Shown in pieces: positions 1 through 64,000 of a stretch of DNA of 64,000 nucleotides; the first letter of the stretch is position 1, and each line of letters begins with the position of its first letter. The notes beneath the pieces were generated by a model. The model was not told the origin of the DNA. It made no database searches and saw only the letters and a list, made by a program, of their open reading frames with translations. This DNA is from Meghimatium bilineatum (taxonomy: Eukaryota > Mollusca > Gastropoda > Stylommatophora > Philomycidae): assembly GCA_034231615.1 (NCBI GenBank), contig CM067306.1, positions 31,690,617 to 31,754,616 on the forward strand, read 5' to 3'. A program made the translations under genes and the position numbers.

Positions 1-480
1 TACACAATACATGTATTAAAGCATACAAAGCCCCAGGGCAAATGAGACCAATCTTCAGAAACAAAAATGTAGATTTAAACACCAAAATAACACTATTAAA
101 AACGATAACTATGGCAACGATGTGCTATCACAAAGCCAATCATGGACAACGACAGCACAGGACAAAAGTAATCTTGTGACAGCTGAAACGGCATGCTTAC
201 GCATAATCCTAGAAATATCGCTAAGAGACAGATTAAGGAATGAGGACAGTAGACAAAAAACTGGCACCACCTTAATCTTGGAATATATTCAACCGATCAA
301 ATGGTTTGCACACATCAGCAGACTACCATCAGACATCATACCACAGCAAGCTATGCTACACAGATACAGTGATGGTAAATCTAGAGGCCGACCATGAAAA
401 CAATGTACCACCGAAATATAAGAGGCGACAAAATCCACAATATACTCAGCACACACAAGGGCCATCTCCAGAATACTTTT
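1..480 (+). mobile_element. Degenerate LINE fragment, C-terminal part of the reverse transcriptase ORF
   Basis: Plus-strand translation, hopping frames, gives the usual tail of a non-LTR retrotransposon polyprotein. An NKxYKAPGQMRPIF-like stretch is followed by a segment like 'LKTITMATMCY', then 'IKWFAHISRLPSD' and 'SDGKSRGRP', the conserved 'W-F-GH-x-R-P' and 'G-R-P' signatures downstream of the RT thumb. An open stretch covers 122-397, but stops and frameshifts break the rest. The fragment starts at or before the window edge, so its 5' part is not visible. It is a dead relic of the reverse transcriptase that copies element RNA at the target site. The family is not resolved. Confidence 0.65.
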
Positions 481-955
481 CTACCACTGAACCTGAAAGG
501 CAACAAAGGGTTTATCGAATAGATAGATATATAGACTATCTTAGCTCAAACTTCGAACTCACTCCGATGACAACAGGAAGAGGTGGTTCATATGCAAGCC
601 CCGCCTCTAGTCCTCCAAATGCCCAGAATACGACAATCAAAGCAATCATTGAATGTTGGATGTCACAATAACTGGCAAACGTTGCTCCACTGAAACGATA
701 TGAAAGGTATAATGTTAAATATACACACATGTGGTTAATCATAAATCAGTACTAGCATGGATATGGATAATAGTGGATTAAAAATGAAGTGCTGTTTGAT
801 GTTAGTCAGAAACTTGGATCCACACATCAACAGTTCTACATTATCAGGAACTAAAAACTGGTGCCTTATGCTTCCACCAGACAGCATACTTGATGCTCTT
901 GTATACTGCAATTTTATCAAACAAAAATTACTCTTAAATTTATTCTTTTACTACT
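481..955. other. No recognisable gene
   Basis: Short open frames occur on both strands (for example 536-742 minus and 757-975 plus), but none shows a motif I recognise. They overlap each other antisense, as chance ORFs do. Nothing is supported here. Confidence 0.5.
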
Positions 956-957
956 TG

Positions 958-1075
958 AGGAGAGCGGTGGTCTAGATGATAGAGAGCTTGCTTACTATCA
1001 CCGGGTTACAGCGTGCAAGGTTCAAAACCACATCCAGACAAACAAACAAACTTTGGTTGTTATTTATCACATGAC
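958..1075 (+). mobile_element. tRNA-derived SINE-like fragment
   Basis: A tRNA-like head is visible. A box-A-like 'gtggtctagatga' at about 968 is followed, about 45 bases on, by a box-B-like 'ggttcaaaacc' at about 1019. This spacing is typical of the internal RNA polymerase III promoter of tRNA-derived SINEs. The cloverleaf is poor, so it is not a functional tRNA gene. An (AAAC)n-like stretch follows. Confidence 0.5.
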
Positions 1076-1129
1076 ACGACCATTCTTCCGGTCAACCCAG
1101 ATGTAAATGAGTATCTGACTTATGAGTTC

Positions 1130-1345
1130 CTTCATTTATTGGTACCATGCCTTCCGGCGTAGGTGATCATGTCTCTCCATAGTCCTCTGTTATACATTTA
1201 AATATAGTTTCTGATGATTCTGCATCATGCCAGGCTTTCAAGCCATCCAACATTTTCTAACGTTGTCTTCCTCTGGCTCTCTTACCCTCCATCTTTCTAG
1301 TTGTGACGATGTTCTCCAGCCCACCTCTTCTATAACATCTTCTTC
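1130..1345 (-). mobile_element. LINE 3'-end fragment (RTE-like tail family)
   Basis: The reverse strand encodes a broken version of the 'GG-x-ENIVTT-K-EGKRxRGRxR' tail that is also present at 21685-21905 and 30757-31195. It ends at a 'CATGGTACC' equivalent of the 'RHGT' C-terminus seen in those copies. It carries stops and frameshifts and is 5'-truncated, the normal outcome of target-primed reverse transcription followed by decay. Confidence 0.6.
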
Positions 1346-1524
1346 TTCTTCTTTCGTTCACTTGAAACATGTCTATATCTGTAATTCTGTCTCCTGAATA
1401 AAACTCACTGTCTTTTGTAGTTCATACAGTGGCCCAGAAACTGTGATTGTCATCTTCTAATACAGTTAATAATTCCCTACTTGATGATTTTTCATATACT
1501 AGGAAGGGAATTGATCTCACTATT

Positions 1525-1800
1525 TGACGCGTCCTTTACAGAACGTTGTCCTCACTGCAACTATGTAAGCCTCTCGGTTCTGTGCAAGCTGCCCATCTTC
1601 TTCCAGTGTCATTTTCAGAAGATCTTCAATGTCATGTGTCCATCGTAGTCTTGGTCTGCCTCTTGTTCTCTTTCCTGGAACTTTCCATCATGAGTTTCTT
1701 GGCACAGATACATCTCAGCAGTGTTTGCCATTGCTTTCTGAACCAGTACTGGTCGCTTATCAGTTACCATCCTTCATGCACCCTCAGACCAATACGGGGA
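1525..1800 (-). mobile_element. LINE 3'-end fragment, same family as 11255-11660
   Basis: The reverse strand reads 'RTRGRPRLRWTHDIEDLL' followed by a 'GQLAQNREAY' segment and ends near an 'AVRTTFCKGR' motif. The DNA from 1534 ('acagaacgttgtcctcact') matches a stretch at 11273 in the same orientation. This is the C-terminal basic tail of a LINE ORF2. Plus-strand open frames over this interval are antisense shadows. Confidence 0.6.
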
Positions 1801-2100
1801 CTTTCGAAATCCAACACTCGAAACCGTTGTTGATAATACCATCTTCCACCATCTCTGCCAGCAGTTGTGTTGTATGGTAGGGGAGGATGTCCACTGGGAG
1901 AGTTGTTTCCCGTAGTTCAGCCGACTAGCCAAGGGAATTGGTCACTTCATCTAACAGTTGCTGCAGTTTAGTATTTGAAGAGCTATCTTCATCCCCAACG
2001 GCAGGTTACTGACATGGGACCTACCTTTATCTTTACTGTACTGCGAAATTGCCAGATGAACTTTAAATCAGATATTATAAATTAAATTATGAATAACGCC
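1801..2100. other. Unassigned sequence
   Basis: It may continue the minus-strand LINE relic to its left, since weak polar coding-like stretches occur with stops. No conserved motif is clear and no host gene is seen. Confidence 0.4.
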
Positions 2101-2103
2101 TAA

Positions 2104-2375
2104 GTATTGATCCACGCCTAAAAGTGGAGCAAAGAATAGAAACATTTTTTTTTCTTCCAAGCATGTCATAAGAGGTGACTAAGGAGTTTATGTGGTAGAG
2201 TTGGCTATCCAATACAGGGTGAAAGTGACCCAGCAGTCATGTGGGATTGTAAGGTATCATATAAAAGCTTTCAACCATAACACAACATATTGTGTTCTCC
2301 AAACAACATCCTGCTAATCTGCAGACGTCTGTGAACAAATATGGAAGCAGAAAAAGCAGACGATTTATTAATCAA
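2104..2375 (+). repeat. Dispersed SINE-like repeat, copy 1
   Basis: The copy contains the family landmarks in order. These are 'gtggagcaaagaatag', a 'gcatgtcataagaggtgac' block, 'taaggagtttatg', 'gagttggctatcc', a 'gtgaccca' block, 'cataacacaacatattgtgttctcc' split by mutations, and 'catcctgctaatctgcag' with a purine-rich tail. The same order recurs about ten more times between 3.6 and 26.2 kb on both strands. Confidence 0.7.
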
Positions 2376-2550
2376 AATTCTTTGTCCCCCCTCTAGCAAA
2401 ACAGAACTTGCCACTTAGAGCTATCAAACATGTGAAAATTGTATTCCCCACCTTCCCCACCCCAAGTATTTTAACAAATAAACAAATATAATTAAGATAA
2501 AGGAAAAGTTGTTTTTAAAGAAACCCACTCCCATCTCAGCAGTCATATCT
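2376..2550. other. Unassigned AT-rich spacer
   Basis: No coding or repeat signal is seen here, apart from a pyrimidine-rich run near 2440-2460. Confidence 0.4.
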
Positions 2551-2822
2551 ACAACCTTGCCACCAGTGTATATGAAACAGTCGGACAACCTTGCCGTCAG
2601 TGTATATGAAACAGTCGGACAACCTTGCCGTCAGTGTATATGAAACAGTCATACAACCTTACCATCAGTGTATATGAAACAGTCGGACAACCTTGCCATC
2701 AGTGTATATGAAACAGTCGGACAACCTTGCCATCAGTGTATATGAAATAGTTGGACAACCTTGCCATCAGTGTATATGAAACAGTCAGACAACCTTGCCG
2801 TCAGTGTATATGAAACAGTCGG
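2551..2822 (+). repeat. Minisatellite, 34-bp unit, about 8 copies
   Basis: Head-to-tail copies of a 34-bp unit built on 'acaaccttgccgtcagtg' and 'tatatgaaacagtcgg'. Copies differ by single substitutions (ccgtc / ccatc / ccacc). The unit is not a multiple of three and no frame stays open across it. Confidence 0.9.
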
Positions 2823-2883
2823 CAAATGTTTCATGTTATTCTAAGAATTCAATCAGCTCAAATTCTAGTCTGTCTGTATATGT

Positions 2884-3130
2884 AACAATCCCAGTAACCA
2901 GAAGTGTAACAATCACAGTAACCAGAAGTGTAACAATCACTGTCACCAGAATTGTAACAATCACAGTAACCAGAAGTGTAACAATCACTGTAACCAGAAT
3001 TGTAACAATCACAGTAACCAGAAGTGTAACAATCACAGTAACCAGAAGTGTAACAATCACAGTAACCAGAAGTGGAATAATCACAGTAACCAGAAGTGTA
3101 ACAATCACAGTAACTAAAAGTGTAACAATC
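2884..3130 (+). repeat. Minisatellite, 24-bp unit, about 10 copies
   Basis: The unit is 'gtaaccagaagtgtaacaat' plus 'caca', with few substitutions. Because 24 is divisible by three, it stays open on both strands; the plus frame gives the 8-residue repeat VTRSVTIT. No start context or domain supports expression. Confidence 0.9.
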
Positions 3131-3204
3131 CTGCTTCAGTTCAAAGAACAATATAATATAGAAACATCGAAGATTTATTATTAAATAAAAATAATAATGC
3201 AGCA

Positions 3205-3330
3205 TTCGGGAATTGAACCAGGTCATCTTAGATGACACCTACTCGCCTCGCAACTCTGATGTGGTCGTAGATGGAAAATATGTTGACTCAAGTTGCGAGG
3301 TGGGTAGGCGTCATCTGAGTGCTCCTGGTG
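3205..3330. repeat. Imperfect hairpin with a tRNA-like left arm
   Basis: The left arm around 3226-3254 ('cacctactcgcctcgcaact') pairs with the right arm around 3290-3322 ('agttgcgaggtgggtaggcg'), with a loop of about 35 bases. On the minus strand the left arm is preceded by a box-B-like 'ggttcaattccc' (plus 3208-3219). A tRNA-derived SINE fragment in inverted pair is therefore likely. Confidence 0.6.
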
Positions 3331-3371
3331 CAAATTCTGTTTCCTACATTGTTATTTTTTTCAGTTGGATG

Positions 3372-3578
3372 TGCAGTTTAGTAAGCTGGTGCCAGCCCCT
3401 TAATGTATGGGCTTATTTAATGTATGTTCTATCCAACGCTAGCATCTTTTCTTAAGTCCTGGATTCACAGTTGAATGCACAGTTTAGTGAACTGGTGCCA
3501 GCCTCTTAATGTATGGATTTATTTAATGTAAGTTCTATCCATTGCCAGCGTAATTTCTTCACAGTTGCTTGCGTAGTT
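3372..3578 (+). repeat. Tandem duplication of a 104-bp segment
   Basis: The blocks starting at 3372 and 3476 share 'tgcagtttagt-a-ctggtgccagcc', 'ttaatgtatgg' and 'ttatttaatgta-gttctatcca' in the same order. Two copies are seen, with about one mismatch per ten bases by eye. Confidence 0.8.
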
Positions 3579-3639
3579 CTTGCTATGAGTTCCAATTCAT
3601 CTACATGTTTCCTGGGTCATAAGAGCACAGAAAAGTGAC

Positions 3640-3805
3640 ACTGTTATCTTCTTCTTCTTCAGCTTTCATTCTCAAACTCCCGCTGGATCTCTTTTGTAGC
3701 AGGACAATGGTTCTACTAGATTTTCAGCAGGATGTAGTCCAGAGAATGGAAAAGCGTTGTATCACCATTTTACTTTCACCAATAACCCAACACATCTGTC
3801 TTTGG
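3640..3805 (-). repeat. Dispersed SINE-like repeat, copy 2 (reverse)
   Basis: Reading the reverse strand, it ends with the (GAA)n tail (plus 'cttcttcttcttc' at 3650). It carries the subfamily block shared with 8988-9152 and 26005-26150, containing 'gagatccagc-gg-agtttgaga'. It is truncated where the oppositely oriented copy 3 begins. Confidence 0.65.
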
Positions 3806-4132
3806 TTGACACTGTTACCTGCCACACATGTCCTAAGAGACGATTAAAGAGGTTTTGGGATGGAGTTTTGTGTCCCATCCCAGAAGGGATCAAAGTGAAC
3901 CATAAGCTGTGCTAAAGTCGGATGTGTCAGGCCAAACATCACAGATAACGTGGCCAAACATCACAGATAAGCAGCCAAACTGTAAACTATGACACAGCAC
4001 ATTCTGTTCTCTGGATTGTTTCTCAAATACTACGTTTCCCATTAAGGAAGTTGTGCAGCAGGGAGGTGCTATTTGTTCTCTTGACTGCATCCTACTATTC
4101 TGTAGGAGTTTGAGAACAAAAGAAGAAGTTCT
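3806..4132 (+). repeat. Dispersed SINE-like repeat, copy 3
   Basis: Landmarks are 'cctaagagacgattaaagagg', 'ttttgggatgga', 'agtcggatgtgtcaggcc', a duplicated 'ggccaaacatcacagata' pair (about 3930-3970), 'tgacacagcacattctgtt' and 'aggagtttgagaacaaaag'. Extra sequence of about 70 bp sits between the 'tctggatt' and 'catcctactattctg' landmarks. It forms a head-to-head pair with copy 2. Confidence 0.65.
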
Positions 4133-4215
4133 TAATTTGAATAAAGTTAACACCCTTTTAATCATTCCTTTAGCTATTATCTCCCTTTAATTTCTGCATT
4201 CTACAAAAATAAATA

Positions 4216-4584
4216 CAGTCATTCCTAAGTTATCGCGGTTAATAGGGACCAGAACCGATCGCGATAAGTGAAAAGAAGTAGTGTCATCCTCTCATTTTTA
4301 TCACACATACATTTTTTGTGTATGTATAATATCAATAAGTGTATATGAAACCATATAAGTGCATATGTTATCATTAGAACATTAAAAAATAGTTTCAACA
4401 TGTAGATAAAATATTAATAGTATAAATAACACATAAAATAATGTATAAATAATAAAATACGATACGTGTGTGTGTGTAACAGAAGTAGATGTAACTAAAG
4501 TGTACATACTGTAAATATGTTTTTAGAAATCTGTGATGTACTGAGGCCGCGATAAATTAACCGCGAAGTAGCGAGGGATGACTG
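4216..4584. mobile_element. MITE, pogo/Tigger-like, 369 bp, flanked by TA
   Basis: Terminal inverted repeats: the left end 'cagtcattcctaagttatcg' pairs with the reverse complement of the right end ('cagtcatccctcgctacttc'), and both ends carry an internal 'cgcggttaat'-type block. TA lies immediately outside both ends (4214-4215 and 4585-4586), as expected for Tc1/mariner/pogo target duplications. The interior is AT-rich with a short (GT)n and no transposase. It would have been moved in trans by a full-length relative. Confidence 0.85.
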
Positions 4585-4619
4585 TAAACAAACTTTGTGC
4601 TTATATTGGATATGTACTA

Positions 4620-5230
4620 AGAATAAATGAAGAATGTTGAAAGATTAAATGGAGATTTAAGAAGACTACATGAGTATTGTCAAACATGGAAACTGAAAGT
4701 AAACTGTGAGAAAACTATCTATACCATCTTTACCAAAAGTCATAAAGTAGCCAAAGAAAATATCAGTCTATGGTTGGACACACAGTAATTGCCAAGAGAA
4801 CATCCCACATATCTTGGAATCACGCTTGATCGGCAGCTCACCCTCAAGAAGTATGTAGAAAATATAAAAAATAAAGCACTTAAACGATTGCAACTACTGA
4901 AAAGACTCACAGGCACATCTTGGGGATCAGACAAGGATACCCTTAGAGGATTATATCTTGGGTACATACGCTCTGCTTTAGAATACAACAGTACACTCCT
5001 TACAACATGTTCTAAGACAAATGTAGAATCTCTAGACAGAGTGCAGAACAATGCCCTACGTCTTATTAGTGGAGCAATGAGATCTACACCGACGGCTGCA
5101 TGTGAAATACATACGAATGTAGAACCCCTTGAGATGCGGAGAGATGTGGCTGCAATGGAAGCTTATGAAAGAACACTCAAATAAACAACTTGTAGAAAAC
5201 TGGCAACCAAACTACAGATTAAAACAAAAG
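4620..5230 (+). mobile_element. LINE relic, reverse transcriptase C-terminal part
   Basis: Frames joined by eye give 'LRRLHEYCQTWKLKVNCEKT', the conserved RT stretch just after the catalytic palm, then 'YLGITLDRQLT' (the YLG motif). The thumb region follows as an open frame at 4789-5184, with 'ALKRLQLLKRLTG', 'LYLGYIRSALEY' and 'LDRVQNNALRLISG'. This arrangement is typical of RNase H-bearing non-LTR elements. The palm with the YADD box is missing to the left, so the element is 5'-truncated. The adjacent RNase H part begins at about 5391 in another frame, after indels. Confidence 0.85.
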
Positions 5231-5390
5231 TCAGTCCTTAGCCATGTCAATGAAATAAAAGACAGCTATCACTTCCCAGACAAGAACTGCAAAGAGTAGA
5301 AAAATATTTACCACCACACGCAAGTTTTAAATTACCGGAAATCAAGACACAAGAGATAATTCAACAAAAAGTTCAGACCCAGTAAGTCTT

Positions 5391-5882
5391 ATGAAAGCAA
5401 CACAGAAATCAATAGACACCTACCCAGAACAATGGATCCATGTCTATACAGATGGGTCTGCTTTTAAAGCCACTATCAAAGCAGGTTATGGTGTCTATAT
5501 AGAATATTCAGACAAAACATCTGATGAGTTGGTTGATGCTTGGGGGGAGATATGTTCTAACTATGAAGCTGAAATAGCACTAGAAGTTTCCTTGTACCAC
5601 CTGAAGACCATATTTGATACCTTTCCAACAAAAGTCCAAAATATTGTGATTTTGACAGATTCTATGTCTGCTCTTCAGACACTAGAATGTGATGGAAATT
5701 GTAAACCTGAGCTAGTTGAAATATATCACCATGCAAACCAACTGCTTACATTGTATGAAGTCAGCTTTGTTATGCAGTGGATTCCTGGCCACTCAAACAC
5801 ACCTGGCAATGACAAGGGAGCAAAGAAGGGAGCACAACAAGAACAGCCATATACACAAACACCATGCACACAGTTAAAATGA
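5391..5882 (+). pseudogene. LINE RNase H domain (inactive)
   Basis: An open frame of 163 codons carries RNase H landmarks: 'HVYTDGSA' (first catalytic Asp), 'NYEAEIALE' (catalytic Glu), 'ILTDSMSALQTL' (second Asp) and 'WIPGHSNTPGNDKGA'. RNase H removes the RNA template during retrotransposition. In LINE RNase H the last motif normally continues with Ala-Asp-x-Leu-Ala after 'GN-x-K'. Here 'GNDKGAKKGA' lacks that Asp, apparently through a short in-frame deletion, so catalysis would be lost. It lies directly downstream of the RT thumb fragment and upstream of a C-terminal zinc-finger remnant. The family is not settled; an RNase H-bearing clade such as I or a relative is likely. Confidence 0.85.
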
Positions 5883-6362
5883 TGTTGAAATCTGTGAACA
5901 AAGAAAATTGGATGAACAGATTGGCCATGGGAAACACTGGGAGGGAAATCTATAAATATATGACCAGCCCAAATCCTTAAGACAACATAAACAACCTCCT
6001 GGGAAGGAAAGACCAGAGTATCATCTTCAGAATGCGCACACAACATGTACAGCTTAATAATCGCCTGAACAGAGTACAATCACAACACACTCCAGGGTGC
6101 CGGATGTGCACTCATCTCTATAAAACTGTTGACGACCACATTTTTTAATGCCTAGCACTGGAGGACATCATGAAAATGCTACTCCCTCCAGGGCCAGATA
6201 AATGGAACACATTATATGGAACAAAACAACAGCTAACAACAAACACATGCATATATCCCACAATAGCAGTGGGTCAAAGGGCATGAGCCCATGGACGCTG
6301 GATCAGCAACCAAGAATTAATGAAAATAGACTGTCATTACAAACATTAACTGACTGAATTTT
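5883..6362 (+). mobile_element. C-terminal region of the same LINE, with zinc-finger remnant
   Basis: Frame-broken translation shows 'IIFRMRTQHVQLNNRLNRV' followed by a 'GCRMC' to 'DDHIF-stop-CLA' stretch. This matches the Cys-x2-Cys...His-x4-Cys motif commonly found after RNase H in these elements. A TAA sits just before the last Cys. It closes the element near 6360, shortly before an unrelated MITE. Confidence 0.7.
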
Positions 6363-6382
6363 ATGATTTATATTTAGTTATA

Positions 6383-6556
6383 CAATGGAAATCCCTTTAT
6401 ACCAATTCTATTCTAACAAATTTCCCTATATAACAACACTTTTCAAGATCCTCAATTATATTTATTCTATATTGTTTGTACTGTATATAAAGAATTTCTG
6501 TTATTACATACACATTTTGTCGGTCCGGACCACGTTGTTATAACAGGATTCCACTC
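6383..6556. mobile_element. MITE, 174 bp, flanked by TA
   Basis: The left end 'caatggaaatccctttata' pairs with the reverse complement of the right end ('gagtggaatcctgttataac'). TA flanks both sides (6381-6382 and 6557-6558). A second copy lies at about 24981-25153 with the same internal landmarks ('aacaaatttccctatata', 'attatatttattct', 'ggaccac/aagttgttataa'). There is no coding capacity; it is probably a Tc1/mariner/pogo-group non-autonomous element. Confidence 0.85.
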
Positions 6557-6594
6557 TACAACCTTAGTGACAAACTTCATTGATTGTGAAAACT

Positions 6595-6621
6595 GTTGCT
6601 ATATTTAAGAAATATAGCAAC
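6595..6621. repeat. Perfect 12-bp hairpin with 3-base loop
   Basis: 'gttgctatattt', loop 'aag', then 'aaatatagcaac' form a perfect stem. The hairpin is isolated: no T-run and no neighbouring gene give it a role. Confidence 0.8.
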
Positions 6622-7055
6622 CATAGTGATAATATTACTAAGACTAACTCATCTAGAATAGCACATTATTCTAAAATGGCTACACCCACATAATACAGTC
6701 TGTTGACAACGTTTGCGAGTATTATTCTTGAAAAATTCAAAATTCTGGAAAATGAGCTTTTTTTATATATATGAAGAATTTCATTTCGCAGTATCTCTTA
6801 CACATGTATTCACTGGCGAAAAACACTATTAACTAATCCTCACACTTAGAATCCTAAAATCACACCCAGCATTATAATAAGTAGAATTTCACTCTTGAAA
6901 TAACTCTGGGACTTTCAAATTAAATTAGAAAATGGAAACATTCATTACAACACATTGACAATTTCAAAGCTCTATGTCATGTGATAGATTTTATACATAC
7001 TTTTAAAGATGGCGAGGATTAATGTCTAAAAAATTTGCAAATACCCTTGCTAATG
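6622..7055. other. Unassigned AT-rich interval
   Basis: No repeat match, open frame of note or RNA signal was recognised in these about 430 bases. Confidence 0.4.
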
Positions 7056-7099
7056 GAACATAAGTATATTCTGGAATGAAGATCAGTAAAGTGTTACGG

Positions 7100-7264
7100 T
7101 AAGTATATCTTTCTAGGAGGTGAGCAAGAGGTAAGCAAAGATACAAATGGGAAACAAACATCATAAGATGGACATGTTACAGTCTAACAGAGTGCACCAC
7201 CAAGGCAAGAGACAGGAGATGTTGGATGACTGTTGCAGCCAACCTTCATTCAGGAGATGGCAAT
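7100..7264 (+). mobile_element. LINE 3'-end fragment (family A, GGAGATGG end)
   Basis: Plus-strand translation reads 'RYKWETNIIRW', then 'TECTTKARDRRCW' and 'VAANLHSGDG' before the end. The same block, with 'ECTTK' and 'VAANLRCGE', recurs at 31590-31755. It is the extreme C-terminus of an RT ORF, severely 5'-truncated. Confidence 0.7.
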
Positions 7265-7295
7265 TAATGTGAATCTTTAATGAATTTTAATATGT

Positions 7296-7585
7296 AATTA
7301 GTGAATCTTTCTAGTAATTTTATCTTAAAAATAATTTCAATATTTGATAATTTTATCTTAAAAATAATTTCAATATTTGATAATTTTATCTTAAAAATAA
7401 TTTCAATATTTTATTATTTTATCTTAAAAATAATTTCAATATTTTATTATTTTATCTTAAAATAATTTCAATATTTGATAATTTTATCTTAATAATTTCA
7501 ATATTTTATAATTTTATCTTAAAAATAATTCCAATATTTTATTATTTTATCTTAAAAATAATTTCAATATTTTATAATGTTATCA
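7296..7585 (+). repeat. Minisatellite, about 33-bp unit, about 8 copies
   Basis: The unit is built on 'ttttatcttaaaaataattt' and 'caatatttgataa', with small indels (loss of AA, g/t changes). It is extremely AT-rich and non-coding. It ends just before the FOXRED1-like exon at 7608. Confidence 0.9.
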
Positions 7586-7607
7586 CACAATTAAGACAGA
7601 GAAATAC

Positions 7608-7810
7608 TCCTACCACTGGATCCCTTTCAATAATTGTAATACTTGATGCCTTTGGGTTCTGCTGCTTCATCCAATAAGCAACAGATGAACCAATGACTGC
7701 TCCCCCAATGATAAGAATATCTGTTTCTTTGGGTATTTCATGTTCGGACACTGTTGCCTCAATACCTTGAATCTTTTCTTTCTGAATCTTCCATGGTGAT
7801 TTGTACCTGA
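7608..7810 (-). pseudogene. FOXRED1-like exon, N-terminal FAD-binding (Rossmann) part
   Basis: The reverse strand reads 'HEIPKETDILIIGGAVIGSS', then 'VAYWMKQQNPKASS' and 'ITIIERDP'. This matches the start of FOXRED1, a DAO-family FAD flavoprotein that helps assemble respiratory complex I in mitochondria, where beta-1, glycine loop and alpha-A are followed by an acidic residue (ERD) gripping the FAD ribose. The acceptor AG is at plus 7811-7812. The donor is ambiguous, GT at either 7606-7607 or 7612-7613. The reading phase joins in frame to the exon ending at 10220. The glycine loop is GGAVIG, so the central invariant Gly of GxGxxG is Ala. That suggests a decayed copy or an unusual paralogue. 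Downstream exons should lie below 7.6 kb, but none was recognised there. Confidence 0.75.
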
Positions 7811-7879
7811 CTATTTTATAGAATAAATATAAAGATTAGCTGATGGCAAGATACAGATACAGCAGATGGTTAATCATAA

Positions 7880-8115
7880 TAAGACTTGCAACCCGTCAGG
7901 GTCAGGGGGGTGTCACATTGGAGGCTTTAGTATAAATAGCCATTGAATAACCTCTGTCCTCAGTTATTTGCATGAGTGTAGAAAAATCATGTCTGTGCCA
8001 TTCTTTGATATTGCCAACCAAAGATTTACTGTTGCTGCCTCTTCTCCTTCCATCTCAACTTTTCCTTGCTAGAAGTCAGTAACTTCGTAAATGCTCTGTG
8101 TATAATCCAATAAGT
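7880..8115 (-). mobile_element. LINE 3'-end fragment (family B, CCCTGACGG end)
   Basis: On the reverse strand a frame-broken 'LRWKEKRQQQ' basic tail is followed by the 3' end 'CCCTGACGGGTTGCAAG' and a (TTA)-like tail. The same end occurs at about 9160 (minus), 27645 (plus) and 28200 (plus). Confidence 0.6.
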
Positions 8116-8139
8116 GGAGGTGACCTAGTAATTATCATC

Positions 8140-8900
8140 GCATTTCAAAAATGTACATCGATATTCAACAGTATGCAAGCATGTATTTCCACTTGTGTCT
8201 TGAACAAAACTTCTGAAAATTTTAAAATGTTGCAACCAGTTTTCAGAAAACCCTGGCTAGGTCCATATATATAAAAAAACACTGGTGTTTCAAAAGTGGA
8301 CTCACATCCTTTGAAGATGTGACCATCCTCCTACCACACTGACAAGATCATAGCACTATGCAAGAAATCCTATGCTCTGATAGATGATTCAAAAACAGAA
8401 CTGCAATGTGTCCTTGATGCTACATGCAGACATTGCCATGAGAAGTATTACACTGGCAGTTGGATCCATCATAATACCCTCGCACACAAGTCTATCACAA
8501 CGAACAAATTTTTGACACAACACAATATTTTATTGCTCCCACAGCCTCCATACCAGGTCATTCTCCATGTGACTTTTTTCTTGTTTACTCAACCGATGAG
8601 ACAAATGAGGGTTATTCCAAAAAGTGCCTACCAGAGATGCTTCCTTCAGTGGCAGGAGTGATGGAATAAGTGTATACAATCACAAATTGTGCCTAACAGA
8701 GATTCTTCCTTCAGTTGCAGGAGTGATGGAATAAGTGTATACAATCACAAATTGTGCCTAACAGAGATGCTTCCTTCAGTTGCAGGAGTGATGGAATAAG
8801 TGTATACAATCACAAATTAGCTACTTTGAAGGAGATGGAGCTAACTAGTCTGTAAGTTTAAACTTTCGCATAAAAAAACATGTCCCATAATTAATTTAAT
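8140..8900 (+). mobile_element. Mariner-like transposon remnant with internal triplication
   Basis: Joined frames reproduce mariner transposase landmarks in order. N-terminal helix-turn-helix: 'SENFKMLQPVF', then 'FKSGLTSFED'. Catalytic core: 'WIHHNNT' (family HHDNA, second Asp replaced by Asn) and 'KFLTQHNI-LLPQPPY', then 'SPCDFFL' (third Asp retained). C-terminus: 'FLQWQE-WNKCIQSQ' and an 'FEGDGAN'-like end around 8825. The region between the DNA-binding and catalytic parts is much shorter than in the family, where the transposase is about 340 residues. The C-terminal QW...WNKC stretch is present in about three tandem 64-bp copies (8628-8818). Stops are frequent, so this is a dead cut-and-paste transposon. 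Confidence 0.7.
8628..8818 (+). repeat. Tandem repeat, about 64-bp unit, 3 copies, inside the mariner relic
   Basis: Each unit contains 'gatgcttccttcagttgcag' (or a near variant), 'gagtgatggaataagtg' and 'tatacaatcacaaattgtg'. It duplicates the C-terminal coding segment of the transposase, so it arose after or during decay of that element. Confidence 0.9.
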
Positions 8901-8987
8901 CAATAATCCTCATACTATAATTGTTACCTTTTACATTTATATTAATATTTATAACTAATAATAATAACAACAACATTAATAATAATA

Positions 8988-9152
8988 ATCTTCTTCTTCT
9001 TCAGCATTTATTCTCAAACTCCAGCTGGATCTCCTTTGTAGCAGGACCATGGTCCCACTAGATTTCGAGCAGGATGTAGTCCAGAAAATGGAAATGCGCT
9101 GTGTCGCCGTTTTATTTGCGCCAATGGCCCGACACATCCGTCTTCGGCGGAC
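8988..9152 (-). repeat. Dispersed SINE-like repeat, copy 4 (reverse)
   Basis: On the reverse strand 'ggatgtgtcgggccattggc', a 'cggcgacacagcgcatttcc' block, 'ctggactacatcctgctcga' and 'ctggagtttgagaataaatg' run into a (GAA)n tail (plus 8990-9003). It belongs to the subfamily with the extra 'accatggtcctgctacaaag' block. Confidence 0.8.
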
Positions 9153-9420
9153 ATAATAATAACAACAACACAACCCATCAAGGTCGTAGGAGTGCAACAA
9201 TGAAGATATCAGCATAAAATGTCCTCTAAACACCATCGTCTTCAGACATTGGGACAAGTATTGGAAAATCATGTTCAGACTATTCTTTGGTGTTGTCAAT
9301 TCAGGATTTTCTTTCTGGGCCTTTTCTCCCTCAACATTTCCTTGCAAAATAGTTTTTGAAAGTTGTCCATGTCTCATTACATGAAGAAACCAAACAAGTT
9401 TACTTCCTTTCACCACTGCT
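9153..9420 (-). mobile_element. LINE 3'-end fragment (family B)
   Basis: The minus-strand open frame at 8976-9416 contains 'VWFLHVMRHGQLSKTILQG', a degraded 'W-x-GH-x-x-RH' plus 'SKTILQG-VEG' motif typical of the LINE C-terminus. The DNA ends in 'CTACGACCTTGATGGGTTG' with a (GTT)n tail, next to the SINE-like copy. Confidence 0.7.
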
Positions 9421-9469
9421 AAAAGTGGTTCTTAATAACCTGTGAGTTTGTTTATTTGCTGCCGGGTAA

Positions 9470-9972
9470 ATATATTTGTCTTGTAATCTATAGGCCAACA
9501 GCATAGCCAAAATATGTATGATCAGAATATGCATATTTCCAGTTGCAATATACAGTTGTGAAGCATGGATAATAAATAAAACAATAGCAAAGAGAATCAC
9601 TGCTTTAGAAATGAGATTCTACAGATGAATTTTACGTATACCATGGACATAAAAAGACAAATCAAGAAGTGTTAAGAAGATCAATAAACTTCAAAGAGGG
9701 CTGACTTCTTGAAAACATCTTAACAAGAAAGCTGTGTTTTTTTTTTGTTGTATAAAGAGACATAACAGCATGGAAAAATTAATAGCTGACGGCATAGTTA
9801 ACGGCAACAGGGAAAGAGGACATCCAAGACGAAAATGATGCAGTGATATATCAGATTGCTTAAACTTGTCTCGATCTGCGGTAAACCAACTCACCCAGAA
9901 TTGTGGAGTGTTCAGAGAATCCATAAGGAAGATTACGTTCTGGAAAGAATATGTAACATGATGATGATGATT
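9470..9972 (+). mobile_element. LINE 3' fragment with (GAT)n tail (family C)
   Basis: Frames joined by eye give 'YSCEAWIINKTIAKRITALE', then 'MRFYR-ILRIPWT', 'KKINKLQR' and 'GHPRRKWCSDISDCL', ending in 'gatgatgatgatt' at 9960-9972. These are the standard post-thumb motifs (Y-x-CE-x-W, R-x-L-x-I-x-W) of a LINE ORF2. The fragment is 5'-truncated and carries several stops and frameshifts. Confidence 0.8.
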
Positions 9973-10219
9973 ATATAACTTATTTTTAACAAACATCTGT
10001 AGCACTTACGGTACATTAAAAAACCTGATTCTTCTTTACATTTCTGTATTAAGTATTTGGCTTTCACTTCAGTAAAAAAGAATACAACACTAGTGACCTG
10101 TATAAATTGATGTTTACCGGTACTGTAATACTGATCTTACTTTTCCAAATCATATTCAACCTTTCCATAGAAATCTTTAATTGCAATACTTAAAATTACA
10201 AACTAAACAAAATATTTAC

Positions 10220-10349
10220 CAGTGTTAGACGCATCATTCTCAGGACTGTTTTTCCAACCAGAATCTGTAGAATCATCATTTGTGGCAAATGATCTTGCAA
10301 TATGTCTCCAAAAATTACTGATTTGTCCACATTCTGTCTCCAGGAAGGA
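10220..10349 (-). pseudogene. FOXRED1-like upstream exon (mitochondrial N-terminal region)
   Basis: A minus-strand open segment follows an in-frame stop at 10350-10352 and ends at a good donor (G|GTAAAT, GT at 10218-10219). It reads 'FWRHIARSFATND' and then a polar linker 'SGWKNSPENDASNT'. It ends in phase 1, and the exon at 7810 starts with the complementary two bases, so the spliced frame continues without a break into 'VRYKSPWKIQ' and the FAD loop. The Arg/Ser/Ala-rich start is consistent with a mitochondrial targeting region. No in-frame ATG is present, so either a further 5' exon exists or the start is lost. The true acceptor is unknown; candidates are the AG dinucleotides near 10305 and 10322. 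Confidence 0.55.
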
Positions 10350-10484
10350 TTACTAACCATTGCACAATATGAAGTGCCCTTGCATAGAATTCTTGGAATA
10401 AGCCAAACCCTTTTCTGTATTATGTACTCTGATTACAGCAGATCTTTCGCACGTCTTGATTGTGAGAATACATATTCTTCTTAT

Positions 10485-10745
10485 TTTTCTTCTTCTTCCG
10501 TGTTCGTTCTTAAACTGCTGCAGATTAGCAGGATGTAGTCCAGAGAACGGAATGCGTTGTGTCATGGTTTACAGCATTGCTGCAATATCTGCGCCTTTCG
10601 GCCCGACACATCCGACTTCAGCATGGCTTTGGGTCACTGACCCTATATGAGATGGGACAGCCAACTCCATCCCATAACCTCCTTAGTCGCCTTTTATGAC
10701 ATGCATGGAAAGTAAACAGTGTTGCTATTCTTTTTCCCCTTTCAG
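10485..10745 (-). repeat. Dispersed SINE-like repeat, copy 5 (reverse)
   Basis: It is near full length. On the reverse strand it runs from 'gggccTGAAAGGGG' through 'gcatgtcataaaaggcgact', 'aaggaggttatgggatgga', 'gttggctgtcccatctcata', 'gggtcagtgacccaaagcca' and 'tgctgaagtcggatgtgtcg' to 'catcctgctaatctgcagca' with a (GAA)n tail. It is one of the best-preserved copies and forms the left arm of the foldback with copy 6. Confidence 0.85.
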
Positions 10746-10839
10746 GCCCTGGCAACACATGGGCGATACATATTCTAAATATAGAGTTAAAGCGATACGG
10801 ATATGGTCACATAAACATTTAATGTCATTATCCCCATGT

Positions 10840-11108
10840 GTTGCCGGGGCCCAAAAGGGGAGCAAAGAATAGCAACATTGTTTACCTTCCATGCATGTCA
10901 TAAAAGACAACTAAGGAGGTTATGGGATGGAGTTGGCTATCCCATCCCATATAGGGTCAGTGACCCAAAGACATGCTGAAGTTGGATGTGTCGAGTGAAA
11001 GGCGCAGATATCACAGCAATGCTGTAAACCATGACACAATGCATTCTGTTATCCAGACTACATCCTGCTAATCTGCAGGAGTTTGAGAACGAACGCAGAA
11101 GAAGAATG
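10840..11108 (+). repeat. Dispersed SINE-like repeat, copy 6
   Basis: It mirrors copy 5 in the opposite orientation and carries the same landmarks from 'gttgccggggcccaaaaggg' to 'aggagtttgagaacgaacgc' plus a 'agaagaagaa' tail. The spacer 10746-10839 is bounded by 'ggcaacacatgggcgat' and 'ccccatgtgttgccggg', so the inverted repeat extends past the SINE-like body. Confidence 0.85.
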
Positions 11109-11254
11109 TCACTATCTCTAACCGTAACATTGAGTAAAGCCTGCTTGTTTATGTTAGCTGACATACATTTTAGGTCGCGGTAATCAGAGAACAGAGCACA
11201 CTATTTCTATCATGACTCCAAATAAATATCTAAATTTTATAATAATGCACATCT

Positions 11255-11660
11255 ATGTGACATGTCCTTTGTAGAACATTGTCCTCACTATCACTCAGTA
11301 AGCCTCTCAGTTCTGTGCAAACTGCACTGCTTCTGCCAGTGTTATATTCAAAAGGTCTTCAATATCCTGTACTCATCAACATCTTTGGTAGCATCTTGTT
11401 CTCCAACCTGGAAACTTTCTCTTCATAATTAATCTTTCTTTTCATGTGTCCGAAATATGTTAATTTGCATTTTTATGGTTTGAGGAACCAATCGTCATCT
11501 TTGTTCAGGTCTTTGCAGACATCTGTGTTGAATCTTCTCTTTACCTATATTAGATATTTTTATAACACTTCAATTCAAATGCAGATATTTTCATTTCCAT
11601 TGCAGATGTCCTTACCCACATCTCACAACCATATGTTGACACTGGAAATAATATAGCTTC
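11255..11660 (-). mobile_element. LINE 3' fragment, same family as 1525-1800
   Basis: Reverse-strand frames give 'YGCEMWVRTSAMEMKISAFE', then 'LKCYKNI', an 'FRTHEKK'-like 'SDTWKEK' and 'LTE-stop' near the 3' end at 11273. The order (YGCE-W, basic body, terminal block) matches ORF2 of a non-LTR element. It is interrupted by stops. Confidence 0.7.
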
Positions 11661-12070
11661 TTAATAGTTGCAACTGTGGTCTCTGTTTGCCCCTTGCCAT
11701 AGATTTTTTTCCTTATACAGGCTATGTCTATTGTCTATCCCAAGGTGGTGATGTTTTCGTAGCTTCCACACTTGCCATGGAGCAAATGGGTTTGTGAAAG
11801 AGATGTAGTCTGCGTTCCAGAGCCAAGTGTGTTGCTCTGGTTGAGGTGTAGTCATGTTTGTTCAGGATGGTTTTGATGATATCTATCCATCTTTTCCTAG
11901 GTCTTCCCTTGGCTCTGTATCCTGATTCCATCTTGTTATAAGTTCTTACAGGAAGTTGATCTTTCATCCTCATAAAATGTCAAACCATTTTATCTGTTGT
12001 TTCTCTATATATTCTATACATTCTGCATTATTATTCTGTAGCCTTGTATCATGGTGTGATCCTTGTCATG
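11661..12070 (-). mobile_element. LINE 3' fragment (family D)
   Basis: The reverse strand reads 'YIEKQQIKWF', then 'LMRMKDQLPVRT' (first residues from another frame), 'YRAKGRPRKRWIDIIKTILN' and 'TRATHLALERRLHL'. An 81-codon open frame at 11728-11973 carries the GRPRKRW motif. A second copy of this tail is at 14820-15110. Confidence 0.8.
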
Positions 12071-12460
12071 TTTGGGTAGTCGGACTAAATAGCCATGCAG
12101 CCTGTCTACTTTTACTGTGCTCTTTAAAAGGCTATTATTTAACATGTCCGCCAACTCCTCATCAATTCTCCAACTAATGTCATCGTATCAAATGATATCT
12201 GATCCTGGTGTTGTGTTTTTTGCACTTTTCAGTGTCTTCAAATTTTTCTTCAAATTTTTCAACTGTGATTATCATGTTTTTCCATGATCAAGTTCTTACA
12301 CATGTCCATACTCTTTTTCCTGATTTCTTGATACGCCTCAACATTTCTCTGACAAAGTTGTGCGGTGTAGTGTCAGCAATGCCACATCTTTTGTCTCGTC
12401 CATCTTCTGCCAGGCTGTATCAGCGCTCTGGAAATCGGCAATAGTCCTGCGTCTTATCAG
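12071..12460. other. Unassigned, weakly coding-like on minus strand
   Basis: On the reverse strand about 40 codons are open around 12300-12430 ('TTPHNFVREMLRRIKKSGKR'). I do not recognise the family. It could be LINE sequence upstream of the neighbouring fragment or chance. Confidence 0.3.
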
Positions 12461-13764
12461 ACCCTTCATGGATTTGTGTAAGTTAAGCGTCATGAAATAG
12501 GGTCTTATATGAGAAGAGATGGAAGCACTAACAAAGAAATAAAAGCTGTATCTATGTAGGCATCATATGAGCAAAATATTTAAGTAATTAAACATTTTGA
12601 TTAATTCCAAGATATAAAACACAGTCACCACGAAGATAGTGACAAAATTACAACTGTCTGATCAGTGAGTGTCTCCCTTGCAGAGGCTACTTTTTGTTTC
12701 ATGCACTTTGCTGGGATCTTTCCTTTTATTATCAGAAACCCATCGGGGCACAAATGTATTTTAGCCCTAAGTGTAATGATAACATGTGGAGTATTTACTT
12801 TTACTCAGCGAGATAACATCAATATAATATGTCACATGTTGGAAGTGTTATCTCAATTGTTTAATGGCCTAAAAATAATGGTTAGACTTCATTCATTTAA
12901 GTTTAATTTACTTCATTAATTAGTGTGACTGGTGACTGTGCAAGTGTGCTACCGATCAATCATTAAACAAATTATTTGTGCACCAAATATATTTCTCCTT
13001 ACTGTTATCTCCAGCATTGCATTTATGATGTTATGTCATGCAGTTTCAATTATTTTAAATAATAAAATTCATACTCATAATAGTAGCCTGATACGAATGA
13101 TAATTCTTCCTTGTAATTTTCACTACATTTCTCGCACGACTTAATGTTTACATGACCTTTGACACTGCCTGGCACATATTCAAAATTATCAGACTAAATA
13201 TGATTTTAACATGTGTTTTGTGACCAAAGACACAATAGGACCATATCTCAATGTCTAGATATTTTTTTTTAAAGAATACAATTTTCAAGAATATAGGCCT
13301 ACATTTGTTTGTAGAGAGGCTGTTATAACCCGGACAGTACTGCCAGAAAGCTGTACAAGTTGCCAAGTCTCAAATTTTCCATGGAATTCCTATTTACAAT
13401 AGAGATAGAAAAGATGATCACCTAATGTGTTCTGTTCCCATGACAGCTTGGGGGCTTCACTAAAACAACGACGGCTTTTTGGGCACCAGGCAGCAACAGA
13501 TTAAAATGGCAAGGAAAGAAATAGAAATATTGAACTTTATAAAGGCACGGATAAATTATTATATTATTTTAATATACCATTATTACACCTTTTTAATACA
13601 CCTTTATTATAAACCTAGTTAAAGTAAGCATTATATTAGTGCATTTATGTCGGTATTTATGTGTGTCTGTATGTATGTCTGTATGGGTGGAGGTTGTGAG
13701 GCCCATATATATATATGGGAAGGTTTGAGTCGTTCTTTTTGTTGCTAGTTCTCATACTCAACAC
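12461..13764. other. No recognisable gene or repeat
   Basis: AT-rich sequence with short overlapping open frames on both strands (up to 84 codons at 12665-12919). None shows splice-consistent or family-like signal. A T-run lies at 13261-13270. Confidence 0.45.
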
Positions 13765-13850
13765 TAACCTCAAACCTATTAGTAGTCTCTTATGACATGC
13801 ATGGCAGATCAGAGTGTTAATATTCTTCGCTCCTCCTTCTGACACTGTAA
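13765..13850 (-). repeat. Dispersed SINE-like repeat, short fragment
   Basis: It retains only the head block. On the reverse strand 'gcgaagaatattaacactct' is followed by 'gccatgcatgtcataagaga' and 'ctactaatagg', aligned with the same region of copies 5 and 6. Confidence 0.6.
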
Positions 13851-14815
<965 letters not shown>

Positions 14816-14819
14816 GTCT

Positions 14820-15750
14820 ATTGTCATAACGTCCACACTTGCCGCTGAGCGTAGAGGTTTGTACAGAAGATGTAGTCTGTGTTCCAGAGCCAGGTGTGTT
14901 TATATGGTTGTAGTGCAGTCATGTTTATTCAGGATGGTCTTGATGTTGTCTATCTATCTTTTCCTAGGTCTGCCCTTAGCTTTGTATCATTATTTAAATC
15001 TTGTTATATGCTCTTATGGGACCGTTTATCCTCATAAGACGTCAAAACAATTGTATCTGTTGTTTCTCTATATACTTGATGCACTATGTTATACTTAGTA
15101 TCCGTCTGATGTTCTAATTGCGCAACTTGTCGAATCTGATGACTCAAATAGCCTTACTTAGACATTTCGCATGTTTCGATCTTTCTCTTATGTGTAGGTG
15201 TTAGTTGCCAGTCTGGCATTGGTAGCATAGTTTGGCACAAAGAAGATCTTACTTATGTGTAGGTGTTAGTTGCCAAGTCTGGCATTGGTAGCATAATGTT
15301 GACACAAAGATGATCTTACTTATGAGTTTCTTTACTTCCATGTTGTTTTTTTGGGTGCTTTAGCAAAAGTGACATCTGGTATATCACAATATTTTCATTT
15401 TGACATCTTGTTTCTATCTTCTCAATTGACTCGTCCGTCTTCTGTGAAGATACTTCGTAGGTGCTTGAACTCTTTGACTTTTATTATTTTTGTGTTCTCT
15501 ATTTGAATGTTTAAATGCTCTGCTGATCTCGTTATTTGCATAGTTTCTGCTTTTTGTATATTGATTCGCTTGTTGTATTTATTGCATATTCTTGATAGTG
15601 AGTTGATGTGAGTTTGCAGTTTTTCTTCGTCATCATATATGATGTTTTTATCGGCAGCGAAAAGCAGTTTACTGAGTTTGTTTTTACGTTGTTCATTCTC
15701 TGTTGTTTCATAAATCAGAAGTTGTATAAGAATACGCATATAAATTCTAT
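14820..15750 (-). mobile_element. LINE relic (family D), RT palm to 3' end
   Basis: A 105-codon minus open frame (15422-15739) reads 'KLSKLLFAADKNIIYDDEEK', then 'INSLSRICNKYNKRINIQKA' and 'VKEFKHLRSIFTEDGRVN'. This is the RT catalytic box, primer-grip area and a 'YLGS'-like motif of a LINE. The catalytic F/Y-A-D-D is FAAD, so one essential Asp is lost. The tail at 14826-15110 repeats the family D C-terminus seen at 11661-12070. A roughly 66-bp segment is tandemly duplicated within it (15187-15320). Confidence 0.85.
15187..15320 (-). repeat. Tandem duplication, about 66-bp unit, inside the LINE relic
   Basis: 'cttatgtgtaggtgttagtt' with 'gccag/aagtctggcattggtag' and 'ggcacaaagaagatctta' is followed by a second near-identical copy. 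Confidence 0.85.
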
Positions 15751-15776
15751 TACATATGACTGTATGTAAAAATAAG

Positions 15777-16262
15777 ATGACAGCTATGTTGATGGAAAAG
15801 ATCTAAAGATAGTAGTAAGAAACATGTATTGGAAACAAACAGCTGTGTCGAGGGTTGACGGTAATGTAGGAGAATTTTAAAAGATAGAGATGGGCATCAG
15901 ACAAGGATGTGTAATGTCACCAGATCTTTTCTTTCTGTATACAGAGGATATTATGTGAGACTTAGAAAACATGCTAGGAACAGCAGTTGGAGGTTACAAA
16001 ATCTGAATAATCTAAGATATGCTGACGATACAGTTCTGATTGCAGGGAGAGAACAAGAAATTTAAACCTTGTTAGACATGGTTGTAAAAAAAAGTGAAAA
16101 CAAAACTCTCAGTCTAAACCAGAAGAAACCAGAAGTAATGGCTGTTTCAAGAAATACACACCGCCAGAATACAGCATTACTATCTATGATTCAACATTAA
16201 ATCATGGGGATAAAGTCAAGTATCTTGGCACCATTTTAACATCAGATGGCAGGTGCTTAAAT
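15777..16262 (+). mobile_element. LINE relic, reverse transcriptase palm domain
   Basis: Plus-strand frames give 'LKIVVRNMYWKQTAVSRV', 'MGIRQGCVMSPDLFFLYTED' (RT fingers/palm motif with QGCxxSPxLF), 'LRYADDTVLIAGREQE' (catalytic YADD intact) and 'SLNQKKPEVMAVS'. A 'YLGTILTSDGR'-type motif follows in another frame. Several in-frame stops make it non-functional. It is oriented opposite to, and almost abuts, the family D relic on its left. Confidence 0.88.
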
Positions 16263-16890
16263 AAGTAACAGTAATTGCAGTAAGAGTAACTGTAACAATG
16301 AAACAGTAACCCTATGGTTTTTTTTTTAAATTGATAGAACAAGGGGATCTCATCCAAATTTCTCGTATTTGTATATAGGAAACAATAATTTGTAAAAATA
16401 TTTTAGACAGATGCATACAATTAAAAAAAAATAATACACTAATTGGTAAATGCAAATTAAAAGTGAAAGTACATCAGGAGTAGATTTCTCAACTTTGTTG
16501 TGACATAATAATTAATTAAAACAAATCTGTTGACAACTGTGTATATTATCTCCCCTTCATTGCAAACGTAAAACCACCTTCTATAAAGTGAAAACCACCT
16601 TCTATAAAGTGGCAAGTTCCCTGTTTACTGTGACTAAATTATATTTCATTAATGAAGCATTATGTTTAGTCAGTGTGACTATCTAAGACACATTAGTCAA
16701 GTTTTCTTCCAGTAAACAGAGCCCTATTTCTATCTCGTGAACACAGTTCACGAAAGTAAGATTGCTCTTAAGATGTCAACATTAGGACCAGTAAGAAAAA
16801 CCAAAACACAAACAATGCGTGGTGTGGACTGTGCTATGTGGTTTTGATCAGTGGTGCCAATGTGGTGTGGAAAAATCAAGCAAAGTTAGT
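16263..16890. other. Unassigned AT-rich sequence
   Basis: It holds a 22-bp direct duplication ('aaccaccttctataaagtg' pair, about 16571-16612). A short inverted pair 'ctgtttactg'/'cagtaaacag' (about 16620 and 16712) could mark a small decayed MITE. No gene is seen. Confidence 0.4.
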
Positions 16891-16894
16891 GGTA

Positions 16895-17125
16895 CTGTTA
16901 TTGTTGTCTACCATGCACATCGTAAAATGTGACTAAGAAGGTTTTGGGAGGTTGAGTTGGCTCTCCTACTCAATAGGGTGTGTCTCCTATGCTGAATAGG
17001 GTATGTCAGATCGAAAGGCGCAGATATCGCAACCACGATGTAAATTATGACATACCACATTCCATTCTCCGGATTACATCCTGATAACATACAGGAGTTT
17101 GAGGACGAACGCATAAAAAGAGGAA
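16895..17125 (+). repeat. Dispersed SINE-like repeat, copy 7
   Basis: Landmarks include 'catcgtaaaatgtgactaag', 'aaggttttgggaggttgag', 'tcgaaaggcgcagatatcgc', 'ttatgacataccacattcc', 'gattacatcctgataacat' and 'aggagtttgaggacgaacgc', ending in 'aaaaagaggaag'. Confidence 0.75.
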
Positions 17126-17354
17126 GCAGATAAAGATCAGTGGTTCTCAAAATGTAATTAGGTTTACGTCTGGGGCTATATATTTGAAGGGAGGGGGGTA
17201 ATTTCACAAAAAAATGAAACTATGGCGCAGATTCTTCCAGATCTGCAACATAAAAATAAGTTTTTGAATGCTTCTATTCTTTTACAAAACTGCCCACTAT
17301 ATCACAGCACAAAGGGGAAACGATGGCTATCTGAAACAGCTCTGGCGGAAAGCT

Positions 17355-17477
17355 CTACTGCACTGTCTAACTGCTGCACTGTCTAACTGCTGCACTGTCT
17401 AACTATTGCACTGTCTAACTGCTGCACTGTCTAACTGCTGCACTGTCTAACTGCTGCACTGTCTAACTGCTGCACTG
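17355..17477 (+). repeat. Minisatellite, 16-bp unit, about 8 copies
   Basis: 'ctgctgcactgtctaa' is repeated head to tail, with one variant copy ('ctattgcactgtctaa'). Confidence 0.95.
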
Positions 17478-18035
17478 GAGCTGTTCTTTGAACAGTTCAG
17501 TTCTTTGATGGAATCCATATCAGCATCTGACCTGCTGGAAAACGAGGAAGAAGGGGAAAAGAATTATGCGATGCATAAGATATACGATAGTTATAATCCT
17601 TGAGGAAAGATGTCAAGCTTTTTTCGGGTCTATAGGAATTAATCTCTAGTGCCTGGAACAACACATCGGCTGGAAATACGAGGGCTGGGACAACACAGTG
17701 CAATATAAGGAAAAACGGATTTAGATACAAATGTTATCAATATGTATACGCACGACATACTAGCGAATAGGCGCAAAGACATACGACGTTTTGAAAAAGA
17801 AACCATCATCAGGACAAACTATAGCTGACTAACAATGAATAGAAACACACGTATGACGAAATGGGAGGCAAGGGATGATGAAAGTGGGAGAGAAAGAAGC
17901 ACAAGCACAAGTGATTATTAAGGGAGTGATATTACGGATGATGAAATCAACCCTGGTAACAGGAGATAAAAAGAAAATTGAGATCTTGTCAACAAGACAT
18001 AGATGCTTTCCATCTTAGTTCTCACTAAGGATAAT
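17478..18035. other. No recognisable feature
   Basis: Mixed-composition sequence. A 77-codon minus frame at 17497-17730 has no recognised motif. Confidence 0.4.
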
Positions 18036-18039
18036 TGAG

Positions 18040-18268
18040 TCTGCGTTTGTTATCAAACTCCTGCAAATTAGCGTTTTGTCATTGTTCACAACATTGATGC
18101 GAGATCTTCGCTTTTGACCTAACACATTCGACTTTATAATGGCACTGTATCATTGTGACCTTATATAGGAGGGGGCAGCCAACTCCACCATATAACCTCC
18201 TTAGTCGTTTCTTAAAATATACATGGAAAGCAAACAGTATTGCTATTATTTGTTCCCCTCTCGAGATT
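18040..18268 (-). repeat. Dispersed SINE-like repeat, copy 8 (reverse)
   Basis: The reverse strand shows 'gaggggaacaaataatagca', 'tttccatgtatattttaaga', 'ctaaggaggttatatggtgg' and 'agttggctgccccctcctat', then later 'gcaggagtttgataacaaac'. It is more diverged than copies 5 and 6. Confidence 0.75.
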
Positions 18269-18269
18269 T

Positions 18270-19420
18270 AAAAAAACACTAATGGTGTGTGACTTTTTAA
18301 AAACAATTTGTGTTGTCTAGTGCTTTTTACGGAACGAGTTGGTGGCACTTGCCTAAACACAATACGTGTTAAATGGTGGTTATTTTGTGCATCTATCATT
18401 CAGGGCAATATACCGCTAATTTTCCCAAACAACTTGCATATCATATATTAATAAAAGAAAAGTGTGAAAACCAGAATACTGGTTTCATTAGTTATTATAA
18501 AGATAAAGAATGCAACAGATCGCATGTAACCCATGTCTGCTGAAAGACACCAGTACACATAGAAATGACCGGAATATACCGATGTGGTATCAAAAATTCC
18601 CCATTACACATTGTTTACTACACTGTATAATCTTGTCTCTCAATTAGTTGTGTGGACTATTTGAAAATAATCCATCTGAAGTCACATTATTTAACCATTA
18701 CAGTGATTTTAATTGGTCACTTTTGTATACATTGTGTCGACAGCCAATGACAAATCAACGTCAAGTAAAGTCATTTAGTAGAATGAGTTCACGTGACTGT
18801 ATTTGACGAGAGACACGGTACAGTAAGTCGATATGACCTAGCAAAAGACAATCTCATAAAACGTTTACAAACAAAAATGTAAAAGTCATGATTGAATGAT
18901 TGTCCAAACAAATGTCAAGTGTTTTGTTTTTGAGAAAACTAATTGTACTTGAATTAAACTCACAACATAAAAACATGACTCTTTTTGGAACTTGACGTTT
19001 TAAAAATATAAAAACGTGATTGCAATGCAAAAATAGGATAAAAACTGAGGCTCTGTATGGAAAAATAATTTTGTAAAATATATTTTGAGGCTCTGTCTAG
19101 GATAGCAGGGCTATAGAGAGTGGACATTTCCATTATTCATTAAGGGTCATAACCCCGCAGATACTATCAGATAAGGGGATGTAATACATGTGAAATGTAT
19201 TAATATGTGCAAATGTATTAATAAATCATAAGAACACAAATATTTTGATCTGATCATGTGGTAATATAATTTAAATAAACAACTCTAATTTATCTTGAGT
19301 GATTTTATGTAACTCTTCCCCGTTCTACTATTTATAAAAACGTTTTTTTGAAAGCAATATGCACGACATTCTTCCCTAACTGTTGACATGGTGAACAAAA
19401 GTGTGGCACATAAGCTTTTG
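18270..19420. other. Unassigned single-copy-looking sequence
   Basis: No match to other parts of the window and no convincing ORF. AT-rich with scattered homopolymers. Confidence 0.45.
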
Positions 19421-19424
19421 GATG

Positions 19425-19820
19425 TTAAGGGATAATGTCCGTACAAGGTTCAAGTTCCCCGCGGAACTTTACATACAAAAGTTGGCTCTTGACTTTGTAT
19501 GGGAACTAGTGTCAGTAGTCCGTTCACATGTCTTAGACTCCACCGCGGGGTCAAGGTTCAGCCAGTGTCGAGTCAGCTCGCTCGTCACAGTACCGCTTGG
19601 GATCTAGGCTGGTTCCTCCCCATATGACATGTTAAGACAGGACGAAGTCACCGGGGTGAAGTTTTCGGTCGTACGGAATGTTAACAGCATAAACGTGCTC
19701 AGCTAAGTGGTGAGCTATACTTAGCGTCCGAGTGGCTTTCGAATGTCGGCGCCTGCTATGTCATACCGCCTCGAAAGAGGATTACGGGGGTATAGGAGAG
19801 CTGCTTAGAAAGTGCTTCAC
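19425..19820. other. GC- and CpG-richer island of unknown identity
   Basis: Base composition changes sharply here. CpG-bearing words such as 'ccgcgg', 'accgcgggg', 'ggtcgtacgg', 'gtccgag' and 'gtcggcgcc' cluster in about 400 bases, flanked by very AT-rich DNA. 'gttccccgcgga' (19457) and 'ccaccgcggggt' (19541) form a partial inverted pair. A 68-codon plus frame (19401-19607) shows no known motif. It could be a CpG island, a young insertion or an RNA-related repeat. Confidence 0.5.
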
Positions 19821-20740
19821 TCGACTTTTTTGTCATGAAATTATCTAAATTTTAGTATTATTTGTATTTACACGGTTACCACTTAAACGTATTTTTGATA
19901 CTGTTATTTATTGGAAAGAATAAACAATATTGATACAAAGTAATAATATTGTCTTACAGTTTTTAATGGCCATAGTTCTTAATTCGTAATTTAAAAGATC
20001 TAATTATAATTTCGTTAACACAAGAAAATAAATTAGTATTCACGAGAAAAAAAAATGGGATTGCAATTTGTGAGTTTTAAAACGCTTCATTTTTGAGAGA
20101 AAATTTACTTTCAACAATAACGCAATTCCACAATATAACGACATCCACCTGTGTCAAGTGAGTTTAAAAAAAATGTAAACTCAAAATATTTTGACTTGAT
20201 ACATTGCTTACTAAAATTGCGGAAATATACATTTGTTTATGTTAATGGCACGTATGTATTGTAATTGTATGTATTGAGTGCAAAGATGTGTCCAGGTCTC
20301 ACCAAGATTGTCTTGGTTTTATAACACTGACTTATATCTCGCCCTGTTTTGCCTATGTCCCAGTTTCTATAACATTTTACAAATACAACAAATGTGTTAC
20401 GTGTTAAAATCAACACACTTGGTCTCGCTTCGTTCAAGCGAAGAAACACGCTTGGTAACCTTAAATGCGGTCGAGCGTGAAGACTTTGATTTATTTATAC
20501 ATAGATTAGTGGTCATAAGGTATTTTCTGTAGACGTATTAATTAATTCACAGTATTATGTGATTGCCATGTGTCTTCTGTCACGGAGATCATCTAATAAA
20601 TAAATTAAATTTCCAACACAGCTGACATGTGTTCTTTGATCTAATTAAAAAGAAAGAATCTCTTCAAGAATCTGTTTCTAGTAAACAAAAATCTGAACGT
20701 AGTGATAGATAAACTTAATTTCCAATAGAAATCGTCCTTG
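19821..20740. other. Unassigned AT-rich sequence
   Basis: Short antisense open frames at 20237-20532 have no recognisable motifs. 'cgcttcgttcaagcgaag' at about 20426 is a small hairpin. Confidence 0.4.
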
Positions 20741-20744
20741 GTTG

Positions 20745-21236
20745 GCGGGTCTGAAAGGGGAGCATGGGGAGCTAAACTGTTACCTGTCAAGCATATCGTA
20801 AGCAGCAACTAAGAGGAATTTAAGGTGGAGTTTGTTGTCCCATAATGGCCCGTAGATAAGGAGGTTGTAGTGTTGAGATATTCAACTTCCCGTCCTTTAG
20901 CAAATCAGAATAGGTCTATGCCTTTTAGCATTAGAAATTTGGCCAAAATGCGGGTAAAAAGTCTCTCCCCCCTCCCCCGTAGAGATTTTCACAAAATGAA
21001 CATCACATGAAGATCTGATACACGAAATACACGAATGACTTTTTTAAAGGGAATTACTACTCCCCCTACTTTATAATATATTTATAACACTGGTCTCATC
21101 CCACAGTGTCAAATTGACCTAGAGGCTATGCTGAAGTTCGATTTGTCAGTTAAGCTGTCAATTATGGCACAAATTTTATCTGGACTATATCCTGCTGATC
21201 TGCAGGAGCTTGAGATTGGATACAGAAGATGAAACA
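20745..21236 (+). repeat. Dispersed SINE-like repeat, copy 9, split by an insertion
   Basis: The head block (20755-20850, 'ctgaaaggggagcatgggga', 'caactaagaggaatttaagg') and the tail block (21120-21236, 'gctatgctgaagttcgattt', 'atcctgctgatctgcaggag') match the family. They are separated by about 200 bases of unrelated sequence, including a C-run near 20975-20990. A tail purine run leads directly into a minisatellite. Confidence 0.65.
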
Positions 21237-21242
21237 AGAAGT

Positions 21243-21385
21243 TGAAAATATGTTTACACCAGAAGGTATCAATCTTGAACAGATGTGTGCACCAGAAGGC
21301 ATCAATCTTGAACAGATGTGTGCACCAGAAGGCATCTATCTTGAACAGATGTGTGCACCAGAAGGCATCGATCTTGGTGAAGAAT
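21243..21385 (+). repeat. Minisatellite, 33-bp unit, 4 copies
   Basis: The unit contains 'ccagaaggcatcaatcttg' and 'aacagatgtgtgca'. It is open in the plus frame as an 11-residue repeat (PEGINLEQMCA) within a 71-codon frame (21229-21444). No domain or splice context suggests a real protein. Confidence 0.9.
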
Positions 21386-21684
21386 GGAATATCTTTTCAA
21401 GACTATCTTTGCAATCACTAGAGAGTTCATTGATAAACATATGAATGTGAATGAATGCTGTGTTCACGGAGTTTATCTCCGAACATTTTCATGACACAGA
21501 CGATCAAAATAATCCACAATCAGTGGTTCGAATGGACTTTTACCACCAGATCACGTGGAATAACAGTTCACGAAGCCAGTAGAGCCTTCACTAAACAACA
21601 AACATCCTAACGATGTGTGTGCTGTAACGCAATTACACTTGCTAGAAATTGAAGCCTATTTACGCTAAGACGATATCAACATTA
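21386..21684. other. Unassigned
   Basis: No feature recognised. Confidence 0.4.
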
Positions 21685-21905
21685 TCATCAGGTGCCATGC
21701 CGGCTGACGTAGGCGACCATGGCTCTCCATATCTCTCTGTCTAAAGTATTATGTATCAAGCTCGTTGTTGTTTCCCTGCCGTGCCATGTTGTCAAACTGT
21801 CTAATATATTTTCACGTTGTAGCCATCTGTCTCTGTTGCCTTCAATCTTGCCTGTTGTGACTATATTCTCCAAACCTCCCTGTCTCATGAAGTGGTCAAA
21901 AATAT
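21685..21905 (-). mobile_element. LINE 3' end (RTE-like, RHGT end)
   Basis: The 66-codon minus frame 21688-21888 reads 'MRQGGLENIVTTGKIEGNRD', then 'ENILDSLTTWHGRE' and 'EIWRAMVAYVSRHGT' to a stop. That is a clean C-terminus of the same family as 30757-31195. On the minus strand the stop is followed by a (GAT)-rich tail (plus 'attatcatcagg'). Confidence 0.85.
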
Positions 21906-22849
21906 GAAGATTGTCTTTTTCTTATATTATTTATTAGGGTCCGTTTCGCATTTGACTCTTTCAACACTTACACATTAGTTTTTCTGACAGGCCATGATAT
22001 TCTAAGTCCATGATATCAACATACCTTAACCAAAAGGTTGTAATCCCTTATTGACCAATCATCAACTAAGGAAACATTTATTCATACACTGTAAATGTCA
22101 CGTGATTGTGTCTCCTGTGTACATCGTTATTAGTTTACAGTGTATACGTTTTTGAGTATTCCTGTATTTCTCGGTCGTTGGGTTTTTGTGGTGGGGGGGG
22201 GGGGGGGGGGGTTACCGTGAGGATAAAATAAGACGATTGATTGAACAGGCCTAAGTCTGACCTATTTATTCGAGGTTCTTAATCAGAGTTGGCACGTTCC
22301 TTTCTTTTTTTTAAAGTGACATTTCCCCGTAAACATGACAGAAGTTTAACATTACAATACTGCCAATAGCCTATTCATTACAGATGAGGTATAGTCTTCG
22401 CACGAAAGGTCAGCAACAGTTCCCATTTACCTTTATGTGCTATCAGACCATACTATAAGCCTATAACCGGGTGTTGTGGCACACGCCCCAAAGGTGGAAA
22501 AGGGGGGGGGGAATTTCCTTGTTTAGGGGGACACTTGAAAAAAATAATTTTGTACTTGAGATTTAGTTGTTGATTATATGTTTTGAACATTTAGCCTATT
22601 TAACTGTTTTTTTTTTCTTCTAATAATCTTCTAGTGTTTTCTTCCTAAAACGCCAGTCTTGTGTCCTGAACAAGTTATAATTAGGTTTCATTTATGGAAT
22701 AAGTCATTTTTTGAATAGACCTATACAAAATGTAGGACTGGGGGGGGGGGGGGGGGGGGTAGGGGGTGGCATCAGAATTTTTGAAAGATTGAGGGTGGGG
22801 AAAGGTTTAAATAAAAGGTTGGGTAAAACTGCTATACCCTGCCAGGTTC
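21906..22849. other. Unassigned, with long G runs
   Basis: G homopolymers of about 18 bases occur at 22193-22211 and about 20 at 22740-22760, with a shorter one at 22502-22511. They could form G-quadruplexes and are prone to sequencing error. No gene is recognised. Confidence 0.5.
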
Positions 22850-23005
22850 ACAGTAGTACCACATTGGATGAAACAACACCCAGAGTTCTCCAGCGAATTC
22901 TTTCAGCGACGCAGATGAGTGAAAATACCTTGATGCTGCCTGTCCATGATTTTCTTAGTCTTCGTCTGCTTCTTCCAACCTCGACTGTTCCCTGTAGTAT
23001 AGTTT
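22850..23005 (-). mobile_element. LINE 3'-end fragment
   Basis: On the reverse strand frames give 'GTVEVGRSRRRLRKSWTGSI' and 'ERIRWRTLGV', a decayed 'G-x-VEGxRxRGRxRKSW' C-terminal motif. The plus-strand 101-codon frame over it is an antisense shadow that also crosses the G run. Confidence 0.6.
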
Positions 23006-23111
23006 ATAACGAATAATCATATCATCACACATCCAAAAATACCATCAGAGCCGCAGACAAGTTTTCATTGAGGAAGGGAAAATAATGTCAAAAAAGGCAT
23101 TCATCCATTTT

Positions 23112-24645
23112 TTAATGTAATTCCTTCCTTTTGATGAGAAAACTGATGACTTTTTTGATGAGAAAGCTGATGACTTTTTTTGATGAGAAAGCTGGTAACT
23201 TTTTTGATGCTAAAACTGTAGACTTTTTTGATGAGAAAACTGATGACTTTTTTGAAGAGAAAACTTTTTTGATGATTAAGCTAATGTCTTTTTAGGATGA
23301 GAAAGATGATGACTTATTTGATGCGAAAGGTGATGACTTTTTGTATGCGAAAACTGATGATTTTTTTGATGAGAAAGGTGATGACTTTTTTTAATGCTAA
23401 AACTGATTATTTTTTTGATGAGAAAACATTACTTTTTTGATGAGAAAGATGATGACTTTTTTGGATGAGAAAGCTGATGACATTTTTGATGAGAAAACTG
23501 ATTACTTTTTAAAATGAGAAAGCTGATGACTTTTTTTGATGAGAAAGCTGATGGCTTTTGGATGAGAAAACTGATGACTTTTTTAATGAGAAAGCTGATG
23601 ACCTTTTTTGATGAGAAAGCTGATAACTTATTTGATGAGAAAGCTGCTGGCTTTTTTGATTAGAAAGCTGATGACTTTTTTGATGAGAAAGGTGATGACT
23701 TTTTTTATAAGAAAGCTGACATTTTGATGAGAAAGGTGATAAAAATTTTTATGCGAAAGCTGATGGCTTTTTGATGAGAAAACTGATGACTTTTTTAATG
23801 AGAAAGCTGATGACCTTTTTTGATGAGAAAGCTGATAACTTTTTTGATGAGAAAACGGATGACTTTTTTAATGAGAAAGCTGATGACCTTTTTTGATGAG
23901 AAAGCTAATAACTTATTTGATGAGAAAGCTGATGACTTTTTTGATGAGAAAGCTGATGGATTTTTTGATGAGAAAGCTGATGACTTTTTTGATGAGAAAG
24001 CTGATGGCTTTTTAAATGAGAAAGCTGATGGCTTTTTTGATGAGAAAGCTGATGACTCTTTTGATGAGAAAGCTGATGGCTTTTTAAATGAGAAAACTGA
24101 TGGATTTTTTGATGAGAAAGCTGATGACTTTTTTGATGAGAAAGCTGATGGCTTTTTTGATGAGAAAGCTGATGACTTTTTTGATGAGAAAGCTGATGAC
24201 TTTTTTGATGAGAAAACATGACTATTTTGATGAGAAAGGTGATAACATTTTTGATGAAAAAGTTGATGAGAAAACTGATCTTTTTTAATGAGAAAGGTGA
24301 TTATTTTTTTGCTGTGAAAACAGATGACTTTTTAAATGTGAAAACTGATGACTTTTTTGATGCTAAAACTGATGATTTTTTTGGTGAGAAAGGATATGAC
24401 TATTTCGATGAAAAAGGTGATACCATTTTTGATGAGAAAACTGATGACTTTTTTGATGAGAAAGGGTATGACTATTTCGATGAGAAAGGTGATACCATTT
24501 TTGATGCGAAAGGTGATTACTTTTTTATGAGAAAACGGCTTTTTTGATGAGAAAGCTGATGACTTTTTTTGATGAGAAAGTTGATAACTTTTTTGATGAG
24601 AAAGTGATGACTTTTTTGATGAGAAAGATGACCATTTTGTGAAAA
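23112..24645 (+). repeat. Large minisatellite, about 24-bp unit, about 60 copies
   Basis: The unit is built on 'gatgagaaagctgatgac' and 'tttttt', with variants (gcgaaa, aaaact, ggtgat, loss or gain of one T). Copies in the centre (about 23900-24215) are the most uniform; the edges are diverged. Where the T count is constant, a plus frame stays open with the acidic 8-residue repeat FFDEKADD (133 codons at 23820-24221). T-number changes shift the frame elsewhere, so a protein is unlikely. Confidence 0.95.
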
Positions 24646-24980
24646 ATTGTTAATGTAGGGTTTCACCCACCATTTGACTAAATTCCTAGCAATAAAAAAT
24701 AAGTTATGATTATCTAAGGGTGGGAGGGGGGAGTTGAACACCCACCTCCCTTAACAACAGACCTATAAACAAGTAGATATACTTGTCGCTTTACTATTGG
24801 CAGTAATGATTCTTATAGACCTGTATGAATCTAGTTTATTTCTAACATACACATTTGTCTCTAGATGGACTAGTATTGTGGCTTGGTAAAAGCTCACCAA
24901 CCGAGCTTATTGACAACATGAGAGGCAGAGTCGTGGAGAAACATGATCGCCTATGCCAATTGGTAAATGAGGATTGGTAA
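24646..24980. other. Unassigned
   Basis: A short G/C-run palindrome lies near 24722-24750 (ggaggggggag...cccacctccc). A possible LINE scrap at 24885-24960 reads 'MRGRVVEKHDRLCQLVNEDW' on the plus strand, but I cannot place it firmly. Confidence 0.35.
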
Positions 24981-25153
24981 AGTGGAATTCCTCTATAGAG
25001 AATCCTCTTATAACAAATTTCCCTATATAGCAACACATTTAAAAACCCCCAATTATATTTATTCTTTATTGTCTGTACTGTACATGGTAAATTTATGTTA
25101 TTACATACATATTTTGTTGGTCTGGACCAAGTTGTTATAAGGGGATTCCACTA
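24981..25153. mobile_element. MITE, second copy of the 6383-6556 family
   Basis: The left end 'agtggaattcctctata' pairs with the reverse complement of the right end ('agtggaatccccttataac'). Internal landmarks 'aacaaatttccctatatag', 'aattatatttattctttatt' and 'ggaccaagttgttataa' match the first copy. TA-rich flanks are present, but the exact duplication is less clear than in the first copy. Confidence 0.8.
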
Positions 25154-25394
25154 TAATAAACCCTACACTTTCTTAATTGCCTCTGATAGCATACATCGCA
25201 GATTGTAGTATTATTAGTTTTTGCTCTACCATTGAATCACTGTAACACGAGCAGCTAATTTTCCATATAAAAATATAGCATAACTTTCTGTAATATTTTG
25301 AATGGACTGAATGACTTTTTGCATCTTGCAGACAATCATTAAGAAAACAAACAAAAACAAGCCAATGAGCCTTTTTCTCAGGAATGGAAGACTT
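25154..25394. other. Unassigned
   Basis: No feature recognised. Confidence 0.4.
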
Positions 25395-25885
25395 TATAAG
25401 TGATCATGTTGTCAAAGCAATAGAAGATGTTTGTTTTCATCTTTCCCTTTTATCTTTCATATCTTTTATTACATTGTTCCTAAACAATCGTCCCAGCATG
25501 CAGATAGTGCCTCCAGACAGCTCACGTTTTGGCCATGTTTACCAGATTTTGGAGAAATTTTTCATTGAGGACTTACAAATGTCTTTGTACCTCAGCATTG
25601 GACTACCACAGGCCATCAGAAGCTTCTCTGAATAGTACTTATTGTGGAATGCGACAGTTTGGCATTCTGTGGACATGGTCCAGCCCTTGCAATCTATTTT
25701 TATTAAGTGTATCCATGGTAGATGGTAGCTGAGTGTGGCGTACAAGTTCTATATAGGTAATTTTATCGTGCCATTTAATGTAAGATTTTGCTGAGACATC
25801 TTAGCTGAAAGGTGTTTAGTCTCCTCTCATGTCTTGTGTAGGTTGTCCATGTTTCAGATCCATAATATAGTATGATTACCCTGTT
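25395..25885 (-). mobile_element. LINE 3' fragment (family E, GH-x-RMP type)
   Basis: Reverse-strand frames give 'SYYIMDLKHGQPTQDMRG', 'IKWHDKITYIELVRHTQLPS', 'LDHVHRMPNCRIP' and 'VLFREASDGL', then 'YKDICKSSMKNFSKIW'. These correspond to the 'W-x-DK-x-(T/V)-N', 'RWLGHVxRMPDxRxPxxxLxGEL' and 'RYKDxxKxxL' motifs of a widespread class of animal LINE ORF2. Stops and frameshifts are present. Confidence 0.8.
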
Positions 25886-26004
25886 GTGAAGCAGACATCA
25901 GTCATTTCAGAAATTCTCTCTTGTATGGCTGGTCGATTATACTATCGATATAATCACAGACGTACACTGTTCAGCAGATGTGGTAAAAACATTGAATGTA
26001 TTAG

Positions 26005-26155
26005 TTACCAAAGCCAAAGGTGTCAGGCCATTGGTGCAAAAAAACGGCAACACAACACATTTCCGCTGTGTGAACTACATTCTGTTGGAAATCTTGTAGG
26101 ATCACTGTGCTACTATAAGCGAGATCCATGGGAGTTTGAGAACAAACAGAATAAA
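26005..26155 (+). repeat. Dispersed SINE-like repeat, copy 10
   Basis: 'aaaggtgtcaggccattggt', 'gcaacacaacacatttccgc', 'ctacattctgttggaaatct', 'gagatccatgggagtttgag' and an (A)/(GA)-rich tail place it in the subfamily of copies 2 and 4. Confidence 0.75.
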
Positions 26156-26407
26156 AAAAGACCTACATAGTGTATAAACAGATAAACAGAAAACAAACAT
26201 TGCATTTTTTGGTTCAAAATGTATTTAGATTTGATACTAATTTTTCTATCCTCACACATTAACATTTCTTTCCTCACACACTAACATTTCTTTCCTCATG
26301 CACTATAGCATTGTGAATGTTTATGTAGTTGATGCATCTGTTATTCTTATGGTGAAACCAATATTATTCTTGATTATTCTTTACATAAAACATTCAAGTA
26401 ATAACTG
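26156..26407. other. Unassigned
   Basis: Only a short duplicated 'ctttcctcacacactaacat' stretch around 26250-26300. Confidence 0.4.
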
Positions 26408-26965
26408 TTTCTCATTGATGGTACTAAGACTTGTCTAGTTTCTCATTGATGGTACCAAGACTTGTCTAGTTTCACTTTGATGGTACCAAGACTCTTGTCT
26501 AGTTTATCCTTGATGGTACCAAGACTCTTGTCTAGTTTCTCCTTGATGGTACCAAGACTTGTCTAGTTCCTCATTGATGGTACCAAGACTTGTCTAGTTT
26601 CACTTTGATGGTACCAAGACTCTTGTCTAGTTTATCCTTGATGGTACCAAGACTCTTGTCTAGTTTCTCCTTGATGGTACCAAGACTTGTCTAGTTTATC
26701 CTTGATGGTACCAAGACTCTTGTCTAATTTATCCTTGATGGTACCAAGACTCTTGTCTAGTTTATCTTCGATGGTACCAAGACTCTTGTCTAGTTTATCC
26801 TTGATGGTACAAAGACTCTTGTCTAGTTTCTCCGTGATGGTACCAAGACTTGTCTAGTTTATCTTTGATGGTACCAAGACTCTTGTCTAGTTTATCCTTG
26901 ATGGTACCAAGACTCTTGTCTAGTTTATCTTTGATGGTACCAAGAAACTCAAAATCTAGTTTCTC
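26408..26965 (-). repeat. Minisatellite, 33-bp unit with 30-bp variants, about 17 copies
   Basis: The unit is 'gatggtaccaagactcttgt' plus 'ctagtttatcctt'. The 30-bp form lacks one 'tct' triplet. Both lengths are divisible by three and keep a minus frame open (11-residue LDKSLGTIKDK). There is no start context beyond chance. Confidence 0.95.
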
Positions 26966-27111
26966 AGAGTGCTTCTTCATCAATATTTTTGTTTTGGTAG
27001 TGTATTCTATTCAGGACATAGCATCAACCCAGCATTTTTTGGTTTTATTTATTTTCTATGCAATATAAATACATTCAGTAGTTTGCCATTTCTCTGAACA
27101 ATATGAATATA

Positions 27112-27185
27112 CGATTGTCTGTGGTGAGATTTGAACCCAGTACTTTGGCCATCACAGACCTAAGAGTTTGTGAGCTGGAGGAAGT
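27112..27185 (-). mobile_element. Possible tRNA-derived SINE scrap
   Basis: On the reverse strand a box-B-like 'gggttcaaatctc' (plus 27128-27140) follows 'cttaggtctgtgatggcc' at tRNA-like spacing. Box A is poor. A plus-strand ORF over it has no recognised domain. Confidence 0.35.
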
Positions 27186-27295
27186 GGGAAGAGGCTGTGA
27201 ATGGGTGGCATTTAGCAAAGATAGAAAGTTATTGACAACAGCTGTGATTCAGCTGGGAAAAGAGTACAGTGTCTGGGCTGTCAACAGAACAGAGG

Positions 27296-27660
27296 GATGA
27301 TCCAAGAACTCATACTTCAGCACTTGAAGCCACATATAATTTACACAGATGGCTCAGTAACACAAGAAACACACATGGGGTTTTGTGGCCTACCAAAATG
27401 GCAGGAAATTAGCCAAGAAGTGAACTGCATACCACACTATAACATCAAGTATGAGAATGGAGATAGAGGTAGTGACAGCAGATCTCACTTGGCTGGCGAC
27501 ACAATCACCAACAGACTCAGTGATTTTATTGAACTCTCAAAGTATGCTGTGCAAGATAGAAAAATGTTATGACCAATTATACTGTACGCCTAAAGAAATA
27601 CTAAAATACTACAAAGGAGGTGCATCTAATGTAGTACCGCAATGACCCTGACAGATTATG
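27296..27660 (+). pseudogene. LINE RNase H fragment (second family)
   Basis: Plus frame 27297-27572 reads 'PHIIYTDGSVTQ' (first Asp). A frame change leads to 'MRMEIEVVTADLTWLATQS' (Glu motif) and 'VILLNSQSMLCKIE', where the family has 'ILSDSQSML', so the second catalytic Asp is Asn. The last RNase H motif is missing. The DNA ends with 'gaccctgacagattatggg', the family B 3'-end signature. The element is inactive. Confidence 0.75.
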
Positions 27661-27998
27661 GGTTTATGAAAAGATGGTTCATTTGTCATGTCAGAGGTGT
27701 TAAGTCTAAAGCATGTGGTCTTGCATTCCATGTACCCAGTCTGAGTATTACTGATTGCTTGTTTTGTCTAGGTACTATACTATAAATGATTAAAATCAGT
27801 TTCCCCATGTTTCATCCATTTACATGTGTCCAATGAGGCAGGCATAAATAATGGGCAACACCTAATAGCAGTGCAGATTATACCAGGTGTTAGCTGACCA
27901 GTACAACCAAATTGCTGCTCTCACTGAAATGAGTGACTCATAGTGAACTCCCACAAATTTAAGAGAAATTGAAACTTGTAAACTGTCCCTTTCCGTGT
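27661..27998. other. Unassigned, probably LINE-derived
   Basis: The interval lies between two family B 3' ends and may be the degraded interior of the second one. No motif is clear enough to call. Confidence 0.35.
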
Positions 27999-28225
27999 TG
28001 TGTCCACTGACAAGAGGCATTCTTCAGGGTATGGTGGAGGTTGAAAGAAGACTAGGAGGCCAGAAGAAGACATGGCTGGATAATATCAATGACTGCACAG
28101 GGTGTGAAATTTCAACTTCAAATCTCATCAGGATGGTAGAGGATAGAGATGTGTGAAAATCTTTCTGTACCAAATTTATCAATGTGACACTCCTACGACC
28201 CTGACGGACTATGGGTGTTATTATT
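27999..28225 (+). mobile_element. LINE 3'-end fragment (family B)
   Basis: Reads 'LTRGILQGMVEVERRLGGQK', then 'KTWLDNINDCTGCEISTSNL' and 'IRMVEDRDV' before a stop, with the 3' end 'ctacgaccctgacggactat' and an (ATT)n-like tail. The motif order (ILQG-VEG-RRRG, KTWLDNI, RMxEDRxxW) is standard for this class of LINE C-terminus. Confidence 0.85.
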
Positions 28226-28615
28226 ATATCAGTATCTTTTGCCCACCTTATCTTCTCCTACCATTGCCATTTGACTATGATCAAATTTTATGATGCAACT
28301 AATGCATGCAATGACATCACCAGTACAATATGAATGATTGGCTTTCATCCAATAATATCACTAGTACAATGTGAACGATTGGCTTTCAAACCACAAACTA
28401 ATTCAACCAAGTTGTGTCTGTGAAATGAACCAAATAACCCCTCTACCACTGAGCCAACATATGGAGAAAATGTGTATTTTCAAACAGTGTTCAGAACAGA
28501 ATAGACTTCTGGAGATAGTGCCCACTGCAAACGTTTGATGTTCAACAATGAAACAACAAATTTGACTTCCAAGGCAGGAAGTATCCTGATTTTTTTGGCA
28601 GTTGGTGAAAACTGT
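28226..28615. other. Unassigned, downstream flank of the FOXRED1-like exon
   Basis: A short direct repeat is visible ('ccagtacaatatgaatgattggctttca' type, about 28318-28385, two copies). No gene is seen. Confidence 0.45.
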
Positions 28616-28618
28616 GAC

Positions 28619-28624
28619 TTTATT
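28619..28624 (-). promoter_or_regulatory. Candidate polyadenylation signal AATAAA
   Basis: The reverse complement of plus 'tttatt' gives AATAAA about 400 bases after the FOXRED1-like stop on the same strand. The hexamer is common by chance in such AT-rich DNA. Confidence 0.3.
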
Positions 28625-28817
28625 GGCACTTCATAGAACTAAAAGGTTTAGCTTGATGTGCAATTTTAAATTTAGCTAGCTGACAAAATTAGGTGTGCCT
28701 CTTCTGCTCTAGAAGTAAAATTGGTTACCAAATAATGTAGCAAATGTTTGTAGTGCTTAGGTGGCAAGAGTAAGTTCAGCCTACAACTTACAGCTGTATA
28801 TTTCCATGTGACAAGAC

Positions 28818-29012
28818 TAAAAAACCTTGGCGGAGACATCAACAGAACTAAGTCAATAAATCTTACATTCTTACAGTGAGTTCTAAATATGACAGGCCTG
28901 AAAAAATCTTGACAGAGACACTCACAGAACTGTAAGTCAATAAATCTTCCATTCTTATAGTGAGTTCTAGATATAACAAGATTTTTTCTAAAAAAAACCT
29001 TGGCGGAGATAC
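28818..29012 (-). repeat. Tandem repeat, about 82-88-bp unit, a little over 2 copies, in the 3' flank of the FOXRED1-like exon
   Basis: Units share 'aaccttggcggagac', 'agtcaataaatctt' and 'ttctta-agtgagttcta'. The third copy is partial and stops about ten bases from the stop codon of the exon. Confidence 0.8.
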
Positions 29013-29022
29013 ACAATTAAAA

Positions 29023-29288
29023 CTATCTGCTACAATGAAGATTCATCTCCTCTTTTACTGGATCCCTTGTTAAAAATCTGTCAAAATGAAACTTCTCCAA
29101 ATCAATTGTTACATAATTTCCATCAAAAATAAACTCTGTGATTGCACGACCGATGCCAATAGCATGTTGCAACCCATGTCCACCCAATACATTGACAAAA
29201 ATGAAGTTTTTCAGGTAAGGATGAGGTCCAACAACCGGGTTCTGGTCAAAGAATTGTAGTCATTGTAGCCAGCCCAAGCAGTTTTTAT
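29023..29288 (-). pseudogene. FOXRED1-like last exon with a frameshift
   Basis: The reverse strand starts at a strong acceptor (CCCTCTTTTCAG, AG at plus 29289-29290) and reads 'IKTAWAGYNDYN'. After a one-base deletion near 29250 it continues 'FDQNPVVGPHPYLKNFIFV', 'GGHGLQHAIGIGRAITEFIF' and a short tail to a TAG at 29023-29025. This is the C-terminal end of FOXRED1, where W-A-G-Y-x-D-Y-N and G-H-G-L-Q line the FAD and substrate site. Length is right (about 88 codons once the missing base is counted). The highly conserved 'TGFSGHG' segment reads 'NVLGGHG', so several normally constant positions have changed. Together with the frameshift this indicates a pseudogene copy or a sequencing error in a divergent paralogue. 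Confidence 0.8.
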
Positions 29289-29290
29289 CT

Positions 29291-29480
29291 GAAAAGAGGG
29301 ATACAAGGTAAGAGAAATTATGAAACAAAAACCAAAATATTGGTTTGTAAATTCAGTATGCAGACAGATCAGGTCATAGCAAGACAAATATATACACTAA
29401 AATGCAAAATACTATATCATTAATTTAACAAAGATAGGCAGGGAAGTGTCACCTTTACAAACAAAATAAATATCTAATAA
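29291..29480. other. Intron-like flank
   Basis: AT-rich sequence upstream of the last FOXRED1-like exon. No preceding exon was recognised between here and the satellite. Confidence 0.4.
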
Positions 29481-30060
29481 TAATAATTCAAATATATTCT
29501 GTAAATAATTCAAATATTACGTGTGCTGTCAATCATTTCTTCTTATGGTCCATGCTATGTGGCATTGTTTAGTATGTCTCTCTATGGCTTTCTGTTTCAT
29601 GTGCAGTCAATAATTTTCAATATGGATGTTCTCCCATGCCATATGCTAGGTTGTCCAGCATCTTCTCTCTTTGTCTTCCCCTACCCTTCTAATTTATGAA
29701 TGTATTAAAATCAACAGGCATAAATGCACAAGACCTCCAATTCCTAGCAACTGACCGGCAGGCATGGAGAACTATGACATCCGTCCTATGTGCCAAACTT
29801 GGCAAAAGAGGAACTGACTGACTGACCCTTCTTGCTTCTCAACTTGTCTGTTGTCATGGTGTTTTCCCTCTTTCCTGTTCTCATGACATGTCCAAAAAAT
29901 GTGGACTGTCTCTTTCTGATGCCGGTGAGCAGCTTTTAAAAAATAATAATTTCTTTCAAGTCATCTTCATTACGCTCTTCTATATGTCCATGGTGTTCTT
30001 AATATTCTTCTATAAAACCACATCTCTGTTGCCTCAATATAATTTTTCACTATTCTGAAA
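29480..30060 (-). mobile_element. LINE 3' fragment interrupted by a nested LINE tail
   Basis: Two minus-strand parts belong together. The right part (29833-30060) has 'IEATEMWFYRRILRTPWT' and 'FWTCHENRKE', and 'TTDKLRSKKG' at its end. The left part (29480-29696) has 'GRQREKMLDNLAYGMGE'-type frames followed by 'IERHTKQCH'. In complete relatives (30757-31195) these are contiguous. The gap is exactly the plus-strand insert 29697-29832. Confidence 0.7.
29697..29832 (+). mobile_element. Nested LINE tail insertion
   Basis: Plus strand reads 'LKSTGINAQDLQFLATDRQA', then 'WRTMTSVLCAKLGKRGTD' and a stop, with a '(ctga)n'-like tail ('gactgactgactgac', 29816-29826). This is a very short 5'-truncated 3' end of a LINE family not otherwise seen in the window. 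Confidence 0.75.
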
Positions 30061-30065
30061 TATTT

Positions 30066-30562
30066 AGGTACCACCAATACATCCAATTATACCACCACTA
30101 CATCCAATTGTACCACCAATGCATTCAATTATACCAACAATGCATCCAATTGTACCACAATTGCATTCAATTATACCAACAATACATCCAATTGTACCAT
30201 CAATGCATTCAATTATATCATCAATACATCCAATTGTACCACTAATGTGTCCAATTATACCACCAATACATTCAATTTTACCACCAATGCATTCAATTAT
30301 ACCAATGCATCCAATTATACCACCAATACATCCAATTATACCACCAATACATCCAATTGTACCACCAATACATTCAATTGTACCACCAATACATTCAATT
30401 GAACCACCAATACATTCAATTGTACCACCAATACATCCAATTGTACCACCAATACATTCAATTGTACCACCAACACATTCAATTGTACCACCAATACATC
30501 CAACTGTACCACCAATGTATCCAATTGTACCACAATACATCCAATTGTATCAACAGCATTGT
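30066..30562 (+). repeat. Minisatellite, 21-bp unit, about 23 copies
   Basis: The unit is 'ccaattgtaccaccaataca' plus t, with c/t, a/g and t/a variants. The 21-base period keeps long frames open on both strands (159 codons plus, 158 minus); the minus peptide repeats GGTIECI. Such Gly/Cys-like repeats from a repeat array carry no evidence of function. Confidence 0.95.
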
Positions 30563-30756
30563 GTTCATGATCAGGTTTTGAACTCGGAGCGAGTTTGACA
30601 GATTTGTATTTGTTAGATGGGTTCAATAATGATTCAGCTAACAAGTTGATGAATTACATTATAGTATAGATAAGAATTAATTCTCTGTTTTGACTTTTAA
30701 CCCATTGGCTATCGCAGCCAAAAAGATATTTGAAACAGTAGTTAAAAGGAGAATCA

Positions 30757-31198
30757 TCATCATCAGGTGCCGTGTCGAATGGCGTTGGAGATCATATCTC
30801 TCCATGTACATCGATTCCCCATATATGTCATCATCTCTGTCTGTGTCGTCAATCGAAGCCATTTAGTCAAACTGTACAATATCTTTTCTCTAGGTCTTCC
30901 CCTTGATCTTTTCCCTTCTATCTTTCCTGTTGTCACTATATTCTCAATGCCTCCTCTTCTCATTATGTGCCAAATAAATGTTGACTGTCTTTTTATTATA
31001 TTATCAATAATGCATATTTTCACATCCATCCTTCTAAGACATTCTTCATTAGTAATCCTTGCTGTCCAAGGAATGTGTAACGTTCTTCGAATAAATCACA
31101 TTTCCGCTGCCTCCAATGGTTTTTGTGATGTCTTATTTATAGTCCATGCTTCACTTCCATAGTGTAGCACTGGTACAATGTAGCATTTGAGAACACAT
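30757..31198 (-). mobile_element. LINE 3' fragment (RTE-like, RHGT end), best preserved tail
   Basis: Minus frame 30763-31029 reads 'TFIWHIMRRGGIENIVTTGK', then 'IEGKRSRGRPREKILYSLTK' and 'RCTWRDMISNAIRHGT'. Upstream frames continue with 'HYGSEAWTINKT' (by frame joining) and 'EAAEMWFIRRTLHIPWT'. The 3' end carries (GAT)n (plus 'atcatcatcatc', 30761-30772), typical of RTE-clade elements with short tandem tails. It is 5'-truncated near 31198. Confidence 0.85.
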
Positions 31199-31227
31199 TT
31201 TCTAGTATCCATCTATATGGACTTGTT

Positions 31228-31756
31228 GCATAGGATTTGTTGCAAAAGGAGAATAGGAATGGCTAAAAATACTTTTAATATATGAGGAAAATATTAGCAT
31301 CTAAACAAATTACAAACAAGCTAAAAATGAGAATTATAAAAAGTTACATGTAATCTATATTAATGTATGGTCCAGAAACATGGACACTGAACAAACAATA
31401 AGACAAAATTTATGCTTTTGAGATGTGGATATATAGAAGAATAGGGAGAACATCATGGAAAGAGAAGAAAACAAAGAGGTTCTAACAACACTTAGAACGA
31501 AGGAGGAATTATTGAAGGAAACAACGATCAGGCAAATAAAATATTTTTGACACATTAAAAGACATGACACTTTCTTGAAGACCTTGAGGGTAAATTTGAA
31601 AGGAGGAGAGCACGAGGTAGACAGTGATATAAGTGGGAGAGTAACATCTCAAGATGGACAGGTTAGTCTAGAAGAGTGCACCACCAAAACAAGAGACATG
31701 GGATGTTGGAGGTCTGTTGCAGCCAACCTTCGTTGTGGAGAAGACACTTGATGATG
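31228..31756 (+). mobile_element. LINE 3' fragment (family A)
   Basis: Plus frames give 'RIGMAKNTF', 'SKQITNKLKMRIIKSYM', 'MYGPETWTLNKQ', 'FEMWIYRRIGRTSWKEKKTN', 'IRQIKYF-HIKRHDTFLKTL' and finally 'ECTTKTRDMGCWRSVAANLR'. This is the full post-palm part of an ORF2. It is the last identifiable element before the satellite. Confidence 0.85.
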
Positions 31757-31868
31757 GTGCAGTAGAATAGTTTAGTAGCCCTTGGTACAGTAGAATAGTT
31801 TAGCCGCCCTTGGTACAGTAGAATAGTTTAGTAGCCCTTGGTACAGTAGAATAGTTTAGAAGCCCTTG
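31757..31868 (+). repeat. Minisatellite, 28-bp unit, about 4 copies, at the satellite border
   Basis: 'agtagcccttggtacagtag' plus 'aatagttt' is repeated between the LINE 3' end and the first satellite monomer. One unit has 'gccgccc'. Confidence 0.9.
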
Positions 31869-32530
31869 TTTGTATGTTGCATATTTACATACAAAGTACA
31901 TTTCATAAAAATGTTTACTTCTGAATTTTGCACTATAGGAACTAAGTAGAAAAAATAATGTGTTTATATGTAATATATTTATATACAAGGAAAATTTTAT
32001 AAAAATATTTACTTCTGATTTTTGTACTATAGGAACTAAGTAGATATAGAATGTGTTTATATGTCACATAAAAAAAGATAATTCTTTTTAAATGTTTATT
32101 TTTTGAATTTTGCACTATAGGATCTAAGTAGAAAAATAATGTGTTAAAATGTTGCATATTTACATACAAAGTATATAATATAATAATGTTTCCTTCTGAA
32201 TTTTGCACTATAAGAACTAAATAGAAAATGAATGTGTTTATATGTCGCATAAAAAGAAAAATTTTTAAATGTTTATAAGAATGTGTTAATATGGCGCATA
32301 TATACATACAAAGTATATTTTTTTTAAATGTTTAACTTCTGGATTTTGCACTATTGGAACTAAGCAGAAAAAGAATGTGTTTATATGACATATATTTATA
32401 TACAAGGTAAATATTGAAAAATATTTACTTCTGATGTTTGCACTATAGGAACTAAGTAGAAAAAGAATGTGTTAATATGTCGCATATTTACATACAAAGT
32501 ATATTTTATAAAAATGTTTACTTCTGAAAT
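31869..32530. repeat. Diverged edge monomers of the satellite
   Basis: Monomers at the left boundary differ from the internal consensus more often, through substitutions and small indels, and do not fall into the ordered A-G pattern. This edge decay is typical where unequal exchange no longer homogenises units. Confidence 0.7.
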
Positions 32531-35500
32531 TTGCACTATAGGAACTAAGTAGAAAAAGAATGTGTTTATGTAGCATAAATATAAAATAGTAAATTTTTTA
32601 AATGTTTTTTTTTTGAATTTTGCTCTATAGGAACTAAGTAGAAAAAGAATGTGTTTATATGTCATATATACAAGGTAAATTTTATAAAAATATTTACTTC
32701 TGATTTTTGCACTATAGGAATTAAGTAGAAATGGAATGTGTTTATATGTCGCATAAAAAGAAATTTTTAAAAAATGTTTATAAGAATGTTTTAATATGCC
32801 GCATATTTACATACAAAGTATATTTTATAAAAATGTTTACTTCTGAATTTTGCACTATAGAAACTAGGTAGAAAAAAATAATGTCATAGGAACTAAGTAG
32901 AAAAAGAATGTGTTTATATGTCATATATTTATATACAAGGTAAATTTTATAAAAATATTTACTTCTGATTTTTGCATCATAGGATCTAAGCAGTAAAAGA
33001 ATGTGTTTATGTAGCATAAATATAAAATAGTAAATTTTTTTAATGTTTATTTTTTGAATTTTGCACTATAGGAATTAAGTAGAAAAAGAATGTGTTTATA
33101 TGTCGCATCAAAAGAAATTTTTTTATAAGAATGTGTTAATATGGCGCATATTTACATACAAAGTATATTTTATAAAAATGTTTACTTCTGAATTTTGCAC
33201 TATAGGAACTAAGTAGAAATAGAATGTAGCATAAAAAAGAAAATTCTTTTTTAATGTTTATCTTTTGAATTTTGCACTATAGGAATTAAGTAGAAAAAGA
33301 ATGTGTTTATATGTCATATATACAAGGTAAATTTTATAAAAATATTTACTTCTGATTTTTGCACTATAGGAATTAAGTAGAAATGGAATGTGTTTATATG
33401 TCGCGTAAAAAGAAATTTAAAAAAAATGTTTATAAGAATGTGTTAATATGGCGCATATTTACATACAAAGTATATTTTATAAAAATGTTTACTTCTGAAT
33501 TTTGCACTATAGAAACTAGGTAGAAAAAAATAATGTCATAGGAACTAAGTAGAAAAAGAATGTGTTTATATGTCATATATTTATATACAAGGTAAATTTT
33601 ATAAAAATATTTACTTCTGATTTTTGCATCATAGGATCTAAGCAGTAAAAGAATGTGTTTATGTAGCATAAATATAAAATAGTAAATTTTTTTAATGTTT
33701 ATTTTTTGAATTTTGCACTATAGGAATTAAGTAGAAAAAGAATGTGTTTATATGTCGCATCAAAAGAAAAATTTTAAAATTTTTTATAAGAATGTGTTAA
33801 TATGGCGCATATTTACATACAAAGTATATTTTATAAAAATGTTTACTTCTGAATTTTGCACTATTGGAACTAAGCAGAAAAAAATGTGTTTATATGTCAT
33901 ATATTTATATACAAGGTAAATTTTATAAAAATATTTACTTCTGATTTTTGCACTATAGGAACTAAGTAGAAATAGAATGTATTTATGTACATAAATATAA
34001 AATAGTAAATTTTTTTAATGTTTATTTTTTGAATTTTTCACTATAGGAATTAAGTAGAAAAAGAATGTGTTTATATGTCATATATACAAGGTAAATTTTA
34101 TAAAAATATTTACTTCTGATTTTTGCACTATAGGAATTAAGTAGAAAAAGAATGTGTTTATATGTCGCATCAAAAGACGTTTTTTTATAAGAATGTGTTA
34201 ATATGGCGCATATTTACATACAAAGTATATTTTATAAAAATGTTTACTTCTGAATTTTGCACTATTGGAACTAAGCAGATAAAAATGTGTTTATATGTCA
34301 TATATTTATATACAAGGTATATTTTATAAAAATATTTACTTCCTATTTTTGCACTATAGGAACTAAGTAGAAATAGAATGTAGCATAAAAAAAGAAAATT
34401 ATTTTTAAATGTTAATTTTTTTAATTTTGCACTATAGGATCTAAGTAGTAAAAGAATGTGTTTATGTACATAAATATAAAATAGTAAATTTTTTTAATGT
34501 TTATTTTTTGAATTTTGCACTATAGGAATTAAGTAGAAAAAGAATGTGTTTATATGTCATATATACAAGGAAAATTTTATAAAAATATTTACTTCTGATT
34601 TTTGCACTATAGGAATTAAGTAGAAATGGAATGTGTTTATATGTCACATAAAAAGAAAAAAGGAAATTTTATAAAAATGTTTATTTTTTGAATTTTGCAC
34701 TATAGGATCTAAGCAGTAAAAGAATGTGTTTATATAGTAGCATAAATATAAAATAGTAAATTTTTGTGATGTTTATTTTTTAAATTTTGCACTATAGGAA
34801 TTAAGTAGAAAAAGAATGTGTTTATATGTCGCATCAAAAGAAAATTTTTAAAATTTATTATAAGAATGTATTAATATGGCGCATATTTACATACAAAGTA
34901 TATTTTATAAAAATGTTTACTTCTGAATTTTGCACTATTGGAACTAAGCAGAAAAAAATGTGTTTATATGTCATATATTTATATACAAGGTAAATTTTAG
35001 TAAAATATTTACTTCTGATTTTTGCACTATAGGAACTAAGTAGAAATAGAATGTGTTTATATGTAGCATAAAAAAAGAATATTCTTTTTAAATGTTAATT
35101 TTTTGAATTTCTACTATAGGATTTAAGTAGAAAAGGAATGTATTTATATGTCATATATACAAGGTAAATTTTATAAAAATATTTACTTCTGATTTTTGCA
35201 CTATAGGAATTAAGTAGAAATAGAATGTGTTTATATGTCGCATAAAAAGATAATTTTTAAAAATGTTTATAAGAATGTGTTAATATGGCGCATATTTACA
35301 TACAAAGTATATTTTATACAAATGTTTACTTCTGAATTTTGCACTATAGAAACTAGGTAAAAAAAAATGTCATAAGAACTAAGTAGAAAAAGAATGTGTT
35401 TATATGTCATATATTTATATACAAGGTAAATTTTATAAAAATATTTACTTCTGATTTTTGCATCATAGGAACTAAGTAGAAAAAGAATGTGTTTATATGT

Positions 35501-38500
35501 CACATAAAAAGAAAAAGGAAATTTTATAAAAATGTTTATTTTTGAATTTTGCACTATAGGAACTAAGTAGAAATAGAATGTGTTTATATGTAGCATAAAA
35601 AAAGAATATTCTTTTTAAATGTTAATTTTTGGAATTTTGCACTATAGGATCTAAGTAGTAAAAGAATGTGTTTATGTACATAAATATAAAATAGTAAATT
35701 TTTTAATGTTTATTTTTTGAATTTTGCACTATAGGAATTAAGTAGAAAAAGAATGTGTTTATATGTCATATATACAAGGTAAATTTTATAAAAATATTTA
35801 CTTCTGATTTTTGCACTATAGGAATTAAGAAGAAATAGAATGTGTTTATATGTCATATATAAAGAAAAATTTTTTTAATGTTTATAAGAATGTGTTAATA
35901 TGGCGCATATTTACATACAAAGTATATTTTATAAAAATGTTTACTTCTGAATTTTGCACTATAGAAACTAGGTAGAAAAAAATAATGTCATAGGAACTAA
36001 TTAGAAAAAGAATGTGTTTATATGTCAAATATTTATATACAAGGTAAATTTTATAAAAATATTTACTTCTGATTTTTGCACTATAGGAACTAAGTAGAAA
36101 TAGAATGTGTTTATATGTAGCATAAAAAAAGAATATTCTTTTTAAATGTTAATTTTTTGAATTTTGCACTATAGGATTTAAGTAGAAAAGGAATGTATTT
36201 ATATGTCATATATACAAGGTAAATTTTATAAAAATATTTACTTCTGATTTTTGCACTATAGGAATTAAGTAGAAATAGAATGTGTTTATATGTCGCATAA
36301 AAAGAAAATTTTTAAAAATGTTTATAAGAATGTGTTAATATGGCGCATATTTACATACAAAGTATATTTTATACAAATGTTTACTTCTGAATTTTGCACT
36401 ATAGAAACTAGGTAAAAAAAAATGTCATAAGAACTAAGTAGAAAAAGAATGTGTTTATATGTCATATATTTATATACAAGGTAAATTTTATAAAAATATT
36501 TACTTCTGATTTTTGCATCATAGGAACTAAGTAGAAAAAGAATGTGTTTATATGTCACATAAAAAGAAAAAGGAAATTTTATAAAAATGTTTATTTTTGA
36601 ATTTTGCACTATAGGAACTAAGTAGAAAAAGAATGTGTTTATGTAGCATAAATATAAAATAGTAAATTTTTTAAATGTTTATTTTTTGAATTTTGCTCTA
36701 TAGGAACTAAGTAGAAAAAGAATGTGTTTATATGTCATATATACAAGGTAAATTTTATAAAAATATTTACTTCTGAGTTTTGCACTATAGGAATTAAGTA
36801 GAAATGGAATGTGTTTATATGTCGCATAAAAAGAAATTTTTAAAAAATGTTTATAAGAATGTTTTAATATGCCGCATATTTACATACAAAGTATATTTTA
36901 TAAAAATGTTTACTTCTGAATTTTGCACTATAGAAACTAGGTAGAAAAAAATAATGTCATAGGAACTAAGTAGAAAAAGAATGTGTTTATATGTCATATA
37001 TTTATATACAAGGTAAATTTTATAAAAATATTTACTTCTGATTTTTGCATCATAGGATCTAAGCAGTAAAAGAATGTGTTTATGTAGCATAAATATAAAA
37101 TAGTAAATTTTTTTAATGTTTATTTTTTGAATTTTGCACTATAGGAATTAAGTAGAAAAAGAATGTGTTTATATGTCGCATCAAAAGAAATTTTTTTATA
37201 AGAATGTGTTAATATGGCGCATATTTACATACAAAGTATATTTTATAAAAATGTTTACTTCTGAATTTTGCACTATAGGAACTAAGTAGAAATAGAATGT
37301 AGCATAAAAAAGAAAATTCTTTTTTAATGTTTATCTTTTGAATTTTGCACTATAGGAATTAAGTAGAAAAAGAATGTGTTTATATGTCATATATACAAGG
37401 TAAATTTTATAAAAATATTTACTTCTGATTTTTGCACTATAGGAATTAAGTAGAAATGGAATGTGTTTATATGTCGCGTAAAAAGAAATTTAAAAAAAAT
37501 GTTTATAAGAATGTGTTAATATGGCGCATATTTACATACAAAGTATATTTTATAAAAATGTTTACTTCTGAATTTTGCACTATAGAAACTAGGTAGAAAA
37601 AAATAATGTCATAGGAACTAAGTAGAAAAAGAATGTGTTTATATGTCATATATTTATATACAACGTAAATTTTATAAAAATATTTACTTCTGATTTTTGC
37701 ATCATAGGATCTAAGCAGTAAAAGAATGTGTTTATGTAGCATAAATATAAAATAGTAAATTTTTTTAATGTTTATTTTTTGAATTTTGCACTATAGGAAT
37801 TAAGTAGAAAAAGAATGTGTTTATATGTCGCATCAAAAGAAAATTTTTAAAATTTTTTATAAGAATGTGTTAATATGGCGCATATTTACATACAAAGTAT
37901 ATTTTATAAAAATGTTTACTTCTGAATTTTGCACTATTGGAACTAAGCAGATAAAAATGTGTTTATATGTCATATATTTATATACAAGGTATATTTTATA
38001 AAAATATTTACTTCCTATTTTTGCACTATAGGAACTAAGTAGAAATAGAATGTAGCATAAAAAAAGAAAATTATTTTTAAATGTTAATTTTTTTAATTTT
38101 GCACTATAGGATCTAAGTAGTAAAAGAATGTGTTTATGTACATAAATATAAAATAGTAAATTTTTTTAATGTTTATTTTTTGAATTTTGCACTATAGGAA
38201 TTAAGTAGAAAAAGAATGTGTTTATATGTCATATATACAAGGAAAATTTTATAAAAATATTTACTTCTGATTTTTGCACTATAGGAATTAAGTAGAAATG
38301 GAATGTGTTTATATGTCACATAAAAAGAAAAAAGGAAATTTTATAAAAATGTTTATTTTTTGAATTTTGCACTATAGGATCTAAGCAGTAAAAGAATGTG
38401 TTTATATAGTAGCATAAATATAAAATAGTAAATTTTTGTGATGTTTATTTTTTAAATTTTGCACTATAGGAATTAAGTAGAAAAAGAATGTGTTTATATG

Positions 38501-41500
38501 TCGCATCAAAAGAAAATTTTTAAAATTTATTATAAGAATGTATTAATATGGCGCATATTTACATACAAAGTATATTTTATAAAAATGTTTACTTCTGAAT
38601 TTTGCATTATTGGAACTAAGCAGAAAAAAATGTGTTTATATGTCATATATTTATATACAAGGTAAATTTTAGTAAAATATTTACTTCTGATTTTTGCACT
38701 ATAGGAACTAAGTAGAAATAGAATGTGTTTATATGTAGCATAAAAAAAGAATATTCTTTTTAAATGTTAATTTTTTGAATTTCTACTATAGGATTTAAGT
38801 AGAAAAGGAATGTATTTATATGTCATATATACAAGGTAAATTTTATAAAAATATTTACTTCTGATTTTTGCACTATAGGAATTAAGTAGAAATAGAATGT
38901 GTTTATATGTCGCATAAAAAGAAAATTTTTAAAAATGTTTATAAGAATGTGTTAATATGGCGCATATTTACATACAAAGTATATTTTATACAAATGTTTA
39001 CTTCTGAATTTTGCACTATAGAAACTAGGTAAAAAAAAATGTCATAAGAACTAAGTAGAAAAAGAATGTGTTTATATGTCATATATTTATATACAAGGTA
39101 AATTTTATAAAAATATTTACTTCTGATTTTTGCATCATAGGAACTAAGTAGAAAAAGAATGTGTTTATATGTCACATAAAAAGAAAAAGGAAATTTTATA
39201 AAAATGTTTATTTTTGAATTTTGCACTATAGGAACTAAGTAGAAATAGAATGTGTTTATATGTAGCATAAAAAAAGAATATTCTTTTTAAATGTTAATTT
39301 TTGGAATTTTGCACTATAGGATCTAAGTAGTAAAAGAATGTGTTTATGTACATAAATATAAAATAGTAAATTTTTTAATGTTTATTTTTTGAATTTTGCA
39401 CTATAGGAATTAAGTAGAAAAAGAATGTGTTTATATGTCATATATACAAGGTAAATTTTATAAAAATATTTACTTCTGATTTTTGCACTATAGGAATTAA
39501 GAAGAAATAGAATGTGTTTATATGTCATATATAAAGAAAAAATTTTTAAATGTTTATAAGAATGTGTTAATATGGCGCATATTTACATACAAAGTATATT
39601 TTATAAAAATGTTTACTTCTGAATTTTGCACTATAGAAACTAGGTAGAAAAAAATAATGTCATAGGAACTAATTAGAAAAAGAATGTGTTTATATGTCAA
39701 ATATTTATATACAAGGTAAATTTTATAAAAATATTTACTTCTGATTTTTGCACTATAGGAACTAAGTAGAAATAGAATGTGTTTATATGTAGCATAAAAA
39801 AAGAATATTCTTTTTAAATGTTAATTTTTTGAATTTTGCACTATAGGATTTAAGTAGAAAAGGAATGTATTTATATGTCATATATACAAGGTAAATTTTA
39901 TAAAAATATTTACTTCTGATTTTTGCACTATAGGAATTAAGTAGAAATAGAATGTGTTTATATGTCGCATAAAAAGAAAATTTTTAAAAATGTTTATAAG
40001 AATGTGTTAATATGGCGCATATTTACATACAAAGTATATTTTATACAAATGTTTACTTCTGAATTTTGCACTATAGAAACTAGGTAAAAAAAAATGTCAT
40101 AAGAACTAAGTAGAAAAAGAATGTGTTTATATGTCATATATTTATATACAAGGTAAATTTTATAAAAATATTTACTTCTGATTTTTGCATCATAGGAACT
40201 AAGTAGAAAAAGAATGTGTTTATATGTCACATAAAAAGAAAAAGGAAATTTTATAAAAATGTTTATTTTTGAATTTTGCACTATAGGAACTAAGTAGAAA
40301 AAGAATGTGTTTATGTAGCATAAATATAAAATAGTAAATTTTTTAAATGTTTATTTTTTGAATTTTGCTCTATAGGAACTAAGTAGAAAAAGAATGTGTT
40401 TATATGTCATATATACAAGGTAAATTTTATAAAAATATTTACTTCTGATTTTTGCACTATAGGAATTAAGTAGAAATGGAATGTGTTTATATGTCGCATA
40501 AAAAGAAATTTTTAAAAAATGTTTATAAGAATGTTTTAATATGCCGCATATTTACATACAAAGTATATTTTATAAAAATGTTTACTTCTGAATTTTGCAC
40601 TATAGAAACTAGGTAGAAAAAAATAATGTCATAGGAACTAAGTAGAAAAAGAATGTGTTTATATGTCATATATTTATATACAAGGTAAATTTTATAAAAA
40701 TATTTACTTCTGATTTTTGCATCATAGGATCTAAGCAGTAAAAGAATGTGTTTATGTAGCATAAATATAAAATAGTAAATTTTTTTAATGTTTATTTTTT
40801 GAATTTTGCACTATAGGAATTAAGTAGAAAAAGAATGTGTTTATATGTCGCATCAAAAGAAAAATTTTAAAATTTTTTATAAGAATGTGTTAATATGGCG
40901 CATATTTACATACAAAGTATATTTTATAAAAATGTTTACTTCTGAATTTTGCACTATTGGAACTAAGCAGAAAAAAATGTGTTTATATGTCATATATTTA
41001 TATACAAGGTAAATTTTATAAAAATATTTACTTCTGATTTTTGCACTATAGGAACTAAGTAGAAATAGAATGTGTTTATGTACATAAATATAAAATAGTA
41101 AATTTTTTTAATGTTTATTTTTTGAATTTTTCACTATAGGAATTAAGTAGAAAAAGAATGTGTTTATATGTCATATATACAAGGTAAATTTTATAAAAAT
41201 ATTTACTTCTGATTTTTGCACTATAGGAATTAAGTAGAAAAAGAATGTGTTTATATGTCGCATCAAAAGACGTTTTTTTATAAGAATGTGTTAATATGGC
41301 GCATATTTACATACAAAGTATATTTTATAAAAATGTTTACTTCTGAATTTTGCACTATTGGAACTAAGCAGAAAAAAATGTGTTTATATGTCATATATTT
41401 ATATACAAGGTAAATTTTATAAAAATATTTACTTCTGATTTTTGCACTATAGGAACTAAGTAGAAATAGAATGTGTTTATGTACATAAATATAAAATAGT

Positions 41501-44100
41501 AAATTTTTTTAATGTTTATTTTTTGAATTTTTCACTATAGGAATTAAGTAGAAAAAGAATGTGTTTATATGTCATATATACAAGGTAAATTTTATAAAAA
41601 TATTTACTTCTGATTTTTGCACTATAGGAATTAAGTAGAAAAAGAATGTGTTTATATGTCGCATCAAAAGACGTTTTTTTATAAGAATGTGTTAATATGG
41701 CGCATATTTACATACAAAGTATATTTTATAAAAATGTTTACTTCTGAATTTTGCACTATTGGAACTAAGCAGATAAAAATGTGTTTATATGTCATATATT
41801 TATATACAAGGTATATTTTATAAAAATATTTACTTCCTATTTTTGCACTATAGGAACTAAGTAGAAATAGAATGTAGCATAAAAAAAGAAAATTATTTTT
41901 AAATGTTAATTTTTTTAATTTTGCACTATAGGATCTAAGTAGTAAAAGAATGTGTTTATGTACATAAATATAAAATAGTAAATTTTTTTAATGTTTATTT
42001 TTTGAATTTTGCACTATAGGAATTAAGTAGAAAAAGAATGTGTTTATATGTCATATATACAAGGAAAATTTTATAAAAATATTTACTTCTGATTTTTGCA
42101 CTATAGGAATTAAGTAGAAATGGAATGTGTTTATATGTCACATAAAAAGAAAAAAGGAAATTTTATAAAAATGTTTATTTTTTGAATTTTGCACTATAGG
42201 ATCTAAGCAGTAAAAGAATGTGTTTATATAGTAGCATAAATATAAAATAGTAAATTTTTGTGATGTTTATTTTTTAAATTTTGCACTATAGGAATTAAGT
42301 AGAAAAAGAATGTGTTTATATGTCGCATCAAAAGAAAATTTTTAAAATTTATTATAAGAATGTATTAATATGGCGCATATTTACATACAAAGTATATTTT
42401 ATAAAAATGTTTACTTCTGAATTTTGCACTATTGGAACTAAGCAGAAAAAAATGTGTTTATATGTCATATATTTATATACAAGGTAAATTTTAGTAAAAT
42501 ATTTACTTCTGATTTTTGCACTATAGGAACTAAGTAGAAATAGAATGTGTTTATATGTAGCATAAAAAAAGAATATTCTTTTTAAATGTTAATTTTTTGA
42601 ATTTCTACTATAGGATTTAAGTAGAAAAGGAATGTATTTATATGTCATATATACAAGGTAAATTTTATAAAAATATTTACTTCTGATTTTTGCACTATAG
42701 GAATTAAGTAGAAATAGAATGTGTTTATATGTCGCATAAAAAGAAAATTTTTAAAAATGTTTATAAGAATGTGTTAATATGGCGCATATTTACATACAAA
42801 GTATATTTTATACAAATGTTTACTTCTGAATTTTGCACTATAGAAACTAGGTAAAAAAAAATGTCATAAGAACTAAGTAGAAAAAGAATGTGTTTATATG
42901 TCATATATTTATATACAAGGTAAATTTTATAAAAATATTTACTTCTGATTTTTGCATCATAGGAACTAAGTAGAAAAAGAATGTGTTTATATGTCACATA
43001 AAAAGAAAAAGGAAATTTTATAAAAATGTTTATTTTTGAATTTTGCACTATAGGAACTAAGTAGAAATAGAATGTGTTTATATGTAGCATAAAAAAAGAA
43101 TATTCTTTTTAAATGTTAATTTTTGGAATTTTGCACTATAGGATCTAAGTAGTAAAAGAATGTGTTTATGTACATAAATATAAAATAGTAAATTTTTTAA
43201 TGTTTATTTTTTGAATTTTGCACTATAGGAATTAAGTAGAAAAAGAATGTGTTTATATGTCATATATACAAGGTAAATTTTATAAAAATATTTACTTCTG
43301 ATTTTTGCACTATAGGAATTAAGAAGAAATAGAATGTGTTTATATGTCATATATAAAGAAAAATTTTTTAAATGTTTATAAGAATGTGTTAATATGGCGC
43401 ATATTTACATACAAAGTATATTTTATAAAAATGTTTACTTCTGAATTTTGCACTATAGAAACTAGGTAGAAAAAAATAATGTCATAGGAACTAATTAGAA
43501 AAAGAATGTGTTTATATGTCAAATATTTATATACAAGGTAAATTTTATAAAAATATTTACTTCTGATTTTTGCACTATAGGAACTAAGTAGAAATAGAAT
43601 GTGTTTATATGTAGCATAAAAAAAGAATATTCTTTTTAAATGTTAATTTTTTGAATTTTGCACTATAGGATTTAAGTAGAAAAGGAATGTATTTATATGT
43701 CATATATACAAGGTAAATTTTATAAAAATATTTACTTCTGATTTTTGCACTATAGGAATTAAGTAGAAATAGAATGTGTTTATATGTCGCATAAAAAGAA
43801 AATTTTTAAAAATGTTTATAAGAATGTGTTAATATGGCGCATATTTACATACAAAGTATATTTTATACAAATGTTTACTTCTGAATTTTGCACTATAGAA
43901 ACTAGGTAAAAAAAAATGTCATAAGAACTAAGTAGAAAAAGAATGTGTTTATATGTCATATATTTATATACAAGGTAAATTTTATAAAAATATTTACTTC
44001 TGATTTTTGCATCATAGGAACTAAGTAGAAAAAGAATGTGTTTATATGTCACATAAAAAGAAAAAGGAAATTTTATAAAAATGTTTATTTTTGAATTTTG
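32530..44100. repeat. About 4-kb super-repeat, three consecutive copies
   Basis: The first copy is about 32530-36605 (4,073 bp), the second about 36605-40275 (3,672 bp), and the third starts about 40275 and is offset 3,822 bp from the second. Matching marks: 'ttttaatatgccgcatat' at 32790, 36863 and 40535; 'tatatagtagcataaata' at 34732, 38404 and 42227. The 4,073 vs 3,672 difference is one 401-bp unit lost in copy two. The 3,822 offset equals 3,672 minus one 652-bp unit plus two 401-bp units. Confidence 0.85.
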
Positions 44101-47100
44101 CACTATAGGAACTAAGTAGAAATAGAATGTGTTTATATGTAGCATAAAAAAAGAATATTCTTTTTAAATGTTAATTTTTGGAATTTTGCACTATAGGATC
44201 TAAGTAGTAAAAGAATGTGTTTATGTACATAAATATAAAATAGTAAATTTTTTAATGTTTATTTTTTGAATTTTGCACTATAGGAATTAAGTAGAAAAAG
44301 AACGTGTTTATATGTCATATATACAAGGTAAATTTTATAAAAATATTTACTTCTGATTTTTGCACTATAGGAATTAAGAAGAAATAGAATGTGTTTATAT
44401 GTCATATATAAAGAAAATTTTTTAAAATGTTTATAAGAATGTGTTAATATGGCGCATATTTACATACAAAGCATATTTTATAAAAATGTTTACTTCTGAA
44501 TTTTGCACTATAGAAACTAGGTAGAAAAAAATAATGTCATAGGAACTAAGTAGAAAAAGAATGTGTTTATATGTCATATATTTATATACAAGGTAAATTT
44601 TATAAAAATATTTACTTCTGATTTTTGCATCATAGGAACTAAGTAGAAAAAGAATGTGTTTATATGTCACATAAAAAGAAAAAGGAAATTTTATAAAAAT
44701 GTTTATTTTTGAATTTTGCACTATAGGAACTAAGTAGAAATAGAATGTGTTTATATGTAGCATAAAAAAAGAATATTCTTTTTAAATGTTAATTTTTGGA
44801 ATTTTGCACTATAGGATCTAAGTAGTAAAAGAATGTGTTTATGTACATAAATATAAAATAGTAAATTTTTTAATGTTTATTTTTTGAATTTTGCACTATA
44901 GGAATTAAGTAGAAAAAGAATGTGTTTATATGTCATATATACAAGGAAAATTTTATAAAAATATTTACTTCTGATTTTTGCACTATAGGAATTAAGTAGA
45001 AATGGAATGTGTTTATATGTCACATAAAAAGAAAAAAGGAAATTTTATAAAAATGTTTATTTTTTGAATTTTGCACTATAGGATCTAAGCAGTAAAAGAA
45101 TGTGTTTATATAGTAGCATAAATATAAAATAGTAAATTTTTGTGATGTTTATTTTTTAAATTTTGCACTATAGGAATTAAGTAGAAAAAGAATGTGTTTA
45201 TATGTCGCATCAAAAGAAAATTTTTAAAATTTATTATAAGAATGTATTAATATGGCGCATATTTACATACAAAGTATATTTTATAAAAATGTTTACTTCT
45301 GAATTTTGCACTATTGGAACTAAGCAGAAAAAAATGTGTTTATATGTCATATATTTATATACAAGGTAAATTTTAGTAAAATATTTACTTCTGATTTTTG
45401 CACTATAGGAACTAAGTAGAAATAGAATGTGTTTATATGTAGCATAAAAAAAGAATATTCTTTTTAAATGTTAATTTTTTGAATTTCTACTATAGGATTT
45501 AAGTAGAAAAGGAATGTATTTATATGTCATATATACAAGGTAAATTTTATAAAAATATTTACTTCTGATTTTTGCACTATAGGAATTAAGTAGAAATAGA
45601 ATGTGTTTATATGTCGCATAAAAAGAAAATTTTTAAAAATGTTTATAAGAATGTGTTAATATGGCGCATATTTACATACAAAGTATATTTTATACAAATG
45701 TTTACTTCTGAATTTTGCACTATAGAAACTAGGTAAAAAAAAATGTCATAAGAACTAAGTAGAAAAAGAATGTGTTTATATGTCATATATTTATATACAA
45801 GGTAAATTTTATAAAAATATTTACTTCTGATTTTTGCATCATAGGAACTAAGTAGAAAAAGAATGTGTTTATATGTCACATAAAAAGAAAAAGGAAATTT
45901 TATAAAAATGTTTATTTTTGAATTTTGCACTATAGGAACTAAGTAGAAATAGAATGTGTTTATATGTAGCATAAAAAAAGAATATTCTTTTTAAATGTTA
46001 ATTTTTGGAATTTTGCACTATAGGATCTAAGTAGTAAAAGAATGTGTTTATGTACATAAATATAAAATAGTAAATTTTTTAATGTTTATTTTTTGAATTT
46101 TGCACTATAGGAATTAAGTAGAAAAAGAATGTGTTTATATGTCATATATACAAGGTAAATTTTATAAAAATATTTACTTCTGATTTTTGCACTATAGGAA
46201 TTAAGAAGAAATAGAATGTGTTTATATGTCATATATAAAGAAAAATTTTTTAAATGTTTATAAGAATGTGTTAATATGGCGCATATTTACATACAAAGTA
46301 TATTTTATAAAAATGTTTACTTCTGAATTTTGCACTATAGAAACTAGGTAGAAAAAAATAATGTCATAGGAACTAATTAGAAAAAGAATGTGTTTATATG
46401 TCAAATATTTATATACAAGGTAAATTTTATAAAAATATTTACTTCTGATTTTTGCACTATAGGAACTAAGTAGAAATAGAATGTGTTTATATGTAGCATA
46501 AAAAAAGAATATTCTTTTTAAATGTTAATTTTTTGAATTTTGCACTATAGGATTTAAGTAGAAAAGGAATGTATTTATATGTCATATATACAAGGTAAAT
46601 TTTATAAAAATATTTACTTCTGATTTTTGCACTATAGGAATTAAGTAGAAATAGAATGTGTTTATATGTCGCATAAAAAGAAAATTTTTAAAAATGTTTA
46701 TAAGAATGTGTTAATATGGCGCATATTTACATACAAAGTATATTTTATACAAATGTTTACTTCTGAATTTTGCACTATAGAAACTAGGTAAAAAAAAATG
46801 TCATAAGAACTAAGTAGAAAAAGAATGTGTTTATATGTCATATATTTATATACAAGGTAAATTTTATAAAAATATTTACTTCTGATTTTTGCATCATAGG
46901 AACTAAGTAGAAAAAGAATGTGTTTATATGTCACATAAAAAGAAAAAGGAAATTTTATAAAAATGTTTATTTTTGAATTTTGCACTATAGGAACTAAGTA
47001 GAAATAGAATGTGTTTATATGTAGCATAAAAAAAGAATATTCTTTTTAAATGTTAATTTTTGGAATTTTGCACTATAGGATCTAAGTAGTAAAAGAATGT

Positions 47101-47770
47101 GTTTATGTACATAAATATAAAATAGTAAATTTTTTAATGTTTATTTTTTGAATTTTGCACTATAGGAATTAAGTAGAAAAAGAACGTGTTTATATGTCAT
47201 ATATACAAGGTAAATTTTATAAAAATATTTACTTCTGATTTTTGCACTATAGGAATTAAGAAGAAATAGAATGTGTTTATATGTCATATATAAAGAAAAT
47301 TTTTTAAAATGTTTATAAGAATGTGTTAATATGGCGCATATTTACATACAAAGCATATTTTATAAAAATGTTTACTTCTGAATTTTGCACTATAGAAACT
47401 AGGTAGAAAAAAATAATGTCATAGGAACTAAGTAGAAAAAGAATGTGTTTATATGTCATATATTTATATACAAGGTAAATTTTATAAAAATATTTACTTC
47501 TGATTTTTGCATCATAGGAACTAAGTAGAAAAAGAATGTGTTTATATGTCACATAAAAAGAAAAAGGAAATTTTATAAAAATGTTTATTTTTGAATTTTG
47601 CACTATAGGAACTAAGTAGAAATAGAATGTGTTTATATGTAGCATAAAAAAAGAATATTCTTTTTAAATGTTAATTTTTGGAATTTTGCACTATAGGATC
47701 TAAGTAGTAAAAGAATGTGTTTATGTACATAAATATAAAATAGTAAATTTTTTAATGTTTATTTTTTGAA
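42000..47770. repeat. 2,882-bp tandem duplication within the satellite
   Basis: Segments from about 42.0-44.9 kb and 44.9-47.8 kb match at an offset of 2,882 bases and share private variants. Examples are 'aacgtgttta' at 44301 and 47183, and 'aaagcatatttta' at 44469 and 47351. Confidence 0.85.
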
Positions 47771-50700
47771 TTTTGCACTATAGGAATTAAGTAGAAAAAG
47801 AATGTGTTTATATGTCATATATACAAGGTAAATTTTATAAAAATATTTACTTCTGATTTTTGCACTATAGGAATTAAGAAGAAATAGAATGTGTTTATAT
47901 GTCATATATAAAGAAAATTTTTTTAAATGTTTATAAGAATGTGTTAATATGGCGCATATTTACATACAAAGTATATTTTATAAAAATGTTTACTTCTGAA
48001 TTTTGCACTATAGAAACTAGGTAGAAAAAAATAATGTCATAGGAACTAATTAGAAAAAGAATGTGTTTATATGTCATATATTTATATACAAGGTAAATTT
48101 TATAAAAATATTTACTTCTGATTTTTGCATCATAGGAACTAAGTAGAAAAAGAATGTGTTTATATGTCACATAAAAAGAAAAAGGAAATTTTATAAAAAT
48201 GTTTATTTTTGAATTTTGCACTATAGGAACTAAGTAGAAATAGAATGTGTTTATATGTAGCATAAAAAAAGAATATTCTTTTTAAATGTTAATTTTTTGA
48301 ATTTTGCACTATAGGAATTAAGTAGAAAAAGAATGTATGTCATATATACAAGGTAAATTTTATAAAAATATTTACTTCTGATTTTTGCACTATAGGAATT
48401 AAGTAGAAATAGAATGTGTTTATATGTCGCATAAAAAGAAAATTTTTAAAAATGTTTATAAGAATGTGTTAATATGGCGCATATTTACATACAAAGTATA
48501 TTTTATAAAAATGTTTACTTCTGAATTTTGCACTATAGAAACAAGGTAGAAAAAAATAATGTCATAGGAACTAAGTAGAAAAAGAATTTGTTTATATGTC
48601 ATATATTTATGTACAAGGTAAATTTTATAAAAATATTTACTTCTGATTTTTGCATCATAGGAACTAAGTAGAAAAAGAATGTGTTTATATGTCACATAAA
48701 AAGAAAAAGGAAATTTTATAAAAATGTTTATTTTTGAATTTTGCACTATAGGAACTAAGTAGAAATAGAATGTGTTTATATGTAGCATAAAAAAAGAATA
48801 TTCTTTTTAAATGTTAATTTTTGGAATTTTGCACCATAGGATCTAAGTAGTAAAAGAATGTGTTTATGTACATAAATATAAAATAGTAAATTTTTTAATG
48901 TTTATTTTTTGAATTTTGCACTATAGGAATTAAGTAGAAAAAGAACGTGTTTATATGTCATATATACAAGGTAAATTTTATAAAAATATTTACTTCTGAT
49001 TTTTGCACTATAGGAATTAAGAAGAAATAGAATGTGTTTATATGTCATATATAAAGAAAATTTTTTAAAATGTTTATAAGAATGTGTTAATATGGCGCAT
49101 ATTTACATACAAAGTATATTTTATAAAAATGTTTACTTCTGAATTTTGCACTATAGAAACTAGGTAGAAAAAAATAATGTCATAGGAACTAAGTAGAAAA
49201 AGAATGTGTTTATATGTCATATATTTATATACAAGGTAAATTTTATAAAAATATTTACTTCTGATTTTTGCATCATAGGAACTAAGTAGAAAAAGAATGT
49301 GTTTATATGTCACAAAAAAAGAAAAAGGAAATTTTATAAAAATGTTTATTTTTGAATTTTGCACTATAGGAACTAAGTAGAAATAGAATGTGTTTATATG
49401 TAGCATAAAAAAAGAATATTCTTTTTAAATGTTAATTTTTTGAATTTTGCACTATAGGAATTAAGTAGAAAAGGAATGTATTTATATGTCATATATACAA
49501 GGTAAATTTTATAAAAATATTTACTTCTGATTTTTGCACTATAGGAATTAAGTAGAAATAGAATGTGTTTATATGTCACATAAAAAGAACATTTTTAAAA
49601 ATGTTTATAAGAATGTGTTAATATGGCGCATATTTACATACAAAGTATATTTTATAAAAATGTTTACTTCTGAATTTTGCACTATAGAAACAAGGTAGAA
49701 AAAAATAATGTCATAGGAACTAAGTAGAAAAAGAATTTGTTTATATGTCATATATTTATGTACAAGGTAAATTTTATAAAAATATTTACTTCTGATTTTT
49801 GCATCATAGGAACTAAGTAGAAAAAGAATGTGTTTATATGTCACATAAAAAGAAAAAGGAAATTTTATAAAAATGTTTATTTTTGAATTTTGCACTATAG
49901 GAACTAAGTAGAAATAGAATGTGTTTATATGTAGCATAAAAAAAGAATATTCTTTTTAAATGTTAATTTTTGGAATTTTGCACTATAGGATCTAAGTAGT
50001 AAAAGAATGTGTTTATGTACATAAATATAAAATAGTAAATTTTTTAATGTTTATTTTTTGAATTTTGCACTATAGGAATTAAGTAGAAAAAGAACGTGTT
50101 TATATGTCATATATACAAGGTAAATTTTATAAAAATATTTACTTCTGATTTTTGCACTATAGGAATTAAGAAGAAATAGAATGTGTTTATATGTCATATA
50201 TAAAGAAAAATTTTTTAAATGTTTATAAGAATGTGTTAATATGGCGCATATTTACATACAAAGCATATTTTATAAAAATGTTTACTTCTGAATTTTGCAC
50301 TATAGAAACTAGGTAGAAAAAAATAATGTCATAGGAACTAAGTAGAAAAAGAATGTGTTTATATGTCATATATTTATATACAAGATAAATTTTATAAAAA
50401 TATTTACTTCTGATTTTTGCATCATAGGAACTAAGTAGAAAAAGAATGTGTTTATATGTCACAAAAAAAGAAAAAGGAAATTTTATAAAAATGTTTATTT
50501 TTGAATTTTGCACTATAGGAACTAAGTAGAAATAGAATGTGTTTATATGTAGCATAAAAAAAGAATATTCTTTTTAAATGTTAATTTTTTGAATTTTGCA
50601 CTATAGGAATTAAGTAGAAAAGGAATGTATTTATATGTCATATATACAAGGTAAATTTTATAAAAATATTTACTTCTGATTTTTGCACTATAGGAATTAA

Positions 50701-53700
50701 GTAGAAATAGAATGTGTTTATATGTCGCATAAAAAGAAAAATTTTAAAAAATGTTTATAAGAATGTGTTAATATGGCGCATATTTACATACAAAGTATAT
50801 TTTATACAAATGTTTACTTCTGAATTTTGCACTATAGAAACTAGGTAGAAAAAAAAAATGTCATAGGAACTAAGTAGAAAAAGAATGTGTTTATATGTCA
50901 TATATTTATATACAAGGTAAATTTTATAAAAATATTTACTTCTGATTTTTGCATCATAGGAACTAAGTAGAAAAAGAATGTGTTTATATGTCACATAAAA
51001 AGAAAAAGGAAATTTTAAAAAAATGTTTATTTTTGAATTTTGCACTATAGGAACTAAGTAGAAATAGAATGTGTTTATATGTAGCATAAAAAAAGAATAT
51101 TCTTTTTAAATGTTAATTTTTGGAATTTTGCACTATAGGATCTAAGTAGTAAAAGAATGTGTTTATGTACATAAATATAAAATAGTAAATTTTTTAATGT
51201 TTATTTTTTGAATTTTGCACTATAGGAATTAAGTAGAAAAAGAATGTGTTTATATGTCATATATACAAGGTAAATTTTATAAAAATATGTACATCTGATT
51301 TTTGCACTATAGGAATTAAGTAGAAATAGAATGTGTTTATATGTCGCATAAAAAGAAAATTTTTTAAAATGTTTATAAGAATGTGTTAATATGGCGCATA
51401 TTTACATACAAAGTATATTTTATAAAAATGTTTACTTCTGAATTTTGCACTATAGAAACTAGGTAGAAAAAAATAATGTCATAGGAACTAAGTAGAAAAA
51501 GAATGTGTTTATATGTTATATATTTATATACAAGGTAAATTTCATAAAAATATTTACTTCTGATTTTTGCATCATAGGAACTAAGTAGAAAAAGAATGTG
51601 TTTATATGTCACATCAAAAGAAAAAGGAAATTTTATAAAAATGTTTATTTTTGAATTTTGCACTATAGAAACTAGGTAGAAAAAAATAATGTCATAGGAA
51701 CTAAGTAGAAAAAGAATGTGTTTATATGTCATATATTTATATACAAGGTAAATTTCATAAAAATATTTACTTCTGATTTTTGCATCATAGGAACTAAGTA
51801 GAAAAAGAATGTGTTTATATGTCACAAAAAAAGAAAAAGGAAATTTTATAAAAATGTTTATTTTTGAATTTTGCACTATAGGAACTAAGTAGAAATAGAA
51901 TGTGTTTATATGTAGCATAAAAAAAGAATATTCTTTTTAAATGTTAATTTTTTGAATTTTGCACTATAGGAATTAAGTAGAAAAGGAATGTATTTATATG
52001 TCATATATACAAGGTAAATTTTATAAAAATATTTACTTCTGATTTTTGCACTATAGGAATTAAGTAGAAATAGAATGTGTTTATATGTCGCATAAAAAGA
52101 AAATTTTTAAAAATGTTTATAAGAATGTGTTAATATGGCGCATATTTACATACAAAGTATATTTTATACAAATGTTTACTTCTGAATTTTGCACTATAGA
52201 AACTAGGTAGAAAAAAAAAATGTCATAGGAACTAAGTAGAAAAAGAATGTGTTTATATGTCATATATTTATATACAAGGTAAATTTTATAAAAATATTTA
52301 CTTCTGATTTTTGCATCATAGGAACTAAGTAGAAAAAGAATGTGTTTATATGTCATATATTTATATACAAGGTAAATTTTATAAAAATGTTTATTTTTGA
52401 ATTTTGCACTATAGAAACTAGGTAGAAAAAAATAATGTCATAGGAACTAAGTAGAAAAAGAATGTGTTTATATGTCATATATTTATATACAAGGTAAATT
52501 TCATAAAAATATTTACTTCTGATTTTTGCATCATAGGAACTAAGTAGAAAAAGAATGTGTTTATATGTCACAAAAAAAGAAAAAGGAAATTTTATAAAAA
52601 TGTTTATTTTTGAATTTTGCACTATAGGAACTAAGTAGAAATAGAATGTGTTTATATGTAGCATAAAAAAAGAATATTCTTTTTAAATGTTTATAAGAAT
52701 GTGTTAATATGGCGCATATTTACATACAAAGTATATTTTATACAAATGTTTACTTCTGAATTTTGCACTATAGAAACTAGGTAGAAAAAAAAATGTCATA
52801 GGAACTAAGTAGAAAAAGAATGTGTTTATATGTCATATATTTATATACAAGGTAAATTTTATAAAAATATTTACTTCTGATTTTTGCATCATAGGAACTA
52901 AGTAGAAAAAGAATGTGTTTATATGTCACATAAAAAGAAAAAGGAAATTTTATAAAAATGTTTATTTTTGAATTTTGCACTATAGGAACTAAGCAGTAAA
53001 AGAATGTTTTTATGTAGCATAAATATAAAATAGTAAATTTTTTTAATGTTTATTTTTGAATTTTGCTCTATAGGATATAGTAGAAAAAGAATGTGTTTAT
53101 ATGTCATATATACAAGGAAAATTTTATAAAATATTTACTTCTGATTTTTGCACTATAGGAATTAAGTAGAAAAAGAATGTGTTTATATGTCGCATCAAAA
53201 GAAAATTTTTTAAATTTTTTATAAGAATGTGTTAATATGGCGCATATTTACATACAAAGTATATTTTATAAAAATGTTTACTTCTGAATTTTGCACTATT
53301 GGAACTAAGTAGAAAAAGAATGTGTTTATATGTCATATATTTATATACAAGGTAAATTTTAGTAAAATATTTACTTCTGATTTTTGCACTATAGGAACTA
53401 AGTAGTAAAAGAATGTGTTTATGTACATAAATATAAAATAGTAAATTTTTTAATGTTTATTTTTTGAATTTTGCACTATAGGAATTAAGTAGAAAAGAAT
53501 GTGTTTATATGTCATATATACAAGGTAAATTTTATAAAAATATTTACTTCTGATTTTTGCACTATAGGAATTAAGTAGAAATAGAATGTGTTTATATGTC
53601 GCATAAAAATGAAATTTTTTTAAATGTTTATAAGAATGTGCTAATATGGCGCATATTTACATACAAAGTATATTTTATAAAAATGTTTACTTCTGAATTT

Positions 53701-56700
53701 TGCACTATTGAAACTAGGTAGAAAAAAATAATGTCATAGGAACTAAGTAGAAAAAGAATGTGTTTATATGTCATATATTTATATACAAGGTAAATTTTAT
53801 AAAAATATTTACTTCTTTTTTTGCATCATAGGAACTAAGTAGAAAAAGAATGTGTTTATATGTCACATAAAAAGAAAAAGGAAATTTTATAAAAATGTTT
53901 ATTTTTGAATTTTGCACTATAGGAACTAAGCAGTAAAAGAATGTTTTTATGTAGCATAAATATAAAATAGTAAATTTTTTTAATGTTTATTTTTTGAATT
54001 TTGCTCTATAGGATATAGTAGAAAAAGAATGTGTTTATATGTCATATATACAAGGAAAATTTTATAAAATATTTACTTCTGATTTTTGCACTATAGGAAT
54101 TAAGTAGAAAAAGAATGTGTTTATATGTCGCATCAGAAGAAAAATTTTTAAATTTTTTATAAGAATGTGTTAATATGGCGCATATTTACATACATAGTAT
54201 ATTTTATAAAAATGTTTACTTCTGAATTTTGCACTATTGGAACTAAGCAGAAAAAAATGTGTTTATATGTCAAATATTTATATACAAGGTAAATTTTATA
54301 AAAATATTTACTTCTGATTTTTGCACTATAGGAACTAAGTAGAAATAGAATGTGTTTATATGTAGCATAAAAAAAGAATATTCTTTTTAAATGTTAATTT
54401 TTTGAATTTTGCACTATAGGATTTAAGTAGAAAAGGAATGTATTTATATGTCATATATACAAGGTAAATTTTATAAAAATATTTACTTCTGATTTTTGCA
54501 CTATAGGAATTAAGTAGAAATAGAATGTGTTTATATGTCGCATAAAAAGAAAATTTTTAAAAATGTTTATAAGAATGTGTTAATATGGCGCATATTTACA
54601 TACAAAGTATATTTTATACAAATGTTTACTTCTGAATTTTGCACTATAGAAACTAGGTAAAAAAAAATGTCATAAGAACTAAGTAGAAAAAGAATGTGTT
54701 TATATGTCATATATTTATATACAAGGTAAATTTTATAAAAATATTTACTTCTGATTTTTGCATCATAGGAACTAAGTAGAAAAAGAATGTGTTTATATGT
54801 CACATAAAAAGAAAAAGGAAATTTTATAAAAATGTTTATTTTTGAATTTTGCACTATAGGAACTAAGTAGAAATAGAATGTGTTTATATGTAGCATAAAA
54901 AAAGAATATTCTTTTTAAATGTTAATTTTTGGAATTTTGCACTATAGGATCTAAGTAGTAAAAGAATGTGTTTATGTACATAAATATAAAATAGTAAATT
55001 TTTTAATGTTTATTTTTTGAATTTTGCACTATAGGAATTAAGTAGAAAAAGAATGTGTTTATATGTCATATATACAAGGTAAATTTTATAAAAATATTTA
55101 CTTCTGATTTTTGCACTATAGGAATTAAGAAGAAATAGAATGTGTTTATATGTCATATATAAAGAAAATTTTTTTAAATGTTTATAAGAATGTGTTAATA
55201 TGGCGCATATTTACATACAAAGTATATTTTATAAAAATGTTTACTTCTGAATTTTGCACTATAGAAACTAGGTAGAAAAAAATAATGTCATAGGAACTAA
55301 TTAGAAAAAGAATGTGTTTATATGTCATATATTTATATACAAGGTAAATTTTATAAAAATATTTACTTCTGATTTTTGCATCATAGGAACTAAGTAGAAA
55401 AAGAATGTGTTTATATGTCACATAAAAAGAAAAAGGAAATTTTATAAAAATGTTTATTTTTGAATTTTGCACTATAGGAACTAAGTAGAAATAGAATGTG
55501 TTTATATGTAGCATAAAAAAAGAATATTCTTTTTAAATGTTAATTTTTTGAATTTTGCACTATAGGAATTAAGTAGAAAAAGAATGTATGTCATATATAC
55601 AAGGTAAATTTTATAAAAATATTTACTTCTGATTTTTGCACTATAGGAATTAAGTAGAAATAGAATGTGTTTATATGTCGCATAAAAAGAAAATTTTTTA
55701 AAATGTTTATAAGAATGTGTTAATATGGCGCATATTTACATACAAAGTATATTTTATAAAAATGTTTACTTCTGAATTTTGCACTATAGAAACTAGGTAG
55801 AAAAAAATAATGTCATAGGAACTAAGTAGAAAAAGAATGTGTTTATATGTCATATATTTATGTACAAGGTAAATTTTATAAAAATATTTACTTCTGATTT
55901 TTGCATCATAGGAACTAAGTAGAAAAAGAATGTGTTTATATGTCACATAAAAAGAAAAAGGAAATTTTATAAAAATGTTTATTTTTGAATTTTGCACTAT
56001 AGGAACTAAGTAGAAATAGAATGTGTTTATATGTAGCATAAAAAAAGAATATTCTTTTTAAATGTTAATTTTTGGAATTTTGCACTATAGGATCTAAGTA
56101 GTAAAAGAATGTGTTTATGTACATAAATATAAAATAGTAAATTTTTTAATGTTTATTTTTTGAATTTTGCACTATAGGAATTAAGTAGAAAAAGAATGTG
56201 TTTATATGTCATATATACAAGGTAAATTTTATAAAAATATTTACTTCTGATTTTTGCACTATAGGAATTAAGAAGAAATAGAATGTGTTTATATGTCATA
56301 TATAAAGAAAATTTTTTTAAATGTTTATAAGAATGTGTTAATATGGCGCATATTTACATACAAAGCATATTTTATAAAAATGTTTACTTCTGAATTTTGC
56401 ACTATAGAAACTAGGTAGAAAAAAATAATGTCATAGGAACTAAGTAGAAAAAGAATGTGTTTATATGTCATATATTTATATACAAGGTAAATTTTATAAA
56501 AATATTTACTTCTGATTTTTGCATCATAGGAACTAAGTAGAAAAAGAATGTGTTTATATGTCACAAAAAAAGAAAAAGGAAATTTTATAAAAATGTTTAT
56601 TTTTGAATTTTGCACTATAGGAACTAAGTAGAAATAGAATGTGTTTATATGTAGCATAAAAAAAGAATATTCTTTTTAAATGTTAATTTTTTGAATTTTG

Positions 56701-57680
56701 CACTATAGGAATTAAGTAGAAAAGGAATGTATTTATATGTCATATATACAAGGTAAATTTTATAAAAATATTTACTTCTGATTTTTGCACTATAGGAATT
56801 AAGTAGAAATAGAATGTGTTTATATGTCGCATAAAAAGAAAATTTTTTAAAATGTTTATAAGAATGTGTTAATATGGCGCATATTTACATACAAAGTATA
56901 TTTTATAAAAATGTTTACTTCTGAATTTTGCACTATAGAAACTAGGTAGAAAAAAATAATGTCATAGGAACTAAGTAGAAAAAGAATGTGTTTATATGTC
57001 ATATATTTATATACAAGGTAAATTTCATAAAAATATTTACTTCTGATTTGTGCATCATAGGAACTAAGTAGAAAAAGAATGTGTTTATATGTCACAAAAA
57101 AAGAAAAAGGAAATTTTATAAAAATGTTTATTTTTGAATTTTGCACTATAGGAACTAAGTAGAAATAGAATGTGTTTATATGTAGCATAAAAAAAGAATA
57201 TTCTTTTTAAATGTTAATTTTTTGAATTTTGCACTATAGGAATTAAGTAGAAAAGGAATGTATTTATATGTCATATATACAAGGTAAATTTTATAAAAAT
57301 ATTTACTTCTGATTTTTGCACTATAGGAATTAAGTAGAAATAGAATGTGTTTATATGTCGCATAAAAAGAAAATTTTTAAAAATGTTCATAAGAATGTGT
57401 TAATATGGCGCATATTTACATACAAAGTATATTTTATACAAATGTTTACTTCTGAATTTTGCACTATAGAAACTAGGTAGAAAAAAAAAATGTCATAGGA
57501 ACTAAGTAGAAAAAGAATGTGTTTATATGTCATATATTTATATACAAGGTAAATTTCATAAAAATATTTACTTCTGATTTTTGCATCATAGGAACTAAGT
57601 AGAAAAAGAATGTGTTTATATGTCACAAAAAAAGAAAAAGGAAATTTTATAAAAATGTTTATTTTTGAATTTTGCACTAT
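46698..57680. repeat. 618-bp higher-order repeat region with 531-bp variants
   Basis: The F-type anchor ('gtgttaatatggcgcat') recurs at 618-bp steps (for example 47313 to 47931, 48456 to 49074, 49605 to 50223, 50755 to 51373, 55707 to 56325). It also recurs at 531-bp steps (49074 to 49605, 56325 to 56856, 56856 to 57387). Monomer order in the long form is F-G-A-B-C-D-E; the short form lacks the 87-bp D monomer. Blocks about 47.9-49.4 and 55.2-56.7 kb repeat at an offset of 7,251. Confidence 0.9.
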
Positions 57681-60299
57681 AGGAACTAAGTAGAAATAGA
57701 ATGTATTTATATGTCATATATACAAGGTAAATTTTATAAAAATATTTACTTCTGATTTTTGCACTATAGGAATTAAGTAGAAATAGAATGTGTTTATATG
57801 TCGCATAAAAAGAAAATTTTTTTAAATGTTTATAAGAATGTGTTAATATGGCGCATATTTACATACAAAGTATATTTTATACAAATGTTTACTTCTGAAT
57901 TTTGCACTATAGAAACTAGGTAGAAAAAAAAAATGTCATAGGAAATAAGTAGAAAAAGAATGTGTTTATATGTCATATATTTATATACAAGGTAAATTTT
58001 ATAAAAATATTTACTTCTGATTTTTGCATCATAGGAACTAAGTAGAAAAAGAATGTGTTTATATGTCACATAAAAAGAAAAAGGAAATTTTATAAAAATG
58101 TTTATTTTTGAATTTTTCACTATAGGAACTAAGCAGTAAAAGAATGTTTTTATGTAGCATAAATATAAAATAGTAAATTTTTTTAATGTTTATTTTTTGA
58201 ATTTTGCTCTATAGGATATAGTAGAAAAAGAATGTGTTTATATGTCATATATACAAGGAAAATTTTATAAAAATATTTACTTCTGATTTTTGCACTATAG
58301 GAATTAAGTAGAAAAAGATTGTGTTTATATGTCGCATCAAAAGAAAATTTTTAAATTTTTATTATAAGAATGTGTTAATATGGCGCATATTTACATACAA
58401 AGTATATTTTATAAAAATGTTTACTTCTGAATTTTGCACTATTGGAACTAAGCAGAAAAAGAATGTGTTTATATGTCATATATTTATATACAAGGTATTT
58501 TTTATAAAAATATTTACTTCTGATTTTTGCATCATAGGAACTAAGTAGAAAAAGAATGTGTTTATATGTCACATAAAAAGAAAAAAGGACATTTTATAAA
58601 AATGTTTATTTTTTTAATTTTGCACTATAGGATCTAAGCAGTAAAAGAATGTGTTTATGTAGTAGCATAAATATAAAATAGTAAATTTTTTTGATGTTAA
58701 TTTTTTTAATTTTGCACTATAGGAATTAAGTAGAAAAAGAATGTGTTTATATGTCATATATACAAGGAAAATTTTATAAAATATTTACTTCTGATTTTTG
58801 CATCATAGGAACTAAGTAGAAAAAGAATGTGTTTATATGTCGCATCAAAAGAAAATTTTTTAAATTTTTTATAAGAATGTGTTAATATGGCGCATATTTA
58901 CATACAAAGTATATTTTATAAAAATGTTTACTTCTGAATTTTGCACTATTGGAACTAAGCAGAAAAAAATTTGTTTATATGTCATATATTTATATACAAG
59001 GTAAATTTTAGTAAAATATTTACTTCTGATTTTTGCACTATAGGAACTAAGTAGTAAAAGAATGTGTTTATGTACATAAATATAAAATAGTAAATTTTTT
59101 AATGTTTATTTTTTGAATTTTGCACTATAGGAATTAAGTAGAAAAAGAATGTGTTTATATGTCATATATACAAGGTAAATTTTATAAAAATATTTACTTC
59201 TGATTTTTGCACTATAGGAATTAAGTAGAAATAGAATGTGTTTATATGTCGCATAAAAATGAAATTTTTTAAAATGTTTATAAGAATGTGTTAATATGGC
59301 GCATATTTACATACAAAGTATATTTTATAAAAATGTTTACTTCTGAATTTTGCACTATAGAAACTAGGTAGAAAACAATAATGTCATAGGAACTAAGTAG
59401 AAAAAGAATGTGTTTATATGTCATATATTTATATACAAGGTAAATTTTATAAAAATATTTACTTCTTTTTTTGCATCATAGGAACTAAGTAGAAAAAGAA
59501 TGTGTTTATATGTCACATAAAAAGAAAAAGGAAATTTTATAAAAATGTTTATTTTTGAATTTTGCACTATAGGAACTAAGCAGTAAAAGAATGTTTTTAT
59601 GTAGCATAAATATAAAATAGTATATTTTTTTAATGTTTATTTTTTGAATTTTGCTCTATAGGATATAGTAGAAAAAGAATGTGTTTATATGTCATATATA
59701 CAAGGAAAATTTTATAAAATATTTACTTCTGATTTTTGCACTATAGGAATTAAGTAGAAAAAGAATGTGTTTATATGTCGCATCAAAAGAAAAATTTTTA
59801 AATTTTTTATAAGAATGTGTTAATATGGCGCATATTTACATACAAAGTATATTTTATAAAAATGTTTACTTCTGAATTTTGCACTATTGGAACTAAGCAG
59901 AAAAAAATGTGTTTATATGTCATATATTTATATACAAGGTAAATTTTAGTAAAATATTTACTTCTGATTTTTGCACTATAGGAACTAAGTAGAAAAAAGA
60001 ATGTGTTTATGTCGCAGAAATATAAAATAGTAAATTTTTTAATGTTTATTTTTTGAATTTTGCACTATAGGAATTAAGTAGAAAAAGAATGTGTTTATAT
60101 GTCATATATACAAGGTAAATTTTATAAAAATATTTACTTCTGATTTTTGCACTATAGGAATTAAGTAGAAATAAAATGTGTTTATATGTCGCATAAAAAG
60201 AAAATTTTTTAAAATGTTTATAATAATGTGTTAATATGGCGCATATTTACATACAAAGTATATTTTATAAAAATGTTTACTTCTGAATTTTGCACTATA

Positions 60300-63200
60300 G
60301 AAACTAGGTAGAAAAAAATAATGTCATAGGAACTAAGTAGAAAAAGAATGTGTTTATATGTCATATATTTATATACAAGGTAAATTTCATAAAAATATTT
60401 ACTTCTGATTTTTGCATCATAGGAACTAAGTAGAAAAAGAATGTGTTTATATGTCACAAAAAAAGAAAAAGGAAATTTTATAAAAATGTTTATTTTTGAA
60501 TTTTGCACTATAGGAACTAAGTAGAAATAGAATGTGTTTATATGTAGCATAAAAAAAGAATATTCTTTTTAAATGTTAATTTTTTGAATTTTGCACTATA
60601 GGAATTAAGTAGAAAAGGAATGTATTTATATGTCATATATACAAGGTAAATTTTATAAAAATATTTACTTCTGATTTTTGCACTATAGGAATTAAGTAGA
60701 AATAGAATGTGTTTATATGTCGCATAAAAAGAAAATTTTTAAAAATGTTTATAAGAATGTGTTAATATGGCGCATATTTACATACAAAGTATATTTTATA
60801 CAAATGTTTACTTCTGAATTTTGCACTATAGAAACTAGGTAGAAAAAAAAAATGTCATAGGAACTAAGTAGAAAAAGAATGTGTTTATATGTCATATATT
60901 TATATACAAGGTAAATTTTATAAAAATATTTACTTCTGATTTTTGCATCATAGGAACTAAGTAGAAAAAGAATGTGTTTATATGTCATATATTTATATAC
61001 AAGGTAAATTTTATAAAAATATTTACTTCTGATTTTTGCATCATAGGAACTAAGTAGAAAAAGAATGTGTTTATATGTCACATAAAAAGAAAAAGGAAAT
61101 TTTATAAAAATGTTTATTTTTGAATTTTGCACTATAGAAACTAGGTAGAAAAAAATAATGTCATAGGAACTAAGTAGAAAAAGAATGTGTTTATATGTCA
61201 TATATTTATATACAAGGTAAATTTCATAAAAATATTTACTTCTGATTTTTGCATCATAGGAACTAAGTAGAAAAAGAATGTGTTTATATGTCACAAAAAA
61301 AGAAAAAGGAAATTTTATAAAAATGTTTATTTTTGAATTTTGCACTATAGGAACTAAGTAGAAATAGAATGTGTTTATATGTAGCATAAAAAAAGAATAT
61401 TCTTTTTAAATGTTTATAAGAATGTGTTAATATGGCGCATATTTACATACAAAGTATATTTTATACAAATGTTTACTTCTGAATTTTGCACTATAGAAAC
61501 TAGGTAGAAAAAAAAAATGTCATAGGAACTAAGTAGAAAAAGAATGTGTTTATATGTCATATATTTATATACAAGGTAAATTTTATAAAAATATTTACTT
61601 CTGATTTTTGCATCATAGGAACTAAGTAGAAAAAGAATGTGTTTATATGTAACATAAAAAGAAAAAGGAAATTTTATAAAAATGTTTATTTTTGAATTTT
61701 GCACTATAGGAACTAAGCAGTAAAAGAATGTTTTTATGTAGCATAAATATAAAATAGTAAATTTTTTTAATGTTTATTTTTTGAATTTTGCTCTATAGGA
61801 TATAGTAGAAAAAGAATGTGTTTATATGTCATATATACAAGGAAAATTTTATAAAAATATTTACTTCTGATTTTTGCACTATAGGAATTAAGTAGAAAAA
61901 GATTGTGTTTATATGTCGCATCAAAAGAAAATTTTTAAATTTTTATTATAAGAATGTGTTAATATGGCGCATATTTACATACAAAGTATATTTTATAAAA
62001 ATGTTTACTTCTGAATTTTGCACTATTGGAACTAAGCAGAAAAAGAATGTGTTTATATGTCATATATTTATATACAAGGTATTTTTTATAAAAATATTTA
62101 CTTCTGATTTTTGCATCATAGGAACTAAGTAGAAAAAGAATGTGTTTATATGTCACATAAAAAGAAAAAAGGACATTTTATAAAAATGTTTATTTTTTTA
62201 ATTTTGCACTATAGGATCTAAGCAGTAAAAGAATGTGTTTATGTAGTAGCATAAATATAAAATAGTACATTTTTTTGATGTTTATTTTTTTAATTTTGCA
62301 CTATAGGAATTAAGTAGAAAAAGAATGTGTTTATATGTCATATATACAAGGAAAATTTTATAAAATATTTACTTCTGATTTTTGCACTATAGGAATTAAG
62401 TAGAAAAAGAATGTGTTTATATGTCGCATCAAAAGAAAATTTTTTAAATTTTTTATAAGAATGTGTTAATATGGCGCATATTTACATACAAAGTATATTT
62501 TATAAAAATGTTTACTTCTGAATTTTGCACTATTGGAACTAGGTAGAAAAAAATAATGTCATAGGAACTAAGTAGAAAAAGAATGTGTTTATATGTCATA
62601 TATTTATATACAAGGTAAATTTCATAAAAATATTTACTTCTGATTTTTGCATCATAGGAACTAAGTAGAAAAAGAATGTGTTTATATGTCACAAAAAAAG
62701 AAAAAGGAAATTTTATAAAAATGTTTATTTTTGAATTTTGCACTATAGGAACTAAGTAGAAATAGAATGTGTTTATATGTAGCATAAAAAAAGAATATTC
62801 TTTTTAAATGTTAATTTTTTGAATTTTGCACTATAGGAATTAAGTAGAAAAGGAATGTATTTATATGTCATATATACAAGGTAAATTTTATAAAAATATT
62901 TACTTCTGATTTTTGCACTATAGGAATTAAGTAGAAATAGAATGTGTTTATATGTCGCATAAAAAGAAAATTTTTAAAAATGTTTATAAGAATGTGTTAA
63001 TATGGCGCATATTTACATACAAAGTATATTTTATACAAATGTTTACTTCTGAATTTTGCACTATAGAAACTAGGTAGAAAAAAAAAATGTCATAGGAACT
63101 AAGTAGAAAAAGAATGTGTTTATATGTCATATATTTATATACAAGGTAAATTTTATAAAAATATTTACTTCTGATTTTTGCATCATAGGAACTAAGTAGA

Positions 63201-64000
63201 AAAAGAATGTGTTTATATGTCATATATTTATATACAAGGTAAATTTTATAAAAATATTTACTTCTGATTTTTGCATCATAGGAACTAAGTAGAAAAAGAA
63301 TGTGTTTATATGTCACATAAAAAGAAAAAGGAAATTTTATAAAAATGTTTATTTTTGAATTTTGCACTATAGAAACTAGGTAGAAAAAAATAATGTCATA
63401 GGAACTAAGTAGAAAAAGAATGTGTTTATATGTCATATATTTATATACAAGGTAAATTTCATAAAAATATTTACTTCTGATTTTTGCATCATAGGAACTA
63501 AGTAGAAAAAGAATGTGTTTATATGTCACAAAAAAAGAAAAAGGAAATTTTATAAAAATGTTTATTTTTGAATTTTGCACTATAGGAACTAAGTAGAAAT
63601 AGAATGTGTTTATATGTAGCATAAAAAAAGAATATTCTTTTTAAATGTTTATAAGAATGTGTTAATATGGCGCATATTTACATACAAAGTATATTTTATA
63701 CAAATGTTTACTTCTGAATTTTGCACTATAGAAACTAGGTAGAAAAAAAAAATGTCATAGGAACTAAGTAGAAAAAGAATGTGTTTATATGTCATATATT
63801 TATATACAAGGTAAATTTTATAAAAATATTTACTTCTGATTTTTGCATCATAGGAACTAAGTAGAAAAAGAATGTGTTTATATGTAACATAAAAAGAAAA
63901 AGGAAATTTTATAAAAATGTTTATTTTTGAATTTTGCACTATAGGAACTAAGCAGTAAAAGAATGTTTTTATGTAGCATAAATATAAAATAGTAAATTTT
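60300..64000. repeat. 2,235-bp tandem duplication at the right edge
   Basis: The block about 60300-62535 is repeated from about 62535 to the window end: anchors at 60749 and 62984, and 61414 and 63649. The junction monomer at 62531-62550 is a hybrid, beginning like the 'tattggaact' class and continuing as the 'aggtagaaaa' class. The second copy continues outside the window. Confidence 0.88.

What the first reader, a model, noticed from the sequence alone, without database searches (positions are those of the whole stretch)
31869..64000. Over 32 kb of a layered higher-order satellite
The array is built at three visible levels: 87-93 bp monomers of distinct types, a fixed seven-part 618-bp unit, and multi-kilobase blocks of those units. 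Higher-order organisation of this depth is classically described for primate alpha satellite; seeing it in what looks like an invertebrate makes this a candidate undescribed centromere- or heterochromatin-type satellite. Its chromosomal role is inference.
Basis: partly seen in the sequence, partly recalled or inferred. Interest (0 to 1): 0.72.

Follow-up and report, generated by a model that had tools for sequence, protein, structure and literature searches.

The report
Satellite array inside dispersed genomic repeat
A long stretch of layered tandem DNA that looked like a candidate centromere is one of many such arrays that start at the same point beside the same flanking sequence and lie scattered over many chromosomes, so it looks like cargo of a dispersed repeat and not a centromere.

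Summary
The array is real. It starts at window 31869, runs past the window end to 140,024 (108 kb), is on one strand and about 79% A+T. It has nine main monomer types in a nearly fixed order. The seven-part 618-bp unit exists but is not fixed: 11 of 51 units in the window, 15 of 193 in the whole array; other units skip monomers. Multi-kb blocks are exact or near-exact duplicates. The centromere reading is not supported. The flank-to-array edge recurs at 27 places, 25 of them beside a listed flank copy on the same strand. All 94 hits of a rare satellite variant lie downstream of a listed flank copy. Of 20 further flank copies probed, 15 carry the satellite. Probes from two other loci are collinear with 18-27 kb left of the array. 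Best explanation: the satellite is the tandem-repeat part of a dispersed, probably mobile, composite unit, and each array expands and is reshuffled in place. Precedents: oyster Helentron-borne repeats and Lathyrus retrotransposon-derived satellites. Unit ends, target-site duplications and an enzyme were not found.

The parts
31869..64000 (+). higher-order satellite array (window part; continues to 140,024 in window coordinates = C9 31,830,640)
31755..31868 (+). 28-bp tandem repeat (4.1 copies) immediately left of the array; its end and the array start form the edge found at 27 places in the genome
29050..30050 (+). flank segment with at least 40 near-full copies genome-wide (89-100% identity)
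   Evidence: 40 of 5713 candidates scored
25958..25990 (+). marker 33-mer of the flank: 165 hits genome-wide at up to 3 mismatches (first 100 listed); 33 of 40 listed flank copies have it 2.7-4.9 kb upstream on the same strand
4762..31868 (+). left flank collinear with C1 61.932-61.9625 Mb, and from 9562 to 27585 with C5 1.587-1.612 Mb; continuous comparison only from 26700 on, sampled by 250-bp probes left of that
   Evidence: 18 of 20 probes matched the C9 stretch; 17 at a collinear place over 215 bp or more, 82-98% identical
44387..45004 (+). one canonical seven-part unit sEACFDB, 618 bp; another at 47269-47886

Best explanation
The array is the tandem-repeat part of a dispersed composite unit that exists in tens of copies, while a part of its left flank exists in more than a hundred. 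Shown: the flank is repeated, the array begins at the same edge in 27 places, and flank and array keep the same order and strand. Inferred: the unit spread by transposition with a short founder array; each array then grew in place by unequal crossover or replication slippage, giving different lengths, HOR variants by skipping of monomers in a fixed order, and recent block duplications. It has no demonstrated role for the host; most likely it is a selfish repeat.
For: Window 29050-30050 has at least 40 near-full copies on 15 contigs, 24 plus and 16 minus. 94 of 94 places of a rare satellite 30-mer lie on the same strand less than 300 kb downstream of a listed flank copy, in 12 clusters; random placement explained at most 2 of 12 in 2000 trials. 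The edge pattern has 27 hits, its reversed control 0, and 25 of 27 lie 2.3-3.6 kb downstream of a listed flank copy on the same strand. 15 of 20 further flank copies probed about 1.5 kb past the expected edge hold satellite in the expected orientation. C1 and C5 flanks are collinear with the window in the probes. Two C9 units, whose flanks match at 100% over 1001 bases and at 100% as listed over 1501, have arrays of about 85.5 and 108.2 kb, which fits change of the array in place. The first 8 kb of the array are the most diverged.
Against: No transposase, terminal repeats or target-site duplication were found; the Pfam read-through scan of window 14001-31800 in six frames gave only a reverse-transcriptase fragment below the curated cut-off; window 1-14000 was not scanned in this way. 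2 of 27 edges are not near a listed flank copy. 67 of the first 100 marker hits are not near a listed flank copy. The right edge of the C9 array is shared only by the two C9 units. Neither end of the unit was reached. Identity along the flank is uneven (82-98%), and window 17600-19100 has its best 40 matches mostly elsewhere.
Confidence: 0.68

Rival explanations
1. The unit spread by segmental duplication (ectopic recombination between repeats), not by transposition; the satellite was simply inside the duplicated segment.
For: No transposase or ends found; the flank is a composite of other repeats; a tandem pair of the whole unit lies on C9.
Against: At least 40 copies on 15 contigs in both orientations, most of them 97-99% identical over the segment tested, and 165 marker hits are many for duplication alone.
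Confidence: 0.27
2. It is a centromeric satellite, the C9 array being the functional centromere.
For: C9 array at 0.466 and C1 array at 0.457 of their contigs; long, A+T rich, layered.
Against: Several arrays per contig spread over the arms; C9 alone has flank copies at 0.464, 0.466, 0.80 and 0.945, each with satellite.
Confidence: 0.07
3. Dispersed satellite with a host role (for example heterochromatin seeding, chromosome folding or meiotic pairing), carried by the unit but kept by selection.
For: Monomer order is kept and arrays are long. No call bears on function.
Against: A large length difference between two near-identical units and flank copies without satellite at the probed place suggest no constraint on length.
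Confidence: 0.1
4. Assembly artefact: collapsed or duplicated haplotypes create the arrays.
For: Two C9 units have flank segments matching at 100%.
Against: No N in the 264 kb joined; the same family recurs with diverged flanks on other contigs.
Confidence: 0.04

Closest known systems
Cg_HINE, non-autonomous Helentrons of Crassostrea gigas with central satDNA-like repeats (PMC7492417; passages read)
   Same: satellite-like tandem repeats sit beside fixed flanking modules and are dispersed with them; some are related to classical satellite
   Different: the carried arrays there are described as short; here two measured arrays are 85.5 and 108.2 kb and layered; no Helentron ends or enzyme shown here
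LTR-retrotransposon-derived satellites of Lathyrus sativus (PMC7004042; abstract and outline read)
   Same: short tandem arrays within dispersed elements that occasionally expand in length
   Different: there the carrier is known and expansion is mainly at primary constrictions; here the carrier is unidentified and arrays lie at many positions along the contigs. Whether higher-order layering is described there was not read
Higher-order satellites of Meloidogyne (PMC3694981; passages read)
   Same: higher-order repeats in an invertebrate, with long and short HOR variants differing by one monomer
   Different: not described as cargo of a dispersed unit in the passages read
Giant transposons such as Teratorn, 41-182 kb (PMC6431247; passages read)
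   Same: size range if flank and array move together
   Different: Teratorn has a transposase and about 90 other predicted genes; no gene set was found here
Primate alpha satellite (recalled, no call)
   Same: higher-order units of ordered, diverged monomers, with variants lacking some
   Different: here several sites per contig beside one flank; no CENH3 data

Membership tests
Centromeric HOR satellite (alpha-satellite-like) | ordered multi-monomer higher-order units | tested here: met
   nine main types; mean within-type identity 94-98% (50-bp type 89%), between modal forms 71-89% leaving out the 50- and 122-bp types
Centromeric HOR satellite (alpha-satellite-like) | one main site per monocentric chromosome | tested here: not met
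   up to four satellite sites per contig
Centromeric HOR satellite (alpha-satellite-like) | CENH3/CENP-A occupancy | not testable with these tools
   needs ChIP or CUT&RUN
Satellite carried by a dispersed element (HINE-like, retrotransposon-derived) | array begins at the same edge beside the same flank at many dispersed sites | tested here: met
   27 edges, 25 of 27 beside a listed flank copy
Satellite carried by a dispersed element (HINE-like, retrotransposon-derived) | shared right module | tested here: inconclusive
   right edge found only in the two C9 units; the search with the C1 right flank did not complete
Helentron/HINE | subterminal inverted repeats, 3' palindrome, no target-site duplication, T-rich site | not tested
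   unit ends not reached
Autonomous transposon | encodes its own enzyme | tested here: inconclusive
   only an RVT_1 fragment in window 14001-31800; of window 1-14000 only two open frames were searched, one with RNase_H; two open frames of 15425-15802 and 30766-31095 gave only sub-cutoff matches
LTR retrotransposon-derived satellite | long terminal repeats around the unit | not tested
   unit ends not reached

The most novel reading that the evidence does not exclude
A giant mobile element of well over 100 kb carries its own higher-order satellite: array and at least 27 kb of flank move together, so that alpha-satellite-like layered arrays are delivered along chromosome arms and evolve there in parallel in dozens of places.
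Probability: 0.2. Interest if true: 0.85.

Novelty: new variant of a known kind. Interest (0 to 1): 0.58.

Why it matters
Here one satellite family has tens of arrays that start from the same edge and flank, and one tandem pair whose sampled flank segments match at 100% while the arrays differ by about 23 kb. That is a replicated natural experiment on how higher-order repeats are born, lengthen and are reshuffled. It also warns that a layered array near the middle of a chromosome need not be its centromere.

Tried and rejected
Fixed 618-bp HOR: rejected, 46 unit forms. One-array-per-centromere: suggested by the C1 and C9 positions, rejected. Right-hand neighbour as part of the same unit: L017:8700-9700, in the virus-like stretch right of the C9 array and its second satellite, has 32 matches of 650 bp or more, and by eye only those on C7 and C9 lie within about 125 kb downstream of a listed flank copy, so it is mainly a separate dispersed family. 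I first read the open frames there as Polinton-like by eye; Pfam gave no polymerase or integrase match, only ankyrin repeats above cut-off, so that label is recalled and unproven. Window 17600-19100 as a copy-number marker: its best 40 hits are mostly elsewhere. Organism: not identified; CCCTAA telomere repeats at several contig starts and two contig starts with SSU rRNA were seen; three octopus-SINE-like test strings gave one match at up to 2 mismatches; a paper search by size and chromosome number found nothing. A short scan of one unit for inverted repeats gave only A+T-rich imperfect ones. Literature searches.

Full report
What is there. The window is C9 31,690,617-31,754,616 of a 1.61-Gb genome in 32 contigs; C9 is 68.0 Mb. 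The array begins at 31869 and, on the 200 kb fetched beyond the window, runs to 140,024 in window coordinates, 108,156 bp, with no N and no reverse-strand monomer core. GC falls from about 0.35 to 0.21. It ends in a second A+T-rich satellite of about 70-76 bp.

Monomers and units. Cutting at a conserved motif gave 1332 pieces in 31 clusters. After joining pieces of the 50-bp monomer there are 1243 tokens: s (50 bp, 197), E (122 bp, 123), G (92, 83), A (93, 201), C (91, 152), F (88, 83), K (91, 31), D (87, 148), B (87, 193), and 32 rare or composite tokens, which I did not split. In the window sEACFDB is the commonest, 11 of 51; copies that follow another token raise this to 13 in the window and 19 in all. 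The order is nearly acyclic: 958 of 1210 steps ascend, against 516 on average and 550 at most in 1000 shuffles; of 231 descending steps 192 follow B. So the array is a set of variants of one order in which monomers are skipped, not a fixed unit.

Larger layers and age. Exact stretches recur at lags 3672, 3822 and 2882 in the first part of the array; 8,864 bp recur at 99.5% at lag 8594 further on. Monomers in the first 4 kb are on average 90% identical to the modal form of their type, 93% in the second 4 kb, and 95-98% from the third bin on. This is the pattern expected of unequal exchange, with an older left edge (inference).

Where else it occurs. A 27-mer of the monomer core has 10,273 exact matches genome-wide (6151 and 4122 by strand; reversed control 0), against 134 in the C9 array; by proportion the family may total about 8 Mb (rough). 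A rare 30-mer variant has 94 matches, all listed, in 12 clusters on C1, C5 (three), C9 (two), C11, C19, C22 (two), C24 and C25.

The flank. The left flank of the C1 array matches window 26700-31930 at 90-95%. Window 29050-30050 found 40 near-full copies, 89-100% identical, on 15 contigs, 24 plus and 16 minus; only 40 of 5713 candidates were scored, so this is a floor. For the 37 copies on contigs whose length I had, they lie at 0.04 to 0.945 of the contig. All 94 satellite places lie on the same strand downstream of one of these copies, 3 to 247 kb away; in 2000 random trials at most 2 of 12 clusters were explained. That the arrays are unbroken from the flank to the farthest hit was not checked, except on C9 and, by samples, on C1, where the array ends between 62,044,400 and 62,048,000.

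The edge. A 34-base pattern across the last 28-bp repeat and the first monomer has 27 matches at up to 3 mismatches and none in the reversed control; 25 of 27 lie 2.3-3.6 kb downstream of a listed flank copy on the same strand. The other two are on C25, and one of them has the 25,958 marker 5.8 kb upstream. I probed 20 of the 27 flank copies not already known to have an array, about 1.5 kb past the expected edge: 15 of 20 hold satellite in the expected orientation; C7 30.1, C24 42.96, C20 26.6, C10 35.9 and C10 38.2 Mb do not. Of these five, C20 26.6 does have the edge, so its array is shorter than about 1.5 kb or is interrupted. With the 12 clusters and the second C9 unit, which were known from the satellite itself or its probes, 28 of 33 tested flank copies carry it; the unselected figure is 15 of 20. 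Seven of 40 remained unprobed and show no edge.

Extent of the unit. Ten 250-bp probes left of the C1 array and ten left of a C5 array were compared with the C9 stretch: 18 of 20 matched; 17 matched at a collinear place (window 4762-26106 for C1 and 9562-27585 for C5) over 215 bp or more, 82-98% identical; one (C5 1.610 Mb) matched only a short tandem repeat; one C1 and one C5 probe matched nothing. A marker at window 25958 has 165 hits at up to 3 mismatches; 33 of 40 flank copies have it 2.7-4.9 kb upstream, and 67 of the first 100 listed hits are elsewhere. So the left part is commoner than the array-bearing unit.

A tandem pair. A second unit lies 136 kb upstream on C9. Its flank matches at 100% over the 1001 bases of 29050-30050 and at 100%, as listed, over the 1501 bases of 17600-19100. 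Eleven of eleven probes between its edges are satellite; from edge to edge its array is 85,460 bp against 108,156. Both share the right edge, which occurs nowhere else at up to 3 mismatches. If the assembly is right, arrays change in length much faster than the flanks change in sequence.

Mechanism. Shown: dispersed flank, fixed edge, fixed order and strand, variable array. Inferred: a unit with a founder array was copied to many places, and each array then grew and was reshuffled in place. Whether copying was by transposition or by duplication is open: no enzyme, terminal repeats or target-site duplication were found, and neither end was reached.

Comparison. Satellite repeats carried by Helentrons in oyster (PMC7492417, passages) and satellites expanded from retrotransposon arrays in Lathyrus (PMC7004042, abstract and outline) are the nearest kinds. 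Higher-order repeats with a skipped monomer are known in Meloidogyne (PMC3694981, passages). What is added here is the joining of the two: long, layered arrays at a fixed edge of a many-copy dispersed unit. In the searches I saw no paper on this family; that is no proof of absence, since the library lacks most subscription papers.

Noticed in passing
window coordinates 140,025 to about 150,000 (L016/L017): A second A+T-rich satellite of about 70-76 bp with longer periods as well (420 among others) follows the array.
   Followed up: partly
L017:6100-10000 and L018 start (window coordinates about 150-155 kb): A dispersed element with ankyrin repeats and short open frames that look virus- or Polinton-like by eye; 32 matches of 650 bp or more, 88-100% identical; Pfam supports only the ankyrin repeats.
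   Followed up: partly
C1 array, L043 and the C1 left edge (L001-L008): Non-satellite inserts lie within the C1 array, and one insert appears twice in L043 with satellite between, so foreign DNA seems to have been taken up into the repeating unit (by eye).
   Followed up: no
window 1-31868 and 155-264 kb in window coordinates: Many minisatellites of 12-106 bp (for example 62.8 copies of 24 bp at 23129-24631), some open in several frames.
   Followed up: no
window 10482-11106: A dispersed repeat present as two inverted halves, with many copies in the right flank.
   Followed up: no
L024:8414-9718 (minus): Open frame of 435 aa with a DDE_3 transposase domain.
   Followed up: no
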